A stretch of 64,000 nt of DNA from Chitinophagaceae bacterium DXS (GTDB taxonomy: Bacteria; Bacteroidota; Bacteroidia; Chitinophagales; Chitinophagaceae): positions 2,629,677 through 2,693,676 of the forward strand of contig CP128386.1 in the NCBI GenBank assembly GCA_030345135.1. The letters run 5' to 3'. Numbering within the stretch: position 1 is the first letter of the stretch; every line of letters starts with the position of its first letter. Made by a program: the position numbers and the translations under genes. The notes beneath the pieces are model-generated. The model was not told the DNA's origin, did not search any database, and was given only the letters and a program-made list of their open reading frames with translations. Of this stretch, positions 1-64,000 are shown piece after piece.

Positions 1-417
1 GCTTTGATAGAATCGTCAGATATGGATAAGAACGATATCATCAGGCAGACGATTAAATATCTGCGTAATGTAGATGGTGTTGTGAATGCTTTTGAACTGG
101 ACAAACTGGCACAGACTACACTTACTTCAACCATTAAGGAACGTGTTACAAATAGCTATCTTCCTGCACGCAGCGGAGATATCCAGATAATTTTAAAACC
201 GGGATATATTGATGGCGGAGCAACCGGAACAACACATGGCCTTTGGAATCCGTATGATTCTCACATTCCTTTGTTATGGTATGGATGGGGCATCAGGAAA
301 GGTAAAACCAATATTGAAACTTACATGACCGATATTTCACCAACCGTAGCTGCATTACTTCATATTCAAATGCCCAGCGGAAATGTGGGACAGGTGATTG
401 AGGATGTGATGAAGTAA
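1..417 (+). CDS. PafA-like alkaline phosphatase, C-terminal fragment
   Basis: The reading frame is open at the window edge, so only about the last 138 residues are visible. The THG...YDSHIPLLWYGWG stretch (residues about 80-98 of the visible part) matches the C-terminal metal-binding region of type I phosphodiesterase/alkaline phosphatases of the PafA type, where a histidine in this motif binds the second zinc. The following TDISPTVAALL segment is also typical of the alkaline phosphatase superfamily. Such enzymes are periplasmic or surface phosphomonoesterases. The metal ligands of the first site and any signal peptide lie outside the window. A strong terminator and a heptad repeat array follow the stop codon. 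Confidence 0.8.
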   Translation, partial: ALIESSDMDKNDIIRQTIKYLRNVDGVVNAFELDKLAQTTLTSTIKERVTNSYLPARSGDIQIILKPGYIDGGATGTTHGLWNPYDSHIPLLWYGWGIRKGKTNIETYMTDISPTVAALLHIQMPSGNVGQVIEDVMK

Positions 418-421
418 GGCA

Positions 422-491
422 ATGTACGATGTACGATATTAGATGTATGATGTGACCGATCGCAAGTACGAGTTACGAAGTACGAAGTACC
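422..491. repeat. Heptad tandem array, GTACG family
   Basis: Ten consecutive 7-bp units in constant phase, with words such as ATGTACG, ATGTATG and AAGTACG, begin four bases after the phosphatase stop codon and run up to the terminator stem. Units are degenerate (one, CGATCGC, is off-consensus) but the phase never slips. A related array in opposite orientation lies at 578-605, so the two flank the terminator as an imperfect inverted repeat. Confidence 0.8.
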
Positions 492-495
492 TGGG

Positions 496-532
496 TGCAA
501 GAGCTCGATTATATCTGAGCTCTTGCATTTTT
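496..532 (+). terminator. Rho-independent terminator after the phosphatase gene
   Basis: Perfect 11-bp arms TGCAAGAGCTC (496-506) and GAGCTCTTGCA (517-527) enclose a 10-nt loop and are followed by five T residues. The orientation fits the end of the plus-strand phosphatase transcript. Confidence 0.85.
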
Positions 533-577
533 AAATTTAAGCAGTTGTCTAAAAAATAACGTAGCCTGCATTAAAGT

Positions 578-605
578 ACTTCGTAATTCGTAATTCGTAC
601 TTAAA
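578..605. repeat. Heptad array, AATTCGT family
   Basis: Four units (ACTTCGT, AATTCGT twice, ACTTAAA) in 7-bp phase. The reverse complement resembles the 464-491 part of the array on the other side of the terminator. The 418-734 gap otherwise holds only the terminator and the candidate promoter region of the next operon. Confidence 0.65.
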
Positions 606-618
606 CCGGTTTTCTTCC

Positions 619-626
619 TACTTTTG
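619..626 (+). promoter_or_regulatory. Candidate -7 box of the DUF3857 operon
   Basis: TACTTTTG matches the Bacteroidota -7 consensus TAnnTTTG and lies about 110 bp upstream of the ATG at 735. I see no convincing TTG -33 element at the expected distance, so this is a partial match only. Confidence 0.4.
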
Positions 627-627
627 T

Positions 628-663
628 CCGCTATAGATTTTTGTAAATAGAAATTTATAGCGG
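628..663 (+). promoter_or_regulatory. Inverted repeat at the expected transcript 5' end
   Basis: Arms of 13 bp with one mismatch (628-640 and 651-663, outer part CCGCTATA/TATAGCGG) enclose a 10-nt loop. The repeat starts two bases after the candidate -7 box, so it would lie over the start site and fold at the 5' end of the mRNA, or act as an operator. No T-run follows, which argues against a terminator. Confidence 0.45.
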
Positions 664-734
664 ATATTTATTTTATAAATTTCATATTTAATAAAACACC
701 AAACTGATTATCAAAGCAATTTAAAACGTACCTC

Positions 735-2672
735 ATGCTTAAACCCCTTTCAGGGCTAGTTGTGTGCCTGATATTTTCAACCATAGCCTATTCCCAGTTT
801 CAAACAGCCGATGCTGAAGGTGCATTACAGGCATCTAACCTTAAAAAGATCGATAAAAAAGCCAAATACGGCGCGTATCTCATCAACAAAGAATTTCAAT
901 TTAATACGGCAAAAGGTATTAACAATCAATCCATTGTTACATCCCAGGAGAACAGTGTGATTGAAATGGCCAGCATTGCCGAAAAAACGCCTGTCGGCTA
1001 CCTGGTTCCTTTCAACAGTTTTGTTAAGCTGAAGGATTATGATTTCCAGATCTATTACAAAAATGGTTTCAAAACCGTAAAATATCCCCCGGAGAGGATT
1101 TCACTTACAGATGATAACATTTTTCTCGACGATGCATATGGGGAGCTTTATGGTTATCGGGCTGAGGAAGTCGGGCAACGGTACAGGTTTAAATATGAGG
1201 CTCAGTATACAGATGCAAAATACCTGACCCGTGTGTTCTTTCATGAGTCATTCCCGGTAAAGCAGGCGGTCATCAGCTTTAAGGTACCATCCTGGCTGGA
1301 ACTGGAAGTTCTTGAAAAAAATTTTGAAGGATATAAGATCAGGAAAGAGACACAAAAAGGAAAAGACTTCACAGTTTATAAATATACTGCCACGGATATG
1401 AGTGGGATTAAGCATGAAGCAATGTCACTTGCAAGACCTTTCTATCTTCCTCACCTGATCATCACTGTTAAGAGCTTTACTCTAAATAATCAAAAGATCA
1501 ATGGTTTTAAATCTGTGGACGACATATACGCCTGGTATAACTTTTTATATCGCAAGGCTCAAAACAATATAGATGCGATAAAAGCACAGGTGGCAACGCT
1601 GACACAAGGCAAGCCGACTGATGAGGAAAAGATCAAATCCATTTATTACTGGGTTCAGGATAACATACGTTATATAGCTTTTGAAGAAGGCTATTCCGGC
1701 TTTGTACCACAGACAGTACAGGATGTTTATAAAAACAAATATGGCGACTGTAAGGGGATGGCTAACCTGCTTACCGAAATGTTGAAAATAGCAGGTTACG
1801 ATGCACACTTTGCGTGGATTGGCACAAGGGAGATCCCTTATGATATTACCGAGGTCCAATCAATGTGTGTAGATAATCACGCCATTTCAGTACTTTATTT
1901 AAAAGGAAAAACATACTTCATTGACGGCACGGAAAAGTATGCAGCTTTTGGTAAGGATGCTGCCCGCATTCAGGGAAAGAAAGTTCTGGTAGAACATGGT
2001 GACAGTTACAAAATTGAAACCGTTCCGGTGCCTCCTATTGACAACAATCAAATCAGCACAATCTCAAAACTAAAGATAGACGGAGAGAAAATGACCGGCC
2101 ACATGTCGGTTACTTTTGATGGTGAATCGCGTCATTTTTTTCACTATATCTACAACAATGTTCCGGCTGACAAAAGAAAGAATTTTGTCTCAGGACTGCT
2201 GGAAGGGAACTCCGAAAACACAGAGGTTTCCAACATAAAAACTTCCGACTTTACCAACAGGGAAATTCCTATCACCATTGAAGGCGATATTGAAGTTAAC
2301 AACCAGGTAACGCAGATCGACAAAACATTATATACTACCATTGATTTCTTTCCACGATCTATAATGGGTTTTAACCCGGAAGAAAACAGGCAGTCTCCTA
2401 TTGATCTCGGTAATCTTTTCGTCGCGACAGACAAAATCATGCTTGAGCTGGATGGCAACACAAAGCCTGCATCATTACCCAAAAAATTCACTGCAGCATT
2501 TAACAAGAACCAGGTTGATGCTGAATACAATTATTCCAACAATACAATCTCATTACAGAAAAAAACGACTATCGCTTCACCGGTTATTCTTCCTGCAGAT
2601 TTTGAGGCATGGAAAAAGTTTGTAGCCTCAGTGAAAGAGTTTAACAGAAGCAGTATTTCGATTCAACAATAA
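735..2672 (+). CDS. DUF3857/transglutaminase-like envelope protein, triad intact
   Basis: 645 residues with an N-terminal signal peptide (about 1-20), a DUF3857-type beta-rich domain (about 50-280) and a transglutaminase-like cysteine-protease-fold core. The catalytic-type triad is visible as Cys339 (GDCKGMANLL), His382 (DNHAISVL) and Asp397 (YFIDGT). Proteins of this architecture are exported or periplasmic in Bacteroidota and their substrates are unknown. The next gene starts 14 bp downstream and encodes a paralogue, so the two are probably one operon with a single terminator at 5009. The start is the first ATG before the hydrophobic leader. Function beyond the fold is not established. Confidence 0.85.
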   Translation: MLKPLSGLVVCLIFSTIAYSQFQTADAEGALQASNLKKIDKKAKYGAYLINKEFQFNTAKGINNQSIVTSQENSVIEMASIAEKTPVGYLVPFNSFVKLKDYDFQIYYKNGFKTVKYPPERISLTDDNIFLDDAYGELYGYRAEEVGQRYRFKYEAQYTDAKYLTRVFFHESFPVKQAVISFKVPSWLELEVLEKNFEGYKIRKETQKGKDFTVYKYTATDMSGIKHEAMSLARPFYLPHLIITVKSFTLNNQKINGFKSVDDIYAWYNFLYRKAQNNIDAIKAQVATLTQGKPTDEEKIKSIYYWVQDNIRYIAFEEGYSGFVPQTVQDVYKNKYGDCKGMANLLTEMLKIAGYDAHFAWIGTREIPYDITEVQSMCVDNHAISVLYLKGKTYFIDGTEKYAAFGKDAARIQGKKVLVEHGDSYKIETVPVPPIDNNQISTISKLKIDGEKMTGHMSVTFDGESRHFFHYIYNNVPADKRKNFVSGLLEGNSENTEVSNIKTSDFTNREIPITIEGDIEVNNQVTQIDKTLYTTIDFFPRSIMGFNPEENRQSPIDLGNLFVATDKIMLELDGNTKPASLPKKFTAAFNKNQVDAEYNYSNNTISLQKKTTIASPVILPADFEAWKKFVASVKEFNRSSISIQQ

Positions 2673-2686
2673 TTTGAACCCACCAA

Positions 2687-4975
2687 ATGAAAAAGATCAT
2701 TCTGGTTAGTGCATTTGCATGCCTGACTATTCAAACAACATTCGCCCAAAACCGCATCAGTAAAAGGGAACTGGACATCATCACTAAAAATCAGAAGGCG
2801 TCGCCGTTACTTATAGACGATCCCGATTTTACAGCAACAACCGTATCCGGATCAAACAATGATGGCGCTGTTATCCTTTCACAGAAAACAACTTTCGCTT
2901 TCGACAAAAAAGGATTGAGTGCTGGAAAAATAATCGGAAGAAACATTCTCGGTATCATATTTGCGCCGTTGACATTGGGCACTTCTATCGTTGCTGCCAA
3001 CCGCTCAAACGGTGAAACCCAAATGCTGGTGGAAGAAACAGAAAGAAGACGTTTATTGCTTAATGACAAGTTCTCTATCGAACAATATTCTATCTTATAC
3101 TTCCGCCTCTCCAACGAGCTTGATGCATTTTCCGCAAAAGTTATTAAGAAAGATGGCTCACAAAAAAATGTAGAGCTGGCTGATGCTGTAAGAGTTGAGA
3201 ACAGCAACAGTGTTCCGGATATTTTCAGAAGCTATACTGATCAAAAAATATCCACTACTTATCGCCCCAGCTTTTATAAAATAGCCGTTCCGGATCTCGA
3301 GGAAGGTGATGTTATTGAATACGAATTCAGAAACATCAACAACAGGAGTTACGGATCCAATCCCAATTATAAAGAATTTGCTCCGGTATATTACGTGTGC
3401 AACAGGTCTATGCCAGTTGCAAAGCAGATCATTGAAATAACAACCGCTGACGAACACTATCACCTTGCATACAAGACAATAAAAGGTGCGCCGGATTTTA
3501 CATCAACATCTAAAAACGGCATCCAGGTATATCGCTGGGTTGATGAACGCAGAGATAAACTTCAAAGCGTAAAATATGTAAACACTTATACGGAATTGCC
3601 GATGATGAAGTTCCAGGTCAGCTATTCAAAAAATAACAACAATGATCTTGTATGGTTTAAGAACGACGACGAATTAAAAAAGGACATGACGGCTGAAGAG
3701 CTGATGGGAAAGGCTAAAACAGCCTGGTTTCAGCCTGGGAAAGTGCAGAGTTCGTCATTAAGTGGCTCGTCAGCTGTAGATATTGACGATATGGAAAGTG
3801 CCATTTTAAAGTCATTGAAAAAGCGCGGCATCAAAGAAGCTTCCGATGATGATTATGTACGCAAGGCCTATTATACCATCCGCTCTAAGACACTTTACAA
3901 TAGCTGGAACGATTATACTTATGCAAGGATTTTTTCAGACTTACTGAAGGAGAAAAAAATTGATCACGAGGTAATTGTCACCAACAACAACCATTTGACG
4001 GACCTTTCCAAAGTAGCATTTACATCAGAACTTGGCTGGCTGATCAAGTATAAGGACAAGTTTTACTGTAATCCTTCCGAACATCTTAATCCGGAGGAAT
4101 TATCATCAGAATTCAATGGCAATGTAGCAGCAAGATTTAATCCCGATGACAAGAAAGCTAAATTTACTATCGACCGCCTGCCAATTACAGATACACTGAC
4201 CAACACGCTGACAGTACAATTAAACAGTTCTCTTCCCGATATAACGCAACCAATTGTTTCGGTAGACAGAACTACCGAAGCAAAGGGCTCTTTAAAAGAT
4301 GTACTTATTGATGATGCACTTGCACTAACTCCTTTTATGGAATCTGATTTTAAAAATTATGACGGAGCCGGTTTATGGGAAGGATTAAGTTCACGTGAAG
4401 AAGATAAGGCTTCGGAAGAACTTACGCATCAAAAGAAGGAGTGGAAAGAAGATAAGCCTTTAATGATGAAAGAAATTGCCAACGGCCAGTATAACGATCA
4501 CGTTGATAAATACAATTCTTTCCGCGTTGTTGAAGATGGTCGCAGCTATAAGAAAAGAACATTGAAATACACGGAGAACTTTACACTGACAGAAATGACA
4601 TCTAACGCCGGAGATGATATTGTTTTAAAACTTCCATCTTTGATAGGTAGCCAGACAAGAATAAAGAAAGAAGATAAAACAAGGAATTACCCGGTTAATA
4701 TTAAGACTACAAGTGCGATAACCTACTATATCAACTTTACCGTTCCAACCGGTTATATATTAAAGGGGTGGGAAAGTTTAAATAAGAAGACAGAGAATGA
4801 TTTTGCCAGCTTTACAACAAGAGCCAAGCTGGAAAATAGTATTCTGTATATCCAGGCAAGAGAAGTGTTTAAAAAGACCAACGTAGAAGCTGCCAACTGG
4901 CCTTCGATTGTAGCAGTATTGGATGCAACGTACAATTTCTCTCAAGCGAAATTGTTGTTGAAAAAAGGACAATAA
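2687..4975 (+). CDS. DUF3857 protein, transglutaminase-like core without triad
   Basis: 762 residues with a signal peptide (about 1-20), a glycine/alanine-rich hydrophobic stretch near 85-105, a DUF3857-like domain and a degenerate transglutaminase-like core. Where the upstream paralogue has GDC, DNHAIS and FIDG, this protein has NDY (Tyr about 410), TSELGW and YCNPS, so all three catalytic residues appear lost. It therefore more likely binds a partner or glycan than catalyses a reaction. It follows its paralogue by 14 bp and is closed by a clear terminator, so the pair is probably co-expressed and may work together at the cell envelope. Confidence 0.85.
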   Translation: MKKIILVSAFACLTIQTTFAQNRISKRELDIITKNQKASPLLIDDPDFTATTVSGSNNDGAVILSQKTTFAFDKKGLSAGKIIGRNILGIIFAPLTLGTSIVAANRSNGETQMLVEETERRRLLLNDKFSIEQYSILYFRLSNELDAFSAKVIKKDGSQKNVELADAVRVENSNSVPDIFRSYTDQKISTTYRPSFYKIAVPDLEEGDVIEYEFRNINNRSYGSNPNYKEFAPVYYVCNRSMPVAKQIIEITTADEHYHLAYKTIKGAPDFTSTSKNGIQVYRWVDERRDKLQSVKYVNTYTELPMMKFQVSYSKNNNNDLVWFKNDDELKKDMTAEELMGKAKTAWFQPGKVQSSSLSGSSAVDIDDMESAILKSLKKRGIKEASDDDYVRKAYYTIRSKTLYNSWNDYTYARIFSDLLKEKKIDHEVIVTNNNHLTDLSKVAFTSELGWLIKYKDKFYCNPSEHLNPEELSSEFNGNVAARFNPDDKKAKFTIDRLPITDTLTNTLTVQLNSSLPDITQPIVSVDRTTEAKGSLKDVLIDDALALTPFMESDFKNYDGAGLWEGLSSREEDKASEELTHQKKEWKEDKPLMMKEIANGQYNDHVDKYNSFRVVEDGRSYKKRTLKYTENFTLTEMTSNAGDDIVLKLPSLIGSQTRIKKEDKTRNYPVNIKTTSAITYYINFTVPTGYILKGWESLNKKTENDFASFTTRAKLENSILYIQAREVFKKTNVEAANWPSIVAVLDATYNFSQAKLLLKKGQ

Positions 4976-5002
4976 TAAAAACAGATAGATTTCTTCTACT
5001 AC

Positions 5003-5040
5003 AAAAAAGGTTTGATGTCTTGAAACATCAAACCTTTTTT
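5003..5040 (+). terminator. Terminator of the DUF3857 operon
   Basis: Perfect 10-bp stem GGTTTGATGT (5009-5018) with ACATCAAACC (5025-5034), a 6-nt loop, six A upstream and six T downstream. Confidence 0.9.
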
Positions 5041-5058
5041 CTTTATGGAAATTAATTG

Positions 5059-5103
5059 TTACACAGAGCTACACGGGAGAAGACACTGAGTTACACGGAG
5101 AAC
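5059..5103. repeat. Degenerate ACACGGAG word repeat
   Basis: Imperfect repeats of about 10-11 bp built on TTACACAGAG/TTACACGGAG. A second copy of the same word family lies at 35393-35425, also between genes. Confidence 0.55.
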
Positions 5104-5114
5104 AGGTCCCTTTT

Positions 5115-5175
5115 GCACATTCGCACATTCACATATTCGCACATTTACAATTTTCCACTTTCAATTGTCAATTAA
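5115..5175. repeat. Octad array (GCACATTC) running into heptads
   Basis: About six units in 8-bp phase (GCACATTC twice, ACATATTC, GCACATTT and two more degenerate) followed by AATTGTC-type 7-bp words. The block ends at the stop codon of the minus-strand DUF6263 gene (5177-5179). Confidence 0.7.
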
Positions 5176-5176
5176 A

Positions 5177-6073
5177 TTAAATCTTCGTTCCTGTAACCTT
5201 TATCTTAGTCTTGATCTTAACCGGGATCTCCATTCCCATAATTTTCATATTGCCTTCAATCTGCTGATCAAGATCGGAAGAAGTAGTCATACCGGTGGGC
5301 AGATCAAGTTCAGTCGTGCCTTTCTGCGTTCCTTTCATGTTTGTTTCAATCTTCATCATCCCCATATCCATAGCGCCACTGGTTATATCAGAGCTGACGT
5401 CTATAGTGGCCTTGTTATTATCTACACCTTTAAGCGTAAAGCTGTTGGCCATTTTAAAATCAAGGCCTGCAGTTAACATCATAGAATCTTTCCAGGTATC
5501 ACCCACACTTACTTTACTTGACGGAAAAATCTTAAAGGATTGTTCAATCATGCTTTTTACAAAATCTTTACCCATTATTTTTTCCGTTGTTGTTCTGATC
5601 ATTGCTTTTCGTGCCGAATCCAGTGGTATAGATCCCACAACACGGTCCAGCAGTTCATCGATGCCAGTTACATCCTTAACCTGCCCCTTTTCGGATATTG
5701 TTATCAGCAAGGGATAGTTCTTCATGCCGTTATACACAAATGTCATAGGGTTATTTCCATTCGCTGCAGAAGAATCGTCCGTATCATATGCGGTTCCATT
5801 GGATGATCCTTTAAACCTGTTGTAAGTAAGTTTCAAGTGTTTGTCTGCACCCGTGTTTTGTAATATTTCATAGGTCACATACATCTCAGTCGTATTATCC
5901 ACATTGTGTTCCTGCCCCTTCATACTTTGTTGCATTTCCTGGTTCATTACAACCACGTATTTGTATTTGGCGCCGGCAGGTGGATTAAACTTTAGATCGT
6001 ATGAACCGTTCTTACAGGAGATGAGCAACAAAACCGAAAAAAGAACACTTAGATAAGAGGTTATTTTTGTCAT
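5177..6073 (-). CDS. DUF6263-type lipoprotein
   Basis: 298 residues with an N-terminal hydrophobic leader ending in a lipobox (LLLISC, Cys about 20), so probably a lipoprotein of the periplasm or outer membrane. The rest is a soluble, beta-rich domain with the pattern of the Bacteroidota DUF6263 family, which includes a conserved K-x-KV-x-V-style start of the mature part and a VGDTW motif near residue 190. No enzyme motif is seen. It lies 57 bp downstream of the ypdA-like gene on the same strand and may share its transcript. The family assignment is from memory of its sequence pattern. Confidence 0.7.
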   Translation of the reverse strand: MTKITSYLSVLFSVLLLISCKNGSYDLKFNPPAGAKYKYVVVMNQEMQQSMKGQEHNVDNTTEMYVTYEILQNTGADKHLKLTYNRFKGSSNGTAYDTDDSSAANGNNPMTFVYNGMKNYPLLITISEKGQVKDVTGIDELLDRVVGSIPLDSARKAMIRTTTEKIMGKDFVKSMIEQSFKIFPSSKVSVGDTWKDSMMLTAGLDFKMANSFTLKGVDNNKATIDVSSDITSGAMDMGMMKIETNMKGTQKGTTELDLPTGMTTSSDLDQQIEGNMKIMGMEIPVKIKTKIKVTGTKI

Positions 6074-6130
6074 TGTTTACAGGTTACTTGTATAAAATTT
6101 TTTTAGCCGATGTATAAAACAAAACAACGG

Positions 6131-7111
6131 TTATTGTTTTGAAGCAATATATGAAATGATCTGATCCGCGTGAACTCTCGAGTTCTCAATAAACCATTTA
6201 TGTGTGTTCATACCGCCACAAACAACGCCGGCAAGAAAAATACCGGGCTGGTTTGTTTCCATTGTTTCTTCATGATAAGATGGCACACAAATATCATCGG
6301 CTGAAAATTCAATGCCGAATTTCTTCAGTAGTTCAAAGTTAGGCCGATAGCCGGTCATTGCCAGCACAAAATCATTTTCAATGGTTACTTCACCGTCAGG
6401 CGTTTCAATTGTTACAGTGTCCTCTGCGATGGACTTTACGGATGAATTGAAGTAAGCTTTAATGCTGCCTTCTTTAATCCTGTTTTCCATATCAGGTTTT
6501 ACCCAATACTTAACCCTTTCTCCAATCACATCTTTTCTGATGACCATGGTAACGTCTGCGCCTTTGCGCCAGGTTTCCAACGCAGCATCAACAGAAGAGT
6601 TATTGGCTCCAACCACCAGCACTTTCTGAAATGCATAGAAGCTCGGATCGCGATAGTAATGTTTAACTTTTGGCAGATCTTCACCTGGAACATTCATATA
6701 AATGGGAATATCATAAAACCCGGTAGCAATAATAATATTTCTGGCCTCGTAGGCGGCTTTCGGGGTAACAACAGAAAACAGGTTCTCCTCGCCTTCATTA
6801 TTCAACCTGTTTACTTCTTTAACCTCCTCAAACAAACGGATATTTAAGTCAAAGGATTGCTTCACCCTTCTATAGTATTCCAATGCCTCATTTCTGTGAG
6901 GCTTCGGATTGAGGCTCATGAACGGAACATCACCAATTTCCAGTCGTTCGGATGTTGAGAAAAAAGTCATGTACAACGGATAATTATACAAACTATTGAC
7001 CAATGCTCCTTTTTCGATTATAATGTAATTAAGCCCTGCTTTTTTCGCCGCGATACCGCAGGCAAGGCCAATAGGCCCTCCTCCGATAATCAGGATATCG
7101 TACTTACTCAT
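6131..7111 (-). CDS. ypdA: YpdA family FAD/NADPH oxidoreductase (putative bacillithiol disulfide reductase)
   Basis: 326 residues. The N-terminal FAD-binding Rossmann motif is GGGPIG (about 9-14) and a second nucleotide-binding motif, VVGANNSSVDAAL, lies near residue 165. The C-terminal part has MTGYRPNFELL, as in thioredoxin-reductase-like proteins. There is no CxxC redox pair, which is characteristic of YpdA/Bdr. Known members in Firmicutes reduce bacillithiol disulfide with NADPH in the cytosol; Bacteroidota carry close homologues. It lies 33 bp downstream of the UbiA-family gene, so it may be expressed with that cluster, either as a true partner or by simple adjacency. Confidence 0.85.
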   Translation of the reverse strand: MSKYDILIIGGGPIGLACGIAAKKAGLNYIIIEKGALVNSLYNYPLYMTFFSTSERLEIGDVPFMSLNPKPHRNEALEYYRRVKQSFDLNIRLFEEVKEVNRLNNEGEENLFSVVTPKAAYEARNIIIATGFYDIPIYMNVPGEDLPKVKHYYRDPSFYAFQKVLVVGANNSSVDAALETWRKGADVTMVIRKDVIGERVKYWVKPDMENRIKEGSIKAYFNSSVKSIAEDTVTIETPDGEVTIENDFVLAMTGYRPNFELLKKFGIEFSADDICVPSYHEETMETNQPGIFLAGVVCGGMNTHKWFIENSRVHADQIISYIASKQ

Positions 7112-7144
7112 GGTGTAAATGTACGTTTTTGAAAATTAGTTCAC

Positions 7145-8170
7145 CTAACGATCCTTCACCTGTAAAAGAATGTCTGAGAGAACTGCTCGCCAGAGCTGTC
7201 TAACCTCCTTGAAAATGCTTGTTATAGTTGATTGGAACAAAAACAAATGAAAAAGCAACCCGAAGACATTTACGAGACCATTTAACATGCCCGCAACTAA
7301 CAAAAAAAGAGGGAAAAAAATACGGTAATAATCGAACAAAAAAATTCTATACGGTTTTATTCTTGGTCTTATTATCGTTTGTTCAACTCCGTTCTTTTTT
7401 GCTAACAACTGAATATATATGAGGTAAAAAATTAGCCCCGGGATTACTAAAAACAATTGGTTACAAATCACGTACGCCAAAAAAGCAGCGACTTCTATGG
7501 TAACAATACAGATACCGATTCGCGAAAGTCTGGGTTTGCTTATTTGTTGAACAACAGTTTGCAGTCCGCTCACTTTATCATTTTCGCTATCGTCAAGCTG
7601 ATGCCAAAGGATACCTCTAAGCCCAAAACAAAAAAACCAGGTTCCAAGGAACACAAACAGCAAGGGTTGAATCTCCAATTTCGCATCTCTATAAAAACAT
7701 GACACAAGAAACAATACGGGCAACATTTCCGAACCAAGCGCTTCTGCTATAAGCCCTGCAACTCCTCTTTTTTTAAGCCTGAATGGAGGCAATGAATATA
7801 AAGTGAAAGATATATGAGCGGCCAGATAAAAAAGATTTTGCCAGGAGAAAAGACTTCCTGACATTGCTACTATACAAAATCCAAGAATGACGGGGAATGA
7901 TACGATACCAATCCGTTGAATAGCTGTATAACCAATCATTCCATTTTTTTTCCCAGCCTTAAGATCTTCACTAACGTCTGTTGCATCATTCAGCAAACTC
8001 ACATAAATCGCACCCAGAACTACAGCAATTGCAGGAATTGACATTAACTGCAACACTTTAAAAAAGGGTATTTGACTTTGGATCATAACCATATAGACAA
8101 CAGCAAGCATTGGTGGAATTTTGTATTCCCACCACGCGTTGGCTCTGATAACTGCAAAAATATTTCTCAT
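7145..8170 (-). CDS. UbiA-superfamily prenyltransferase
   Basis: 341 residues with eight to nine hydrophobic segments, an integral membrane protein. Both aspartate-rich motifs of UbiA enzymes are present: NDATD (NDxxD type, about residue 62) and DSEND (DxxxD type, about residue 193). Family members transfer an isoprenyl chain from its diphosphate to an aromatic, sugar or lipid acceptor, and some act as membrane terpene cyclases. The start codon overlaps the stop codon of the GT4 gene in an ATGA arrangement (8167-8170), so the two are translationally coupled. No neighbouring quinone or heme biosynthesis genes are present, so the acceptor may be a specialised metabolite. The substrate cannot be read from sequence. 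Confidence 0.8.
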   Translation of the reverse strand: MRNIFAVIRANAWWEYKIPPMLAVVYMVMIQSQIPFFKVLQLMSIPAIAVVLGAIYVSLLNDATDVSEDLKAGKKNGMIGYTAIQRIGIVSFPVILGFCIVAMSGSLFSWQNLFYLAAHISFTLYSLPPFRLKKRGVAGLIAEALGSEMLPVLFLVSCFYRDAKLEIQPLLFVFLGTWFFCFGLRGILWHQLDDSENDKVSGLQTVVQQISKPRLSRIGICIVTIEVAAFLAYVICNQLFLVIPGLIFYLIYIQLLAKKNGVEQTIIRPRIKPYRIFLFDYYRIFFPLFLLVAGMLNGLVNVFGLLFHLFLFQSTITSIFKEVRQLWRAVLSDILLQVKDR

Positions 8171-9429
8171 ACAGCAACCTTTTCAGGGTTCACTTTTTCC
8201 ATTCTATTTAAAATTGAATCTGCTAATACTTTTTCAGATTGAAACGGAACATTTTCTTCAATAAATGCATGGGCTCTTTTTCCTATGGCTTCCCACTCCT
8301 CCCGAGCATTCCATGCCCGTTCCAAAACCGCGTCAAAATCTTCTTCATTAGCATGACCGATAAACCCATTTATTCCGTCATTTATAACTTCACAATTACC
8401 TCCGGCCTGCGATACGATCGCCGTGCGCCCGCATGCCATAGCTTCAAGTAATACAAGGGGTAATCCTTCATTTCGGGAAGGTAAAACCAATGCATGATAG
8501 TCCTCCCAAAGACGAACAATGTCATCGATATGATCCAGAAACTGAATATTGCTTGCACCAAGAAACTCAGCCATTTCCATCAATCCGTCTTTGTCAATTC
8601 CTGAGCCTATAAAAGAAATTGTCATTGATCGCTCCCGCCACTTTTGCTGTGCCATTACCCTGATCAAAATATCCTGCCCTTTATCCAGCAGATAATAGCG
8701 CCCAATGCATGCAAGCCGAAGTCCCTGCGTGGCATCCGGCATTGGAATTATTTGCCGGGGGACCTTTATTGGACCGTAAAAAACTTCAGATTGCGGAAGA
8801 CATGTTCCGAATTGCTCTTCAGTTAATCGCCTGCAGTGATTTGATACGAAGTAACACCATGAAGCCTTCTCTAGTATATCCCGCAGTGAATTTCTGTTTG
8901 TGTAGTGAGGCCAGCAAAAGTTAACTGCCTTTTGAGCTATTACTATATAGGGTATTTTAAGCTCTCTGCAGCCATCTGCCAATTGGAGACCATCAAAATT
9001 CTGTCCTTGTGATAAGATTACAAATTCTGGCTGCAGCTTTTGAAGCTTTCTTTTCACCAAATAGGAATCATTAACATAAGCGACATCCTTTGGCCTGACT
9101 GTCCTTAAGACGAGTTGGAAAACTCTTTTTAATAACTTAATTGTATTTTTTATTTTAAACAACGCAGAGTACTTCTTAGCGCTTAATGAATTTAGAGATT
9201 CAGGCAACAATTCTTCAAGCGCAACATTATTGTTAGCAAGATTTTTATATTGGATATGCTGCTTATTTAAATTCCGCTTTAATACCGTTACACGATATCC
9301 GGAAGATTGAAAATGTGGAATTGTACGCGCCCATACTTCCTCGCTCCCACCCCAGTCTTCCGGGCAGCTTGTAATTATAGCTATATGGTGGTTCCTTTCA
9401 ATCACTTTTAGTTGTATTAATGCCTTCAT
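8167..9429 (-). CDS. GT4-family glycosyltransferase
   Basis: 420 residues, GT-B fold. The N-terminal domain opens with WGGSE (residues about 26-30), as in many GT4 enzymes. The C-terminal domain has the EX7E motif in SRNEGLPLVLLEAMACG (near 335-345), where the glutamates contact the nucleotide-sugar. It is clearly paralogous to the enzyme at 11929-13092, sharing long blocks such as the DKGQDILIR segment, so the pair arose by duplication. It is coupled to the UbiA gene by a 4-bp overlap. The donor and acceptor are unknown; it is probably cytosolic and membrane-associated. Confidence 0.85.
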   Translation of the reverse strand: MKALIQLKVIERNHHIAIITSCPEDWGGSEEVWARTIPHFQSSGYRVTVLKRNLNKQHIQYKNLANNNVALEELLPESLNSLSAKKYSALFKIKNTIKLLKRVFQLVLRTVRPKDVAYVNDSYLVKRKLQKLQPEFVILSQGQNFDGLQLADGCRELKIPYIVIAQKAVNFCWPHYTNRNSLRDILEKASWCYFVSNHCRRLTEEQFGTCLPQSEVFYGPIKVPRQIIPMPDATQGLRLACIGRYYLLDKGQDILIRVMAQQKWRERSMTISFIGSGIDKDGLMEMAEFLGASNIQFLDHIDDIVRLWEDYHALVLPSRNEGLPLVLLEAMACGRTAIVSQAGGNCEVINDGINGFIGHANEEDFDAVLERAWNAREEWEAIGKRAHAFIEENVPFQSEKVLADSILNRMEKVNPEKVAV

Positions 9430-9785
9430 CGATACACGGTGAACATTTAGGATAAATGCTTTTCATTTGCTGAACGAACTAGCCTGAAATCGAAGCTAAT
9501 GATCCGAAACAGAATGTCTGGTTGCAAAAAATGAAACTATGATGTGCTTCGGCAAAAAGCTGAATTCTCTTTTTGAAAAAAACGCTTAACATAGATGGCA
9601 AATGTAAAATTATAGCACCGCAAATTGCTCATTGATGGTTAGAAAAGGTACGTGTATAATGCATTTCAATATTGACAAAATTATATAAATTCATCTATAA
9701 TGCGAAACAGGAACGAAATTGGTCTGTATCTTTGACCGATTCTTAAAAAGGTAATTACGATAACCGTCGCATATAAATCCGCCTG
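9430..9785. other. Divergent intergenic region of the glycosyltransferase/cyclase cluster
   Basis: 356 bp with no credible gene. It must hold the promoters for the minus-strand GT4-UbiA operon and the plus-strand cyclase-like gene. It is AT-rich and contains a sigma70-like pair (9672-9701) and a TATCTTTG box (9727-9734), both pointing to the cyclase-like gene. I see no repeat array here. Confidence 0.6.
9672..9734 (+). promoter_or_regulatory. Candidate promoters of the cyclase-like gene
   Basis: TTGACA at 9672-9677 and TATAAT at 9696-9701 are exact matches to the classical sigma70 hexamers with an 18-bp spacer, which is unusual in Bacteroidota. Downstream, TATCTTTG (9727-9734) matches the Bacteroidota -7 box TAnnTTTG but lacks a clear -33 partner. 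Either could drive the gene at 9786. Confidence 0.4.
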
Positions 9786-10892
9786 ATGCAAAATATCAAT
9801 AGTTCCCCTGATCATTTTTCTTTAGAGGCAAACGAAATAGTTGATCTAAAAACCGTAGAAGCAGCTATTGATAAAGGATTGGACTTTCTGACTCAGCATC
9901 AATACCCTAATGGTGAATTTTGTTGTTATGTTGCAGCCGATGAGCCAATGCAGGGGTGGTGTTTTCCGGATAGTACTGTTTTTGCAACCATGGTGGTAGC
10001 TTCTTGCCTATTACCCCTTTCGGAATCAGCGATTGCGGAAAGAATGCTGTCCAAAGCAACTGGTTATCTTTACGGCCAAATGCATTTTGGACGCTTATGG
10101 CCTGTTTTTTCAAATTTACATCCGTGGCACAAGATCGTTCCCTATGATGCAGACAGCCTTGCCTACGGTACGGCATTTATGGAGGAGAGAGGAGTTTCAA
10201 TGCCCTCACCCAACAACAAAAAATTATTGTTAGCTAACCGGTCCCGCAACGGGTTATTCTATACATGGTACATTATCCGGTTAGGGCTGCAAACACACAA
10301 AGGACATTGGCGTGTTTCTATTAAGGAATTAAGAAGACCTATTACAAGTTTGCTATTCTGGCACGTCAACGAATGCACTCGAGGTGATATCGATTTAGGA
10401 ATTAATACGAACATTCTCTATTATCTTGGCGACATCCCGGAAACAGCCCCTATAATAGACGCAATCATTAAAACAATAAATGAATGCAATGAACATGATT
10501 GTGACAAATGGTACAGAAACCCATTTACTATTTATTACCTGGTTTCAAGAGCGTACAACCGTGGAGTAAAAAAACTTCAGCCTGTTGTCGCACCGATTAT
10601 TGAAAGAATTCTTAAAACGGCATCCGCAGATGGCCAGCTAGGTAAATCAATTCTTGATACTGCACTTGGCGTTATCTCATTGATCAATTTTGGATATACG
10701 TCGGAAGGACTGCACAAAGCCGTTGATTTCATTATCCAAAATCAGAAAAATCATGGCGACTGGTCACGCTGGTTATTCTATTATGGAGGCCCAAAGTTGC
10801 TCAAGGGCTGGGGATCAGAAGAATTAACAACAGGCTTTTGTATAGAAAGTCTTGCCCGCTATAAAAATGAATTTTGGTGTAATACCAATTGA
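9786..10892 (+). CDS. Terpene cyclase/prenyltransferase-fold (alpha/alpha-toroid) protein
   Basis: 368 residues, largely helical, soluble. Two QW-like motifs (Q-x3-G-x-aromatic) are visible: QYPNGEF near residue 40 and QKNHGDW near residue 320, as in squalene-hopene cyclases and related toroids. PYDADSLAYG carries D121-A-D123-S124, aligning with the DxDD acid motif of class II terpene cyclases; the middle Asp, the proton donor in those enzymes, is kept while the last Asp is Ser. At 368 residues it is shorter than the roughly 500-700 residues of known class II cyclases. It is divergent to GT4-UbiA and convergent with GT2. A role in cyclising the UbiA or lipid product is inference; a non-catalytic toroid is equally possible. 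Confidence 0.6.
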   Translation: MQNINSSPDHFSLEANEIVDLKTVEAAIDKGLDFLTQHQYPNGEFCCYVAADEPMQGWCFPDSTVFATMVVASCLLPLSESAIAERMLSKATGYLYGQMHFGRLWPVFSNLHPWHKIVPYDADSLAYGTAFMEERGVSMPSPNNKKLLLANRSRNGLFYTWYIIRLGLQTHKGHWRVSIKELRRPITSLLFWHVNECTRGDIDLGINTNILYYLGDIPETAPIIDAIIKTINECNEHDCDKWYRNPFTIYYLVSRAYNRGVKKLQPVVAPIIERILKTASADGQLGKSILDTALGVISLINFGYTSEGLHKAVDFIIQNQKNHGDWSRWLFYYGGPKLLKGWGSEELTTGFCIESLARYKNEFWCNTN

Positions 10893-10973
10893 AGCAGAAA
10901 GAACGAAACATTACACCAGGATTCATCGTCACCAAAGCACAAGCACATTGTTGTTCTTAATCGTGTGCTCAGA

Positions 10974-11939
10974 TTATTTACTCATTGAAAATCTCCGGAC
11001 AAATATTTTACCCATGTGAATCATCTTTTGAAATGACAGCAGCATTGTAAAAAATGGGGCTAAAAACATTGCTCTGAGAAAAAATAAAATGCTTTTAAAT
11101 ATTTTAAGATTGTGCCTTATTTGAACATAACTATAGGACGCCCACACTCGAATTTTTGTTTTGGTAAAAGTTTTCTGTTCACTGGATGTAAATTTTTTTC
11201 CCAACCGACTAAACAGATAATCGACATCATGCAACATATCCCGCACCAGATCAGGTGCATATCGTCCATCAAATACGTTGTTACCTGTACGGTTTTTATG
11301 CCAAAGTATTTCTCTTGTAAAAGCGGCCTTGCAAGGCGAACTAAAAATCATGTCAAGGGCCAGGCACCAGTCGTCTGCAATTCTAAGTTCACTATTCCAA
11401 TTGTTCTTTAATGAGGAACGTCTGATCAGAAGCGATGATGAAGGAGATGGGCATCCTGTCAGATACAAGTGACGCAACTCCTCACTATCGAGATACACCC
11501 ATTCTGTTTTGTACTGCTTTAGTGTGCCTCTTAAAACATAACAGATAGAGAAAAAATCAATGCGTTGACCATTTCCTAAGTCTTGTAGCCAATTAGCAAA
11601 CACAAAGTCGAGATCAAATGCCTCTATTTGCTCAACACATTTTAGTAAAAAAGAGTTCTCCCAGGTGTCATCCGAATCCAGAGATGCAATGTAAACGCCC
11701 TTTGCATGCCGTAAGCCATTACTCCTTGCCCAGCCCTGTCCGCCGTGTTCCAGTTCAAGCACGCTGACAGAGGGATATGCTTTCAGCACTTCAAGTGTAT
11801 TGTCTGTAGATCCGTCATCAGCCACAATTATTTCCACATTTTTATATGTTTGATTAATTACGCTTTTTATGGCGTTTTGGATTTTGTCGGCACGATTATA
11901 AGTAGGGATTATAACCGATACTAAAGGCTCAGTTTTCAA
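10974..11939 (-). CDS. GT2-family glycosyltransferase
   Basis: 321 residues, GT-A fold. It begins with VSVIIPTYNRA (about 7-17), followed by the nucleotide-binding ADDGSTDN (about 40-47) and a DSDD metal motif near residue 92, all typical of GT2. The C-terminal region near 270-320 is hydrophobic and basic and may anchor it to the inner membrane. It overlaps the GT4 gene upstream by 11 bp and so belongs to the ABC-GT4-GT2 operon. Donor and acceptor are unknown. Confidence 0.85.
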   Translation of the reverse strand: MKTEPLVSVIIPTYNRADKIQNAIKSVINQTYKNVEIIVADDGSTDNTLEVLKAYPSVSVLELEHGGQGWARSNGLRHAKGVYIASLDSDDTWENSFLLKCVEQIEAFDLDFVFANWLQDLGNGQRIDFFSICYVLRGTLKQYKTEWVYLDSEELRHLYLTGCPSPSSSLLIRRSSLKNNWNSELRIADDWCLALDMIFSSPCKAAFTREILWHKNRTGNNVFDGRYAPDLVRDMLHDVDYLFSRLGKKFTSSEQKTFTKTKIRVWASYSYVQIRHNLKIFKSILFFLRAMFLAPFFTMLLSFQKMIHMGKIFVRRFSMSK

Positions 11940-13092
11940 GGATGATTGATTTTATGGAATTAGCAAAAAATTCTTCCGGAACATAAGAGACAGTTTTAGT
12001 AATAAATGCATTGCCTCTTTTTCCAATATTTATCCATTCATCTTTCAGCTGCCAGGCGCGCTCCATGGCTGCATCGAATGCTATCTCAGAAGGGTCTCCA
12101 ATAAACCCGGTTACTCCATCAGAAATCAGTTCGGCATTACCTCCCACTGATGACACTATAGCCATACGGCCGCAAGCCATCGCTTCTAAAAGTACCAAGG
12201 GAGTACCCTCGCTACGCGATGGAAGCACCAGGCCGTGATAGGACTTCCAGAGTTCTTCAATGTTATCTGTCTGTTCAACGAAGGAGATATTTTTTACACC
12301 AAGCAAGGCGGCCATTTCAATTAAGCCCTCCTTATCGGCCCCTGTACCTATAAAAGAAACAGAGATGGGCCTCTGCTTCCATTTTGGCATTGCTAATATT
12401 CGGATAAGAATATCCTGGCCTTTATCCAATAAGAAGTATCGACCAATGCAGGCAAGCCTGTACCCATTATTATAATCGGGTGCGGGTAATATTTGCCTTG
12501 GCACTTTTATAGGATTAACTATTACATCGGCATTGCTGAATTTTACTCCGAACTGTTGCTCTGTCAATGTTTTGTTGTGAACTGAAACGAAATATGCTTT
12601 AACTGCCCGTTGATAAACGTTACGCATTAAGCCGCGGATTTCATTGGGTGGCCAATAAAAGTCTACAGCTTTCTGCGCAACCAACACATAAGGTATATCC
12701 CTCTTTAGACAGGCATTCGCAAGTTGTAAGCCATCGAAATTAATTCCCTGTGACACAATTACCAGATCCGGTTTTTCCTGTCTGAATAAAGAAGACAAAC
12801 GCAATGCTGCCTCCTGAGGTATTGGTCCTTTCAGTAGTTTTAGCTTGCGAAATACTTTTCGTATAACAGTTTTATATACTGAAAAAGGTGTGGCCAGATT
12901 GAAGAGCCTTACGCCTCTATCAGCCAATTTGATGAACGCTGGATGTGTTTTGTCCAGTTCCCATTTGTAGACACTGATCTTGTATCCCATTTCCAGCCAG
13001 TAAGGTATTGCTCTTGCCCAGAGCTCTTCGCTCCCGCCCCAGTTTTCAGTGCAGGATGTAACAATTGCCAGATGCTTTTTTGACGTTTCCAA
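11929..13092 (-). CDS. GT4-family glycosyltransferase, paralogue of the 8167 enzyme
   Basis: 387 residues with the same layout as the enzyme at 8167-9429: an N-terminal WGGSE motif (about 18-22), DKGQDILIR near 240 and the EX7E motif in SRSEGTPLVLLEAMACG near 310. By eye roughly half of the aligned residues are the same. It lies 17 bp after the ABC transporter gene and overlaps GT2 by 11 bp, so the three genes form one operon. Two such enzymes in one cluster suggest two successive sugar additions to a common acceptor, which is inference. Confidence 0.85.
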   Translation of the reverse strand: METSKKHLAIVTSCTENWGGSEELWARAIPYWLEMGYKISVYKWELDKTHPAFIKLADRGVRLFNLATPFSVYKTVIRKVFRKLKLLKGPIPQEAALRLSSLFRQEKPDLVIVSQGINFDGLQLANACLKRDIPYVLVAQKAVDFYWPPNEIRGLMRNVYQRAVKAYFVSVHNKTLTEQQFGVKFSNADVIVNPIKVPRQILPAPDYNNGYRLACIGRYFLLDKGQDILIRILAMPKWKQRPISVSFIGTGADKEGLIEMAALLGVKNISFVEQTDNIEELWKSYHGLVLPSRSEGTPLVLLEAMACGRMAIVSSVGGNAELISDGVTGFIGDPSEIAFDAAMERAWQLKDEWINIGKRGNAFITKTVSYVPEEFFANSIKSIILEN

Positions 13093-13109
13093 TGCTCTTT
13101 TCTTTTTAA

Positions 13110-14909
13110 TTAAGCATGTTCAATGCTGAACATTTTCGAATACCGACCTTTCCGTTGAATAAGATCTGTGTGGTTTCCGCTTTCAATCACCTTTTGATCT
13201 TCTATAACATAAATGTGGTCCGCCTGCATGATAGTGGAGAGCCGATGACTTATCACAAGAGCCGAACGATCTCCGATTCTTTCTCTTAATGATCTGAAGA
13301 GATCATTTTCAGAGAATGCATCAAGCGCACTGGTTGCCTCATCAAGTATGATTAACCCGGACTCTGCATAGAACGCACGTGCAATTGCGAGTTTTTGCCA
13401 TTCACCAATGCTTAATTCTTTTCCGCCATCAAAAGTGCGTCCAAGAATAGTGTTGTATCCGTTGGAGAATCGCTTTAAAACATCATCTGCACCCGAGAGC
13501 CTGGCTGCATTTTCTATTTCGTCCGGTTCCCGCTCTTTTTGAATATTACCGAACCAGATATTGTCAGAGGCAGAAAAATTATATTTTACATAATCCTGGA
13601 ACACTACACTAACCTGACGCCTGTACCAACTTACATCCAGGTCTCGGATATCTGTTCCATTTATAGTGATGCGTCCATTGAGAGGATCATACAATCTGCA
13701 CAACAATTTTATCAGGGTAGATTTACCGGCACCGTTCATTCCAACCAATGCCACAATCTTGCCCGGCGGTATGATTAATGAAATATTATTCAGCACAAAA
13801 TTCTTCGAGTGAGGATATTTAAACGACAAATTTTCTATTGCTATGTGGGGTGGATTCTGACGGATAGCATTTGTGTTGCCTTCGCCTGCAGCATTCATTA
13901 ACGGCTTTAAGTGCAATAGTTCAAAAATATCTGCTATATAAATATTGTTTTGATAAAACCGTGAAATTGCTCCGATCAGGCCTTGCACAGTACTGAACGA
14001 CTGCGGAAATATCACAAGAAATACAGCGATATCACCAAAACTCGCTTTTCCTTTCAGTGTAGCCATGATGATAACCGCCATCACCGAAAAAAAGGCCAAT
14101 GTTGCAAGAAGAGTTGTAGCAATCTCAACAATCATTTTGCGTTTTTCAAGCTGTATCAGTTCGTTAACAAGTCTGTGCTTGATCTTGCCATATTTTTCTA
14201 AAAGAAAATTACCCAGTGCAAAAGCCCTGATTTCTTTTGCAGCAGCATCGCCGGTCATAAGATGACTGAGATAGGTTGTTTCCCGTTCCAATGCGGCATT
14301 GTCTCTTTGCCACAGATACTGCCTGTCGGAAAACTTTATACGTACAAAAAGAATTGGCAGCACAATCATACACAACAACGGCAACAACAACCAGTTAGTT
14401 GCAATCAACATGTATATCATTGCAACAAGCATAATACTGTTTTTTGCCAAATCGTTTAAGCTTAAAATAATCGCTTTGGGCTTGTTTGCACCTGCTTCCC
14501 GGGCTCTTTTCAAAATGTCGAGGTACGCAGGATCTTCATAGTAACTGAGATCAAGCTTTAACGTATGAGCATGTATCTGTTCGTCTATTTCACAGTCAAT
14601 TCGGGATGCCAGGGAATCACTTACGAAGGCAGATACACTTTTAATACATACATACAATACGCCGATCGATGCAGCAAAGACGAGATAGTAAATGACAGCA
14701 TCCCTATTCAATCTCGCCTGGCCTCCGGCGAATTGATCCATCAACAGCTTTAATGAATACACCGTTCCTGCCCAACATGCATTTTCAATAAGAATAAGAC
14801 ATAACGAGATTATAATTCGCTTCGACGAGATTTTCCAGATGAGTTGTAGCGCTTGTTTTGGATGCACGTTCCGGTACCATTTCTTTAGCTTAGCTCTGAT
14901 ATTACTCAT
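13110..14909 (-). CDS. ABC exporter, fused membrane and ATPase domains
   Basis: 599 residues from the ATG at 14909, which is preceded by a good AAAGGCGG ribosome-binding site; a TTG 30 bp further upstream is also possible. Residues about 30-320 hold six membrane segments of an exporter-type domain. The nucleotide-binding domain has Walker A GMNGAGKSTL, a Q-loop (VFQD), the signature LSIGEWQ (variant of LSGGQ), Walker B LIILDEATSALD and the H-loop SHRLST. No C39 peptidase domain is present, so a processed peptide substrate is less likely than a lipid or glycolipid. It heads the operon with GT4 and GT2, suggesting export or flipping of a glycosylated compound. Confidence 0.85.
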   Translation of the reverse strand: MSNIRAKLKKWYRNVHPKQALQLIWKISSKRIIISLCLILIENACWAGTVYSLKLLMDQFAGGQARLNRDAVIYYLVFAASIGVLYVCIKSVSAFVSDSLASRIDCEIDEQIHAHTLKLDLSYYEDPAYLDILKRAREAGANKPKAIILSLNDLAKNSIMLVAMIYMLIATNWLLLPLLCMIVLPILFVRIKFSDRQYLWQRDNAALERETTYLSHLMTGDAAAKEIRAFALGNFLLEKYGKIKHRLVNELIQLEKRKMIVEIATTLLATLAFFSVMAVIIMATLKGKASFGDIAVFLVIFPQSFSTVQGLIGAISRFYQNNIYIADIFELLHLKPLMNAAGEGNTNAIRQNPPHIAIENLSFKYPHSKNFVLNNISLIIPPGKIVALVGMNGAGKSTLIKLLCRLYDPLNGRITINGTDIRDLDVSWYRRQVSVVFQDYVKYNFSASDNIWFGNIQKEREPDEIENAARLSGADDVLKRFSNGYNTILGRTFDGGKELSIGEWQKLAIARAFYAESGLIILDEATSALDAFSENDLFRSLRERIGDRSALVISHRLSTIMQADHIYVIEDQKVIESGNHTDLIQRKGRYSKMFSIEHA

Positions 14910-15001
14910 TATACCGCCTTTGAAGAATTGAGAAAGCAAAACAGGTCAGACAGAAAATACTGTATAAGGCAGGCAAGCGATGTGCCGGTGTTTATGTACA
15001 T
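14909..15001 (-). CDS. Possible 30-residue leader peptide upstream of the ABC exporter
   Basis: An ATG at 15001 opens a 30-codon frame that ends in TAA sharing its last A with the exporter's ATG (TAATG). Such overlaps allow translational coupling. The peptide has two cysteines and is moderately hydrophobic. It has no clear ribosome-binding site and could be chance; the case rests on the overlap alone. Confidence 0.2.
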   Translation of the reverse strand: MYINTGTSLACLIQYFLSDLFCFLNSSKAV

Positions 15002-15175
15002 TGTTAGCTACAATTGGGGGTACGAAATAGGGCGTGAAAATAAGATTATTTTTCTTAAAAAAATAACTCCCCCTTTAGCAGGTTTTACCGTAACGCATAG
15101 CAGGACGATCTAATAAAATTTACTCAGGCAGACTTAATGCCAAACGACGATAGCAACCTGAATCAATAATGACCC

Positions 15176-15205
15176 ATAAAAAAGGCAGGTTTCTCAACCC
15201 GCCCT
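15176..15205 (-). terminator. Terminator of the isocitrate dehydrogenase gene
   Basis: On the minus strand GGCGGGTT (15203-15196), loop GAGA and AACCTGCC (15191-15184) form an 8-bp stem with one mismatch followed by six T. It lies 20 bp after the icd stop codon. Confidence 0.75.
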
Positions 15206-15224
15206 TCTAAATATTCTAACAAGA

Positions 15225-16457
15225 TTATTTACCTAATTTTTTCTTCAGGTTTTCATCCAGTGCATCAAGGAATTCCTCAGTGTACAGGTAATCTTTCCCG
15301 TGTTCAACTTTGTTTCCGTGGATGCAAACTGCAAGGTCTTTTGTCATTTTGCCGCTTTCAACCGTTTCAACGCAAACAGCTTCCAGAGCATGGCAGAAGT
15401 CGATTAACTCCTGGTTATTATCCAGCTTGCCGCGGAACTCCAATCCACGTGTCCATGCAAAGATAGACGCGATTGGGTTGGTAGAAGTTGGTTTTCCTTT
15501 CTGGTGCTCGCGATAGTGACGTGTAACTGTACCGTGTGCAGCTTCAGCTTCCATTACCTTACCATCAGGAGTAACCAAAGTTGAAGTCATCAGACCAAGG
15601 CTACCGAAACCTTGCGCTACTGTATCGCTCTGTACGTCGCCATCATAGTTTTTACAAGCCCAAACAAAGTTACCGTTCCATTTTAATGCGCTGGCAACCA
15701 TGTCGTCGATCAGGCGATGCTCATAAGTAATACCTGCTGCATCAAATTGAGCTTTAAACTCAGTCTGAAAAATGTTTTCAAAAATATCTTTGAAACGTCC
15801 GTCATATTTTTTCAGGATGGTATTTTTTGTAGAAAGATACAAAGGCCATTTTTTCATCAACGCCTGGTTAAAACAAGCGCGTGCAAAGCCTGTGATACTT
15901 TCATCCGTATTGTACATGGTTAATGCAACACCGTCTCCTTTAAAATTGTAAACTTCGTATTGTTGAACGGTACCGTCTTCGCCTTCAAACTTAACAGTCA
16001 GTTTTCCTTTTCCTTTAGTAAGAAAATCAGTTGCACGATACTGGTCACCAAATGCATGACGACCGATACATATAGGAGCAGTCCAGTTAGGAACCAAACG
16101 TGGTACATTGCTACAAACAATTGGTTCGCGGAATACAGTACCATCCAGGATGTTACGGATTGTACCGTTAGGGCTCTTCCACATTTGTTTTAACTTGAAC
16201 TCTTCAACGCGGGCTTCGTCCGGAGTGATAGTAGCACATTTAATACCTACACCATATTGTTTGATTGCATTGGCTGAATCAACAGTAACCTGATCATCAG
16301 TCGCGTCGCGGTGTTCAATGCCAAGGTCATAGTATTTAATATCAACGTCAATATATGGGAGGATTAATTTCTCTTTAATAAACTTCCAGATGATCCTGGT
16401 CATTTCATCGCCATCCAGTTCTACCACGGGATTAGCCACTTTGATTTTTTCAGCCAT
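15225..16457 (-). CDS. icd: NADP-dependent isocitrate dehydrogenase
   Basis: 410 residues, matching the homodimeric, eukaryotic-like type II enzymes rather than the E. coli type. Visible marks are the [11 protein letters not shown] opening (about 14-24), the substrate-loop region [18 protein letters not shown] (about 94-111) and [12 protein letters not shown] near residue 308. It converts isocitrate to 2-oxoglutarate and CO2 with reduction of NADP+ in the citric acid cycle, in the cytosol. It is monocistronic, with a candidate promoter just upstream and a terminator downstream. Confidence 0.95.
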
Positions 16458-16489
16458 TTTCGAAGATTTTGGTTTTAGTAAAATGGTTA

Positions 16490-16522
16490 CAAATGTAGGG
16501 GTTTGTTCTATAAATATTTCAA
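16490..16522 (-). promoter_or_regulatory. Candidate icd promoter
   Basis: On the minus strand TACATTTG (16497-16490) matches the TAnnTTTG -7 box and a TTG (16522-16520) lies 22 bp upstream, at the wide end of the spacing seen for Bacteroidota promoters. It is 33 bp before the icd ATG. Confidence 0.45.
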
Positions 16523-16757
16523 CCGTTGAAATGTACTGAAAACTCGCTAAAAGCTAATGGTTGTAAGCGAAAAAGAATTATCTTACCCTTTGTATTTTTT
16601 CTTAAAAAGAGAGGTGATTTGTTTAAATGGCTATCATGTACCATCCTGCTTATAAATATCACGCAAGGTACTTTCTGAAAAAAACATGCATATATAACGG
16701 AGAGCGCATTGCCGAATCCCGTAAACATATTCACTGCATAATCAAAAAATCATTCAA

Positions 16758-18566
16758 ATGAAAACATGCATTGTCTGCATCCTGATCTCCTGTCTTATGG
16801 TTTGTTGCAAACAAGCTGAACAAAAGGAACAAGCGATACAACAACAAGCACAGGTTTACCTGGACGATTACAATAAGGAATACCAACGTTTGTATTATGC
16901 ATCATCCCTGGCACAATGGAAATTGAACACACGTATTGTAAAAGGCGATACAACTTCCGAATACGAGGCTGGCGAAGCAGATAAAGCGCTGGCAAAATAT
17001 ACCGGCAGCAAGAGCAATATAGATTCGGCTCAAAAATACCTGGCCATTAAAGACAAACTCACTGCTTTGCAGGCAAGACAATTTGAAGCGATTCTTTTTA
17101 ACGCAGGAAACAACCCCGAGACGGCCGGTAGTGTTGTTGAAAGACGTATTAAGATAACCAATGAACAGACGTCCGCTCTTTTTGGATTTAAATACATGCT
17201 GAATGGAAAGGCGGTAACAACCGGGGAGATCGACCAGATCCTGCAAACATCAACTGATCTTAATGAGCGTCTTGCTGCATGGACCGCCAGCAAAGAAGTC
17301 GGCAAAGTATTAAAAGCAGGCGTCGACTCGCTGCAACATCTGCGCAATGCATCCGTTACGCCACTTAACTACAAAGATTTTTTTGATTACAACGCACAAG
17401 AATATGGAATGAGTGGTGATGAAATGGTGAAATTAACCAGGCAATTTATAAGTGAAATATGGCCGCTATACCGTGAACTGCATACGTGGGCGAGATATGA
17501 ACTGGCAAAAAGGTATAAACAACCTGTTCCGGACTATATACCCGCACATTGGTTACCAAACCGCTGGGGACAAAGCTGGGGCGATCTTGTTAACGTGCAG
17601 GGATTAAATATTGACCCTGTTCTAAAAGCCAGGGGACCAGAGTGGATGGCGCATCAAAGCGAAAAATTCTATGAAAGCATTGGCTTTGATTCTTTACCGG
17701 CTTCCTTCTGGAAAAACAGCAGCCTCTACCCTGTTCCGGCAGATTCTCCTTTTTCAAAAAACAATCATGCTTCCGCATGGCATATGGATCTTGACAAAGA
17801 CGTCCGCTCACTGCAAAGCATTGTACCTACTACAGATTACTGGAGCACTGTGCTGCATGAACTGGGACACATATATTATTATATGAGCTACTCTATTCCT
17901 GAAGTACCTGTGATTTTAAGAAACGGAGCGAATCGTGGTTTTCATGAGGCATTTGGATCGATGATGGGTCTTGCGTCTTTACAGAAACCTTTCCTTGAAA
18001 ATCTAAAAATGATCAGCAGCAGTGTTAGCACCAATGACACTTTGAAAATGCTAAATGAAGCATTGGAATACATCGTTCATATTCCCTGGGGAAGTGGTGT
18101 GATGACAGAGTTTGAATATGCGCTGTATTCAAAGAACCTTCCGGAGAACCAGTACAACAAAACATGGTGGGATCTTGTAAAGAAATACCAGGGTATTGTG
18201 CCCCCATCCGAAAGAAGTGAAGCTTATTGTGATGCTGCAAGCAAGACACATATCACCGATGATCCTGCCCAATACTATGATTACTCTATAGCGAATGTAT
18301 TATTGTTCCAGTTTCATACCTATATAGCTAAAAACATTTTACACCAGGATCCGCATGCAACAAATTATTGGGGCAACAAAGCTGTAGGTGATTTTCTTAA
18401 AAGTGTTATGAAAACGGGCGCCAGTGTGGATTGGCGAAAACACCTGCAGGAAACCATTCACAGCGATATGAGTGCAAAACCAATGCTGGATTATTTTGCA
18501 CCTTTAATGACGTGGTTGCAAAATGTAAACAAGGGAAGAAAATATACACTGCCGGAAAAGATGTGA
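16758..18566 (+). CDS. M2 family zinc dipeptidyl carboxypeptidase (ACE-like), secreted
   Basis: 602 residues with an N-terminal leader that ends in a lipobox-like LMVCC (Cys about 16-17), so probably a lipoprotein. The zinc site is HELGH (H367, H371) with the third ligand Glu397 in GFHEAFG, the same layout as angiotensin-converting enzyme. M2 peptidases remove dipeptides from the C-terminus of peptides; bacterial members are thought to serve peptide nutrition. It is monocistronic. A heptad repeat array (18576-18613) starts ten bases after the stop codon. Confidence 0.88.
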   Translation: MKTCIVCILISCLMVCCKQAEQKEQAIQQQAQVYLDDYNKEYQRLYYASSLAQWKLNTRIVKGDTTSEYEAGEADKALAKYTGSKSNIDSAQKYLAIKDKLTALQARQFEAILFNAGNNPETAGSVVERRIKITNEQTSALFGFKYMLNGKAVTTGEIDQILQTSTDLNERLAAWTASKEVGKVLKAGVDSLQHLRNASVTPLNYKDFFDYNAQEYGMSGDEMVKLTRQFISEIWPLYRELHTWARYELAKRYKQPVPDYIPAHWLPNRWGQSWGDLVNVQGLNIDPVLKARGPEWMAHQSEKFYESIGFDSLPASFWKNSSLYPVPADSPFSKNNHASAWHMDLDKDVRSLQSIVPTTDYWSTVLHELGHIYYYMSYSIPEVPVILRNGANRGFHEAFGSMMGLASLQKPFLENLKMISSSVSTNDTLKMLNEALEYIVHIPWGSGVMTEFEYALYSKNLPENQYNKTWWDLVKKYQGIVPPSERSEAYCDAASKTHITDDPAQYYDYSIANVLLFQFHTYIAKNILHQDPHATNYWGNKAVGDFLKSVMKTGASVDWRKHLQETIHSDMSAKPMLDYFAPLMTWLQNVNKGRKYTLPEKM

Positions 18567-18575
18567 GAAGCCGTG

Positions 18576-18613
18576 AGCTATCAGCTATTAGCCATCAGCT
18601 ATCAGCTGTCAGC
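18576..18613. repeat. Heptad array, AGCTATC family
   Basis: Five phased 7-bp units (AGCTATC, AGCTATT, AGCCATC, AGCTATC, AGCTGTC) plus AGC, right after the M2 peptidase stop codon. The same words recur at 22147-22167 and, as AGCTAAT, at 31765-31792. Confidence 0.8.
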
Positions 18614-18703
18614 AAAAGCCCTCGCAACCATTGTGATCCTTTTCTTAAATTGAATATTATTGCGCGGACCACTTAAATACTTAAAATATATCTACTGTCG
18701 CTA

Positions 18704-18766
18704 ACAACTTATAACCCACAATGGATAACTTACAACCTATTAAGTATAACGTATAACTTACAACGT
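18704..18766. repeat. Heptad array, AYAACNT family, overlapping a stop codon
   Basis: Nine consecutive 7-bp units with words such as ACAACTT, ATAACTT and ACAACGT. The stop codon of the minus-strand GNAT gene (18758-18760) and its last two codons lie inside the array, so the repeat has replaced or defined the gene end. Confidence 0.8.
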
Positions 18767-19246
18767 ACGAAGCATCCAGATATCACAACCAAAATGTCCG
18801 GAATTGCCGAGCGGTTGCTTAAGATATTTAAAGCCTAATTTTTCATACAGGCTAACCGCATTACTCAATTCCGGCATCGTTTCGAGGTATATGGAAGTGT
18901 AACCCATTTTTTTAGCTTCAGTGATACATCGTTCAATTAACTTTTTACCCAATCCCTTTCCGCGGAGTTTATCCAATAAATAAAGTTTTACTAACTCACA
19001 ACAACCTTCAGGAAGATTTTCTGTTGGATAGATGCCGGAACCACCCACAATTTCATTATTCAGTTCAACAACAAAATAAACGGACCCGGGTTGATGAAAA
19101 AGACTGAACAAATCATCTGTCGTTGGATCATAATAAACCGTGCCCGGCTTGTCAGCCTTGTGCTCTGCGAGCACGGTGCGGATAATGGCTGCGATTGCTT
19201 TGTTATCTGATTGCTCTATTACCCTGATATTAATGCTATCGTTCAT
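18758..19246 (-). CDS. GNAT family N-acetyltransferase
   Basis: 162 residues from the ATG at 19246; a TTG start five codons upstream is less likely. The acetyl-CoA-binding motif A is visible as LRGKGLGKKLIERC (R-x-x-G-x-G, about 97-110), followed by YTSIYLET and the motif-B NAVSLYEKLGF. It would transfer an acetyl group from acetyl-CoA to an amine on a small molecule or protein in the cytosol. The substrate is unknown. Its C-terminal codons and stop belong to a heptad repeat array. Confidence 0.85.
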   Translation of the reverse strand: MNDSINIRVIEQSDNKAIAAIIRTVLAEHKADKPGTVYYDPTTDDLFSLFHQPGSVYFVVELNNEIVGGSGIYPTENLPEGCCELVKLYLLDKLRGKGLGKKLIERCITEAKKMGYTSIYLETMPELSNAVSLYEKLGFKYLKQPLGNSGHFGCDIWMLRTL

Positions 19247-19314
19247 GCAGCAAAGTAACAATGTAAATATGTGAGAGAAGCAACGAAATATTTAAGCGAT
19301 TGAAAAAAATTGTG

Positions 19315-19689
19315 TTAAAACACATCGGACAGATCGGGACCGAAGTCGGGCAAAATATTAAGCAATACGAAATAATAAGCTGCAGCGAAAAATACAATTG
19401 CAACTATTAACATGATCCATCCGGCTTTATTGTATGAGTTGATAAGCCACGCGATAAATCTAAACACAATCGCAACCATCACCATCCATACAAAGAACAA
19501 TGGAGCATAATGAAATCCAAAATAGCTAAACCCAATTGTTACGGCAACAGCAAATATACACGCAGTTCCCAGTGCCGTCAAGAGGCGAAGGAAAAGATAG
19601 TTCGAACCTATTCCTATTGTCTTTTGTATTGTCAGCACCATATTATCGTTGTTGTCTGCAATCATATTTTTTTGTAAAGAATCGGCCAC
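19315..19689 (-). CDS. Small membrane protein of unknown function
   Basis: 124 residues with three hydrophobic segments (about 35-55, 60-83 and 91-112), an N-terminal soluble stretch and a short acidic tail. I do not recognise a family. It lies 68 bp upstream of the GNAT gene on the same strand and might share its transcript. Confidence 0.6.
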   Translation of the reverse strand: MADSLQKNMIADNNDNMVLTIQKTIGIGSNYLFLRLLTALGTACIFAVAVTIGFSYFGFHYAPLFFVWMVMVAIVFRFIAWLINSYNKAGWIMLIVAIVFFAAAYYFVLLNILPDFGPDLSDVF

Positions 19690-20097
19690 GATCTTGTATA
19701 TATCATCAGATCAGCGCGCTAATGCTTTTGTTGCTTAACACTCAAAAAAACATTCTGTTTAATAGTTGCAGTGCATATTGAATCTCAAGCATCTAACAGC
19801 TGCTCTGGATTAATTATTTAAAAGCAAAACTAAATTACCTGGCAGTGTAGGACTAACGGAGATTATTATATTTTAACGGTTGGAATATCATACAATCACA
19901 AACAATCCGTTACAATTGTTAATATATAATGCAATGAAAAGTCTTTACAACAGACATTTTTTACATATCGGCCCAGATAACGGTTATTCGACAAGTACAG
20001 AAAAAGGCCCGGTTAATAAAAGCCATTTTAAAAGCAATTGATTTAAGTAAAACTTAAACGAATTCCATATTTTCTCGAGGAACTTTATCTTTACAAT
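19690..20097. other. AT-rich intergenic region without recognised elements
   Basis: 408 bp between divergent genes. I see no credible coding frame, array or RNA gene. It presumably holds promoters for both neighbours; TATCTTTA just before the ATG at 20098 resembles, but does not match, the -7 box. Confidence 0.5.
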
Positions 20098-21501
20098 ATG
20101 TCGAAAAAAAATTCCAAAACACCTGTGGTCCCGATGACTGCGGAAGGTTATATTAAAAGTGGACGTGCCCGTAGTCTTCCAATTGACAAATGCTATATTA
20201 ACGCAGACTGGGAGGATTCGGGAATTGCTTCCATATTTGTGAGCAGAAAACATATTAATGGCAACATTACCGCTGCTTCATATCTTGTAGACCTGTATTG
20301 TGCCGGCGTAAAAGATTCGTTTTATCATTTTAACGAAGATGAATCAGCAGTTGATCAATATCTGGACTTCTGCGCTGATTCAGGTATGGAAATGCATGAG
20401 TGTGAATATGCGCTGGTACACAACATCGTTTATACAGCTGTCGAGTTTGCGAGCGAATATGGAATCAGGCCCGCCAAGGAGTTTGAAATGAGTAAACATA
20501 TCCTGAATGAAGACAGCGATGACATTGAATTTATAGAGATTGAATGCGGTAAAAACGGCAAGCCTTTTTTGATTGTAAATCCGGAAGATCAGCGTTGCAA
20601 TTATTACCTGGCGCAACTAAAAGCAAATGCCGGTGAAAACAATTTTGAAGTTGATTATGAAGATTCAATCGAAGACGATCTTGATTCAGACAACCATGAA
20701 TTATATCCTGATATTTGGAATGAGAATGAATGGGCAAGCTTTTTTGAGGATAGACACAATCGCAATCAGCTCGTCAGTTCTTTCAACGTAGTTGCCTGCT
20801 TATATCAAAAATTGATTGCACCAACAGTATCGTCGATAAGACCAGAGATTATGGGCCGTGTCAAAGAATTTGAGCTCATAGATGAGGATGACTTCTACAA
20901 CTGGGACGGCAAAAAAAACAATCAGCTGGCAGGTATTCTGAAACTGTACGAGGTATTTTCACCTGAATCGCAATCCGATATAAATGATCTGTGCGCTTTA
21001 TTGAAAGATGCAATTGAAAAATGGCCTGATGCACGCGAGTTTTATGTGATTCTTTATAACGTTCTTTTCCAATGCGGTGGTAAAGAATCAGAACTCGATA
21101 GCATCAGCGAAGCCATCTACCGGGTAATGCCAAATGATATTGTTGCCGCTGCGATGTACGGACTGTATTTGCTCAGAAACAACCGAGCGGATGAATTTCT
21201 AAAGCTATTCAACAACAAATATGCATTGCAGGAAATTGTTACTTCACGGAACCCCACATTCATGGAAGTTGCGGCTTTTCACATTGCGATGTGTTCGTAC
21301 TTTTTGCAAATCGACGATATTCCTTCAGCTGTTATGTATGGACGGATTTTTGTGGAAAACGGCGAAAGCCCTTTCTTCTTAAAATCTGACTCTGTTGATG
21401 AAATCTTCGGAATAATAATGATACAGGTCGTACAAGCAACTGCTCCTTTTTTTGATAACCCGGAAAACTACAAAACAGAAATTGCCATGCTGGCGAATTA
21501 A
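20098..21501 (+). CDS. Uncharacterised acidic protein
   Basis: 467 residues, no signal peptide or membrane segment, so cytosolic. An N-terminal domain (about 1-185) begins with PMTAEGYIKSGRARSLP and contains an ISRKH-like basic motif; a very acidic linker (about 185-205) follows; the C-terminal half (about 215-460) is helical with a TPR-like feel. I do not recognise an enzyme motif. It stands alone between an intergenic region and a large stem-loop. Similar proteins occur, from memory, in other Bacteroidota as hypotheticals. Confidence 0.7.
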   Translation: MSKKNSKTPVVPMTAEGYIKSGRARSLPIDKCYINADWEDSGIASIFVSRKHINGNITAASYLVDLYCAGVKDSFYHFNEDESAVDQYLDFCADSGMEMHECEYALVHNIVYTAVEFASEYGIRPAKEFEMSKHILNEDSDDIEFIEIECGKNGKPFLIVNPEDQRCNYYLAQLKANAGENNFEVDYEDSIEDDLDSDNHELYPDIWNENEWASFFEDRHNRNQLVSSFNVVACLYQKLIAPTVSSIRPEIMGRVKEFELIDEDDFYNWDGKKNNQLAGILKLYEVFSPESQSDINDLCALLKDAIEKWPDAREFYVILYNVLFQCGGKESELDSISEAIYRVMPNDIVAAAMYGLYLLRNNRADEFLKLFNNKYALQEIVTSRNPTFMEVAAFHIAMCSYFLQIDDIPSAVMYGRIFVENGESPFFLKSDSVDEIFGIIMIQVVQATAPFFDNPENYKTEIAMLAN

Positions 21502-21560
21502 TGAGATATGAAAGATTATTGAAAATATCGCTTTATGATATAGACATACCTGTCCAAACT

Positions 21561-21607
21561 TTTACAACTAGTCTTTAAACACTTTTCGTTTAAAGACTGG
21601 TTGTAAA
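21561..21607. repeat. 20-bp inverted repeat downstream of the 20098 gene
   Basis: Arms 21561-21580 and 21588-21607 match at 19 of 20 positions (core GTCTTTAAAC/GTTTAAAGAC) with a 7-nt loop. There is no T-run, so it is not a standard intrinsic terminator, though it may still end or protect the transcript. Confidence 0.6.
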
Positions 21608-21708
21608 CAACCCCATCAGACTCATCCGCTTATTTCCCTTTTACGTAAACGCATTTCCTGAATATATAAATCAAGCCCGGTTCTATCCCGCACATTTGTA
21701 TTGCAATT

Positions 21709-22035
21709 ATGTGCAGCTATCAAACATTATTTTATAAAGAAGGCACCGGTTATATTGTACGATGTGCATCATGCAACAATTTCTAGTTTGCATATGGTAA
21801 CATTGTTATCACAATTAATGCTCCGGACTTTGTGCAGTTGACAATGTTTTTAAGAAATGCGTGGGAACGGTACGGCAAAGCAGCGGAAGAATTGCAACAA
21901 TCAGTTGCAGTACCAACACCTCACAAAGGAATAAGATTACTTCTCTCGGGTAAAGAAATTGAGCAGGTATATTGTATGTTAGAGAATGCAGATACCGGGT
22001 GGAGATCCCAACAATTACTGGAACTTTTTGAATAG
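21709..22035 (+). pseudogene. Small CxxC protein interrupted by an in-frame amber codon
   Basis: From ATG 21709 the frame runs to TAA at 22035 with one internal stop, TAG at 21784-21786 (codon 26). The first part has YKEGTGYIVRCASCNNF with a CxxC pair, and the text continues in frame after the TAG with FAYGNIVITINAPDF and about 70 further sensible residues. Without the TAG it would be a protein of about 108 residues resembling a family of small Bacteroidota proteins (I believe DUF6686) that start with MC and have CxxC followed by Q(V/L)AFGN; TAG is one base from CAG (Gln). It is a recent pseudogene, a sequencing error or a read-through gene. Restart at GTG 21832 or ATG 21844 could give a shorter product. 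Confidence 0.55.
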
Positions 22036-22146
22036 AAGATCATACTTCAATTATGTGTTTCAAAAGCAACGTTTGTATTCCTGCAAATGTTTCGCAAGTG
22101 TTACAAGTAACGGCGCCAGATGTTTATCGGCGCTTTTTTATCTGTC

Positions 22147-22167
22147 AGCTATGAGCTATTAGCTATC
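22147..22167. repeat. Heptad array, AGCTATN family
   Basis: Three phased units (AGCTATG, AGCTATT, AGCTATC) between the broken CxxC gene and the mntH gene, the same family as 18576-18613. Confidence 0.65.
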
Positions 22168-22276
22168 GGCATTCGTGCTGTGATTCCTATTTAAAATGTT
22201 GCGAATTAACAAATTTGATGATTGTTTTGTAAGGATTCACTTTGATGATTGACTAGTTTATTGACTTATATGCTTT

Positions 22277-22361
22277 CGCCCTTTCAGGGCTTGACTGATC
22301 ATATCGTCTTTCAACGTAGGGCGTTGCCCCACGCTATTGATGGACGCCCTTTCAGGGCTTG
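22277..22361. repeat. REP-like element with repeated small hairpins
   Basis: The 17-bp word CGCCCTTTCAGGGCTTG occurs at 22277-22293 and 22345-22361. Each copy contains a GCCCT/AGGGC hairpin, and between them lies another near-palindrome (TAGGGCGTTGCCCCA, 22316-22330). The pattern resembles REP elements mobilised by Y1 (RAYT) transposases in other bacteria; no such transposase is in the window. Confidence 0.6.
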
Positions 22362-22556
22362 CTGAGGAAAGATCGAACGCTTCAATTGTACCTAATGTCA
22401 TTTAATAAATGAAGAGAGTTTGAAGTTCACCATTGTTTGTATGCAACAAAAAATAAGCGAGCATACCAATAACAAATCAGATTGATTTATTCCGTTAAGA
22501 AAGATGGCGACATTCTCCAATTATTACCCCCAGGCCTGTTTAATATTTTACACAAC

Positions 22557-22591
22557 CATTGTCAATTTTCAACTTTCAATTGTCCATTGAA
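22557..22591. repeat. Heptad array, AATTNTC family
   Basis: Five phased units (CATTGTC-type, AATTTTC, AACTTTC, AATTGTC, CATTGAA) ending five bases before the mntH stop codon at 22597. Confidence 0.75.
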
Positions 22592-22596
22592 AAAAA

Positions 22597-24468
22597 CTAA
22601 ACAATCAACACCGGTATCATAAGTTTATGTCTCACCTGGTTGGCGGTTTCGCCGTAAATAATATCCTTCAATCCCGTATGCCTGTGAGATCCCATGACAA
22701 GCATATCAGCTTTTCTTTCCTGTACAATCCTTACTATTTCTGAAACACGATTGCGATAACCAAGTGCAGTCTCAACAGTATACCCAAGTGCAGTTAACTG
22801 AGCCGCAAATGAGGCAAGATGTTGTTCGTCCTTACGCGTTTCGTTATCATCGGCTGAATCACCGGAATAACTGGCAGTAACAGTCTCTACAATATGAATC
22901 AAAATATATGTTGCGGCATGATTACCCTGCCGCAATGCCTGTGCAATTACGTTTTCATCTTTGCCAGAAAAATCAAGCGCAATAGCAATATGCATCAAAG
23001 GTGTAACTGAAAGGTTTTGCAGCAACGGCGTTTCTTTGTGCATATATACATTCTTTCGTTCCCTCCTTCTTCGTAGGGGCAGAAAGGTCATGGCAAGAAA
23101 CAGCCAGCCAAAAAGAACTATCGCAACTGCCAGAATAATTTTCAATCCAATATGTCCGCCTTCTTCAAACACTTGCAACATCTCATCAATAACCAATCTC
23201 GCATTCAGAAATACCAGCACACCGGCAACAAGCCAGGCCAATATTTTTACCGGAAGCTTGATGGCAAAATGCCCCATATCCTGTTTATCGCTAACAAAAT
23301 GGATCAATGGAATTATTGCAAATCCTAACTGTAAACTTAATACAACCTGGCTAAGCACAAGAAGGTCATCCAATTTATCATCACCATAAATAACAATGAC
23401 AAGCACTGCGGGAATGATAGCAATAAGCCGTGTAAGCAATCTTCTGATCCATGGATTTATACGCAGCCTTAAATAACCTTCCATTACAATCTGTCCAGCC
23501 AATGTTCCGGTTACGGTGGAGCTTTGTCCTGCTGCTATCAACGCAACTGCAAACAAAATTGGTGCCCATGTATTTCCCAACATTGGCTCTAACATTTTAT
23601 GCGCATCTTCAATACGCGCAACACCTGTATTTCCAGATGTATAAAAAACTGATGCGGCAAGAATGAGTATTCCTGCGTTCACCAGGAATGCGGCATTTAA
23701 CGCGATGGCACTATCTGCAAAATTGTATCTGAGCGCTCTTGTTATGCCTGCATGCGTGTTTCTTATTTTGCGGGTTTGAACCAGTGCCGAGTGCAGATAA
23801 AGATTGTGTGGCATAACGGTGGCACCTATTATGCCGACAGCGATATAGAGTGATTGTTTATTCAATGCAGAAGGAACAAAACCTTTTGCAACCTCGCCCA
23901 AATCTGGTTTTGCCATCACCAGTTGTATCAGGAACGAAAGACCTATGACTGCTACGAGCGCAATAATAAAGGCTTCCATTTTCCGGATCCCGTATCGCTG
24001 TAATATCAGTAGAATAAATGTATCCAGCACAGTTATTAATACGCCCCATAAAATGGGAATGCCTGTTAACAGATGTATCCCTATGGCCATACCAAGCACT
24101 TCTGCCAGATCAGTGGCCGCAATGGCTAGCTCAGCCAGTATATAAAGACAAAAATTGACCATTGGGGGATACACTTCCCTGTTTGCTTGCGCAAGATCTT
24201 TTCTTCTAACAATACCTAACCGGGCACTCAGGCTTTGCAGTAACAAAGCCATCAGGTTACTCATCAACAATACCCATATAAGGCTGTAACCGAATCTTGC
24301 TCCTCCCTGAAGATCTGTGGCCCAGTTTCCCGGATCCATATAGCCAACGCTTACCAGGTAAGCCGGACCAACATATGCGAGAAAACGTCTGAAACCCTTA
24401 CGTTTTACAGTTGTGTCAACCGACTCATGTACGTCGCTTAAGGAAACATCTTTATAAGAAGGTAACAT
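22597..24468 (-). CDS. mntH: Nramp divalent metal transporter fused to a UspA-like domain
   Basis: 623 residues. Residues about 30-445 are an Nramp transporter with the metal-site motif DPGN (45-48) and MPHN (about 219-222), and about 11 membrane segments. After a basic linker (RRRRERK) comes a universal-stress-protein-like domain (about 472-623) with LVMGSHRHTGLKDIIYGE, where the ATP motif G-2x-G-9x-G(S/T) is altered to G-2x-R-9x-G-E. It imports Mn2+ or Fe2+ with protons; the UspA part may sense nucleotide or gate transport, which is inference. It follows the DtxR-type regulator by one base, so the regulator probably controls it. Confidence 0.88.
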   Translation of the reverse strand: MLPSYKDVSLSDVHESVDTTVKRKGFRRFLAYVGPAYLVSVGYMDPGNWATDLQGGARFGYSLIWVLLMSNLMALLLQSLSARLGIVRRKDLAQANREVYPPMVNFCLYILAELAIAATDLAEVLGMAIGIHLLTGIPILWGVLITVLDTFILLILQRYGIRKMEAFIIALVAVIGLSFLIQLVMAKPDLGEVAKGFVPSALNKQSLYIAVGIIGATVMPHNLYLHSALVQTRKIRNTHAGITRALRYNFADSAIALNAAFLVNAGILILAASVFYTSGNTGVARIEDAHKMLEPMLGNTWAPILFAVALIAAGQSSTVTGTLAGQIVMEGYLRLRINPWIRRLLTRLIAIIPAVLVIVIYGDDKLDDLLVLSQVVLSLQLGFAIIPLIHFVSDKQDMGHFAIKLPVKILAWLVAGVLVFLNARLVIDEMLQVFEEGGHIGLKIILAVAIVLFGWLFLAMTFLPLRRRRERKNVYMHKETPLLQNLSVTPLMHIAIALDFSGKDENVIAQALRQGNHAATYILIHIVETVTASYSGDSADDNETRKDEQHLASFAAQLTALGYTVETALGYRNRVSEIVRIVQERKADMLVMGSHRHTGLKDIIYGETANQVRHKLMIPVLIV

Positions 24469-24469
24469 A

Positions 24470-25135
24470 TTAAACAGGTTTTACAAACAAGACCTCCGCT
24501 AACTGTTTTGAAAGGTTAACGGCTGCATGGTTTTTAATTTTAACTTCTACTGAGTTATCAAAACTGAATCTCTTTTTTACTTCAAGTCTTGTTCCTAAAC
24601 CGATGTTTTTATGACTAAGAAGTTCGAGTAGTTCTGAAGACTGATCCTTTACGGATGTTACTTCTGAAAGCTTATTCAACTGAAGGTCGCAAAGGCATAT
24701 ATAATGGGGAGCCTGTATTCTGCCGTTGCTATCGGGAATAGGATCTCCATGAGGATCAAAGCGTGGAAACGCAAGATAAGCGTCCAGTTTATCGATCAGT
24801 TTTTTGCTGGAAACATGTTCCAACTCTTCTGCAACTTCATGCACTTCATCCCAGCCGAACTTAAGTTTATCAACGAGGAACGATTCCCACAGCCTGTGCC
24901 TTCTCACTATATTCAATGCTACTTTTTTACCCTCAGGTGTAAGTGAAAAACCATAGTAAGGTTTATAGTTCAGCAATTTTTTCTGTTTCAAACGCTTCAG
25001 CATATCTGTAACAGAAGCTGCCTTTGTTTGCAACTCGGCCGCCAGCTCATTTGTAGTGATCGCTCCTTCCGGTTTTTGAAGGTGGTATGCCGCCTTCAAA
25101 TAATCCTCCTCAGCCGTTGTTAAATTTGACGACAT
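24470..25135 (-). CDS. DtxR/MntR family metal-dependent repressor
   Basis: 221 residues: an N-terminal winged helix (TTNELAAELQTKAASVTDMLKRL, split here as TTNELAAELQ and AASVTDMLKRL, about 23-46), a metal-binding dimerisation domain with His and Glu ligands in HEVAEELEH (about 98-106), and a C-terminal FeoA/SH3-like domain (about 145-221). Family members bind Mn2+ or Fe2+ and repress uptake genes. It is one base upstream of mntH, so it likely regulates mntH and itself through the palindrome at 25145-25162. Confidence 0.9.
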   Translation of the reverse strand: MSSNLTTAEEDYLKAAYHLQKPEGAITTNELAAELQTKAASVTDMLKRLKQKKLLNYKPYYGFSLTPEGKKVALNIVRRHRLWESFLVDKLKFGWDEVHEVAEELEHVSSKKLIDKLDAYLAFPRFDPHGDPIPDSNGRIQAPHYICLCDLQLNKLSEVTSVKDQSSELLELLSHKNIGLGTRLEVKKRFSFDNSVEVKIKNHAAVNLSKQLAEVLFVKPV

Positions 25136-25144
25136 TAAAAAAAA

Positions 25145-25162
25145 TTTTAGACAAATCTAAAA
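25145..25162 (-). promoter_or_regulatory. DtxR/MntR-type operator over the -7 box
   Basis: Perfect palindrome TTTTAGA-CAAA-TCTAAAA, 7-bp arms, ten bases upstream of the regulator's ATG. On the minus strand, TAGATTTG (25159-25152) inside it is an exact TAnnTTTG -7 box, so a bound repressor would block the promoter. The form resembles known MntR/DtxR-type boxes. Confidence 0.65.
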
Positions 25163-25283
25163 AAATAAATCAAAAATCCGGCGACTAATTAAAAAACAAT
25201 AAAATAACGTGTCCTCATTGACGTTACATATACCTATTTGCTAAATTTAAAATGAAAACCATACTTTTACCTAAAAACCAGCC

Positions 25284-26234
25284 ATGCCCAAATGGAATTT
25301 TCTTTTGTTATTTTTAGTTTTCCTGATATCTTGTAGCGAGGGCAAAAAATCACTTTCCGGAAACCAGCCGGTTAAGGCAACTGACTTCTTTTCCGCATTT
25401 ACACCAATTAATTTACCGGTTCAATACGCAGATACCAATCTGGCCCGTAAGTCTGACACAACAACCATAAGCTATGCGGTGTTCCACCAGTTTGTTCCGG
25501 ATACAGCATTAAAAGCTTTTACAGGAAAGGATACCAACAAGACAAACATTCATCCTGTCGGGAAAATTGACAAAGAGAACGAGCTGTATTTACTTGCAAA
25601 TTTTACACAACATAAAAAGACCCGTCTCGGAGTTTTTCTTTTTAATAAAGACAAAAAATTTGTTGCTTCCCAGGAACTTATGAGCAACCAGTATGATGAT
25701 AATTACAGACATTCCACATCGATAAATAAGGAGCCGACATTTGTGATCGCCAAGGAAAGAATGACGCCTGACAACCAGTTTTTTTATACGAGACAGGGAT
25801 ATGCATTTAATGCAGAATCATCTTCATTCATGGTGATTATCAATGAGTCTAATGAGGACTCAAAGAAAATGAACACGATCATTAATCCGATTGATACTCT
25901 TGCTTCTAAAAATAAATTCAGCGGAGACTATATTGAAGATAAGAAAAACTTTATGTCTGTAAGAGACACTAAAGATCCTAAACGCTACCAGTTCTTTATT
26001 CACTTCGAGAAAAATGATGGAGGCTGCACCGGTGAACTAAAGGGTGAATTAACAATGGTTAGTGAAAATAAGGCCATTTTTAAAGAAAGCGGTGATCCCT
26101 GTGTTATAGATTTTACATTTAGCAACAGTTCGGTTAAGCTCAAGGAACAAGGCAGCTGTGGAAACCATCGCGGGATAAGATGCTATTTTGATGATTCATA
26201 TCAAAAGAAGAAAAAGAAAGAAAAGAAAAAATAG
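25284..26234 (+). CDS. Lipoprotein of unknown function with Lys-rich tail
   Basis: 316 residues. The leader ends in a lipobox (VFLISC, Cys about 17), so a lipoprotein. The mature part is beta-rich with a cysteine pair region near 245-305 (GGCTGELKG, GDPCVIDF, GSCGNHRG), suggesting disulphides. It ends with KKKKKEKKK encoded by an A/G-rich tract prone to slippage. I do not recognise a family. It is divergent from the metal regulator and closed by a terminator. Confidence 0.7.
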   Translation: MPKWNFLLLFLVFLISCSEGKKSLSGNQPVKATDFFSAFTPINLPVQYADTNLARKSDTTTISYAVFHQFVPDTALKAFTGKDTNKTNIHPVGKIDKENELYLLANFTQHKKTRLGVFLFNKDKKFVASQELMSNQYDDNYRHSTSINKEPTFVIAKERMTPDNQFFYTRQGYAFNAESSSFMVIINESNEDSKKMNTIINPIDTLASKNKFSGDYIEDKKNFMSVRDTKDPKRYQFFIHFEKNDGGCTGELKGELTMVSENKAIFKESGDPCVIDFTFSNSSVKLKEQGSCGNHRGIRCYFDDSYQKKKKKEKKK

Positions 26235-26285
26235 TATTGGCACGGAATTATTACTATTTTAATACCCATGATCGCAATATCTTAT

Positions 26286-26308
26286 AAAAACGGTTAGCCG
26301 TTTTTTTT
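26286..26308 (+). terminator. Terminator after the lipoprotein gene
   Basis: Stem AAAAACGG (26286-26293), loop TTAG and CCGTTTTT (26298-26305), running into a T-tract; 52 bp after the stop codon. Confidence 0.8.
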
Positions 26309-26470
26309 GAAAAATATGTGTAATGCTGTCATATGTAAATTTTAGTTAGAACTAATTGCGCTGCAAGGCAATAATGAATGAAACGCAGATGTAGACTGAC
26401 TTTCGTCATTGAGCATATATGTTTTGTAAGTTATTTTGTGCAGGCCTTTTTATAACAAAACCTAAAGTGT

Positions 26471-28123
26471 ATGAATTTTAGAAATTTTCAGGTACCCTAC
26501 CCAGTTGATGATCGTTATTCAAAAAAAGTGGCTTATTTTTCAATGGAATTCGCCGTTCATCAACCCCTTAAAATTTATAGTGGAGGTTTGGGTTTTTTAT
26601 CAGGCTCGCACATGCGCAGCGGTTACGAATTACGCCAGAACATTATAGGCATCGGCATTTTGTGGAAGTATGGATATTACGATCAGGCACGCAACCAGGA
26701 TCAGACCCTGCAGGTAACCTGGATGGAAAAATATTACAGCTTCCTGGAAGATACCGGAATTAAGTTCCAGATATTGATACATGATCACCCGGTTTGGGTA
26801 AAAGCATATTATCTCAATCCCGAAACGTTCAAAAGTGCTCCGATGTTCCTGCTGAGCACAGATCTGCCGGAGAATGATTATGTATCTCAAACCATTACAC
26901 ACCGTCTGTACGATGCAAACGTAGCGACCAAGGTTGCACAGTTTATTCTGCTTGGTGTTGGTGGTGCCAAGCTTGTTGATGAATTGAATTTCAATCCGGA
27001 TCTGTATCATCTCAATGAAGCGCACGGTATTTCTGCGGCATTCTACCTGCTGAATAAATTCAAAAGTGTTGATACCCTCAGAAAACATCTTGTATTTACA
27101 ACGCACACTCCGGAAGAAGCAGGCAATGAAAAGCACGATATTTACCTGTGCCATAAAATGAGTTATTTCTGCGGAATGAGTGTGGATGAAGTAAGGAAAC
27201 TTACAGGCATCTACGATGATCAGTTTAATCACTCACTGGTTGCACTGCGCTTTGCGAAACTGGCAAATGGCGTTTCTCAATTGCACGGCCGCGTTTCACG
27301 TGAAATGTGGGGCAAATACGACGGCATCTGTCCTATCATTGCTATTACCAACGCACAGAACTGGAACTATTGGGCAGACAAGCAATTGTACCGCGCAATG
27401 GAAGAAGCTAACGACTGGGCTTTCGATGACAGAAAAAAATATTTGAAGAAAAGAGCTTTTGAAATTGTTGCAGACCAAACAGGCAAGCTGTTTAATCCGA
27501 ACGTATTAACTATCGTGTGGGCAAGAAGGTTTGCAGGCTACAAACGTGCAGATTTTCTAACGCAAACCCTGGAGCGTTTTAATAAACTTACCAGTAACGA
27601 AAAATATCCTATCCAATTTATTTGGGCAGGTAAGCCTTATCCTGTTGATTATCCTGCAATATCGCAGTTTAACAACCTGGTTCACATAAGCAAGAACTAC
27701 AAAAATGTAGCGGTACTTATAGGTTATGAATTGGGGCTGAGCAAACGCTTAAAACAAGCTTCGGATATATGGCTGAACAATCCACGCGTACCTCGCGAAG
27801 CTAGTGGCACCAGTGGCATGACCGCAGCAATGAATGGTTCTGTCAACTTCTCAACTGACGACGGATGGATACCAGAATTCATCAACAACGGGCACAATGG
27901 CTTTGTTGTACCGCAAGCTGACTACGCAAACATGACCGTACAGGAACAGGATGACTATGATTTGAACAAACTGTACGAAATACTGGAACAACAAATATTG
28001 CCGTTGTATTATGACAATTATGATACATGGCGCCAGGTGGTAAAGAACGGAATGCGCGATGTTCGCTTCCAGTTTGACAGTAACAGGATGGCACACGAGT
28101 ATTACGAATTACTGTACATATAA
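26471..28123 (+). CDS. GT35-like alpha-glucan phosphorylase homologue without the PLP lysine
   Basis: 550 residues, the short form of the glycogen/alpha-glucan phosphorylase family. Conserved marks include YFSMEF...IYSGGLG (about 24-42), LNEAHG (about 182), THTP (about 212) and ARRFAGYKRADF (about 354-365). In the C-terminal GTSGM-K-x-x-x-NG motif, where the lysine carries pyridoxal phosphate, this protein reads GTSGMTAAMNG with Thr at residue 451 (ACC). The normal AGDH-K loop is SGSHMRS. The usual phosphorolytic activity is therefore doubtful and a different glycosyl transfer or a binding role is possible. Monocistronic with its own terminator; no other glycogen genes are nearby. Confidence 0.8.
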   Translation: MNFRNFQVPYPVDDRYSKKVAYFSMEFAVHQPLKIYSGGLGFLSGSHMRSGYELRQNIIGIGILWKYGYYDQARNQDQTLQVTWMEKYYSFLEDTGIKFQILIHDHPVWVKAYYLNPETFKSAPMFLLSTDLPENDYVSQTITHRLYDANVATKVAQFILLGVGGAKLVDELNFNPDLYHLNEAHGISAAFYLLNKFKSVDTLRKHLVFTTHTPEEAGNEKHDIYLCHKMSYFCGMSVDEVRKLTGIYDDQFNHSLVALRFAKLANGVSQLHGRVSREMWGKYDGICPIIAITNAQNWNYWADKQLYRAMEEANDWAFDDRKKYLKKRAFEIVADQTGKLFNPNVLTIVWARRFAGYKRADFLTQTLERFNKLTSNEKYPIQFIWAGKPYPVDYPAISQFNNLVHISKNYKNVAVLIGYELGLSKRLKQASDIWLNNPRVPREASGTSGMTAAMNGSVNFSTDDGWIPEFINNGHNGFVVPQADYANMTVQEQDDYDLNKLYEILEQQILPLYYDNYDTWRQVVKNGMRDVRFQFDSNRMAHEYYELLYI

Positions 28124-28138
28124 TTAAGCCTTCCATAA

Positions 28139-28184
28139 AAGCCAAAGAACCTTTACAAAATAAATGTTCTTTGGCTTCTTTATT
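28139..28184 (+). terminator. Terminator of the GT35-like gene
   Basis: Perfect 12-bp arms AAGCCAAAGAAC (28139-28150) and GTTCTTTGGCTT (28166-28177) with a 15-nt loop, followed by CTTTATTT. Confidence 0.8.
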
Positions 28185-28224
28185 TAATTATGCAGAGTGA
28201 TGTCGTTACACACATCCGAATGCG

Positions 28225-28425
28225 TCAAAGTATCTCATCTTCAGCAAGCTGCTTACCGTTATAAGATGCATATTTCAATACTGTTATCACCATCCATATT
28301 ACCAGGAGCGGAGACAGAACGTACATCAATCCTATCAGCCATAAAGGAGCATTTAACTGCGTTAGAACAGTAAAAATCACGAGGTAAAGCGTGACGAAAA
28401 TCGTTGCAAATTTGTGGTTTTTCAT
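28225..28425 (-). CDS. Small two-segment membrane protein
   Basis: 66 residues with two hydrophobic segments (about 7-25 and 30-49) and a charged tail. The codon pattern and clean start/stop suggest a real gene. No family recognised. It lies 76 bp upstream of nadE on the same strand. Confidence 0.6.
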   Translation of the reverse strand: MKNHKFATIFVTLYLVIFTVLTQLNAPLWLIGLMYVLSPLLVIWMVITVLKYASYNGKQLAEDEIL

Positions 28426-28501
28426 ATTACGGTTTTCTTAATAAAGAACAAAACCGCTGCCGGAAATCAAACCACTAGTTTTCAGCGACAATAATTCTGG
28501 T

Positions 28502-30184
28502 TTATGACAAATATTTACCCACTATCGGAACTCTCCTACCCACCCCAAAAGCTTTTGGTGAAACTCTGATGATGGGACAAAACTGATTCCGTTTGTATTC
28601 ATTTGTGTTAACGAGTTTCAGTGTTCTGTCAACCAAAGCCGGATCAAATCCCTGTTCTTTTATCTCGGCGGGCCCTTGTCTCCTTTCGATGTATTGATAC
28701 AGGATCTTGTCTAATATTTCATAATCGGGAAGACTATCACTATCTTTTTGTCCCGGCCTTAATTCTGCACTTGGCGGCTTGGTAATAATATTTTCCGGAA
28801 TAATTTCTTTGTCACGGTTAATGTATCTCGCTAATGTATAAACCTGTAATTTGTAACAATCGCCCAATACGCCAAGACCACCGGCCATGTCACCATACAA
28901 GGTTCCATAGCCTGTTGAAAGTTCACTTTTATTGGAAGTGTTCAACAGTATGTAACCAAACTTATTGGCTATTGCCATCAACAAATTACCGCGCGTTCTG
29001 CTTTGCATGTTTTCTTCTGCAAGAGAAAATGGCAGCCCGTTAAATACCGGTTCTAGTGTATGGAGAAATGCCTCGTAAATATCATTGATCCTGATAATGT
29101 CGTATGGATTGCTGAGATTCTTGCTAAGCTCTACAGCATCATCTACAGAGTGTTCAGTAGAAAAAGGAGATGGCATCAATATGGCCCGCACGTTTTCCTT
29201 ACCAAGGGCATCACAGGCCAATGCCAGTGTTACTGCGCTGTCTATTCCTCCGGAAGATCCAATGATGGCTTTTGTAAAACCCATTTTTTTAAAATAATCC
29301 CTAATGCTTGTAACAAGCGCCTCATAAATATATTCAATGTGCAGATGCTCGTTCAACACCTGCGGCATAATATCTGAAGAAGGGATATGTTCACACTTTT
29401 CAACAATATCGTCTACTATGCATCCATCTTCGGTTATAACAACTCCACCGATTGCTTCTTCAAACATGGGTAACTGCTTACATATATTTCCGTGTTTGTC
29501 AAAAATAACAGAAGCCCCGTCAAACACTATTTCCGTTTGACTGCCTACTGCATTACAGTAAAACATCGGCAGGCCATATTTTACAACATTTGCCTTAATA
29601 ATGGCTTTACGGCCCTCGCTATGGGTATAATCAAACGGTGACGCGCTTAAGTTGATCATCATATCCGGCTGCTGCTTCATCAATGCATCCATCGGGCACA
29701 TACGATAAAGCGGATCGTCGCCAAGGTTCCAGATATCTTCGCAAATAGTTACTGCCAGTTTTTTTCCTTTATACTCAATCACGTTCCATTCGTAAGCAGG
29801 CTCAAAATACCTGTATTCATCAAACACATCGTACGTAGGAAGAAGAGTCTTATGTATTTCAGCTTTAACCTCTTTTTCATGGAGAAAAAATGCGGCGTTA
29901 AAAAGATCTTTTCCTTCACGTACAGGGTTTCGTGCGGGCGCGCCAACAAGCACTGCAATACCATCCGCATGCTGTTTTATTTCATCAATACTTTGATAAC
30001 ATTTGTTAATGAAATCGCTGAACTCAACAAAATCCCTGGCGGGATAACCACAAACACACATTTCGCTAAAAACAACCAGATCAGCGCCTTGCTCTTTTGC
30101 TTGTTGAATGCCGCTTATAATCTTTTGTGTATTGCTTTCAAAATTGCCTATATGATAGTTCTGTTGCGCTAAAACAATTTTCAT
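28502..30184 (-). CDS. nadE: Glutamine-dependent NAD+ synthetase
   Basis: 560 residues. Residues about 1-260 form a nitrilase-type glutaminase domain with Glu (FSEMC, about 42), Lys (KTLLP, about 116) and Cys (TICEDIW, about 152). Residues about 285-560 form the NAD synthetase domain with the ATP-pyrophosphatase P-loop GSSGGIDSAV. It makes NAD+ from deamido-NAD+, ATP and glutamine in the cytosol, the last step of NAD biosynthesis. Confidence 0.95.
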   Translation of the reverse strand: MKIVLAQQNYHIGNFESNTQKIISGIQQAKEQGADLVVFSEMCVCGYPARDFVEFSDFINKCYQSIDEIKQHADGIAVLVGAPARNPVREGKDLFNAAFFLHEKEVKAEIHKTLLPTYDVFDEYRYFEPAYEWNVIEYKGKKLAVTICEDIWNLGDDPLYRMCPMDALMKQQPDMMINLSASPFDYTHSEGRKAIIKANVVKYGLPMFYCNAVGSQTEIVFDGASVIFDKHGNICKQLPMFEEAIGGVVITEDGCIVDDIVEKCEHIPSSDIMPQVLNEHLHIEYIYEALVTSIRDYFKKMGFTKAIIGSSGGIDSAVTLALACDALGKENVRAILMPSPFSTEHSVDDAVELSKNLSNPYDIIRINDIYEAFLHTLEPVFNGLPFSLAEENMQSRTRGNLLMAIANKFGYILLNTSNKSELSTGYGTLYGDMAGGLGVLGDCYKLQVYTLARYINRDKEIIPENIITKPPSAELRPGQKDSDSLPDYEILDKILYQYIERRQGPAEIKEQGFDPALVDRTLKLVNTNEYKRNQFCPIIRVSPKAFGVGRRVPIVGKYLS

Positions 30185-30376
30185 TCTCTGATTATTTACT
30201 AGTGATTACCGCATGCCTTTAAAGCGCTGCTATAGCAAATTTAAGGCATTGAATGATGAAGTTAGTTGCACTCAGTATGAATAACTTTAATACGAGAGCA
30301 ACAATCGTCATTAACAAATGCTGAACAACAATCCGGCAACTTTTGCGTTATTTCGCGTGATAGTAAAAAGATATAA

Positions 30377-31438
30377 TTGAAAACAGGAATAAAAAAATAC
30401 AACCCTTTTAGCCCAGGGTCGCCATACACTACTTTGTATATAATTGCAATAATTGCATTTGGGTTGTTTGCCTGCAACTCAAACAGAAAGATCCCTGATG
30501 TTTCCGGCGTTCAGGTTAATGTAAAAGTTGACCGTTTTGAGAAGGACTTTTTTTCCATTGATACCAATAAAGTAGAGGCTTCACTAAACACATTGCAAAC
30601 GAACTACGGAGCTTTTTTAAATGACTATCTCTACAATATTCTTGCAATACCACCTTTTCCTGATAGCGTTATTCCTAAGGTAAAATTGTTTATTCACGAT
30701 TACAAGCCGATTTATGATTCGGTGCAGCAACGGTTTGCAACGTTTAAAGAAGGCGAAGAAATCAAGAGAGGTTTACAGTTTATAAAATATTATTTCCCAA
30801 AATACAATCCCCCTGCAAACATCATTACGTTCGTCGGACCACTGGAAGGATATGGCAACGTACTAACGGGGAGCGGTATTGCTGTTGGCTTGCAATTATA
30901 CCTTGGCAAAGATTTTTCCATCTATCATACAGAGTACATCAATAATGTTTATCCTGAATACAGGTCAAGAAGGTTTGAACCTTTATACATAGCCGCCAAT
31001 AGTATCAGAAACATAATTGATGATATGTTTCCATATAACGCTACCGGCAAACCATTGATAGATCAGATAATTGAACAGGGTAAACGCCTTTACCTGCTCG
31101 ATCAATTTTTGCCTGAAACAGCAGATTCAGTTAAGACAGGTTATACACAACAGCAACTGGATGCCTGCTATAAGAATGAAGCTTTTATCTGGAGCTTTTT
31201 CCTTCAAAACAATTTGCTGTATCAAAACGATCCTTTTCAGATAAGAGATTATGTAAATGACGGACCAAAAACGCCGGCATTGAGCGAGGCATCGCCCGGA
31301 AACATAGGCCAGTTTGTCGGCTGGCAGATCGTGAAAACATGGATACAGAAAAATAAAGAAGCTACCCTGGAAACCTTGATGCGAACACCAGCAAGGCAAT
31401 TGTTTGAGGAGGCGAAGTATAAACCGAGAAATCCCTGA
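30377..31438 (+). CDS. gldB: Gliding motility lipoprotein GldB
   Basis: 353 residues starting at TTG (no upstream ATG fits), with a lipobox FGLFAC (Cys about 33). The mature part shows the GldB pattern, including VKVDRFEKDFF (about 51-61) and YRSRRFEP followed by a helical C-terminal region. GldB is an essential gliding-machinery lipoprotein in Bacteroidota linked to the type IX secretion system. It is divergent from nadE. The region after its stop holds several short-word repeats. Confidence 0.85.
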   Translation: MKTGIKKYNPFSPGSPYTTLYIIAIIAFGLFACNSNRKIPDVSGVQVNVKVDRFEKDFFSIDTNKVEASLNTLQTNYGAFLNDYLYNILAIPPFPDSVIPKVKLFIHDYKPIYDSVQQRFATFKEGEEIKRGLQFIKYYFPKYNPPANIITFVGPLEGYGNVLTGSGIAVGLQLYLGKDFSIYHTEYINNVYPEYRSRRFEPLYIAANSIRNIIDDMFPYNATGKPLIDQIIEQGKRLYLLDQFLPETADSVKTGYTQQQLDACYKNEAFIWSFFLQNNLLYQNDPFQIRDYVNDGPKTPALSEASPGNIGQFVGWQIVKTWIQKNKEATLETLMRTPARQLFEEAKYKPRNP

Positions 31439-31560
31439 TCAGGACTGGGATTTTGCCTGGACCAGGATTAGAGTCCGGACCGGGATTTGAAGGATTAGGG
31501 GATTAACGGGATGATTTTATGACCGGGATTTGAATAAGATTTAAAGATTGAAAAATTCAG
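31439..31560. repeat. Degenerate GACCGGGATTTGA repeat after gldB
   Basis: GGACCGGGATTTGA (31477-31490) recurs as GACCGGGATTTGA (31521-31533), and variants such as GGACTGGGATTTTG flank them. The stretch starts at the gldB stop codon. No gene is seen in the 31439-31787 gap. Confidence 0.6.
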
Positions 31561-31596
31561 GGGCATACTAACCGAAGCTTGTTCTCGCACCTGAAG

Positions 31597-31631
31597 TTTT
31601 GAATTTTTGCTTTTGAATTTTGACTTAATTC
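31597..31631. repeat. Heptad array, TTTTGAA/TTTTGAC family, first copy
   Basis: Five phased units (TTTTGAA, TTTTTGC, TTTTGAA, TTTTGAC, TTAATTC). Its end is part of the 60-bp direct repeat described separately. Confidence 0.7.
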
Positions 31632-31756
31632 GCCGCGTCGCCGCTTCTTCGCGCTCGCCGCGTGAAACCTTCGCGGGCTTTTTTTTGAATTTTGACTTTT
31701 GAATTTTGACTTAAATCGCCGCGCCGCTGCTTCTCCGCGCCCGCCGCGTGAAACCT
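31611..31756. repeat. 60-bp direct repeat (two copies)
   Basis: Copies at 31611-31670 and 31697-31756 agree at 55 of 60 positions. Each joins TTTTGAATTTTGACTTA to a GC-rich half with CGCCGCG words and ends CGCCGCGTGAAACCT. The sharp AT-to-GC switch inside each copy is unlike the neighbouring DNA. Confidence 0.75.
31683..31717. repeat. Heptad array, TTTTGAA/TTTTGAC family, second copy
   Basis: Five phased units alternating TTTTGAA and TTTTGAC and ending TTAAATC. Confidence 0.7.
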
Positions 31757-31764
31757 CTGCTTCA

Positions 31765-31792
31765 AGCTAATAGCTAATAGCTCAAAGCTAAT
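31765..31792. repeat. Heptad array, AGCTAAT family, at the apaG stop codon
   Basis: Four phased units (AGCTAAT, AGCTAAT, AGCTCAA, AGCTAAT). The apaG stop codon, TAG at 31788-31790 on the minus strand, lies within the last unit. Confidence 0.75.
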
Positions 31793-32174
31793 TATTCTTA
31801 AACGGTACGATCATTTCAAACGGAGGGATCTTTACCTTGAAAGTGGCTTTGGTATTTTGATTTTCCATGATATAATAGCCGTACATGCGGCCCATTTCTG
31901 TACGGAGGTTGCATCCGCTAACATACTGGAACTGCCTTTGTGATTCTATTACAGGCTGAAGTCCGACAACACCCTCTCCTTCTACCTCACGTTGCTGTCC
32001 GTTACTATCAAAAATATACCACTGACGGCTTAGTAATTTGATCGTAAAATTGTTGTGATTTTCAATAGTAATACGGTAAGCAAACATGAACTCGTTATTC
32101 AACGGGTTACTATATTCCTGCTGATAAAATGTTTCAACGCTAATCTGAACACCTTCAGAAATTTTTGATACCAT
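31788..32174 (-). CDS. apaG: ApaG domain protein
   Basis: 128 residues, full length for ApaG. It has the fibronectin-III-like fold pattern with YRITIENHN (about 32-40), LLSRQWYIFDSNG (about 47-59) and the glycine-rich GEGVVGLQPVIE loop (about 66-77). ApaG is linked to Co2+ resistance and Mg2+ efflux in enterobacteria, but the biochemical role is unresolved. Monocistronic. Confidence 0.93.
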   Translation of the reverse strand: MVSKISEGVQISVETFYQQEYSNPLNNEFMFAYRITIENHNNFTIKLLSRQWYIFDSNGQQREVEGEGVVGLQPVIESQRQFQYVSGCNLRTEMGRMYGYYIMENQNTKATFKVKIPPFEMIVPFKNN

Positions 32175-32251
32175 ATTGAATCGCTTGCTTGTGGTAAAGT
32201 TAATAAATTATGTGAGAAAGTGGTAAACACCGGAGACAAGCACGATGTGTT

Positions 32252-32286
32252 AATTGACAATTGAAAAGGGACAATTGAAAATGTGG
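32252..32286. repeat. Heptad array, AATTGAC family
   Basis: Five phased units (AATTGAC, AATTGAA, AAGGGAC, AATTGAA, AATGTGG) upstream of apaG and downstream of the symporter terminator. This is one of the few arrays not at a stop codon. Confidence 0.7.
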
Positions 32287-32321
32287 GTTGACTGGAAATA
32301 TGGCCAATCATTTATGGCACA

Positions 32322-32349
32322 TAAAAAAGGCCGGCAGAAACGCCGGCCT
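32322..32349 (-). terminator. Terminator of the symporter gene
   Basis: On the minus strand AGGCCGGC and GCCGGCCT pair perfectly over 8 bp (32342-32349 with 32328-32335) around a 6-nt loop, followed by six T. Confidence 0.88.
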
Positions 32350-32386
32350 GCTATATTAAAGCTTGTCGATTTTACTTCTCGTTCTT

Positions 32387-34048
32387 CTACCAGAAAATTG
32401 TATAAAGCGCAGCGAGCACACCGCAGACAATTAATGCACCGGCGGCAAAACCCGGATTTAATTTGAACATGCTCTTCTCTATTTCCAGTCCGTTAGGTTT
32501 AACACCTTTCCTGTTATCTCTCACACTAATGATATACATAGCAACGATACAAATAACAAATACAAAGCCCATTCTGTCAAGGAACGGAATTTCGTAAACA
32601 CCATTTTCGTTTGCTTTGGAAAAGCCTATCGGAGCAAGGAATGCAAGATTTGCAACCATTGGCAGAAACTTGAAGAAAAGCGATAACAGGAATCCGCCTA
32701 TTGTTGCGAACAATGCCGCATTTGAAGTAGTCTTCTTCCAGAAAAATCCGAGAATAAACATCGCAAAAATACCAGGTGAAACAAACCCTGTATATTCCTG
32801 AATGTATTGGAAACCGCCTTTCTTATCAATACCCATAAACGGAGATATGATGATGGCAAGGAACATGGCTACAACTACAGTAACACGCCCGATCCACACC
32901 ATCTTTTTTTCATCTGCCTCAGGATCAATTCTCTTTTTATATACATCCAGTGTAAATATGGTTGCAATACTGTTTGCCTTCCCGGCCAGCGATGCAACAA
33001 CTGCTGCTGTAAGTGCTGCAAAGGCAAGTCCTTTTAAGCCGGTTGGCAACAGGTTCAATAATAACGGATAGGCATTGTCGGGGTTGGTTTGCAAAAGATC
33101 GGTCTGGAAGTTGGCCTCTTTGTACAAAACATATGCAGCTATACCGGGCACAACTACAATCAGTGGCATCAGCATTTTCAGGAAAGCCGCAAAAAGCAAG
33201 CCTCCGCGGGCAGTCTTCAAATCGGCTCCTAATGCACGTTGCGTAATATATTGATTACATCCCCAATAGTTCAGGTTAACGATCCACATACCACCGATAA
33301 GCACGGTTAAACCCGGAAGATCCATATAGTTGGGATTATCTTTCTTGAAGATCATATGGAAATGATCTTCGGCTTTACCCTGCAACAGGTGCAAGCCGCC
33401 CATCACACCTTTAGCACCAAAATGATCAGCTACAAGGTTCAGGGCAAGATATGTTGTTGCAAGACCGCCCAATATCAGGAAGAACACCTGGATTACATCC
33501 GTATAACCAATTACCTTCATACCACCCAATGTGATGATAACCGCAAAAAGTGCCAGCGCAAACATACACGTAGTAATGTTGATGCCCGAAATACTGTGTA
33601 CAGCCAAAGCACCCAGGTAAAGAATAGATGTAAGATTTACCAGCACATACAGCAGTAGCCAGAATATAGCCATGATCATCGCTACCGTTGAGTTGTAGCG
33701 CTGATTCAGGAACTGCGGCATGGTATAGATCTTGTTCTTTAAATAAACAGGAATAAAGAAGATAGCTACGATAACCAACGTTGCAGCCGCCATCCATTCA
33801 TAAGTTGCAATTGCAAGCCCCATCTTGAAGCCCGAACCGCTCATTCCTATAAATTGCTCAGCAGAAATATTAGAGGCGATTAATGACGCGCCAATTGCCC
33901 ACCATGTTAATGATCCTTCTGCCAGAAAATAATCTTTGGAACTTAACTGAGCTTGTTTTTTTCTCTTATAGATCCACCATCCATACAGAGCAACAATTAA
34001 AAAATAACATAAAAAAACCAGGTAGTCTTTAGAATGCAATACGTTCAT
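32387..34048 (-). CDS. Sodium/solute symporter (SSS family), probable sugar transporter
   Basis: 553 residues with about 14 membrane segments. Typical SGLT-like features include the GMSGSGFKMG segment (about 67-76) and the conserved WNLNYWGCNQYITQRAL-like stretch near 255-270 (NYWGCNQY). It would bring a sugar across the inner membrane with Na+. It is the first transporter of the carbohydrate block and, with galM and galK, suggests uptake of galactose or a related sugar. The substrate is inferred from context. Confidence 0.85.
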   Translation of the reverse strand: MNVLHSKDYLVFLCYFLIVALYGWWIYKRKKQAQLSSKDYFLAEGSLTWWAIGASLIASNISAEQFIGMSGSGFKMGLAIATYEWMAAATLVIVAIFFIPVYLKNKIYTMPQFLNQRYNSTVAMIMAIFWLLLYVLVNLTSILYLGALAVHSISGINITTCMFALALFAVIITLGGMKVIGYTDVIQVFFLILGGLATTYLALNLVADHFGAKGVMGGLHLLQGKAEDHFHMIFKKDNPNYMDLPGLTVLIGGMWIVNLNYWGCNQYITQRALGADLKTARGGLLFAAFLKMLMPLIVVVPGIAAYVLYKEANFQTDLLQTNPDNAYPLLLNLLPTGLKGLAFAALTAAVVASLAGKANSIATIFTLDVYKKRIDPEADEKKMVWIGRVTVVVAMFLAIIISPFMGIDKKGGFQYIQEYTGFVSPGIFAMFILGFFWKKTTSNAALFATIGGFLLSLFFKFLPMVANLAFLAPIGFSKANENGVYEIPFLDRMGFVFVICIVAMYIISVRDNRKGVKPNGLEIEKSMFKLNPGFAAGALIVCGVLAALYTIFW

Positions 34049-34197
34049 TTGGCAATCTTTTGGTGTTTCTCATTTTTGAGCGTGAAAAGATAGTCATTAT
34101 TGTTTCACCCCGTTAAAATTGATTGATACTTTTTTATTACTAACAACTGTTGACATACAACATAACGTATTGGCATTTATGTCAACGTATCTGCTTT

Positions 34198-35250
34198 TTA
34201 CTCAGCCGGAATTTCAAGTGGTTGCCCCTCGGGTAAGGGAACGCCGAAATCAGGCGTTCCATCTTGTTTCCACGTAAACTTTTGTGCACGGGGAGATCGG
34301 AGACCACTGCAACCTTGTCCCGGTTTACTATTAGCGTGGTATAAGATCCAGTTTTCTTTTCCATTTGGAGAAACAAAAAAGCAGTTGTGCCCGGGTGCAT
34401 ACACTTTGTTAACCAGTGATTGCTTAAAAACAGGTTCCGGACTTTTTACCCAGGAAGAAGCATCGAGCAAATTCTTATCAATGGTTGTACTCAACATTCC
34501 GAGCGCGTAAGTATCAGTCCAGCATGCGCTTGCAGAATAGATCAGGAACAACTTGTTGCCGTGCTGCAAAATCTCAGGACCTTCATTCACATCAATATGC
34601 GGCACATCGTTGGGATTATTGAGATCGCCGTTACGTTCCCAGGCGTAGTCAGGCTTGGACAGCAGTGTTCTTTTTCCTTCCACCGTCCAGGGATTTTTCA
34701 TTGCTGCGATATATATGTTCTGCCGGCCATTGGTATCGCCTTCCCAGCCGGACCAGATAAGATAATGCTTGTTGTTTATTGAAAAAACAGAACCATCGAT
34801 GGCCCATTTATTGTCCGGAGTCGCAAGTTGCCCTTTCATGTTCCATTCACCACTGAGCGGATCCTGAGATGCGCATTCCAGTACCCACAAACGATGGTGC
34901 GTATTATTACCGCTGTCGGCAGCAAAGTACACATACCATTTTCCTTCCAGGTAATGAATTTCAGGCGCCCAAATGTCTTTGGAATAAGGACCAGAAGCAG
35001 GCGGCGTCCATACTACTTTATTTTCAGCAGTAGAAAGCGTCGCAATGCTTTTTGTTTTCCAGATAGTAATGTTGTGACCGGTAGTATGGGTATAATAATA
35101 AAATCCATCTTTATAGATACACCAGGGATCCGGTCCGGATGGCAATAACGGATTTGTAAAAGTTTGTTTTTTTGCCGAACCAGACTGTGCAGTACAAAGA
35201 TTTGCGACAAGCATAAGCATGCAGGCAAACAAAAGCGAAATTCTTTTCAC
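34198..35250 (-). CDS. GH43 family glycoside hydrolase, secreted
   Basis: 350 residues with a signal peptide (about 1-21). Five-bladed beta-propeller signs of GH43: the base Asp in SGPDPWCIYKDGFYY (about 41), the Asp in AIDGSVFSINNKHYLIWSGWEG (WAIDGSVF, about 150) and the acid Glu in NEGPEIL (about 225). GH43 enzymes remove arabinose or xylose from plant-type polysaccharides. It lies in a minus-strand run of glycan-active genes. Confidence 0.88.
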   Translation of the reverse strand: MKRISLLFACMLMLVANLCTAQSGSAKKQTFTNPLLPSGPDPWCIYKDGFYYYTHTTGHNITIWKTKSIATLSTAENKVVWTPPASGPYSKDIWAPEIHYLEGKWYVYFAADSGNNTHHRLWVLECASQDPLSGEWNMKGQLATPDNKWAIDGSVFSINNKHYLIWSGWEGDTNGRQNIYIAAMKNPWTVEGKRTLLSKPDYAWERNGDLNNPNDVPHIDVNEGPEILQHGNKLFLIYSASACWTDTYALGMLSTTIDKNLLDASSWVKSPEPVFKQSLVNKVYAPGHNCFFVSPNGKENWILYHANSKPGQGCSGLRSPRAQKFTWKQDGTPDFGVPLPEGQPLEIPAE

Positions 35251-35291
35251 GTTGGAGTAATTAGGATGAGACGCTAAGTTAGCATTTGATT

Positions 35292-35326
35292 AATTGAAAA
35301 TTGACAATGGATAATTGACAATTTTT
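35292..35326. repeat. Heptad array, AATTGAC family, first in the 35251-35568 gap
   Basis: Five phased units (AATTGAA, AATTGAC, AATGGAT, AATTGAC, AATTTTT). The 318-bp gap upstream of the GH43 gene holds only this, the ACACGGAG words and two further arrays. Confidence 0.75.
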
Positions 35327-35392
35327 TTATTGCGAAAAACAAAATTACAGTTAGATTTTTTCGTGCCCTGCGTATTTTTTTGTTACACAGAG

Positions 35393-35425
35393 AAACAGCC
35401 GGAGGTGAAACAGAGGTGCACGGAG
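35393..35425. repeat. Degenerate ACACGGAG word repeat, second copy
   Basis: TTACACAGAG-like words matching the block at 5059-5103, with CAGAGGTGCACGGAG at the end. Confidence 0.5.
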
Positions 35426-35481
35426 CCTTTGCCACGATTATCTGTCATTTTATTTTTGATTGTGTACACCACATGACATTG

Positions 35482-35565
35482 AATTGAAAATTGATAATTG
35501 AAAATAACGATCCTATTTTTCTAAGTCCAACATTGTCAATTTTCAACTATCAATTTTCAATTGAA
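35482..35565. repeat. Two inverted heptad arrays before the DUF4136 stop codon
   Basis: 35482-35509 carries AATTGAA/AATTGAT units and 35531-35565 carries AATTTTC/AACTATC units, the reverse complement family. On the minus strand the second block follows the TAG at 35569-35571 and shows TGA once per 7 bp. Confidence 0.78.
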
Positions 35566-35568
35566 GAA

Positions 35569-36156
35569 CTATTTCTTAGGAAAGTCCTTAAACATTTTTG
35601 GAATTAGCTTGTGCAGCATTTCCTGCAAAGTGGGTGTTTGCGCTTCTTCGAGTTCACCTGCAGCAGAAGAGCGCCAAACAACTTTCTTATCTTTTGCATC
35701 TATCATATCAATAACAAGTGAACCCTGGCGCAGGGTATCAATGTTTATTTTTCCGCCATACACTGCCGGTCTGTTATTTGAGCTGAAGACGTATATTTTT
35801 TGCTCCAGATCATAAGGACTGCCATATACCTGCGGATTGTACACAACCAGCTTTTCATCAGTTGCCTCGTATTTTCTGCCAAGCTTTAACGTGTACTGAA
35901 AATAGCAATCCGGATGAGCCGTATCCAATACCATTTTTCGCTTGTCCAATTGCTTTACCACTTCCGGCACCAGCTCATTGGTAAACTTTTTCCGGCTCAG
36001 CATTTTCGTGAATGCAGTATCTGTGGTAGGCAGATATCCATACGCTTTGTACTTTGAAAAGTTTTCGTCAGAAAGCCGTTCGGTCTTTACATTTTTTGAA
36101 GAAGAAGCACAACTGGTAGCGAGCGCTATAATCAGGCAAAGGCAAAAGAATTTCAT
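35569..36156 (-). CDS. DUF4136 lipoprotein
   Basis: 195 residues with a lipobox (LATSCASSS, Cys about 16). The mature part has the DUF4136 layout: FSKYKAYGYLPT early, a middle strand-rich region and GSLVIDMIDAKDKKVVWRS near 145-163. The family occurs as envelope lipoproteins of unknown role in Bacteroidota. A second DUF4136 protein is at 60862-61497. Confidence 0.85.
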   Translation of the reverse strand: MKFFCLCLIIALATSCASSSKNVKTERLSDENFSKYKAYGYLPTTDTAFTKMLSRKKFTNELVPEVVKQLDKRKMVLDTAHPDCYFQYTLKLGRKYEATDEKLVVYNPQVYGSPYDLEQKIYVFSSNNRPAVYGGKINIDTLRQGSLVIDMIDAKDKKVVWRSSAAGELEEAQTPTLQEMLHKLIPKMFKDFPKK

Positions 36157-36246
36157 CAGGTTATATTTATTTGCGGAATAAACTATTCCTTGTATAAATA
36201 ACCGCTGCCACTAAAAAATGTTCATTTATTCTTGTCGCGATTTTAC

Positions 36247-36657
36247 TTAAACCGCACTCACAGAATCGTATACGATGACTTTCTGCCACAAAGAAGAACA
36301 CTCTTTGACAAAATTGAGATGAATAGGATCAACCTGGTAACTGTCCTGGTCCGCCTTGTTCTTAAACATCAGCATCCATGAAATGGAATAAGATCTGTCA
36401 ATAACATCGCGATTGGTGTCAGCCGGCTTTCCGATATAAAATTTCTGAATTGTTTTTACTGTTGATAGTTTTTGTAACCCTTCGATCAGTTTTTTCTTGT
36501 CTTCTGCACTTTCAGGATTCTTCAACCAAAAATAGACGTGGTGGATGAATATATCCTTGTCATCCTGCGCTGCGAGCGCCATTGCAGGAGTTGCCAATGC
36601 AGCCGCTGCAACGAGGCTGCTTTTGCTTACAAAATTTCTTCTGGATAATTTTGACAT
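36247..36657 (-). CDS. Dabb family (stress-responsive A/B barrel) exported protein
   Basis: 136 residues. The N-terminus has a twin-arginine-type leader (SRRNF, hydrophobic region to about 30, then AMALA). The mature part is one Dabb domain with IHHVYFWLKNPES (about 39-51) and the SMLMFKNKADQDSYQ-like strand. Dabb domains form dimeric ferredoxin-like barrels of varied function. No catalytic call is possible. Confidence 0.85.
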   Translation of the reverse strand: MSKLSRRNFVSKSSLVAAAALATPAMALAAQDDKDIFIHHVYFWLKNPESAEDKKKLIEGLQKLSTVKTIQKFYIGKPADTNRDVIDRSYSISWMLMFKNKADQDSYQVDPIHLNFVKECSSLWQKVIVYDSVSAV

Positions 36658-36737
36658 GCGGATAGTTTTAGTTTGGTCGTAAATTAATAGGGAAATTCAC
36701 AGTTTACAAATTAATTTATCGAAAAGCAGTTCTACCA

Positions 36738-39065
36738 CTATTTTAGCAACAATGTGAGAGGAATGAGTTGTTGATCGCGCCATATGTTCAACTGTAACTT
36801 TCCTGTCCAGTTATTTTGCTGATATGCATCCATGAGATCCGCCACATTCTTGACAGGTTTATCGCCTGCCTGTCGAATTACATCACTTTTTTGCAACCCT
36901 GATGCTGCGAGAACGCCATTGCCGGTTTCAATAACCTGCACGCCATCTTCATCAGGCAATCCCAACGCCGATCGTTCTCCCAAACCTTCTACAGACTTTA
37001 TCTTCCCTCCCAGCCAACTGACGATGGAGTTTTTATTTCTCTCTTCGCGACCAACCAAAACAGGTAATGGAGCCGGCTTTGCTTTTTGTTTCAGCCATTC
37101 GCTTGTTACCCCAAAATTCATCGGGACATTTTTGAATCCACTATTCAATGCTTCATTTGATTTTACGGTATAATCTCCATTCGGTGCATTTGAAAATTCC
37201 GGACTGACATAAATACTGTTTTTGTCAGTTCCGTCCTGCCGGGCTTTCGTCAATCCGCCTTCCGTAAGGAAGAAATTATAGTCAACCTGATCGCCCCAGC
37301 TATTCATGCCAATGGGAGCATATGCAGTTGAAACTATATTGTGCCTGAATATATCATGACTGTTTGCAAACCATACATGCGGGTGAAAACTATTGTTCAG
37401 AATGATATTATTTTCAACGGTTCTGAAAAAACCTTCTCTCAATTTTAAACCTCCATTCAGACAGATATTGTTGTAAATATGATAATTGCTGCTGCCATCA
37501 TCCAGATCTATATCCCACCCGTGATCACACCTGAAACGGTTGTTGAACAGCGTGACCGGCTCTGTTACATCTAGCAGGATCAATTCCGGGTGAACTGCAA
37601 CAAGACTATCCATATAATGCCTGTCCGCACTCCAGTAGCGGTCTCGTCCCCATGAATTAAATGCTCCGTGATCACCTGTTTCGAGCACTGTATTAAACAC
37701 ATCATTGGAGGTTATCAAATGCCCTCCCCAACAACCGTCACCAATGTTAATGCCTGACCTGGGAGCATTGTAAATGGTGTTATGATCTACGGTAATTTTT
37801 CGTGACATACTTATTTCTACGCCGGCCACCTGCTTTTCTATCATACCTATATCATGCACCAGATTATCCGTAACAAAACATTCCTGCGGAAATTCGTTGG
37901 ATTTTGGACCGGGAGTTTTATCCATTTCAGCAAATGGTGTAAATTGACTATACTGATTATTGGGAGAACGGACAGCATTCTCATTACCCGCAAACGCAAC
38001 AGCATTTGCACCGATGTGATGTATATAATTGTGTTCAATGCGGGCTAGTTTATTATAACCGCTAACAAAAACAGCATTGCCGCCAAGCTTTTCAAAGATG
38101 TTATTGGTTACAGTGCAGTTTTCTGTTCCACTTAACAATATTGCGCCTCCACGATAGATTGTCCAGTCGCTACGCAACAGCGGCTCCTTCGTTAACATGA
38201 ACGTTCTGTTTGTACCGGTAAAAACAAGATGTTCAATATGCACATTTTTTTGCGGAGCATTTACTTCTCCTTTTATCTCAATCAGGTTATTCAGCTGAGA
38301 TCCTTCAACAACCGCTTTTGAAAGATCGGTATGATGAAAAGGAATAACATAAAGGGTGTCGTCGTTATAAAACCATTCGCCCGGTGTATTTAACTCTTCA
38401 AAAATATTTTCCACAAACCGGTGTTTTTTGTTCATTGCGGAAGGACGATTATTTTGCCAACCTCCGGTCAATACCAGTGTTGTATCGGAATTTTTATCGG
38501 TAACCTTGTAATGAAAGCCGCCCCATTCGCCTTCATGCAAGGCATGTACATAACCTCCGGCAGGATTTTTCCAGCTTTTTACTTTTGCTGGAGATACAGC
38601 ATCCGCTGCTGTTCCATTGAAAACCCTTGCAGAAGAATCATAGTCCGGATATCGTGCCATGTGATATAACACGTTATTGATAAACAGTTGATCTGCCTGC
38701 AAATTTTTTAAGACAGCTTTATATACCTCGCCATCTTTAATCCAGCGCAAGTCAGTCAAAAGTTTCGCTCCGCTTAAGATTACCTTTTCCTGTTGATAGG
38801 CGCTGATTGTGAGGTCACACGAAACATTTGAAATCACAATAGTCTCGGCCAGGTGATAAGTACCTGTCCTTATGAAAATATTCACCTTCTTCTTGCCTAC
38901 CACTCCACGTGACGCGTCTACAGCTTTTTGCAACGATGCAAAAGGTTTCCCGATGCTGCCGCTATTTGCATCGTTTCCATTTTTTGCAACGTAGAATGAA
39001 ATGTTTTGAGCAGCGAGTAAGCCGGCTAAAAAAATACATAAGAGGAATAAAGTGCCTTTTTTCAT
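36738..39065 (-). CDS. Secreted right-handed beta-helix protein with C-terminal PDZ-like domain
   Basis: 775 residues from the ATG at 39065, just before a clear signal peptide; an upstream ATG would add seven residues. The start FYVAKNGNDANSGS is typical of DUF1565-type beta-helix proteins, and Asn/Asp-rich rungs run from about 250 to 600. The last 75 residues (GNGVLAASGLQKSDVIRQ...) look like a PDZ domain. Beta-helix enzymes of this type act on pectin-like or other polysaccharides; catalytic residues cannot be assigned by eye. It sits inside the carbohydrate block. Confidence 0.8.
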   Translation of the reverse strand: MKKGTLFLLCIFLAGLLAAQNISFYVAKNGNDANSGSIGKPFASLQKAVDASRGVVGKKKVNIFIRTGTYHLAETIVISNVSCDLTISAYQQEKVILSGAKLLTDLRWIKDGEVYKAVLKNLQADQLFINNVLYHMARYPDYDSSARVFNGTAADAVSPAKVKSWKNPAGGYVHALHEGEWGGFHYKVTDKNSDTTLVLTGGWQNNRPSAMNKKHRFVENIFEELNTPGEWFYNDDTLYVIPFHHTDLSKAVVEGSQLNNLIEIKGEVNAPQKNVHIEHLVFTGTNRTFMLTKEPLLRSDWTIYRGGAILLSGTENCTVTNNIFEKLGGNAVFVSGYNKLARIEHNYIHHIGANAVAFAGNENAVRSPNNQYSQFTPFAEMDKTPGPKSNEFPQECFVTDNLVHDIGMIEKQVAGVEISMSRKITVDHNTIYNAPRSGINIGDGCWGGHLITSNDVFNTVLETGDHGAFNSWGRDRYWSADRHYMDSLVAVHPELILLDVTEPVTLFNNRFRCDHGWDIDLDDGSSNYHIYNNICLNGGLKLREGFFRTVENNIILNNSFHPHVWFANSHDIFRHNIVSTAYAPIGMNSWGDQVDYNFFLTEGGLTKARQDGTDKNSIYVSPEFSNAPNGDYTVKSNEALNSGFKNVPMNFGVTSEWLKQKAKPAPLPVLVGREERNKNSIVSWLGGKIKSVEGLGERSALGLPDEDGVQVIETGNGVLAASGLQKSDVIRQAGDKPVKNVADLMDAYQQNNWTGKLQLNIWRDQQLIPLTLLLK

Positions 39066-39157
39066 ATGAACATGAACATTAATCATAGAAAGATATGATC
39101 AAAAGAGAAAGCAATTGCAGTGATGTTAATTTACCGTCACTATCGGGTTATTTGCAA

Positions 39158-39190
39158 TAAAAAAAAAGGCGGACACAAATGCGCCCGCCG
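39158..39190 (-). terminator. Terminator of the galM gene
   Basis: GC-rich hairpin on the minus strand with GGCGG at one foot (39189-39184 region) and CCGCC at the other (39172-39168), followed by nine T; 20 bp after the stop codon. Confidence 0.8.
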
Positions 39191-39209
39191 TTTATAAGAT
39201 TGAGAAAAA

Positions 39210-40388
39210 CTACTTAGCGACAGAAAATACGTACTCGGTAGTTGAAGTATATTTTTTACCTGGTTCCAACGTCGTTGTCGGAAATGATGGTTGATTTGGA
39301 GAATCCGGAAAATGTTGGGTTTCTAAACAAAAAGCAGTTCTGAAATCATCTTTCTTCTGGCCTTTAATATAATTCGTGCCCTGCATAAAGTTTCCTCCGT
39401 AAAACTGCACACCCGGCTCAGAAGTAAATACGTCCATCTGTATGCCACTGTTGTCGCCAATTACTTCTGCAGCTTTGTTTAAGCCCGCACCTGCATTCTT
39501 ATTCAGCACAAAATTGTGATCGTAGCCCTTACCGTATTTGATCTGTATATCTGAAGTATCATTTACCCTGGCACCGATTGTTGTTGGCCTGCGGAAGTCT
39601 AAAGGAGTATTTGCAACAGGAACAATTTTACCAACAGGGATCAGCGTAGAATCAACCGGTGTAAAGTTGTCAGCATTTAACTGCAAGGTGTGATTATTGA
39701 TGGTTCCGCTTCCCTGTCCGTTCAGGTTAAAATAAGAGTGGTTGGTAAGATTTACCACAGTCTTTTTATCGGTGGATATTTCGTAATCAATCTTCACACT
39801 TTTATTCCCTGTCGCGGTGTATGTAACTTTTGCAGTAAGTGTGCCGGGATATCCTTCTTCCCCGTCACTGGAAACATAGGTAAGTGCAAGTGTTGAATCA
39901 TTCACTTGTTGTGCATCCCAAACCTTGCGTGAAAAACCTGTTTTACCGCCATGCAGATGATTTGCACCATTGTTTGTTGCGAGCGTATATTCTTTTCCGT
40001 CAAGCTTAAACTTACCTTTGGCTATACGGTTTCCGTAACGGCCAACAATTGCGCCGAAATAAGTATCTCCTCCATTTTCGTATTGTTCAAGTTTCTCCTG
40101 TCCAACAACTACATCAGTAGGATTACCTTTTTTGTCGGGCACAACAAGTGACACGATCCTTGCTCCATAGTTGGTTATGGCAATCTCAATACCGTTATTC
40201 CTGATCTTATACAAGTTTGTGGCTTTGCCATCAATTGTCTTTTGAAAATCCTTTGCATCTGGTATTGTTGTCTTTGCTGCCACTGCAGAATCCTTCGCCG
40301 GCTCCTGGTTCTGTTGACTACCGCTGTTATTACATGCTGCCAGTACTATAATACTGGCTGAAAGCAATGTACCTGGTAAAACTTTCAT
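39210..40388 (-). CDS. galM: Aldose 1-epimerase (mutarotase), lipoprotein
   Basis: 392 residues with a lipobox (VLAAC, Cys about 19), so exported. The fold marks of galactose mutarotase are present: NYGARIVSLVVPDKKG (about 73-88), GRYGNRIAKG (about 116-125), NNGANHLHGG (His about 142-144), NLTNHSYFNL (His about 213) and the Glu in CLETQHFPDSPN. It interconverts alpha and beta anomers of galactose, glucose or arabinose, here in the periplasm. The context of galK and a symporter supports galactose or arabinose. Confidence 0.9.
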   Translation of the reverse strand: MKVLPGTLLSASIIVLAACNNSGSQQNQEPAKDSAVAAKTTIPDAKDFQKTIDGKATNLYKIRNNGIEIAITNYGARIVSLVVPDKKGNPTDVVVGQEKLEQYENGGDTYFGAIVGRYGNRIAKGKFKLDGKEYTLATNNGANHLHGGKTGFSRKVWDAQQVNDSTLALTYVSSDGEEGYPGTLTAKVTYTATGNKSVKIDYEISTDKKTVVNLTNHSYFNLNGQGSGTINNHTLQLNADNFTPVDSTLIPVGKIVPVANTPLDFRRPTTIGARVNDTSDIQIKYGKGYDHNFVLNKNAGAGLNKAAEVIGDNSGIQMDVFTSEPGVQFYGGNFMQGTNYIKGQKKDDFRTAFCLETQHFPDSPNQPSFPTTTLEPGKKYTSTTEYVFSVAK

Positions 40389-40429
40389 TATGTATCGAAT
40401 TTGGTTTTTGAATATTTAGTTTACTTGTA

Positions 40430-41947
40430 TTATTTCATTTTTATCTTAAGCATAGTAAACGAATGGGCCGGAAAATTGTACACAAAGCCGGCTCCATTAA
40501 TGTTAATTTCCTTTTCTGTTGTTTTGACCTTTTGCTCGTTCACCGTGTTTTCATCATTAATATCACTCGAATTTACTTCATAAACTACAGCCTTTGTGCC
40601 AAGTTGACCAAACTGATTGGCGATATTGGTTTCAATTGCCTTATCCTTATGCCTGTTCACAACGTTTATCAACAGCTCCTTTGTTTTTTCATTGTACACA
40701 GATGATACATCAAGATAAGGAACCTGCTTAAAGTCACCTGCATCATATGTATCGCATTCAACAAACGGCTGCAATGATTCACCATGACAATTCTCTGAGA
40801 ACAACTGCAAAGGATAGTAAGTGGTTTGCATCCACAATTTATCGTTGGTTATCATCATCGGCGCTATAACGTTTACAAGCTGTGCAAGATTGGCCATTTT
40901 TACAATATCAGCATGACGGATAAAACAGTTCAGGTACATGGCAACAACCAATGCATCCTGCATATTGTAATGTTCTTCCAGTTTTTGTTCGCCGTGCGCC
41001 CGGTACCATACATTGTATTCATCAAAAGCTATGTATATCGGTCTCTGAACACGATACCTTGTTTTCACTTCTTTTATCATGCCTTTTGTAATATCAATGA
41101 TATTATCTACCCTTGATGTAATGGCCATGAACTTATAGTGATCCTTATCGTAGTTACCGGAATAATGATGCAGTGATATGTAATCAATCTGATCACGCAG
41201 GCTTGTCAATACAGTCCGGTTCCAGTTCATCCAATCAGAACCGTAGTTGCTTGAACCTGATGCTATCAGCTTAATACTGTTATCGGACCATTTCATCAAC
41301 TTTGCTGCCTCCAGCGCCTTTTTGCTGTAGTCTTCTGCATTCATATGCCCCATTTGCCACTCACCATCCACTTCATTACCTAATCCCCAATACTTCACAT
41401 TATAGGGTTCTGGATGTCCGTTCTTAGCACGCAGATCTGAATAATATAACCCGGTCGGAGCATTGCAATATTCCACCCAGTTACGGGCTTCATCCAATGT
41501 ACCTGTTCCCATATTCACACATACGTAAGGAGCAACATTAGCAGCTTTCGCAAACTGCATGAACTCATCTGTACCAACCTGGTTGGTTTCTATATCGCCC
41601 CATGCAAGATCCTTTCTTTTGGGTCTTTGTTCTTTAGCCCCAATCCCATCCATCCAATGATAACCTGAAACAAAGTTTCCACCCGGCCAGCGGACAATAC
41701 TCACACCCATCTTTTTAGTGGCATCTATTACATCTTTCCTGAAACCATCCATATTTGCCATAGATGATTTCGGATCATAGATACCACCATAAATACAACG
41801 ACCAAGGTGTTCTGTAAAGTTGCCGTACAACAGCGAGTCTATACTGCCGTTTTTTCGCTCAGTATCAATCTTTATTCTTGCCTTTAGTGTTTGGGACTGA
41901 GCAGAGACAACTGCCAATAAGGCTACCAGGAAAATTACTTTTTTCAT
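40430..41947 (-). CDS. GH51 alpha-L-arabinofuranosidase, secreted
   Basis: 505 residues from the ATG at 41947, chosen because a signal peptide (about 1-19) follows directly; a start 33 codons upstream would precede it with an unlikely basic stretch. The acid/base Glu is in WGLGNEVDGEW (about 180) and the nucleophile Glu in YIAFDEYNVW (about 300). The C-terminal beta-sandwich is present. GH51 enzymes release arabinofuranose from arabinan or arabinoxylan. It lies between galM and a GH43-like gene. Confidence 0.92.
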   Translation of the reverse strand: MKKVIFLVALLAVVSAQSQTLKARIKIDTERKNGSIDSLLYGNFTEHLGRCIYGGIYDPKSSMANMDGFRKDVIDATKKMGVSIVRWPGGNFVSGYHWMDGIGAKEQRPKRKDLAWGDIETNQVGTDEFMQFAKAANVAPYVCVNMGTGTLDEARNWVEYCNAPTGLYYSDLRAKNGHPEPYNVKYWGLGNEVDGEWQMGHMNAEDYSKKALEAAKLMKWSDNSIKLIASGSSNYGSDWMNWNRTVLTSLRDQIDYISLHHYSGNYDKDHYKFMAITSRVDNIIDITKGMIKEVKTRYRVQRPIYIAFDEYNVWYRAHGEQKLEEHYNMQDALVVAMYLNCFIRHADIVKMANLAQLVNVIAPMMITNDKLWMQTTYYPLQLFSENCHGESLQPFVECDTYDAGDFKQVPYLDVSSVYNEKTKELLINVVNRHKDKAIETNIANQFGQLGTKAVVYEVNSSDINDENTVNEQKVKTTEKEININGAGFVYNFPAHSFTMLKIKMK

Positions 41948-42112
41948 GCGATTAAGTTTTGAGTTGCAATTGCTACCAGAACTTGCTGAAAAAGTTTTTG
42001 TGAAGCGCGGAATTCTGGCACGCAATATTAAATGTCTAATATACATTTATTATTCAAAACTTTCATCTGATTGGAAAATATTGATTTATACTATTTATGA
42101 ACAAACCCTGCA

Positions 42113-43135
42113 TCACTTAATCTCAGGCATAAAGTAGTCAAACGGACTATTCCTGTCGCAGGAAAGTGTTCCCTCTTTCAAAACCAATTCAGCAACCTGT
42201 ATGGAGGATCGTCTGATGGAATATGGATATATGCCCTCGCTGTTCATTTCCGCCTCGGAATGTTTTTTTCTCCCAGGATGAGTGAAATAGTAGATATATG
42301 CCTTATCGCCAACTACAACTACATCACCATGAGCACCGCTGGGTGTGTCTTCCGGTCGTGCAGACGGTCCATCCAGAATGAGTCCTTGTTTTTCCCAGTT
42401 GCTTGCATCCTTTGATCGATACACGCGCATGCCATGCCACTCATCCGTGATCATCCAGTAATAATCTTTATAAAAAAATATTTTGGGTCCTTCCTGAGCA
42501 GTTCCGCTGATGGCAGGTTTCTCCATTACTTTCCAGCTTTTCAGATCCTTACTTTCCGCGACCATTGTTGCTGAACCTTTTGTTTCATCTTTATACCACA
42601 TGCGCCAGGTTTTGTCTGGCATTTGAAAAAGCGATGCATCAATCACTTTCTCTGAGGAAAGTGTGACAAATCCTTCGAATTTCCAATCCCACAAATTCGC
42701 GCTGGTATAATGCGCCATGCGTGCACTGCCGCCCCAGTGATTGTGTACCCCTTGTATGTACGCCACAAACATGTGATACGTATTGTTGAAGTAAACGACA
42801 TCCGGCGCCCAGAAGGTGTTCCTCCCCTTTTCAAATTCAAGTTTTAAAGCGCCCCGGTATACCCAGCTTTTGCCATTATCTGATGAAGCAGCAATGCCGA
42901 TGTCCGAACCATAGCAATAAGATACATCTGGTCCATCAACATTTGCTCTTCGCTGAGTGTATAGCATCCACCAGCTTTTCTCCTGCCGGTTCCAGACAAT
43001 AACCGGGTCTGCAGCTCCGTCATAGATCGGGTCTCTGTAAAGCGGAGCATCAGCTTTATGGATTGTGTTTGTAGATTGTGCTATTGCTGTTTGAAAAATA
43101 GCAATGCAACTAAACAATATGGCGAGCTTATACAT
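42113..43135 (-). CDS. GH43-like five-bladed beta-propeller glycosidase, secreted
   Basis: 340 residues with a signal peptide (about 1-19). Acidic residues expected in this fold are visible in DGAADPVIVW (about 40), KVIDASLFQ (about 163) and AQEGPKIFF (about 206). The overall pattern also resembles GH117 or GH130 propellers, so the exact family is open. A galactan- or arabinan-type substrate is inferred from neighbours. A TAACTTTG -7 box (43169-43162, minus strand) lies 27 bp before the ATG. Confidence 0.75.
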   Translation of the reverse strand: MYKLAILFSCIAIFQTAIAQSTNTIHKADAPLYRDPIYDGAADPVIVWNRQEKSWWMLYTQRRANVDGPDVSYCYGSDIGIAASSDNGKSWVYRGALKLEFEKGRNTFWAPDVVYFNNTYHMFVAYIQGVHNHWGGSARMAHYTSANLWDWKFEGFVTLSSEKVIDASLFQMPDKTWRMWYKDETKGSATMVAESKDLKSWKVMEKPAISGTAQEGPKIFFYKDYYWMITDEWHGMRVYRSKDASNWEKQGLILDGPSARPEDTPSGAHGDVVVVGDKAYIYYFTHPGRKKHSEAEMNSEGIYPYSIRRSSIQVAELVLKEGTLSCDRNSPFDYFMPEIK

Positions 43136-43161
43136 GTTTGGTTGTTTTACGTGAGTATCAT

Positions 43162-43169
43162 CAAAGTTA
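43162..43169 (-). promoter_or_regulatory. Candidate -7 box of the GH43-like/GH51/galM run
   Basis: TAACTTTG on the minus strand fits TAnnTTTG; no clear -33 element. Confidence 0.35.
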
Positions 43170-43222
43170 ATGACACGTATCTATAAGACGAGCGGCATTA
43201 AGCCTCTATACTATCTCTTTAT

Positions 43223-43266
43223 AAAAAATGGCGGCATTTAAATTTGTCTCAACTTAAATACCGCCA
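43223..43266 (-). terminator. Terminator after galK
   Basis: TGGCGGTATTTAA pairs with TTAAATGCCGCCA over 13 bp with one mismatch (43266-43254 with 43241-43229), followed by T residues on the minus strand. It lies 200 bp after the galK stop codon, with the heptad array in between, and nothing else is recognised in the 43136-43465 gap. Confidence 0.7.
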
Positions 43267-43420
43267 CATATATCTTTTTTAATTATCCACTAGCAACTAC
43301 TCAACAAGCGCTGTCGGCTGTTTTGAGATGCAAAAAAGTGTTTCTCACTTCTATAGCCGGAAAAGCAGGTCTCATTTATCGGTCCGCCACTTTTGACTTT
43401 TACTTTGGTCCACGCCTTAA

Positions 43421-43469
43421 ACCTGATACCTGATACCTAAAACCTTATACCTCACACCTCACTCCTCAC
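43421..43469. repeat. Heptad array, ACCTNNN family, at the galK stop codon
   Basis: Seven phased units (ACCTGAT twice, ACCTAAA, ACCTTAT, ACCTCAC twice, TCCTCAC). On the minus strand the galK TGA (43468-43466) is the first of TGA, TGA, TGA, TAA spaced exactly 7 bp, so stops fall in all three frames. Confidence 0.85.
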
Positions 43470-44662
43470 CCCTTCAACACCTGGCTGCCATCTTCAATCT
43501 TCGCAATGTATACCTTCAGGTCTTTGTTCATATGCTGTTTATATGCTTTTGCAACATCTTCTACCAATGCATCAATACGATCTTCTTTTACCAGGTTAAT
43601 TGTGCAGCCGCCAAAGCCGCCACCCATCATTCTTGCACCAACAACGGCTGGATTATCTCTTACATAATCTACTAAAAAGTCAAGTTCTTTACAGCTCACC
43701 TCGTAGAGTTTACTTAAACCGTCGTGTGTTTCAAACATTTTTTTGCCAAATGCAACTATATCGTTGTTTTCAAGATCATTACATGCAGCCAATAAACGAG
43801 CATTCTCATCAACAACATATCTGCAACGGTTATAGATCAGATCATCATTTGGCTTTACATATTTATCTAACATTTCAACGTTAACGTCGCGAAGACTTTT
43901 AACTTCCGGATGATCTTGTTGTATAAATGAAAGGCCTTTCTCACATTGCATCCTGCGAACATTGTATTCGGATGAAGCGAGGGAATGATGCACATTTGTA
44001 TCCAGCAGAACAACTTTATAGCCATCCATTTGCAAAGGTTCATACACGTATTCCAGTGAACGGCAATCCAATCTTATAACATGGTTATGTTTGCCGAACA
44101 CGCTCGCAAACTGATCCATGATCCCGCATTGTACACCTGCAAATTCATGTTCTGCTTTTTGAGCCATTTTTACAAGTGTTTGCTTATCAAAACCAGCCTG
44201 AAAAAATGTATTTAATGCAAAAGCTGTAGCGCACTCTACGGCAGCAGAAGATGAAAGGCCGGCCCCAATAGGAACATCTGCAGTTAGCGCGGCGTCAAAA
44301 CCTTTTAATGCAAATCCTTTCTTTCTGAATTGTTCAACAACCCCTAAGATGTAGTTGGGCCAGGATTTGGATGTCTGCCTGGCAACGGAATGTATATCAG
44401 TTATAAAATGATCATTCAGGTCTATTGAATGCAAATGAATCTCTTCATCTGCACGCGGAGTTAAAGCTATATATGCAGCTTTATCGATTGCGGCCGGTAA
44501 AACAAATCCGTTATTGTAGTCGGTATGCTCACCTATAAGATTGATGCGTCCCGGAGAACAGGCAACAATTGTCTCGTTTTGAATAAAGGTTTCGAGTGAC
44601 ACAGGAATTTTTCTCTGTGTGGTGCGGGCCAATGATAGTTCTTCTGTCGCGTTACTGCTCAC
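43466..44662 (-). CDS. galK: Galactokinase
   Basis: 398 residues, GHMP kinase family. The galactokinase signature PGRINLIGEHTDYN is at about 36-49, the ATP loop PIGAGLSSSAA at about 133-143 and motif 3 MMGGGFGGCTINLV near 352-365. It phosphorylates alpha-galactose to galactose 1-phosphate in the cytosol, the first committed step of the Leloir pathway. galT and galE are not in the window. The stop codon lies in a heptad array. Confidence 0.94.
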   Translation of the reverse strand: MSSNATEELSLARTTQRKIPVSLETFIQNETIVACSPGRINLIGEHTDYNNGFVLPAAIDKAAYIALTPRADEEIHLHSIDLNDHFITDIHSVARQTSKSWPNYILGVVEQFRKKGFALKGFDAALTADVPIGAGLSSSAAVECATAFALNTFFQAGFDKQTLVKMAQKAEHEFAGVQCGIMDQFASVFGKHNHVIRLDCRSLEYVYEPLQMDGYKVVLLDTNVHHSLASSEYNVRRMQCEKGLSFIQQDHPEVKSLRDVNVEMLDKYVKPNDDLIYNRCRYVVDENARLLAACNDLENNDIVAFGKKMFETHDGLSKLYEVSCKELDFLVDYVRDNPAVVGARMMGGGFGGCTINLVKEDRIDALVEDVAKAYKQHMNKDLKVYIAKIEDGSQVLKG

Positions 44663-44781
44663 GTTTAATTATTTAGGTTGTGTATATGTTATATCGCACA
44701 TGTTGACAGCTACAGGGTATTTAAAGCATTCAAAGATAGGAAGTCTCCTTACTCTCCATTGTAGCCAAAAAGTTATATTGT

Positions 44782-45849
44782 CTATTTTTTCCCTGTAAGG
44801 GATTTAATAAATTGAATCTCTTTAGAATCGAACGGTGTTCCATCCGGTCTGAAAATATCATGGAACCAAACCGGCGGTTCTGCCCCACTGGGAATTGGTG
44901 TATCCCAGGCATACATTGTATTGGTTTTGCCGGCAACCAGTCCCCAGTTGATAGCAGCAATGTTTTCTTTCTTCAATACCGGCATAATGTTAAAGAACTT
45001 ACTACCCCTTAAACGCGCCATATATTCTGTGCAGATCAACGGACGATTGTAAGGTTTCAATGTATCAATACATGCCTGGTGCCCTTTTTCATCTTCATAG
45101 TTGTGATAGGTTATCACGTCTGAAGCTGCCAACTGATATGTGTTCAAATCTGTGAGTGGCTTGCTCCAAACGCCCGCAGATAAAGGTTGAGACGGATTTA
45201 CCTGTCGGCCCCAGGAAAACACGCTTTTTAGCAAAGGCAGGCTTTTGTTACCATAGCCTGAATTGCCGGGCTCGTTATACAGATCCCACAACAAAATCCT
45301 TTTATCATTCTTAAAAGTCGTCATAATGTCTTTTACATATTTCTCCAGCAAGGTTACAAGTGAAGGATCATCATAAATTAACTTGCCCGGATCTCTAAGC
45401 CAGCCGGAGTTATGAATACCTTTCTTAGGCTCCGGTTGTTTACCGGCTTTATAACTTTCATTCCAGCAATCATCAAAAAACACAAACATGGTTACAATAT
45501 GATGCTTGTCCGCAATGCTCAAATATTCATTGATGCGTTTTTTAAATCCCGTTGCATCTTCCTGCCATGCTACGTGATGCAAAAACACACGCATACAGTT
45601 TAAGCCGATTGATTCAGCATATCCCAACTCCTTGTCAATTGTTGCAGGATCAAATGTCGGCGCCTGCCACATCTCCAATTGATTGATAGCTGAGCTTGGT
45701 ATAAAATCACAGCCGCGCAACCAGCCCCATTGTTTGTACCACTCATTTGCTTTTTGCACAGACCAAACTCCGCGTTCATCCTGAGCAGAGCCTGTTAACG
45801 CGATGCATCCACTCAGTAATAAAAAAAAGACAATCTTTTTCATGTTCAT
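44782..45849 (-). CDS. Clan GH-A glycoside hydrolase (GH5/GH2-like), secreted
   Basis: 355 residues with a signal peptide (about 1-22). A TIM-barrel hydrolase with the acid/base Glu in WDLYNEPG (about 195) and the nucleophile Glu in LICTEYMAR (about 276), the strand-4 and strand-7 positions of clan GH-A. The WGWLRGCDFIPSSAINQLEMW opening (split: WGWLRGCDFIPSS, INQLEMW) is typical of a Bacteroidota group annotated as cellulase-like or 1,4-beta-xylanase. The substrate is uncertain. Confidence 0.82.
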   Translation of the reverse strand: MNMKKIVFFLLLSGCIALTGSAQDERGVWSVQKANEWYKQWGWLRGCDFIPSSAINQLEMWQAPTFDPATIDKELGYAESIGLNCMRVFLHHVAWQEDATGFKKRINEYLSIADKHHIVTMFVFFDDCWNESYKAGKQPEPKKGIHNSGWLRDPGKLIYDDPSLVTLLEKYVKDIMTTFKNDKRILLWDLYNEPGNSGYGNKSLPLLKSVFSWGRQVNPSQPLSAGVWSKPLTDLNTYQLAASDVITYHNYEDEKGHQACIDTLKPYNRPLICTEYMARLRGSKFFNIMPVLKKENIAAINWGLVAGKTNTMYAWDTPIPSGAEPPVWFHDIFRPDGTPFDSKEIQFIKSLTGKK

Positions 45850-45955
45850 TTTTTTAAAAGAATATCCAACACTATCATAAACCGTTTGTTGTTAAGTGGT
45901 TTAATTAGATTTATTCAGTGCGGATATTCTCATAAGTTTTAGTTTTTTCTCTTTT

Positions 45956-46005
45956 AAAAAGGAAGCACATTGTATACTATGATTAGTTAAATGGAGGCTT
46001 CCTTT
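45956..46005 (-). terminator. Possible terminator of the GH127 gene
   Basis: AAAGGAAGC (46005-45997) pairs with GCTTCCTTT (45966-45958) on the minus strand over 9 bp with a long 30-nt loop, then TTTAA. The long loop makes this a weak call. Confidence 0.4.
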
Positions 46006-46055
46006 ACTTTTTTAATGCTAACTTAAAACCATAATTGCTGTAAAAATATTTGCCG

Positions 46056-48128
46056 CTATTCCACAACGGGAAATGCTGTTATTCTCAATCTTGCTGCACC
46101 CATTGGCACCAGCGTAATATCATCTTCCTTACTGTTAACTTTTACCGGGCTTTGTGGCAACACACCGCACAAACCATATTGATCTATTTTCCAATCCTCA
46201 ATTATCTTTCCTTTTGCTTTTATTTCCAATGGAACACTTTCTAATGTAAATGGAAAATTATTTGCTGGCCAGCTCTTCTTAACTACTTTAAACTGCGTTG
46301 CAGGATTACTGTTATTCAAGACAAGTCCGTAGTTCCAGTTTGAAGCCGGATAAATCTCGAATGACGGCCATTTGGATGGATCCGCTGAAGCCTGCCATTT
46401 AGAATCGCCAATTGCAGAAGCTTTACTATCCATTTGTTTGTAGTCTTCTTTTATTTTAAGAGAGAATATAAGCGGTCCATAATTTACACTCGCGCTGTTT
46501 TTATTCCGTTCCCATTTCTTAACAGAAACTTCCATGGGAAGCACAAGCTCTACAACATCTTTATCATTCCACGTTCTTTCAATGCGTGTATATGCTCCGG
46601 GTTTGTTTTCTGACTTCACAACTTTGCCATTAATTGATAGTGTTGCGTTGTTGCACCATGCCGGTATGCGCAGGTACAATGGGAAGGATGCTCCTTTGGC
46701 TACATTCACCTGTATTTTAATGTGCTCATCAAACGGATAATTTGTTTCCTGTTTAAGTGTTACTTTTTCACCAGAACCAACAGTTGCAGTCACTTCGTTT
46801 GTTCCATACAGCATGTCAACCAGGCCATTATCCGGTGTAGCCATCCACATATATTCTGCATAGTAAGGCCACCCCTGTGCATGATTGTGTTGACAGCATC
46901 TGCTGCTGAAAGGATTCATCATCAGGAACGGACCATCATTCTGTATGCCTGGCGCATGATTCTTACTATCACTCAACACCATATTAGGAGCAGTTAAATA
47001 CCGCAGCGCTTTAAAGTCGGGCATAACTGCCGCCGGGTATGTGTTGAATGCAACATCTTCACAATTATCAGCCCAGAAAACATCACCTGTAATACCGGCC
47101 AAGATTTCATCGCTGGCCATTTGTTCTACCATACCGCAGGTTTCAACAGCCTGTCGCGGATCATCATATCCCTTGCGTGCATTTTCATCAGCACCGAACA
47201 TTCCGCCCGGCACTTGTCCGTACAAATTCCTGATAATATGAAAGTCGTTATAAGTGGCTGCCAGGTGATCAGGGTTTTTCGATTGCAGGTAATAAGTTGC
47301 CGGCTCTCTGAAACATTGTGCAATGTTCACATTATGCCAGTTAGGCAAATTATCTTTCTGCATCCAGTTCGCAGTATTGCGATGAATTTTTTCAGCAAGA
47401 TCCAAAAGCCAGGATTCACCGGTGCGGTTATACAGCCAATAAATACTATAAAGATTATCTCCTCCACGGCTGTTTTCCCAATAAATTTTTAAAAGCTTTT
47501 CATCTGGCACAGTTGATTGCCATTTGAAGTATTTAGTGATGAAGGGAATAACTCTTGCATCCTGAGTGTACTCGTAATAAGATTGCATGCACCATAACAT
47601 GATCATATTCGGCCAGAGGTCGGGCGTTGCGCCTTTATTATCCTGATGCTGACTTTCTACAATGGCAGGGCCGAAATAACCGTTGGGTTGCTGGCTTTCA
47701 AAAGCTTTATCGAGCCATAATCTGGTTTCTTTAATGATGGCATCATCATGAAGTACATAACCTAAATCTCCATAGCCCTTTAGCCAGTAAGGCACTTCTT
47801 CCCAACCATGATCGCCGGTACCGTTACCGCTGAACCATGCATTGTTTTTTTTATCCAGCCAGGCGCTGATTTCTCCCAGATGTCCAGTAAGACCATCTCT
47901 CTGCAGTTCAAGATATTTTTTAACCCATCCTCCGGGCGTTATTGCCCCGATGGGCAATTTTGTGAAGTTTGACGATTGAAGCGGAGCCTTATTGGAAATG
48001 TAAAATGCATTGGTTGTTAACGTTGAAGGCCTGGCAACGGAAGATATTTTAGCGTTGTTATCTACCCTCCAATAAATAAGCAGGAAGGATAAGAGAACCA
48101 AACAAATGAAACCTACACTATTTTTCAT
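46056..48128 (-). CDS. GH127 beta-L-arabinofuranosidase, exported
   Basis: 690 residues with a hydrophobic N-terminal segment (about 5-22) acting as signal or anchor. The (alpha/alpha)6 barrel contains AVETCGMVEQM (about 330) and SRCCQHNHAQGW (about 411), which match the Glu-Cys and Cys-Cys zinc/nucleophile cluster of GH127 enzymes such as HypBA1. These release beta-L-arabinofuranose, for example from pectic side chains or hydroxyproline-linked arabinans. It lies in the same minus-strand carbohydrate run as the GH51 and GH43 genes. Confidence 0.88.
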   Translation of the reverse strand: MKNSVGFICLVLLSFLLIYWRVDNNAKISSVARPSTLTTNAFYISNKAPLQSSNFTKLPIGAITPGGWVKKYLELQRDGLTGHLGEISAWLDKKNNAWFSGNGTGDHGWEEVPYWLKGYGDLGYVLHDDAIIKETRLWLDKAFESQQPNGYFGPAIVESQHQDNKGATPDLWPNMIMLWCMQSYYEYTQDARVIPFITKYFKWQSTVPDEKLLKIYWENSRGGDNLYSIYWLYNRTGESWLLDLAEKIHRNTANWMQKDNLPNWHNVNIAQCFREPATYYLQSKNPDHLAATYNDFHIIRNLYGQVPGGMFGADENARKGYDDPRQAVETCGMVEQMASDEILAGITGDVFWADNCEDVAFNTYPAAVMPDFKALRYLTAPNMVLSDSKNHAPGIQNDGPFLMMNPFSSRCCQHNHAQGWPYYAEYMWMATPDNGLVDMLYGTNEVTATVGSGEKVTLKQETNYPFDEHIKIQVNVAKGASFPLYLRIPAWCNNATLSINGKVVKSENKPGAYTRIERTWNDKDVVELVLPMEVSVKKWERNKNSASVNYGPLIFSLKIKEDYKQMDSKASAIGDSKWQASADPSKWPSFEIYPASNWNYGLVLNNSNPATQFKVVKKSWPANNFPFTLESVPLEIKAKGKIIEDWKIDQYGLCGVLPQSPVKVNSKEDDITLVPMGAARLRITAFPVVE

Positions 48129-48294
48129 GGCATAACGCGGGGTTAAATAAAAATGGCTTATGCAAACGTTTACTTATTTAGCTGTCGCTCCTTTGCTTAC
48201 AGAGGGAAAATCAAATGAAAGCAATTCAATGCAATCGTTTACGTTGTAAATATAAAAAAACGATTTTTTAAAACCCAAATTTTTCTTTATTCCT

Positions 48295-48326
48295 AAAAAA
48301 AATGCTGGCGGTCCGCCAGCATTTTC
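48295..48326 (-). terminator. Terminator of the nucleotidyltransferase gene
   Basis: Stem AATGCTGGCGG (48301-48311) with CCGCCAGCATT (48313-48323), effectively a GGTCC loop, followed on the minus strand by eight T. It is close to symmetrical and could work in both directions. Confidence 0.85.
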
Positions 48327-48343
48327 AATTATTTAAACCTCAG

Positions 48344-49336
48344 TTAACCAAAATCTATTTCAGTATTATCTCCGATATTAAGGCTTCTGCTTAATCCCTT
48401 AACGCTGGCATCACTACCTATAAGCGAATTATCAATAACTACTTCGTAAAGGTTGGTGTAAGAGCCGATAATACTGTCACGCACAATTGAGTATTGGATG
48501 GTGGTGTTGGCTCCTACGGATACATGCGGTCCCAAAATCGCATTTTTAAGCACACAACCGGGCCCTATGCTCACCGGGGGAATAAGAATTGAGTTTTCCG
48601 ATTCCAGGCTCTCATGAATATGCCCACCAAATTTCTTCAGGAGTGTTGCATTGCTTTCGAGCAATGTCTCTTTCTTTCCGCAGTCAAACCAGTTTTTTAC
48701 TTTAAAGGCTTTAAAACTCGCGCCGCGCTTTATCATACAATCCAGGGCATCTGTAAGATTGTATTCGCCGTAACTCTTGATGTTCTGGGCAAATAAATGG
48801 TGAAGGCATTCAAACAAAAAATGGGTCTCACGTATTTTATAAAGTCCCACCAAAGCCATATTGCTTTTAGGAATGGCTGGTTTTTCTACAACATGTTCAA
48901 TAAATCCTTCGTCGCTTATTTCCGCAACACCGAAAATCCGGGGATCATCAACCTTCTTTACTCCGAGCATGCTGAAAGGACTGTTGATTACTTCCTTTAC
49001 ATCATACTCGCAAATGGTATCACCCAATACGACAAAAACCTCATCGTTACCAACAAGGCTTTTAGTTAATTCAATTGCATGGCCCGTTCCCTGCCTTTCA
49101 TTCTGATACACAAAATGACAGGTAAGGTGTGGATAAGTTTGCTTTACATATTCCTGTATCTTCTCGCCCAGGTATCCAACGATAAAAATAAATTCCTGGA
49201 TCCCTGCCTCATTTAACTGATCTACAATAAAACTTAATATTGTTTTACCTGCAATTGGAATAAGTGCTTTTGGCTGTGTATATGTATGTGGTCGAAGTTT
49301 AGCGCCCGCCCCGGCCACAGGTATAATTGCTTTCAT
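48344..49336 (-). CDS. Sugar-phosphate nucleotidyltransferase with left-handed beta-helix tail
   Basis: 330 residues. The N-terminal domain (about 1-235) is a nucleotidyltransferase with the variant pyrophosphorylase signature GAGAKLRPHTYTQPKALIPI (about 8-27) and GDTICEYD near 107. The C-terminal hexapeptide repeats (about 245-330: SVGANTTI, SIIGSYTNL style) form a left-handed beta-helix. It would activate a sugar 1-phosphate to NDP-sugar, for example dTDP- or UDP-glucose. The exact sugar cannot be read. It may supply precursors for envelope glycans rather than belong to the catabolic block. Confidence 0.85.
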   Translation of the reverse strand: MKAIIPVAGAGAKLRPHTYTQPKALIPIAGKTILSFIVDQLNEAGIQEFIFIVGYLGEKIQEYVKQTYPHLTCHFVYQNERQGTGHAIELTKSLVGNDEVFVVLGDTICEYDVKEVINSPFSMLGVKKVDDPRIFGVAEISDEGFIEHVVEKPAIPKSNMALVGLYKIRETHFLFECLHHLFAQNIKSYGEYNLTDALDCMIKRGASFKAFKVKNWFDCGKKETLLESNATLLKKFGGHIHESLESENSILIPPVSIGPGCVLKNAILGPHVSVGANTTIQYSIVRDSIIGSYTNLYEVVIDNSLIGSDASVKGLSRSLNIGDNTEIDFG

Positions 49337-49531
49337 GGAGGTTACCCTTTTAATTTATCATCCTTCAATTGTCATGCTAACACTTTATAAAGGCGGCGTG
49401 AAAATAGTAAAATCTTTTTTTTATACAAGTTTTGTGGGTAATTCGTACGTAAATAAGGAAATTTAAGCAGTTTTAACACGCGTTTCTACCAAACAGTGCT
49501 AACTTGTATGCATCGTCTAAATTGACTAAAA

Positions 49532-49771
49532 ATGATGACCTTGCTAAGAAAATATATGATTGTTCCAGCCCTTTGCATGATAACGGCTGGCACTTTTGCC
49601 CAGGAACCGGGCGCAAAAAAAATTGCCGATCAGGGCAATGAAAAGGGTGAAAAGAAATTGCAGCAGAAAGAAGCGGCACAGCAATTAAAGGAAAAACCTG
49701 CTAAAGTTTCAGATTCTACTCATAAAGCAGCAATGCACGGTAAGAAGACTTGCGGAATTAAGAAAAATTGA
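49532..49771 (+). CDS. Small exported Lys/Gln-rich protein
   Basis: 79 residues with a signal peptide (about 1-23, ending TAGTFAQ) and a highly charged, low-complexity mature part rich in Lys, Gln and Glu. No family recognised. A heptad array and a strong terminator follow the stop codon, which supports a real transcript. Confidence 0.6.
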   Translation: MMTLLRKYMIVPALCMITAGTFAQEPGAKKIADQGNEKGEKKLQQKEAAQQLKEKPAKVSDSTHKAAMHGKKTCGIKKN

Positions 49772-49776
49772 AGAAG

Positions 49777-49811
49777 AGCTTAAAGCCCAAAGCGTAAAGC
49801 CTAAAACTGAA
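49777..49811. repeat. Heptad array, AGCNNAA family
   Basis: Five phased units (AGCTTAA, AGCCCAA, AGCGTAA, AGCCTAA, AACTGAA) six bases after the stop codon of the small exported protein; most contain TAA or TGA on the coding strand. Confidence 0.78.
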
Positions 49812-49848
49812 AAGGTCGCGATAAGAATATTCCATAGATTATAAAATG

Positions 49849-49884
49849 AAGGCCGGAATTGAACTTTCAATTCCGGCCTTTTTA
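49849..49884 (+). terminator. Terminator of the small exported protein gene
   Basis: Perfect 15-bp arms AAGGCCGGAATTGAA (49849-49863) and TTCAATTCCGGCCTT (49866-49880) followed by T residues; nearly symmetrical, so it could also act for the minus-strand S41 gene. Confidence 0.9.
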
Positions 49885-49945
49885 TTGTTGAGCTAAATGC
49901 TTCCGCTTTCAATTATCCCCGCCTGAACGACTTCAGTCGGGCAGG

Positions 49946-49966
49946 AATTTTCAATTTTCAATTTCT
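49946..49966. repeat. Heptad array, AATTTTC family, at the S41 stop codon
   Basis: Three units (AATTTTC twice, AATTTCT); the TGA of the S41 protease gene (49960-49958) lies within the array and another TGA follows 7 bp later on the coding strand. Confidence 0.72.
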
Positions 49967-51460
49967 CCTCGCCATTTTCCCTTTCTCTACAAACGATCCT
50001 GAAAATTTCCGGGCAGTAAGCTGCTTGTAAGCCACGTCATAAGGTTTCTGCCTGGCAAGTGCTCTTCTGTTTGATTCATCCGAAAAATTCGGTCCGCCTT
50101 TTCTGCCAAATGTGCCATTACTGATATAATACAACGCTGTACCCAGGCATGGCTCAGTAACATCTCCCCAGCTTTTATTAACCCCGTCCGCAACGAGCTT
50201 GTCAGGAACAAATCCCGAATAATAATCGCCTACATTCTGACTATTAACTGTTTTGAACGAAATGGGATAGATAGAATAATTAAATATATCTATCGGGAAA
50301 AAACCAACAGGTTTGCCATATGTTGTGTCGCCTACAAGCTTCACATCCATATAAGGGCGCAGGTTATTGATGAGCAATTCGCTGGCAGACGCCGAGCTGC
50401 CGCTAACGATAAAAAATACACGCGTTAAACCGGTTATAGCACCTGCTTTTTCAAAATTCACCACATTATTGGCCTGGGTAAAAATGTCTGTTGGATATTG
50501 ATTATAAGGATCCTTCCTGTACAGCAACGGATATTTTCCAGCCTGTAAGGAATCGTTATATATGTAAGTGTACATTTTCTTGCCATTGGCTGAAGCCGGA
50601 GCGATCAGGTTGGCTAAAGTATCTTGTGTTGCAGTAGAGCCACCGCGGTTATATCTTAAATCAACAATCAGGTCGTTAATTCCTGCAGCAGCGAAGTCGT
50701 TAAATGCGTTAGCTAGTTCGTTGCGGGACGTTTGACCGAAGAACTGATTAAATACAAGATATCCAATCTTATGCGTCTGCGCGTTATCAGATAAAACGTT
50801 TTCATACAACACCGAATTTGCCGTGTAATTGGCATAGTTAAGGGTTGATGTAGTAGTTGTTCCATCTGGCTTTGTGAATTCAAACGTAGCACTGGTAGCT
50901 GTGCCAAAAAAGGTATTGTTTAAAATATCAATGCTGGCATTGTCGTACGCTATCGGCGTGTTATTTATCTTACTAACATACCAACCGCGCTCAACCCCTG
51001 CGATACCGGCCGGGGATTTGTCGTACACATAATTTACAAACCAATATACAGAATCAACGGGCTCTGCCCTATCAAGAGATGCTGCTTTTACAAGAAAACC
51101 GAAATCATTGCTGGTGCCGGTTTGCAGCCCCTCAGACTCCGCGTTGGTTGTCACAAAACTATATCTGTCAAGTGGCTGGTACGCTCGGATAGCATCCATT
51201 TCGTTTGTAGCAGCTTCCTCATCCGTCGCACCGGTATAACCGCGCGGGTTAAACACATCGTATGACGGAATTACCTCGTGCCAAAAGTAAACTTCCTTTG
51301 TGTAGAGATATACAGAATCCTTGAGCAGGTCGCTTTGGCTTGGGGTGCCATTTCCGGTTGTATCAGTACCAGATCCTCCGCTGTCATTCAGCTCCTTCTG
51401 ACAAGAAAAGAGCGATGAAAAACAAACTGCCACGATGATTAGCAAAAAGGCGTTTCTCAT
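49958..51460 (-). CDS. S41 family protease lipoprotein
   Basis: 500 residues with a lipobox (SSLFSC, Cys about 20). A PDZ-like domain (about 130-200) precedes the S41 tail-specific-protease core: DLRYNRGGS (about 272-280), the Ser in SGSSASASELL (about 355) and the Lys in TYGKPVGF (about 381), a Ser/Lys dyad. C-terminal processing peptidases of this group cleave proteins in the periplasm. The substrate is unknown. Confidence 0.88.
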   Translation of the reverse strand: MRNAFLLIIVAVCFSSLFSCQKELNDSGGSGTDTTGNGTPSQSDLLKDSVYLYTKEVYFWHEVIPSYDVFNPRGYTGATDEEAATNEMDAIRAYQPLDRYSFVTTNAESEGLQTGTSNDFGFLVKAASLDRAEPVDSVYWFVNYVYDKSPAGIAGVERGWYVSKINNTPIAYDNASIDILNNTFFGTATSATFEFTKPDGTTTTSTLNYANYTANSVLYENVLSDNAQTHKIGYLVFNQFFGQTSRNELANAFNDFAAAGINDLIVDLRYNRGGSTATQDTLANLIAPASANGKKMYTYIYNDSLQAGKYPLLYRKDPYNQYPTDIFTQANNVVNFEKAGAITGLTRVFFIVSGSSASASELLINNLRPYMDVKLVGDTTYGKPVGFFPIDIFNYSIYPISFKTVNSQNVGDYYSGFVPDKLVADGVNKSWGDVTEPCLGTALYYISNGTFGRKGGPNFSDESNRRALARQKPYDVAYKQLTARKFSGSFVEKGKMARRN

Positions 51461-51573
51461 ATTCTGATTTTATTTATGCTATAATAACGAAAAACCGAAG
51501 GCTTATTGTTGCATACAAGGTAAAAAACCGATTTTTGTAGATCAATATTAATTATTCTGATACACAATTTACT

Positions 51574-52245
51574 ATGAACATCGCACAATTTATAGATCAT
51601 ACCATATTAAAACCAACTACTCTAATAAAAGATATTGAAAAGGTGTGTAATGATGCTTTACAATATAAATTTTGTGCGGTCTGTATTCCTCCTCCACTCA
51701 TAAAAACCGCGAGGAATTTTCTAGAGGGAAGCAATATTAAAGTCGCGACCGTAATCGGATTCCCGTTTGGTTATTCGGCGGTCGAGGCAAAAATTGCTGA
51801 AATAGTGCTCGCAATGGTGGATGGTGCTGATGAGCTGGATATTGTTATCAATCTTGTAGCCCTTAAAAACAATGACTGGACTTATCTCGCCAACGAAATA
51901 AACCACATAATGCCCGTTATCAAAAGCAAACAGAAAACGGTGAAAATTATTATTGAAAGCGGCGTGTTAACAGATGAGGAAATTATTAAATGTTGCGAAC
52001 TCTACGGAGCTGCAGGAATTGATTATTTAAAAACATCTACAGGCTATGCGGAAAAGGGAGCAACGGTGGAAGCTGTAAAATTAATGCGCGCCCATCTGCC
52101 CGAACATATACAAATAAAAGCATCCGGCGGAATCCGGGATTATGCCTTTGCCAAAGAATTGATAGACGCCGGAGCAACAAGGTTGGGCTGTAGTGCAAGC
52201 GTGGCCATAGCCCAGGGAGAAAGTGCGGGCGCGGGCGGGTATTAA
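51574..52245 (+). CDS. deoC: Deoxyribose-phosphate aldolase
   Basis: 223 residues, class I aldolase TIM barrel. The Schiff-base Lys is K153 in YLKTSTGY, with a second conserved Lys in QIKASGGIRD (about 182). IDHTILKPT opens the protein, as in other DeoC enzymes. It cleaves deoxyribose 5-phosphate to acetaldehyde and glyceraldehyde 3-phosphate in nucleoside catabolism, in the cytosol. Monocistronic, divergent from the S41 gene. Confidence 0.95.
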   Translation: MNIAQFIDHTILKPTTLIKDIEKVCNDALQYKFCAVCIPPPLIKTARNFLEGSNIKVATVIGFPFGYSAVEAKIAEIVLAMVDGADELDIVINLVALKNNDWTYLANEINHIMPVIKSKQKTVKIIIESGVLTDEEIIKCCELYGAAGIDYLKTSTGYAEKGATVEAVKLMRAHLPEHIQIKASGGIRDYAFAKELIDAGATRLGCSASVAIAQGESAGAGGY

Positions 52246-52251
52246 AAAATA

Positions 52252-52279
52252 AAAATTCAAAAGTAGAAAGTAAAAAAAT
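52252..52279. repeat. Heptad array after deoC
   Basis: Four phased units (AAAATTC, AAAAGTA, GAAAGTA, AAAAAAT) starting seven bases after the deoC stop codon. Together with 52425-52458, this is all that is recognised in the 320-bp gap. Confidence 0.6.
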
Positions 52280-52424
52280 CTGGAGAACCGGACCTGCTAT
52301 CAAAAGCACTACAATCTTCAAATCGACAATTGGAATAAATTTGCTTCAATACCGAGCTGCAATTATTCTCGTTTTTTTTCGTTACGCTGACGGGCCATTG
52401 GTAAATGTTCTAGTGCGCGCTGTT

Positions 52425-52458
52425 TTTTGAATTTTACTTTTGAATTTTGACTTTCGAT
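52425..52458. repeat. Heptad array, TTTTGAA/TTTTGAC family, third copy
   Basis: TTTTGAA, TTTTAC (6 bp, a slip), TTTTGAA, TTTTGAC and TTTCGAT, matching the words at 31597-31717. Further TTTTGGC/TTTTGGT words continue to about 52510. TAAATTTG at 52522-52529 fits a -7 box for the SPOR gene. Confidence 0.65.
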
Positions 52459-52565
52459 CCTGGTCTGAATTTTTAGTTTCCCTTTTGGCTTTTGGTTAAT
52501 ACTTTTTGAAGATTAGAATTGTAAATTTGTTCGCCGCTAATGTCACTCATAAAAGCAATTAATAT

Positions 52566-52976
52566 ATGAAATCTGCTGTATTTATATGTTTTCTGTTGTT
52601 TGTATGTTTTACTGTTAGCGCAGCTGATTCAATTGTAATCAAGAAAGATCCCCGCCTTGACATTCTTTCTGCAAGGCAGGTCTCAATTAATAAATTTACA
52701 TCTAAAATGACCAGCGCAGGGTTGTATAAAGGATACCGCCTGCAGGTGTTAAATACCCGAAGCAGGGAAGATGCTTTTAAAATGAAGGCTGATTTGCTGC
52801 GCCAATATCCTGATCAAAAAACTTATATGTTTTTCCAGTCTCCTTATTTTAAAGTAAGGTTTGGAAACTTTACAGAAAGAAGTGATGCCGAGCGATATAA
52901 GAAGGAATTAAGCCTGATATATCCGCAGGGTATTTACGTTATTGAAGATGCTATAGAACTTTCATCAATAGAATAA
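52566..52976 (+). CDS. SPOR domain protein, exported
   Basis: 136 residues with a signal peptide (about 1-19). The SPOR domain covers about 55-130: YRLQVLNTRSREDAFKMK and FKVRFGNFTERSDAERYKKEL patterns (each split here). SPOR domains bind glycan strands of peptidoglycan that lack peptide stems and target proteins to the septum. It lies 28 bp upstream of the M20 amidohydrolase, so the two may be co-transcribed. Confidence 0.88.
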   Translation: MKSAVFICFLLFVCFTVSAADSIVIKKDPRLDILSARQVSINKFTSKMTSAGLYKGYRLQVLNTRSREDAFKMKADLLRQYPDQKTYMFFQSPYFKVRFGNFTERSDAERYKKELSLIYPQGIYVIEDAIELSSIE

Positions 52977-53004
52977 ACTTTCCTGCCACCAACAGGTGAG
53001 TTGC

Positions 53005-54195
53005 ATGTTGCTTATGTTAAAAGAAAAGATTAAAAGGCTGTCTCAAGAGTACGCTCCCGCTTTTAAAGAAATCCGTCACCACCTGCATGCTCATCCCGAG
53101 TTAAGTTACAAGGAATTTGAAACTTCAGCATTTGTTCAGAAGAACCTTACTGAATGGGGCATTGACTTTAAAGTTCTTGCTCAAACGGGCGTAGTTGCTG
53201 TTCTGGAAGGAAAAAATCCCTCATCGCGTGTTATTGCATTGCGTGCAGATATGGATGCACTTCCGATCAGGGAGGAAAATGACGTGCCATATGTATCGAC
53301 CAATCCCGGCGTTATGCATGCATGTGGTCATGATGTACATACGACCTGCCTGTTGGGAGCAGCAAAAATTCTGAAAGAACTGAGCAATGAATGGGAAGGC
53401 ACGATCAAACTTATTTTTCAGCCGGGAGAGGAAAGGAATCCCGGAGGTGCCAGCCTGCTAATAAAAGAAGGCGTGCTGGAAGATCCAGCGCCTCAAGGCA
53501 TCATTGCACTACATGTAAACCCGGGACTCGAAGTAGGAAAACTTAGTTTTAGAACCGGCCGTGTTATGGCTAGTGCAGATGAAATCTATATTACTATTAA
53601 GAGCAAAGGGGGGCATGCTGCGGCACCACATCTTACAGCAGACACCATTCTGATCGCATCACATCTTATTGTTAGCCTGCAACAAATTATCAGCAGAAAT
53701 AATAATCCTACTTCGCCGTCGGTTTTATCCATTTGCTCCTTCCAGGGCGGTTATACCACAAATGTAATTCCCAGTGAAGTGAAACTTATGGGCACATTCC
53801 GCGCGATGGATGAAACATGGCGCTTCAAGGCTCATGAACTTATCCGCAAACAAACGATTGGACTGGTAGAAGCAATGGGTGCGGAGGTCGATTTGCATAT
53901 TGATGTGGGTTATCCTACTGTTGATAATGACCCCAAGCTTACCGAACGCGCGTGGCGGATTGCTGAAGATTATATGGGTAAAGAGCATGTATCAGAAACT
54001 GAACTACGCATGGGCGCAGAAGACTTCGGATACTATACGCAAGCTATTCCAGGCTGCTTTTTCAGGCTGGGAGTTAGAAACGAAGAGAAAGGAATTGTTC
54101 ATAACGTGCACACACCAAAATTCAATATTGATGAAGCAGCCATAGAAACAGGAATTGGTATTATGGCGATGCTTGCGGCTAACGTAACATCATAA
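53005..54195 (+). CDS. M20 family amidohydrolase
   Basis: 396 residues from ATG 53005, chosen because AGGTGAG lies at ribosome-binding distance; a GTG at 52996 is possible. M20D marks: HPELSYKEFET (about 32-42), ADMDALPIREEN (about 86-97), MHACGHDVHT (about 107-116), QPGEERNPGG (about 140-149) and a C-terminal MGAEDFGYY. Such metalloenzymes hydrolyse N-acyl amino acids or peptide-like amides (hippurate hydrolase type) in the cytosol. The substrate is unknown. Confidence 0.92.
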   Translation: MLLMLKEKIKRLSQEYAPAFKEIRHHLHAHPELSYKEFETSAFVQKNLTEWGIDFKVLAQTGVVAVLEGKNPSSRVIALRADMDALPIREENDVPYVSTNPGVMHACGHDVHTTCLLGAAKILKELSNEWEGTIKLIFQPGEERNPGGASLLIKEGVLEDPAPQGIIALHVNPGLEVGKLSFRTGRVMASADEIYITIKSKGGHAAAPHLTADTILIASHLIVSLQQIISRNNNPTSPSVLSICSFQGGYTTNVIPSEVKLMGTFRAMDETWRFKAHELIRKQTIGLVEAMGAEVDLHIDVGYPTVDNDPKLTERAWRIAEDYMGKEHVSETELRMGAEDFGYYTQAIPGCFFRLGVRNEEKGIVHNVHTPKFNIDEAAIETGIGIMAMLAANVTS

Positions 54196-54258
54196 CGTGC
54201 CGCCCAAATTCTGTACTCATGCATGTAAATGCCTGTAGAAGAAACAAACAACCATGTA

Positions 54259-56268
54259 ATGAAAACTTTAACCGGATGTTTTTTACTGGTGCTTTCACTT
54301 ATTTGTGGCAGAGGGCTTGGGCAGAAGAATGAAATAATTGAGACGCTGAAAAATATCAGCAACCACACGACTGATGATTCTCTTAAAGCGGGGATGCTTA
54401 TAGATGCTTCGTTCCTGTACCAGGCATATAACCTGGATTCGGCAAGCTTTTACGCTTTAAGAGCCATTGATATAGCCAATGCGTTTCACAACAAAAAGTT
54501 GCTGTGTGACGCATACAATCAACAGGCGAGTAATTATGTATGGAAGTATGCTTATGACTCGGCATTACACATGTATCTCCGCTCAATAGAGATTGCAAAC
54601 AAACACGGTTATCAGACAAGTTTATTTAATGCATATGTCGGCATAGCCTATCTTTTTGAGGTAAGTGCCAGTTGGGATCGCGCGTTTTACTATAACCGCA
54701 AGGCAATGGAAATAGCGTCTGCCACACAAATGCCTGATCAAAAAGCGTATGCCTATCACGGCATGTCCTCCGTATACTCCGCAATGCACAATAATGAGGA
54801 TGCGGAGAAGCAAATAAAGATGGCGCTTCCTTTATTCCGCGAAACAAAAAATGAAGACCGCGTCGCTACCTGTTATCTGGACCTTGCACGGTTGTGCACT
54901 GTCTCAAACAGGTTTACCGAAGGAATTATGTTGCTTGACTCGGCGGTGTTTATTTTCAAGCAGCTTGATGAGCCACTGCAAATAGCTGAAGCTTACGAAG
55001 CATATGCATCAATCTTTGCCCTTCAAAAACAAACAGCTGCAGCCAAATCGTATTATACACAAGCGCTTGATATTTACACAGCCAATCAAATGGAGGCCAG
55101 CAAATACAATTCTTACCTCGGCCTTGCGAATGTTTACTTCCAGACAGAAGATTATGTGAATGCTAAAAAATTGCTTATCGAAGCGAATGGATGGTTCAAA
55201 CAACATCACGAAGACGAAAAGCAACTGGAAGCATTGTTACAGCTTGCCCGCGTGGATTCCGTAACGAATGTTCCGCAGCAGGCATTCAGCTATCTTTCTG
55301 AATACAGCCAACTGGCAGAAAAAGTAAACCGCAATAAAAGAGACCGGTATGCCAGGCAGTTGCTGATAGAATACGAGGTTGACAAAAAAGAAAAAGAGAA
55401 CGCACTTTTACAGGCGCAGAATAACCGCAATAAAAATGCACTTGTAATTTTTATTGTAACCGGCGTGCTTTTATTTTTCGCACTGGGTTTGATGTACCTG
55501 TTATACCTGCAAAAGAAAAAGCTGTTGAGGCGGCTGGAAATAAATACCATCCACAAGGAAGAAATCAATAAGCAACTGGCCGAATCCAACCATATTAAAA
55601 ACCAGCTTTTCTCTATCCTTGCTCACGATCTCCGCGATCCCCTCGCCAATACGTTGCATTTAATCAAAACCCTGAAAACCAGTGATGTTTCGGAAAGCGA
55701 TTTTAAGTTAATGACCAACCATTTGGAAAATGATCTGACATACAATAACGAGCTATTGCAAAATATGCTCAACTGGGCCAAGAGCCAGATGGAAGGTATC
55801 GTTCTTTACCGCAAAAAAATTGACCTGCAGCAGATTGTAAATGAAAATATTGCACTATTTAACACGCTGGCATCCAAAAAGAATCTTACCGTATCCAACC
55901 TTATTCCGGCTGACACATTTATCTATGCAGATGAAAACATTCTTCGCCTGGCATTGCGTAATACGATCAGCAACGCTATTAAATTTTCCTTCGAAAACCA
56001 GGAGATAAGGCTTTTTACTACAAATAACTGCGAAGGTTATGTCACACTTAAGGTGCAGGACAGCGGTGCCGGCATCTCTGAGCAGCGGTTAGCTACAATA
56101 TTTACCGGACAGATAAAATCTACCCGCGGCACACAAAAAGAAAAGGGCGCCGGCCTCGGGCTGCTGATCACAAAAGAAATGATGGATTATATGGAAACAC
56201 CGTTATGGATTGAAAGTACCGAAGGTGAAGGAACTGACGTATTTATGAAACTGAAACAGGTTGTATAG
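54259..56268 (+). CDS. TPR sensor histidine kinase
   Basis: 669 residues from ATG 54259, placed just before a signal peptide (about 1-22); an upstream ATG adds ten residues. About eight tetratricopeptide-like repeats (about 30-370) form a periplasmic sensor, followed by a membrane segment (about 395-417) and a short coiled coil. The kinase has the phospho-acceptor His in SILAHDLRDPL (about 452), N-box NAIKFSF, G1 DSGAGIS and G2 GAGLGLLI. No response regulator is adjacent, so the partner is unknown. Confidence 0.9.
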   Translation: MKTLTGCFLLVLSLICGRGLGQKNEIIETLKNISNHTTDDSLKAGMLIDASFLYQAYNLDSASFYALRAIDIANAFHNKKLLCDAYNQQASNYVWKYAYDSALHMYLRSIEIANKHGYQTSLFNAYVGIAYLFEVSASWDRAFYYNRKAMEIASATQMPDQKAYAYHGMSSVYSAMHNNEDAEKQIKMALPLFRETKNEDRVATCYLDLARLCTVSNRFTEGIMLLDSAVFIFKQLDEPLQIAEAYEAYASIFALQKQTAAAKSYYTQALDIYTANQMEASKYNSYLGLANVYFQTEDYVNAKKLLIEANGWFKQHHEDEKQLEALLQLARVDSVTNVPQQAFSYLSEYSQLAEKVNRNKRDRYARQLLIEYEVDKKEKENALLQAQNNRNKNALVIFIVTGVLLFFALGLMYLLYLQKKKLLRRLEINTIHKEEINKQLAESNHIKNQLFSILAHDLRDPLANTLHLIKTLKTSDVSESDFKLMTNHLENDLTYNNELLQNMLNWAKSQMEGIVLYRKKIDLQQIVNENIALFNTLASKKNLTVSNLIPADTFIYADENILRLALRNTISNAIKFSFENQEIRLFTTNNCEGYVTLKVQDSGAGISEQRLATIFTGQIKSTRGTQKEKGAGLGLLITKEMMDYMETPLWIESTEGEGTDVFMKLKQVV

Positions 56269-56431
56269 ACCAATAACTACCGGGAACAGCCGCTTCGAAC
56301 ATCTGTTAGTTTTCTTTGTTGATTAAGTTGTACTTTGCACCCCCGGAAGAATGTGAAAAACACTTATTGGCGACCATTAGGAGCGGGCAAAGTGAGCGCA
56401 GGACTTCCTCTTTTTAATATAAAAATCCTGT

Positions 56432-58768
56432 ATGGTTAAGAAGCTTATTAAAGCAGAAGCACTTGAATATCATGCATCCGGTAAGCCCGGCAAAATAGAA
56501 GTAATACCTACCAAAGAAGCAAAAACACAAAGGGACCTCTCGTTAGCGTATAGCCCGGGAGTTGCGGAACCCTGTAAAGAAATTCACCAAAATACCGAAG
56601 ACGTATATAAATACACAGCCAAAGGCAATCTTGTTGCAGTAATCAGTAATGGCACCGCCGTGCTGGGGCTGGGAGATATTGGAGCCGAGGCCAGCAAACC
56701 TGTGATGGAAGGAAAGGGCGTACTGTTTAAAATATTCGCAGATATTGATGTTTTCGACATAGAGATCAATGAAAAAGATCCTAAGAAAATGGTGGAGATC
56801 ATCAAAGCGCTTGAACCAACATTCGGAGGCATTAATCTTGAAGACATTAAAGCTCCAGAGTGTTTTTATATAGAACAAACTTTACGTGAACAGCTGAATA
56901 TACCTGTTATGCACGATGATCAGCATGGTACTGCGATCATCAGCGGCTCAGCATTATTAAATGCACTTGAACTTCAAAAAAAGAAGATAGATAAGGTAAA
57001 ACTGGTTGTAAACGGCGCAGGTGCCGCAGCCATGGCCTGCGCACAGTTATATGTGGCATTGGGCGCACGTTACGAGAATTTTACATTGTTTGACAAAGAT
57101 GGTGTACTGCACAAAGGAAGGACCGATCTTGATGAAACAAAGCAAAAGTTCGCAGTGAATGATAGTAATCTTACACTTGCTGACGCAATGAAAGGAGCCG
57201 ATGTATTCCTGGGTTTGAGTGTTGGCAACGTGGTGAGTCAGGATATGATTAAAGGCATGGCCAAAAATCCGATCGTTTTCGCCATGGCCAACCCCGATCC
57301 TGAGATAAGTTATGAGGACGCGGTTGCTTCACGCAGTGATATCATTATGGCTACAGGACGTTCAGATTATCCTAACCAGGTAAATAACGTACTGGGATTT
57401 CCTTATATATTCCGCGGAGCCTTGGATGTAAGAGCAAGACGAATCAATGAACAGATGAAACTCGCTGCAGTTCATGCCCTGGCAGAACTGGCAAAAAAAC
57501 CGGTGCCGGATATTGTGAACATGGCTTACAATCAAAGGAACATGGTGTTCGGTCCGGAATATATTATTCCGAAGCCTCTTGATCCGCGATTACTTGAAAC
57601 GGTGGCTCCCGCTGTGGCAAAAGCTGCCATAGAAACAGGTGTAGCGCAAAAACTGATTGAAGACTGGGATACTTATAAACTTGAACTGAACAAGCGTCTT
57701 GGCCTGGATAACCAGATCATGCGCGTGCTTGGCAATAAGGCCAAAAAAGATCCGAAACGAGTGGTGTTTGCAGAAGCTGATAACCTGAAGATCTTAAAGG
57801 CAGCAAGTATCATATATGAAGACGGTATTGGCTATCCTATCTTATTGGGTAAGGCAGACAAGATCCGCCAAATTGCAGTTGAAAACCATATAGATCTTTC
57901 TGACTTCCCTATCATAGATCCGCAGAGCGAAGAAATGGAACACAAACTCGCACACTTTAGCGAACTGTTCTTCAAAAAGCGCCAGCGCAAGGGCCTCAAT
58001 TATTACGAAAGCAAGAAGCGTATGCGTGAGCGCAACCATTTTGGTTGTATGATGGTTGAAACTGGTGAGGCGGACGCAATGATCTCTGGTCTTACCAAGA
58101 ACTATGCGGAAACGATAAGACCTGCATTGCAATGTATTGGTACAGCAGACGGCGTAAAAAAGATAGCGGGCATGTATTTGATGCTGACAAAAAAAGGGCC
58201 TCTTTTCTTAGCCGATACAACGGTTAATTTCAATCCTACTGCAGAAGAGCTGGCTGAAATTACATTGATGACGGCGCAGGAAGTCAGAAACTTTAATCTC
58301 GTTCCCCGTATTGCCATGCTCAGTTATAGTAACTTCGGCAGCAGTGATTCTCCTGAAGCAAAACTGGTAGCAGAAGCAACGCGTATTGTTAAGGAACGTG
58401 ATCCATCGCTGATCGTTGACGGAGAAATGCAGGCATGGCTCGCATTCGATCATAAGGTAATGAAAGATAATTATCCATTCAGCAGCCTGGTGAATGAAGA
58501 TGTAAATACATTAATCTTTCCTAATCTTGCAGCCGGAAACGTTGCGTACAATTTATTGGAAGACGTTGGAGGTGCAGATGCCATCGGGCCGGTATTGCTT
58601 GGTTTGAAGAAGCCGGTACACATATTACAGTTAGGCAGTTCAGTGCGGAGTATCGTAAATATGGCTATTATTGCTGTTACGGATGCGCAGATGAGGTGTA
58701 ATATTGACACCAAAAAAGCCATTCAGGATACACCCTGGTGGAAACGTTTAAAGAAAAACAAAAAATAA
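56432..58768 (+). CDS. maeB: NADP-dependent malic enzyme with phosphotransacetylase-like domain
   Basis: 778 residues, the usual length of MaeB. Residues about 1-430 are the malic enzyme: YSPGVAEPC (about 36-44), HDDQHGTAI (about 162-170) and the NADP fold [11 protein letters not shown] (about 190-200). Residues about 450-778 are a phosphate acetyltransferase-like domain, which in other MaeB enzymes is regulatory. It decarboxylates malate to pyruvate with NADPH production. A leader of about 95 nt separates a TACTTTG box (56331-56337) from the start. The next gene follows by 9 bp. Confidence 0.94.
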
Positions 58769-58777
58769 CAAGCCGAT

Positions 58778-59521
58778 ATGATTGGAAGATTTCTGAGCCA
58801 TTTAGGGAGATATCTTTTAATGCTGAGAAGCATGTTTACGAGGCCGGAGAATAGCAAAATGTATTGGAAAGAGTTCATGCATCAATGCTCAGAAATTGGT
58901 GTAGGCGCGTTACCAATTGTTGTGATCATTTCTTTGTTCCTTGGTGCGGTAACCACAGTACAAACAGCTTATCAGCTGGTAAGCCCGTTAGTACCCAAAG
59001 CGACCATTGCACAAATCGTAAGAGACAGCGTTATTCTTGAGTTGTCCCCCACGGTTGTGAGCATTGTACTTGCCGGTGTAATTGGCAGTAAAATAGCCAG
59101 TGAGCTGGGTAATATGCGTATCAGTGAACAGATTGATGCGTTGGAAATAATGGGCATTAATTCCCGTAGCTACTTAATCGCGCCCAAAATACTGGGTTCA
59201 CTACTGGTGATTCCAGCCCTTATTATTATCTCCGCAGTACTCTCCATTTGGGGCGGTCGTGTTGCAGGATCAATGACAGGTATTCTCGCTAATGATATAT
59301 ATGATATGGGCCTTCGCCAAAACCTGAATACATATAACATCACAGTAGGTCTGTATAAGGCATACGCATTTGCTTTTATCATCAGTAGTATTTCTGCTTA
59401 TTACGGCTTCCATGTAAAAGGAGGTTCGTTAGAGATTGGACGGTCAAGTACAACCGCAGTGGTTGTGAGCTGTATTTTGATCTTGTTTGCGGATTACCTG
59501 ATTGCAGCGTTGCTGTTGTAA
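58778..59521 (+). CDS. mlaE: MlaE family ABC transporter permease
   Basis: 247 residues with five to six membrane segments and the MlaE-type EIGVGALP-VVIISLF pattern (about 38-50) and the acidic/hydrophobic EQIDALEIMGIN motif (about 114-125). MlaE is the inner-membrane subunit that works with the MlaF ATPase and an MCE protein to move phospholipids between membranes. Here it follows maeB by 9 bp and is ended by a terminator, and no mlaF or MCE gene is in the window, so it is split from its usual partners on this side. Confidence 0.9.
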   Translation: MIGRFLSHLGRYLLMLRSMFTRPENSKMYWKEFMHQCSEIGVGALPIVVIISLFLGAVTTVQTAYQLVSPLVPKATIAQIVRDSVILELSPTVVSIVLAGVIGSKIASELGNMRISEQIDALEIMGINSRSYLIAPKILGSLLVIPALIIISAVLSIWGGRVAGSMTGILANDIYDMGLRQNLNTYNITVGLYKAYAFAFIISSISAYYGFHVKGGSLEIGRSSTTAVVVSCILILFADYLIAALLL

Positions 59522-59561
59522 TTCGCATAATTAAATTATTGCAAATACATTTTAGTTGCAA

Positions 59562-59591
59562 AAGGGCCATCGGAATGGCCCTTCTGCTTTT
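59562..59591 (+). terminator. Terminator after mlaE
   Basis: AAGGGCCAT (59562-59570), loop CGGA and ATGGCCCTT (59575-59583), followed by CTGCTTTT. Confidence 0.8.
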
Positions 59592-59680
59592 AGCCCACAG
59601 TAAACTATACTTCTTCCATTCCGTATTTCCAATTCGCTGTTCCAATCAAACTAACCAGGCGCCACAAACATTTTATCAGG

Positions 59681-59828
59681 TGAAATCCCGAAGAGATGGA
59701 ATTATTATAGCATTCAAATGATGGAATTATAAAACCCGAAGGGGTGACATCCGAAAATGTCACCCCTTCGCGGTTTTATAGACTGGACAATTTTTTTTCT
59801 ATAATAATTTCATCCCTTCGGGATTTTA
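59681..59828. mobile_element. MITE-like element with nested inverted repeats
   Basis: Outer arms 59681-59710 and 59799-59828 match at 27 of 30 positions (end word ATTATTATAG). Inside lies a second hairpin, 59731-59750 with 59757-59777, containing a perfect 13-bp GAAGGGGTGACAT/ATGTCACCCCTTC. The 148-bp element carries no coding frame and looks like a non-autonomous or REP-type element. Confidence 0.65.
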
Positions 59829-59892
59829 TGAAAGCTTTCCGGGTACGAATCTCTTCTATACCAGCTTTAAATAATTATCTCACAAATCAAAA

Positions 59893-59969
59893 CATTTTCA
59901 ATTCTCCCTTTTCAATTATCAATTTGACTCAATCCATTTTCAATTATCCCTTTTCCATTGTCAATTCAA
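59893..59969. repeat. Eleven-unit heptad array, MATTNTC family
   Basis: Eleven 7-bp units in unbroken phase (CATTTTC, AATTCTC, AATTATC, CATTGTC and similar). The longest array in the window, within the 699-bp gap 59522-60220. Confidence 0.85.
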
Positions 59970-60003
59970 TGTCGTTTAGTTAAGCCGGCATCGTCAACTT
60001 TGG

Positions 60004-60134
60004 GAGATGTCTCCTATCGTCGACATGACGATCCGGGCTTATCAGAAAAAGTAATCACAACAGCACTGGTAACAAGTACATGATAATGTTCCAGTCTTGA
60101 ACCGCATCGTCACCTCGACGACAGGAGAGGTCTC
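60004..60134. repeat. Inverted-repeat element with 32-bp arms
   Basis: Arms 60004-60035 and 60103-60134 match at 26 of 32 positions; the words TCGTCGA and GACGAT recur in both. About 67 bp lie between them. No coding capacity. Confidence 0.6.
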
Positions 60135-60220
60135 TTGAATATTGATCTGATCGTGATACTTTATGCGTGTTAAATACTACAAACTCTTAACTCAGCGACA
60201 TTGAATTGTCAATTGAAAAA

Positions 60221-60847
60221 TCATCGCATCGGAAAATGCACGCCCGCATGAATGCCCAATGAATTCAGGTTATCGTACCCATTCTTTGAATACGGCACAT
60301 AGTTGTAATTAACGCCCAACTGAAACCCTGACCGGCTCCACTTGCTAAAGGGAATTTGAACACCGGCTCCGGCCTGCGCCATAAAACTAACCGAGTTTTG
60401 TGCGCTGCCGAATTCGCCAAGATACTGACTAAAGAAGATCATATTGATACCAGCTGCAAAAGACACATAAGGTTGTATCATCGCCTTCTTATCTCCCATT
60501 GGATTAAACATCACCTTACCAAGTAATGGCACAGTTTGTATAGAATTACTCAGGACCGCTGATATATCCTGACCATCGCTATGATATACTGTGCGCGGGT
60601 ATTTCTGATAATAGTCCTGGAATCCTGTATAAATACCTAAATCAATCTTATCATTCAGTACGTACTTGAGTCCACCTGCAAAACCACGTGCAGAGCCGTT
60701 GCTGATAACATTATTTTTAAAGCCTCCAAGCGGAAGGCTGTAATTATAATTCAGCTCCAGTTTAACCTCTCCCTGTTGTGCACGGGCAAAAGAAAAAATA
60801 AACAGTAGCGGCAAATATATAATTGATGTTTTCAACACACTTTTCAT
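60221..60847 (-). CDS. Outer-membrane beta-barrel protein
   Basis: 208 residues with a signal peptide (about 1-23). Alternating hydrophobic/polar strands, frequent Gly and aromatic residues and a C-terminal strand ending in GVHFPMR fit an eight-stranded outer-membrane barrel. It follows the DUF4136 lipoprotein gene by 14 bp, so the two form an operon. Function unknown. Confidence 0.82.
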   Translation of the reverse strand: MKSVLKTSIIYLPLLFIFSFARAQQGEVKLELNYNYSLPLGGFKNNVISNGSARGFAGGLKYVLNDKIDLGIYTGFQDYYQKYPRTVYHSDGQDISAVLSNSIQTVPLLGKVMFNPMGDKKAMIQPYVSFAAGINMIFFSQYLGEFGSAQNSVSFMAQAGAGVQIPFSKWSRSGFQLGVNYNYVPYSKNGYDNLNSLGIHAGVHFPMR

Positions 60848-60861
60848 GATACAGATTTTGA

Positions 60862-61497
60862 CTATTTATGTAAATAAGCTGACTGGTCAAATAATGCTTT
60901 CACCTGGCTATCGGCAGTGGCTTCATTAAAAATCCCGGAGCCTCTTATTAACCCATTCCAGATCAGTTGAATTTTATCTTTGTTGGTCGCTACATTTTTC
61001 AGGTCAAGCAGATCGATGGACAAAGCACCTTCAGTAATGGAATAAACGGAATATGCATAGAACGGCATACCATAACCAAAGCCGCCGTATCCCCAATAAT
61101 AAGGGTCCCAGTATCCGCCATAATAACTCCAGTAATCGGGGTAGCTCATAACTCCCGTGCTGGTTTGATAAATTCTTGAGACGTTAATGCCCAGGTCGGG
61201 CTTCTGACCTTTCTCTACCAATGTATAGCCTGCCTGCTTCATGTATTTCGTCACGGCATTAAGATAGGCCTGATCAACAGCGTTGAGACTTTTATAAGCA
61301 TCGCCGTTATCGATAACTCCGACAGAATCTGAGATACTGAATGTAGTATAGCTGTTAAAGTTTACGGCGGAGTCACGATTGGTTATATAAATCCGCGACT
61401 CCTCATTTGTAAGATTGTTTAATGGCTCTTTGGTGCAACCGGTAATAAACAGAGCTGCGAGAACTACAGCAGAGAACAGTGACATTATTTTTCTCAT
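60862..61497 (-). CDS. DUF4136 lipoprotein
   Basis: 211 residues with a lipobox (FITGC, Cys about 21). DUF4136 marks: NFNSYTTFSISDSVG (about 47-61), YGGYWDPYYWGYGGFGYG (about 130-147, a Gly/Tyr/Trp-rich loop) and ALSIDLLDLKN. It is upstream of the beta-barrel gene with a 14-bp gap. A possible envelope pair; the role is unknown. Confidence 0.85.
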   Translation of the reverse strand: MRKIMSLFSAVVLAALFITGCTKEPLNNLTNEESRIYITNRDSAVNFNSYTTFSISDSVGVIDNGDAYKSLNAVDQAYLNAVTKYMKQAGYTLVEKGQKPDLGINVSRIYQTSTGVMSYPDYWSYYGGYWDPYYWGYGGFGYGMPFYAYSVYSITEGALSIDLLDLKNVATNKDKIQLIWNGLIRGSGIFNEATADSQVKALFDQSAYLHK

Positions 61498-61681
61498 GTT
61501 CTTAATATTTCGCGTTAACGAGAATCAACATGCATAAGAACGAAAAATATGCCTGCGCGTTTGTTGTAGCAATCAGTTTTATAAATACTTTATAAGAGTT
61601 GTTAAACTCAGGCAAAAGTGCCGGCTATAAACAATTTAAATAGAATCATTTCCGTTAAAAGTCACGTTAGAATTCTCCGGG

Positions 61682-61730
61682 TTTTGATTTTTTATTTTTG
61701 CATTTTTACTTTTCGCTCTCGACTATCACA
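61682..61730. repeat. Heptad array, TTTTNNN family, at a stop codon
   Basis: Seven phased units (TTTTGAT, TTTTTAT, TTTTGCA, TTTTTAC, TTTTCGC, TCTCGAC, TATCACA) ending two bases before the stop codon of the PKD-repeat gene (61733-61735). Confidence 0.75.
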
Positions 61731-61732
61731 TC

Positions 61733-64000
61733 CTATCTTATCAACACCACCGTTCCCCTATAAGTAAAAATTTCCCCCGTAGCGCATACAATTTCAGCAG
61801 CATACACATAAGTACCTGTAGGTAATGGCAGATTATTACGTGTTCCATCCCAACCGCCAAATTTATCATCCAGGGTAAAGTTGTTCCTTTCAAACACCAC
61901 AGTGCCCCAGCGCTCGTAAATCACCAGGTGCTTAATAAGCTTAATGCCCTTACCGCGCACATTAAAGCGATCGTTAAGATTGTCGTTATTAGGTGTAAAG
62001 CTGGTAGGAAAAAGCACCAGCCCTTCGTTACAAATAACTTTGATGTTTACCGTATCTTTCGCAGAACAGCCGTATTGTGTGGATACAGTAACTACATAGG
62101 AACTCGCAAGATTGGGTGATGCTGCTGGCGCAGAACAATTATTGCAAGAAAGATATTGCGAAGGCTGCCATTGCCATTTAACTACATCATTGCTTGTACT
62201 TGTCTGCAACACAACAGATGAACCCGCAACGAGTGATAAATCAGGAATAGTTGTTACCGTTGGCAGCGGTTCTACTTTAAGCTGAACATCCGCCTTATCT
62301 TCAAGGCAATTCATTTCATCGTGACCAGTTACAGTATAGACGCCTGATTGATCTGTTTTTACGATCGGATCTGCACTTGTAAAAGAACTAAGTCCTGTTC
62401 CAGTCCAGGTATAATTGTTGGCACCTGTAACATGTAGTTGAATACTATCTCCGTTGCATACATGTACTTCAGGCATTGTAGTTATCTTAAACGGCTGAAC
62501 TACTTTCACCGTGATGGAATCAGTGGAGGTACATCCAAAATTATTTGTAACATCAACCGTGTATTGTGTATTTGTTGTTGGAGTAACAACCGGCGATGCG
62601 TTTAAAACATCTGTCAATCCCGCCGCAGCATGCCAGTTATAGATTATTCCATCATGCGCATTTAGCTGAATGCTTCCTCCTAAACAAATAGCAGGCTGAG
62701 CCGGCAGAAGATTCACCACAGGATTTGCATGCACATCTAATAATGCGGACGTGGTATCCAGGCAACCTTCATTATTTACCACAAGCAAAACATTATATGC
62801 ACGAGGTTCATTAAATAATTGCTTATCCGGGTTTTGCAAAGCTGAATGAGAACTGTTATCAAAATCCCATTCCCAGGTTACTTTGTCCATACCAGGAATA
62901 TCCGAAGTAAATGTTCCATATTCTCCTTTACACAAATCTGACGGACCGGCTATTGTACCGTGCACACGGGATTTAACGGAAACAATTTTGGTATTCTCAG
63001 CCTCACATCCAAAAGGAGAAACTGCTTTTACAGTTACAATATAGTCACCAACATCGTTATACTGAAAGTAAGGCGATTCAAGCGTTGAATTATCAGCAGC
63101 CGATTGTGTTCCAAACTGCCAACTGTATTGCAATTCCTGTTGCATTTCATTTTTAGCAATACTATATATTTCAGGCTGGAAGGAGGCAATGCCATTCACA
63201 CAAATAACAGGAGGCTTTGTTTCAATAGCAATATGCAAGGTATCGATCACTATCTTCTGATCCAGGAAATAAGAAAATGAACAACCTTCATTATTTTTTA
63301 CAATCAATGCTGGTGTGTACACTCCCGGTGACAAATACTTGTGTTTTGCAGAAGTTTCCTGAGCATCCTGCAATGTGCCGTCACCAAAATCCCAGGTAAA
63401 CTGCGTAGTATTTTCCGCTTGCGCACTTAGTGTTATTTCTTCTGCACGACAACCATATAATTTATCAGCGGATAACGTAGCATAAGGACCGTTAATGGTA
63501 ATATAATCAAAGCTTGAATCAACAAGCCCATAATCATAATATCCATAAATGGTTACCTTATACTTGCCCGGTTTCTGGTATGTGTGGCTCGCAAAATTCA
63601 GGTTATCGGCCGTACTGCCATCTCCAAAATCCCATGACACTTTAGGTGTGTTTGCCGAAGTATTGGAAAAGCTTGCCAACACAGGTGGACAACCGCTATT
63701 GTTGATATTGGTGGTAGTGTAGGTAAAAGAAAGATTTATGTTCTTTACAAAGACAACCGATTTTGCGGTGTCCGCGCAATTGTATAGCGCGTTGGATGCA
63801 ATTAACACAACAGTGTCTGCTCCCGGCTTGCTATAAGTATGATAACCGTTATAATCATTTGAAGAAGTTCCGTCTCCGTAGTGCCATGTATAATTCGCAT
63901 TGTAATAATCCCCCAAACTATAATTATTAAAGTAGACGTACGTGTCCGGAGAAACAGGATTTTGAGAAATGCTAAAATTGGCTTTGGGACCAACCACATT
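61733..64000 (-). CDS. PKD-repeat surface protein with T9SS type B sorting domain, partial
   Basis: At least 755 residues; the frame is open at the window end, so the N-terminus and signal peptide are missing. Repeated PKD domains show the W-x-FGDG or Y-x-WHYGDG pattern (for example VSWDFGDGS, FTWDFGDGT). The last 85 residues, starting FTPNNDNLNDRF and ending YRGTVVLIR, match the gliding-motility-associated C-terminal (CHU_C) domain used for type IX secretion and surface attachment. It is probably a large surface or adhesin-like protein. Confidence 0.9.
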   Translation of the reverse strand, partial: NVVGPKANFSISQNPVSPDTYVYFNNYSLGDYYNANYTWHYGDGTSSNDYNGYHTYSKPGADTVVLIASNALYNCADTAKSVVFVKNINLSFTYTTTNINNSGCPPVLASFSNTSANTPKVSWDFGDGSTADNLNFASHTYQKPGKYKVTIYGYYDYGLVDSSFDYITINGPYATLSADKLYGCRAEEITLSAQAENTTQFTWDFGDGTLQDAQETSAKHKYLSPGVYTPALIVKNNEGCSFSYFLDQKIVIDTLHIAIETKPPVICVNGIASFQPEIYSIAKNEMQQELQYSWQFGTQSAADNSTLESPYFQYNDVGDYIVTVKAVSPFGCEAENTKIVSVKSRVHGTIAGPSDLCKGEYGTFTSDIPGMDKVTWEWDFDNSSHSALQNPDKQLFNEPRAYNVLLVVNNEGCLDTTSALLDVHANPVVNLLPAQPAICLGGSIQLNAHDGIIYNWHAAAGLTDVLNASPVVTPTTNTQYTVDVTNNFGCTSTDSITVKVVQPFKITTMPEVHVCNGDSIQLHVTGANNYTWTGTGLSSFTSADPIVKTDQSGVYTVTGHDEMNCLEDKADVQLKVEPLPTVTTIPDLSLVAGSSVVLQTSTSNDVVKWQWQPSQYLSCNNCSAPAASPNLASSYVVTVSTQYGCSAKDTVNIKVICNEGLVLFPTSFTPNNDNLNDRFNVRGKGIKLIKHLVIYERWGTVVFERNNFTLDDKFGGWDGTRNNLPLPTGTYVYAAEIVCATGEIFTYRGTVVLIR

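Follow-up and report, generated by a model that had tools for sequence, protein, structure and literature searches.

Arrays of 7-bp phase behind stop codons in Chitinophagaceae bacterium DXS as the likely paired ends of small IVS-type elements

What are the short arrays with an exact 7-bp phase that recur at the ends of genes in Chitinophagaceae bacterium DXS? The window analysed here, a stretch of 64,000 nucleotides, holds 20 of them in intergenic DNA, from position 422 to 61707. Heptamer repeats have been described for decades and, to our knowledge, there is no agreed origin for them. The results point with good confidence to the arrays being the two ends of small, probably mobile elements of the IVS type, mostly present as gene-less copies anchored at stop codons.

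The periodicity was studied in a sample of 864 kb, composed of the window and 40 evenly spaced 20-kb stretches of the same genome. This sample contains 236 intergenic 7-bp-phased arrays, and its intergenic tandem-repeat rows with period 7, 14, and 21 numbered 220, 73, and 22, respectively. In three order-2 Markov shuffles the respective maxima per shuffle were 2, 2, and 1 rows. The autocorrelation of intergenic DNA peaked at lags 7, 14, 21, 28, and 35, and coding DNA showed no peak at 7 or 14 among lags up to 15. The excess over shuffled intergenic DNA that the preliminary description had expected was therefore found (220 period-7 rows versus at most 2 per shuffle), as was its observation that many word families share one 7-bp phase, since several families were confirmed and the 20 window arrays are of similar word types. 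One word family alone is present at around 100 places in the genome (105 matches).

ORFs of 80 aa or more were taken as genes, which makes the stops exact and the starts approximate. For the random expectation, the array midpoints were re-placed at random within their own gaps in 500 runs. A stop codon lies no more than 10 bp away from 68 of 200 arrays, versus 27.0 expected (sd 4.5; maximum of the 500 runs 47), and 33 of those 68 overlap the stop codon itself. At the approximately placed starts there was no excess (19 of 176 arrays near a start versus 22.8 expected). Enrichment at stop codons over random placement, another check suggested beforehand, is thus clear, but the statement that most arrays begin at a stop was too strong: 9 of the 20 window arrays lie within 12 bp of one, and several of the remaining 11 form the inverted arm on the opposite side of an element. 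Short operonic gaps were rejected as the full cause of this proximity; in 35 tandem regions the median distance was 2 bp on the stop side and 41 bp on the start side, and with so precise a stop side and so loose a start side gap length alone is insufficient.

Several window arrays can be read as arms of elements. An ATGTACG-family array at 422-453 (+), 4 bp past the stop of the ORF 4-417, is an outer arm. It is followed by a hairpin element at 464-608, whose left and right (inverted) arms are AAGTACG-family arrays at 464-490 (+) and 576-605 (-; TRF 576-599, with genomic matches extending to 605). Between these arms, a GC-rich inverted repeat and then a T-rich stretch (497-532, +), terminator-like when read by eye, are paired in the predicted RNA fold of 464-608 (z -11.1, terminator-like stem included). 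The AGCTNTN-family array at 18576-18613 (+), 9 bp past the stop of ORF 16758-18566, and the GTTNTAC-family array at 18704-18767 (-), which overlaps the stop of ORF 18758-19261 (-), form an inward pair from two different families. A second hairpin element, at 35473-35568 (RNA fold z -5.0), has AATTGAN-family arrays as its inner arm at 35482-35505 (+) and at 35532-35562 (-), the latter being 31 bp long with five cores and 6 bp past the stop of ORF 35569-36156 (-); a further array of this family is found at 35292-35323 (+).

Around the ApaG-like ORF 31788-32174 (-), the stop codon is contained in an AGCTNTN-family array (31765-31792, -), and an AATTGAN-family array (32252-32282, +) upstream of the ORF is the start-side arm. 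Two AAGTCAA/TTTTGAA-family arrays, at 31592-31623 (-) and 31683-31712 (-), belong to copies one and two of an 86-bp tandem duplication (31597-31756). In Foetidibacter luteolus the corresponding ApaG gene end has no array. Overlap with a stop is also seen for an AGGTNTN (ACCT) family array at 43411-43474 (-; ORF 43466-44662, -), for an AATTGAN-family array at 49946-49964 (-; ORF 49958-51460, -), and for an AAGTCAA-family array at 52243-52277 (+; ORF 51574-52245, +), whose inverted partner of the same family is at 52425-52454 (-). An AAAGCYY-family array at 49777-49805 (+) is a start-side arm. The remaining arrays are one of the AATTGAN family at 22558-22589 (-), 7 bp from the stop of ORF 22597-24468 (-), a long one of that family at 59893-59967 (-) between convergent genes, and one of the AAGTCAA family at 61682-61707 (-), 25 bp from the stop of ORF 61733-63997 (-). 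All the window elements are gene-less, and none of the seven PF05635 genes of this genome is inside the window.

Each word family presents a single polarity behind the stop. The stop-adjacent arrays gave 66 forward and 3 reverse, a ratio that is partly definitional because these same arrays served to define which way each word points; by eye, the three reverse cases are AGCT-type arrays misfiled as AAAGCYY. More independent evidence comes from the arrays far from stops, which show the opposite polarity (70 reverse, 25 forward), and from a second genome. Neighbouring arrays face inward (48 '><' versus 1 '<>'), and so do those of the second genome, with word patterns written after examples had been seen (same-family pairs '><' in 38/38, and 63:1). 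There were 55 more neighbour pairs in the same direction, 31 of these within six amplified clusters. Hence, the arrays are mostly paired inverted ends of elements and not the free-standing 3'-end words of the preliminary description. The partners belong to different families in 19 of the 48 inward pairs, which is odd for a single unit that moves as a whole. Similarity between the two arms of one pair only slightly exceeds that among other arms of their family, with 22 of 29 scoring higher than the control mean; on account of this slight excess, homogenisation from arm to arm was rejected.

The commonest array length corresponds to 4p+3, that is, five cores: 31 bp for 7-mers, in two genomes, and 35 bp for 8-mers. 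This five-core peak holds 13-22% of the rows, and 9-bp arrays look like four cores. The 7-bp unit length is not essential, as a related genome uses units of 8 and 9 bp in an otherwise identical design.

The gene found between such ends is PF05635, the four-helix-bundle '23S rRNA IVP' (S23). All seven PF05635 genes of DXS are flanked on either side by inverted array arms (score of at least 17), so that an S23/IVP reading frame stands between the ends, as in the 23S rRNA IVS; the arm words are AGCTNTN, GTTNTAC, AATTGAN, ATGTACG, the 8-mer AATGTGCG, AAGACNG, and ATCAGAG. Inverted flanks at this cut-off, which was set after the other-genera flank results had been seen, were found at 22 of 29 IVP loci of other genera, and at 9 of 175 control small genes, all from the DXS genome and including one IVP and one GxxExxY gene. 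In four of the seven loci that failed, the frame given by the ORF caller was wrong or altered. Periodic repeats occur on both sides in 13 of 29 other-genera loci and 5 of 7 in DXS (control 9/175), and on at least one side in 23 of 29 and 7 of 7, respectively (control 64/175). Furthermore, five sampled genomes that lack IVP gave two arrays with units of 7, 8, or 9 bp in 320 kb, and seven genomes with IVP have 5-55 arrays per 100 kb. Protein identity correlates with arm-word similarity across the 29 loci (Mantel r 0.61, p 0.0002), and common descent without binding also yields this correlation.

The IVP elements with arms face the stop of a neighbour in 29 of 29 cases, at 20 bp or less in 23, and in 20 of these 23 the IVP is in sense with the neighbour gene. 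IVP genes with array ends are found in unrelated operons and on plasmids. Among 16 plasmid copies, seven reach an arm score of at least 17, six of them cyanobacterial and the seventh from Azospirillum, where the copy with heptamer arms is inside the LSU (23S) rRNA gene; several of the nine others have an array on one side only. The suspected kinship with cyanobacterial heptamers is borne out in this way, since such repeats flank IVP genes on several cyanobacterial plasmids. Moreover, one DXS IVP matches 2gsc (E 8.5e-16) and 2rld (E 9.5e-11), the closest solved proteins, with five chains each. An S23 protein of Xanthomonas campestris (2gsc = XCC0516) is a homopentamer ring according to the accessible part of PMC4990558, which says that S23/IVP proteins have no known function. 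Five of the nine main DXS word families are without an IVP of their own in the genome, and no decayed IVP remnants were detected in the gene-less copies searched for them. No statement linking heptamer repeats and S23 proteins was present in the literature searched, which was mostly without subscription papers and was available in part (including PMC4679880, PMC4990558, PMC4692102, and PMC8700078).

Most arrays are retained when 29 orthologous intergenic sites are compared between congeners; the array-less counterparts are not clean empty sites, and no clean case of an empty site or target duplication was seen there. Some sites carry different words in congeners (L157 10202-10328 and 4582-4769). 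None of the inserts in 17 pairs of related loci has arrays at both ends; one of them, of 75 bp, has one array call, and in G068 an array is interrupted by a 1.2-kb insert that is itself without arrays.

Regarding these data, the IVS-type reading rests on the pairing, polarity, core number, stop anchoring, and IVP linkage across many genera, together with the ends on several cyanobacterial plasmid copies, those of an IVS inside a 23S rRNA gene, the few arrays in genomes without IVP, and the foldable arms. The full element would be an array '>', the PF05635 IVP gene, and an array '<', about 0.5-0.8 kb in DXS, directly behind the stop codon of a gene and with the IVP usually running the same way as that gene; gene-less copies, with 14 to about 460 bp between '>' and '<', would be the majority. 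A pentameric IVP could bind the array with one core per subunit and act in trans on gene-less copies, and RNase III may cleave the arm stems in the transcript, as it reportedly does in an rRNA IVS. Movement may be tied to the RNA or to the termination of translation; stop anchoring and sense orientation would follow from this. A broader proposal, possible but less likely than not, is that these are RNA-aware mobile units, whose IVP pentamer reads five cores, whose copies enter at the point where the ribosome terminates, and which live in mRNA as the rRNA IVS does in 23S rRNA; in that case, cyanobacterial STRRs, TAACTGA repeats, the GGGAATC repeats of Xanthomonas, and the heptamers of Bacteroidota with their many words would all be ends of a single widespread class of element.

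Other explanations were weighed against the IVS-type elements. That the arrays are a host-owned RNA signal, with inverted arrays at 3' ends selected as terminators or mRNA stabilisers and the IVP as a domesticated binding protein, is unlikely. It would account for the stop anchoring, the long predicted hairpins, the terminator-like stems within some elements, and the conservation of most elements between congeners, but congeners have different words at the same sites, the ApaG gene of Foetidibacter ends without an array, sampled related genomes are nearly array-free, and IVP genes with such ends appear in unrelated operons and on plasmids. It is also quite improbable that MITE- or REP-like derivatives of an ordinary DNA transposase (e.g., Y1/RAYT or another IS) are concerned, with the IVP as a mere passenger. 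Inverted ends, dispersal, and gene-less copies would be expected from such derivatives; nevertheless, the gene that recurs between arms in many genera and on plasmids is IVP, there is no obvious reason for stop anchoring or the 20:3 sense orientation, and none of the seven PF01797 (Y1_Tnp) loci of DXS has arrays on both sides, by which an origin from this Y1/RAYT family was rejected.

Simple replication slippage, attributed to Mrazek and co-workers in the accessible text of PMC4679880 and PMC4692102, takes 7 bp as a natural slip length of the polymerase, with arrays arising independently in unconstrained intergenic DNA. The available reports describe 7-mers as common in many bacteria, and in DXS there are a few long arrays (up to 108 bp) and some clearly amplified local clusters. 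This view is nonetheless very unlikely, given one word family at about 100 places, the inward pairs, and the association with IVP genes; a slippage microsatellite has no preferred repeat number or polarity, and here the lengths peak at five cores (31 and 35 bp) with a fixed polarity relative to the stop. The emphasis of the preliminary description on stops in every reading frame, with the arrays as insulators, is poorly supported and the least probable of all. Three-frame stops are present in 14 of the 68 stop-adjacent arrays (20.6%) versus 8.1% of 371 ordinary post-stop sequences, the mean number of stopped frames is 1.76 (coding strand) and 1.50 (opposite strand) versus 1.38 in the control, and in the AATTGAN and TAGTGAA families the coding strand carries more stops than the opposite one. 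On the other hand, 54 of the 68 leave some frame unstopped, AATTGAN supplies 7 of the 14, four families never stop all three frames, and in AGCTNTN and AAGTCAA the coding strand is the one with fewer stops.

Tying the repeats to S23/IVP would give both a testable role, in which a ring protein may read a five-core array, and would cover several repeat families that have long been without explanation. The minimal element would measure about 0.1-0.8 kb and occupy stop codons across many genomes. The difference in repeat words between families would be understandable as well, since each family may possess a protein of its own or may once have had one; array-IVP pairs would then be a modular repeat-reading system.

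Among known systems, REP/BIME/REPIN and MITEs are short, dispersed, intergenic, and arranged in inverted pairs, and they need RAYT or other transposases. The DXS elements share this geometry, but the gene linked to them, the one with matching ends, is PF05635, which is not known as a transposase; repeats on both sides of a Y1 transposase, as in REP/RAYT, were seen at 0 of 7 loci. As to the target-site duplication and the parent transposase with matching ends that mark a MITE, no clean empty site was found. In TRAP, a ring protein binds one RNA triplet per subunit. The proposed principle, a ring that reads tandem repeats one per subunit, would be shared with the IVP, whose binding is putative; the fold and the subunit number differ.

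The cyanobacterial heptamers are known as STRR (short tandemly repeated repetitive sequences), and the DXS arrays are likewise tandem heptamers dispersed in intergenic DNA. As far as the accessible text of PMC4692102 goes, the Nostoc GGGGAYT and Xanthomonas GGGAATC repeats also lie close to the upstream gene, as in DXS, but they are treated there as free-standing (slippage or G-quadruplex) and without a gene link, whereas the DXS arrays are tied to IVP. The TAACTGA direct repeats of Beggiatoaceae, cyanobacteria, and five Bacteroidetes, in what is available of PMC4679880, are also dispersed intergenic heptamers of obscure origin and possibly mobile; they consist of one word, mostly just before starts in the main genome, and almost never form inverted repeats. 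In contrast, DXS arrays have many words, stand at stop codons and not just upstream of starts, and form inverted pairs. As to the novelty suggested in the preliminary description for a multi-family, stop-anchored set in Bacteroidota, heptamers near the upstream gene were already on record for Xanthomonas and Nostoc, and TAACTGA heptamers for five Bacteroidetes, in the accessible text of PMC4692102 and PMC4679880, respectively.

The closest parallel is the 23S rRNA IVS with an S23/IVP ORF (Leptospira, Coxiella, Brucella, and Xanthomonas; accessible part of PMC4990558), in which the same protein family lies between inverted ends. As in the DXS elements, tandem heptamers precede the S23 ORF of the Coxiella rRNA IVS, at least in the portion of that record available, and heptamer arms are present in the Azospirillum rRNA copy. 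The stem-forming terminal inverted repeats of the rRNA IVS have their counterpart in the two window elements with a predicted fold. The difference is in the site and the number: the window arrays lie between protein-coding ORFs and not in a 23S rRNA helix, and the DXS elements follow the stops of protein genes, are present in many copies that mostly lack the gene, and comprise many word families.

Many period-7 arrays were found by TRF in the window, 20 of them intergenic after merging and dropping coding cases. This matches the preliminary description, which had counted about twenty; however, its claim that most of them begin at, in or a few bases past a stop codon was too strong for the window, since 9 of the 20 lie within 12 bp of one. 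For statistics, the window was combined with 40 further pieces of 20 kb, evenly spaced along the DXS genome (7.29 Mb, single contig), 864 kb in total. In this sample, the autocorrelation of intergenic DNA peaks at 7, 14, 21, 28 and 35, and peaks at 7 and 14 are absent from coding DNA. TRF returned 220, 73 and 22 rows of period 7, 14 and 21, versus 0-2 per period in each of three shuffles, so the proposed 7-bp periodicity does exceed that of shuffled intergenic DNA. Merging left 270 arrays, 236 of them intergenic. The proposed enrichment at stops was also borne out: in regions bounded by a stop, 68 of 200 arrays are at most 10 bp away from one, 33 of them overlapping it, versus 27.0 (sd 4.5) by random placement with stop overlap allowed, which is the fair expectation (13.8 without overlap). 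No excess was found at starts (19 of 176 arrays versus 22.8 by random placement; 12.0 without overlap).

The arrays are also polar, with a single direction per word family at stops. Among the 69 stop-adjacent arrays listed for the DXS sample, 66 are forward and 3 reverse, the latter having been misfiled by the word classifier. In tandem gene pairs, stop-side arrays are forward by 45 to 2, and those farther on are mostly reverse (70 to 25). Adjacent arrays point towards each other in 48 cases, joining two different word families in 19 of them, and away from each other in one; same-direction neighbours are forward in 23 cases and reverse in 32, and 31 of these 55 stem from six amplified clusters. 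In G009, a second Chitinophagaceae genome with repeat units of 7, 8 and 9 bp, same-family pairs point inwards in 38 of 38 cases and forward arrays outnumber reverse ones at stops by 63 to 1.

Because small genes sat between such arrays, four-helix-bundle proteins were the lead. PF05635, the four-helix-bundle family of the "23S rRNA IVP" (IVP or S23), has seven matches in the DXS genome, none of them in the window. All seven genes are flanked on both sides by inverted arrays (arms), of seven different words, and TRF repeats are found on both sides of five and on at least one side of all seven. Four of the words (AGCTNTN, GTTNTAC, AATTGAN and ATGTACG) belong to the nine main families; the other five families have no IVP of their own in this genome. 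PF05635 is present in 45 of the 60 Chitinophagaceae genomes drawn, where 22 of 29 new IVP loci have inverted flanks scoring at least 17, not all 22 being clearly periodic, and TRF repeats lie on both sides of 13 and on at least one side of 23. In another genus (locus L198), one IVP gene is flanked by an AGGTNTN-like word. Among 175 small DXS genes taken as control, the arm score was passed by 9, including one IVP and one GxxExxY gene, and TRF repeats were found on both sides of 9 and on at least one side of 64.

Across the 29 armed loci (7 own, 22 others), IVP protein identity correlates with arm-word similarity (Mantel r 0.614, p 0.0002), as joint travel of gene and arms predicts. All 29 face a neighbour's stop (baseline: 84% of DXS gaps, 510/607, have such a stop); the distance is at most 12 bp in 19 cases and at most 20 bp in 23. 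IVP runs in sense with the stop-side neighbour in 20 of the latter 23, which is unexpected for an ordinary DNA transposon unless read-through expression is selected. Very probably, the arrays are the ends of elements of the intervening-sequence (IVS) type, mostly gene-less copies, anchored at stop codons. The fair expectation for stops, by which the excess there is halved, weakens this reading slightly.

PF05635 is absent from 15 of the 60 genomes, and 320 kb sampled from five of these held 2 arrays in total. In seven genomes with the family, array density ranges from 5 to 55 per 100 kb. Of these, DXS and G009 were not blind picks, and the other five were selected because they have known contigs and numerous IVP genes; two of these five (G004, G059) reach just 5.

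The modal length of 7-mer rows is 31 bp (40 of 301 rows in DXS, 27 of 143 in G009) and that of 8-mer rows in G009 is 35 bp (21 of 97), these peaks being modes and not majorities. Both lengths amount to four full units and three further bases, which makes five copies of a 3-base core, so it is the repeat number that is common and not the length. A second DXS peak, at 28 bp (30 rows), is where the AAGTACG arrays fall. By eye, four cores seem to make up the 9-bp arrays in G009, which counts against five cores being universal. Stretches L152, L158, L161 and L167 hold 9-bp-type arrays with AATCATGAC words and apparently four cores, several of these copies having an outer inverted repeat GGAACGCA/TGCGTTCC; these 9-bp-type arrays are possibly another subclass.

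G009 has two congeners, with about 86-93% identity across long matches, and stretches L106/L103 form a second close pair (90% identity). Among 29 orthologous intergenic sites where one genome or more has an array, most keep both the array and its word. The word differs between congeners in both arms at L157 4582-4769. At L157 10202-10328 and its orthologs in G067 and G068, the three congeners have three words, both arms differing, with one arm only detected in G068; this site follows the same terminator-like hairpin in all three. Words differ in both arms, but are more closely related, at L157 19528-19700 and L160 17971-18155, and the difference is in one arm at L106 17715-17795. The array at L157 14093-14255 is missing in G068, yet what stands there does not amount to a clean empty site. 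Foetidibacter (F. luteolus is the closest named relative by ApaG, 95% identity, among the matches listed, which may omit records very near the DXS genome) shares the stop codon of the ApaG gene but lacks an array behind it, and the rest of the gap gave no BLAST match.

Forty plasmid records, mostly cyanobacterial, match one DXS IVP. Among 16 fetched copies, 7 (6 of them cyanobacterial) have inverted arms scoring at least 17, with words including AAAAGCT, TAGGGAG and CAGGGAA, and the others show an array on just one side or show none. A periodic run begins 0-5 bp past the stop of the upstream same-strand gene in 7 of the 12 copies with such a gene (background, 30/2400 windows passing at a single position). 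At three cyanobacterial plasmid sites (L295, L305, L306), the order is cas6-IVP-cas4 twice and cas10-IVP-cmr3, both neighbours still being annotated. The seventh armed copy, from Azospirillum and with heptamer arms, lies inside a large-subunit rRNA gene (Rfam RF02541).

GxxExxY (PF13366) genes at loci L222-L227 have inverted-repeat flanks of another word class (ACACAGAG, CGCTGCGGACGC, AAGACGCTAAG), scoring at least 23 in 5 of 6. These look like a sister class in which a nuclease-fold family replaces IVP, and repeats such as ACACAGAG/ACACGGAG in the window (5061-5149, 31630-31680, 35375-35476) look, by eye, like its ends. Minisatellites whose units measure roughly 69-180 bp and bear one heptamer array apiece were seen at DXS contig positions 605024-605527 and 5235697-5237085, L114:12338-12766 and L116:17881-18450, element plus flank being amplified in tandem. 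The one at L116:17920-18540 has recurrent short palindromes, GCCCGTAGGGC and GTCCGTAGGAC, perhaps another REP-like repeat. In the window, an 86-bp tandem duplication (31597-31756) adjoining the ApaG-like gene end holds a TTTTGAA array together with a GC-rich stretch, CGCCGCG.

Beyond what was observed (anatomy, linkage to IVP, distribution and folding potential), some steps of a mechanism can be proposed. The predicted folds have z -11.1 at window 464-608, aided by a terminator-like stem, and z -5.0 at 35473-35568. RNase III could cleave the arm stems in transcripts, as it reportedly does in the Coxiella rRNA IVS, and gene-less copies would perhaps be served in trans. The closest solved structures to IVP have five chains each, and an S23 protein of Xanthomonas is described as a pentameric ring in the accessible part of PMC4990558; hence the five cores may be read by the five subunits of an IVP pentamer, an idea to which we give slightly less than an even chance. 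Insertion may hinge on RNA or on the ribosome as it terminates, although we regard RNA-dependent targeting as rather unlikely.

In the literature searched, in the parts available, no statement was found of the heptamer-IVP link, the inward pairing, the five-core rule or the stop-anchored gene-less majority. Heptamer repeats themselves and rRNA IVSs with S23 frames are already known. According to the accessible text of PMC4692102, heptamer repeats close to the upstream gene occur in Xanthomonas and Nostoc. The Coxiella rRNA IVS, as described in the available portion of PMC4990558, has tandem GACAGAT heptamers ahead of the S23 frame.
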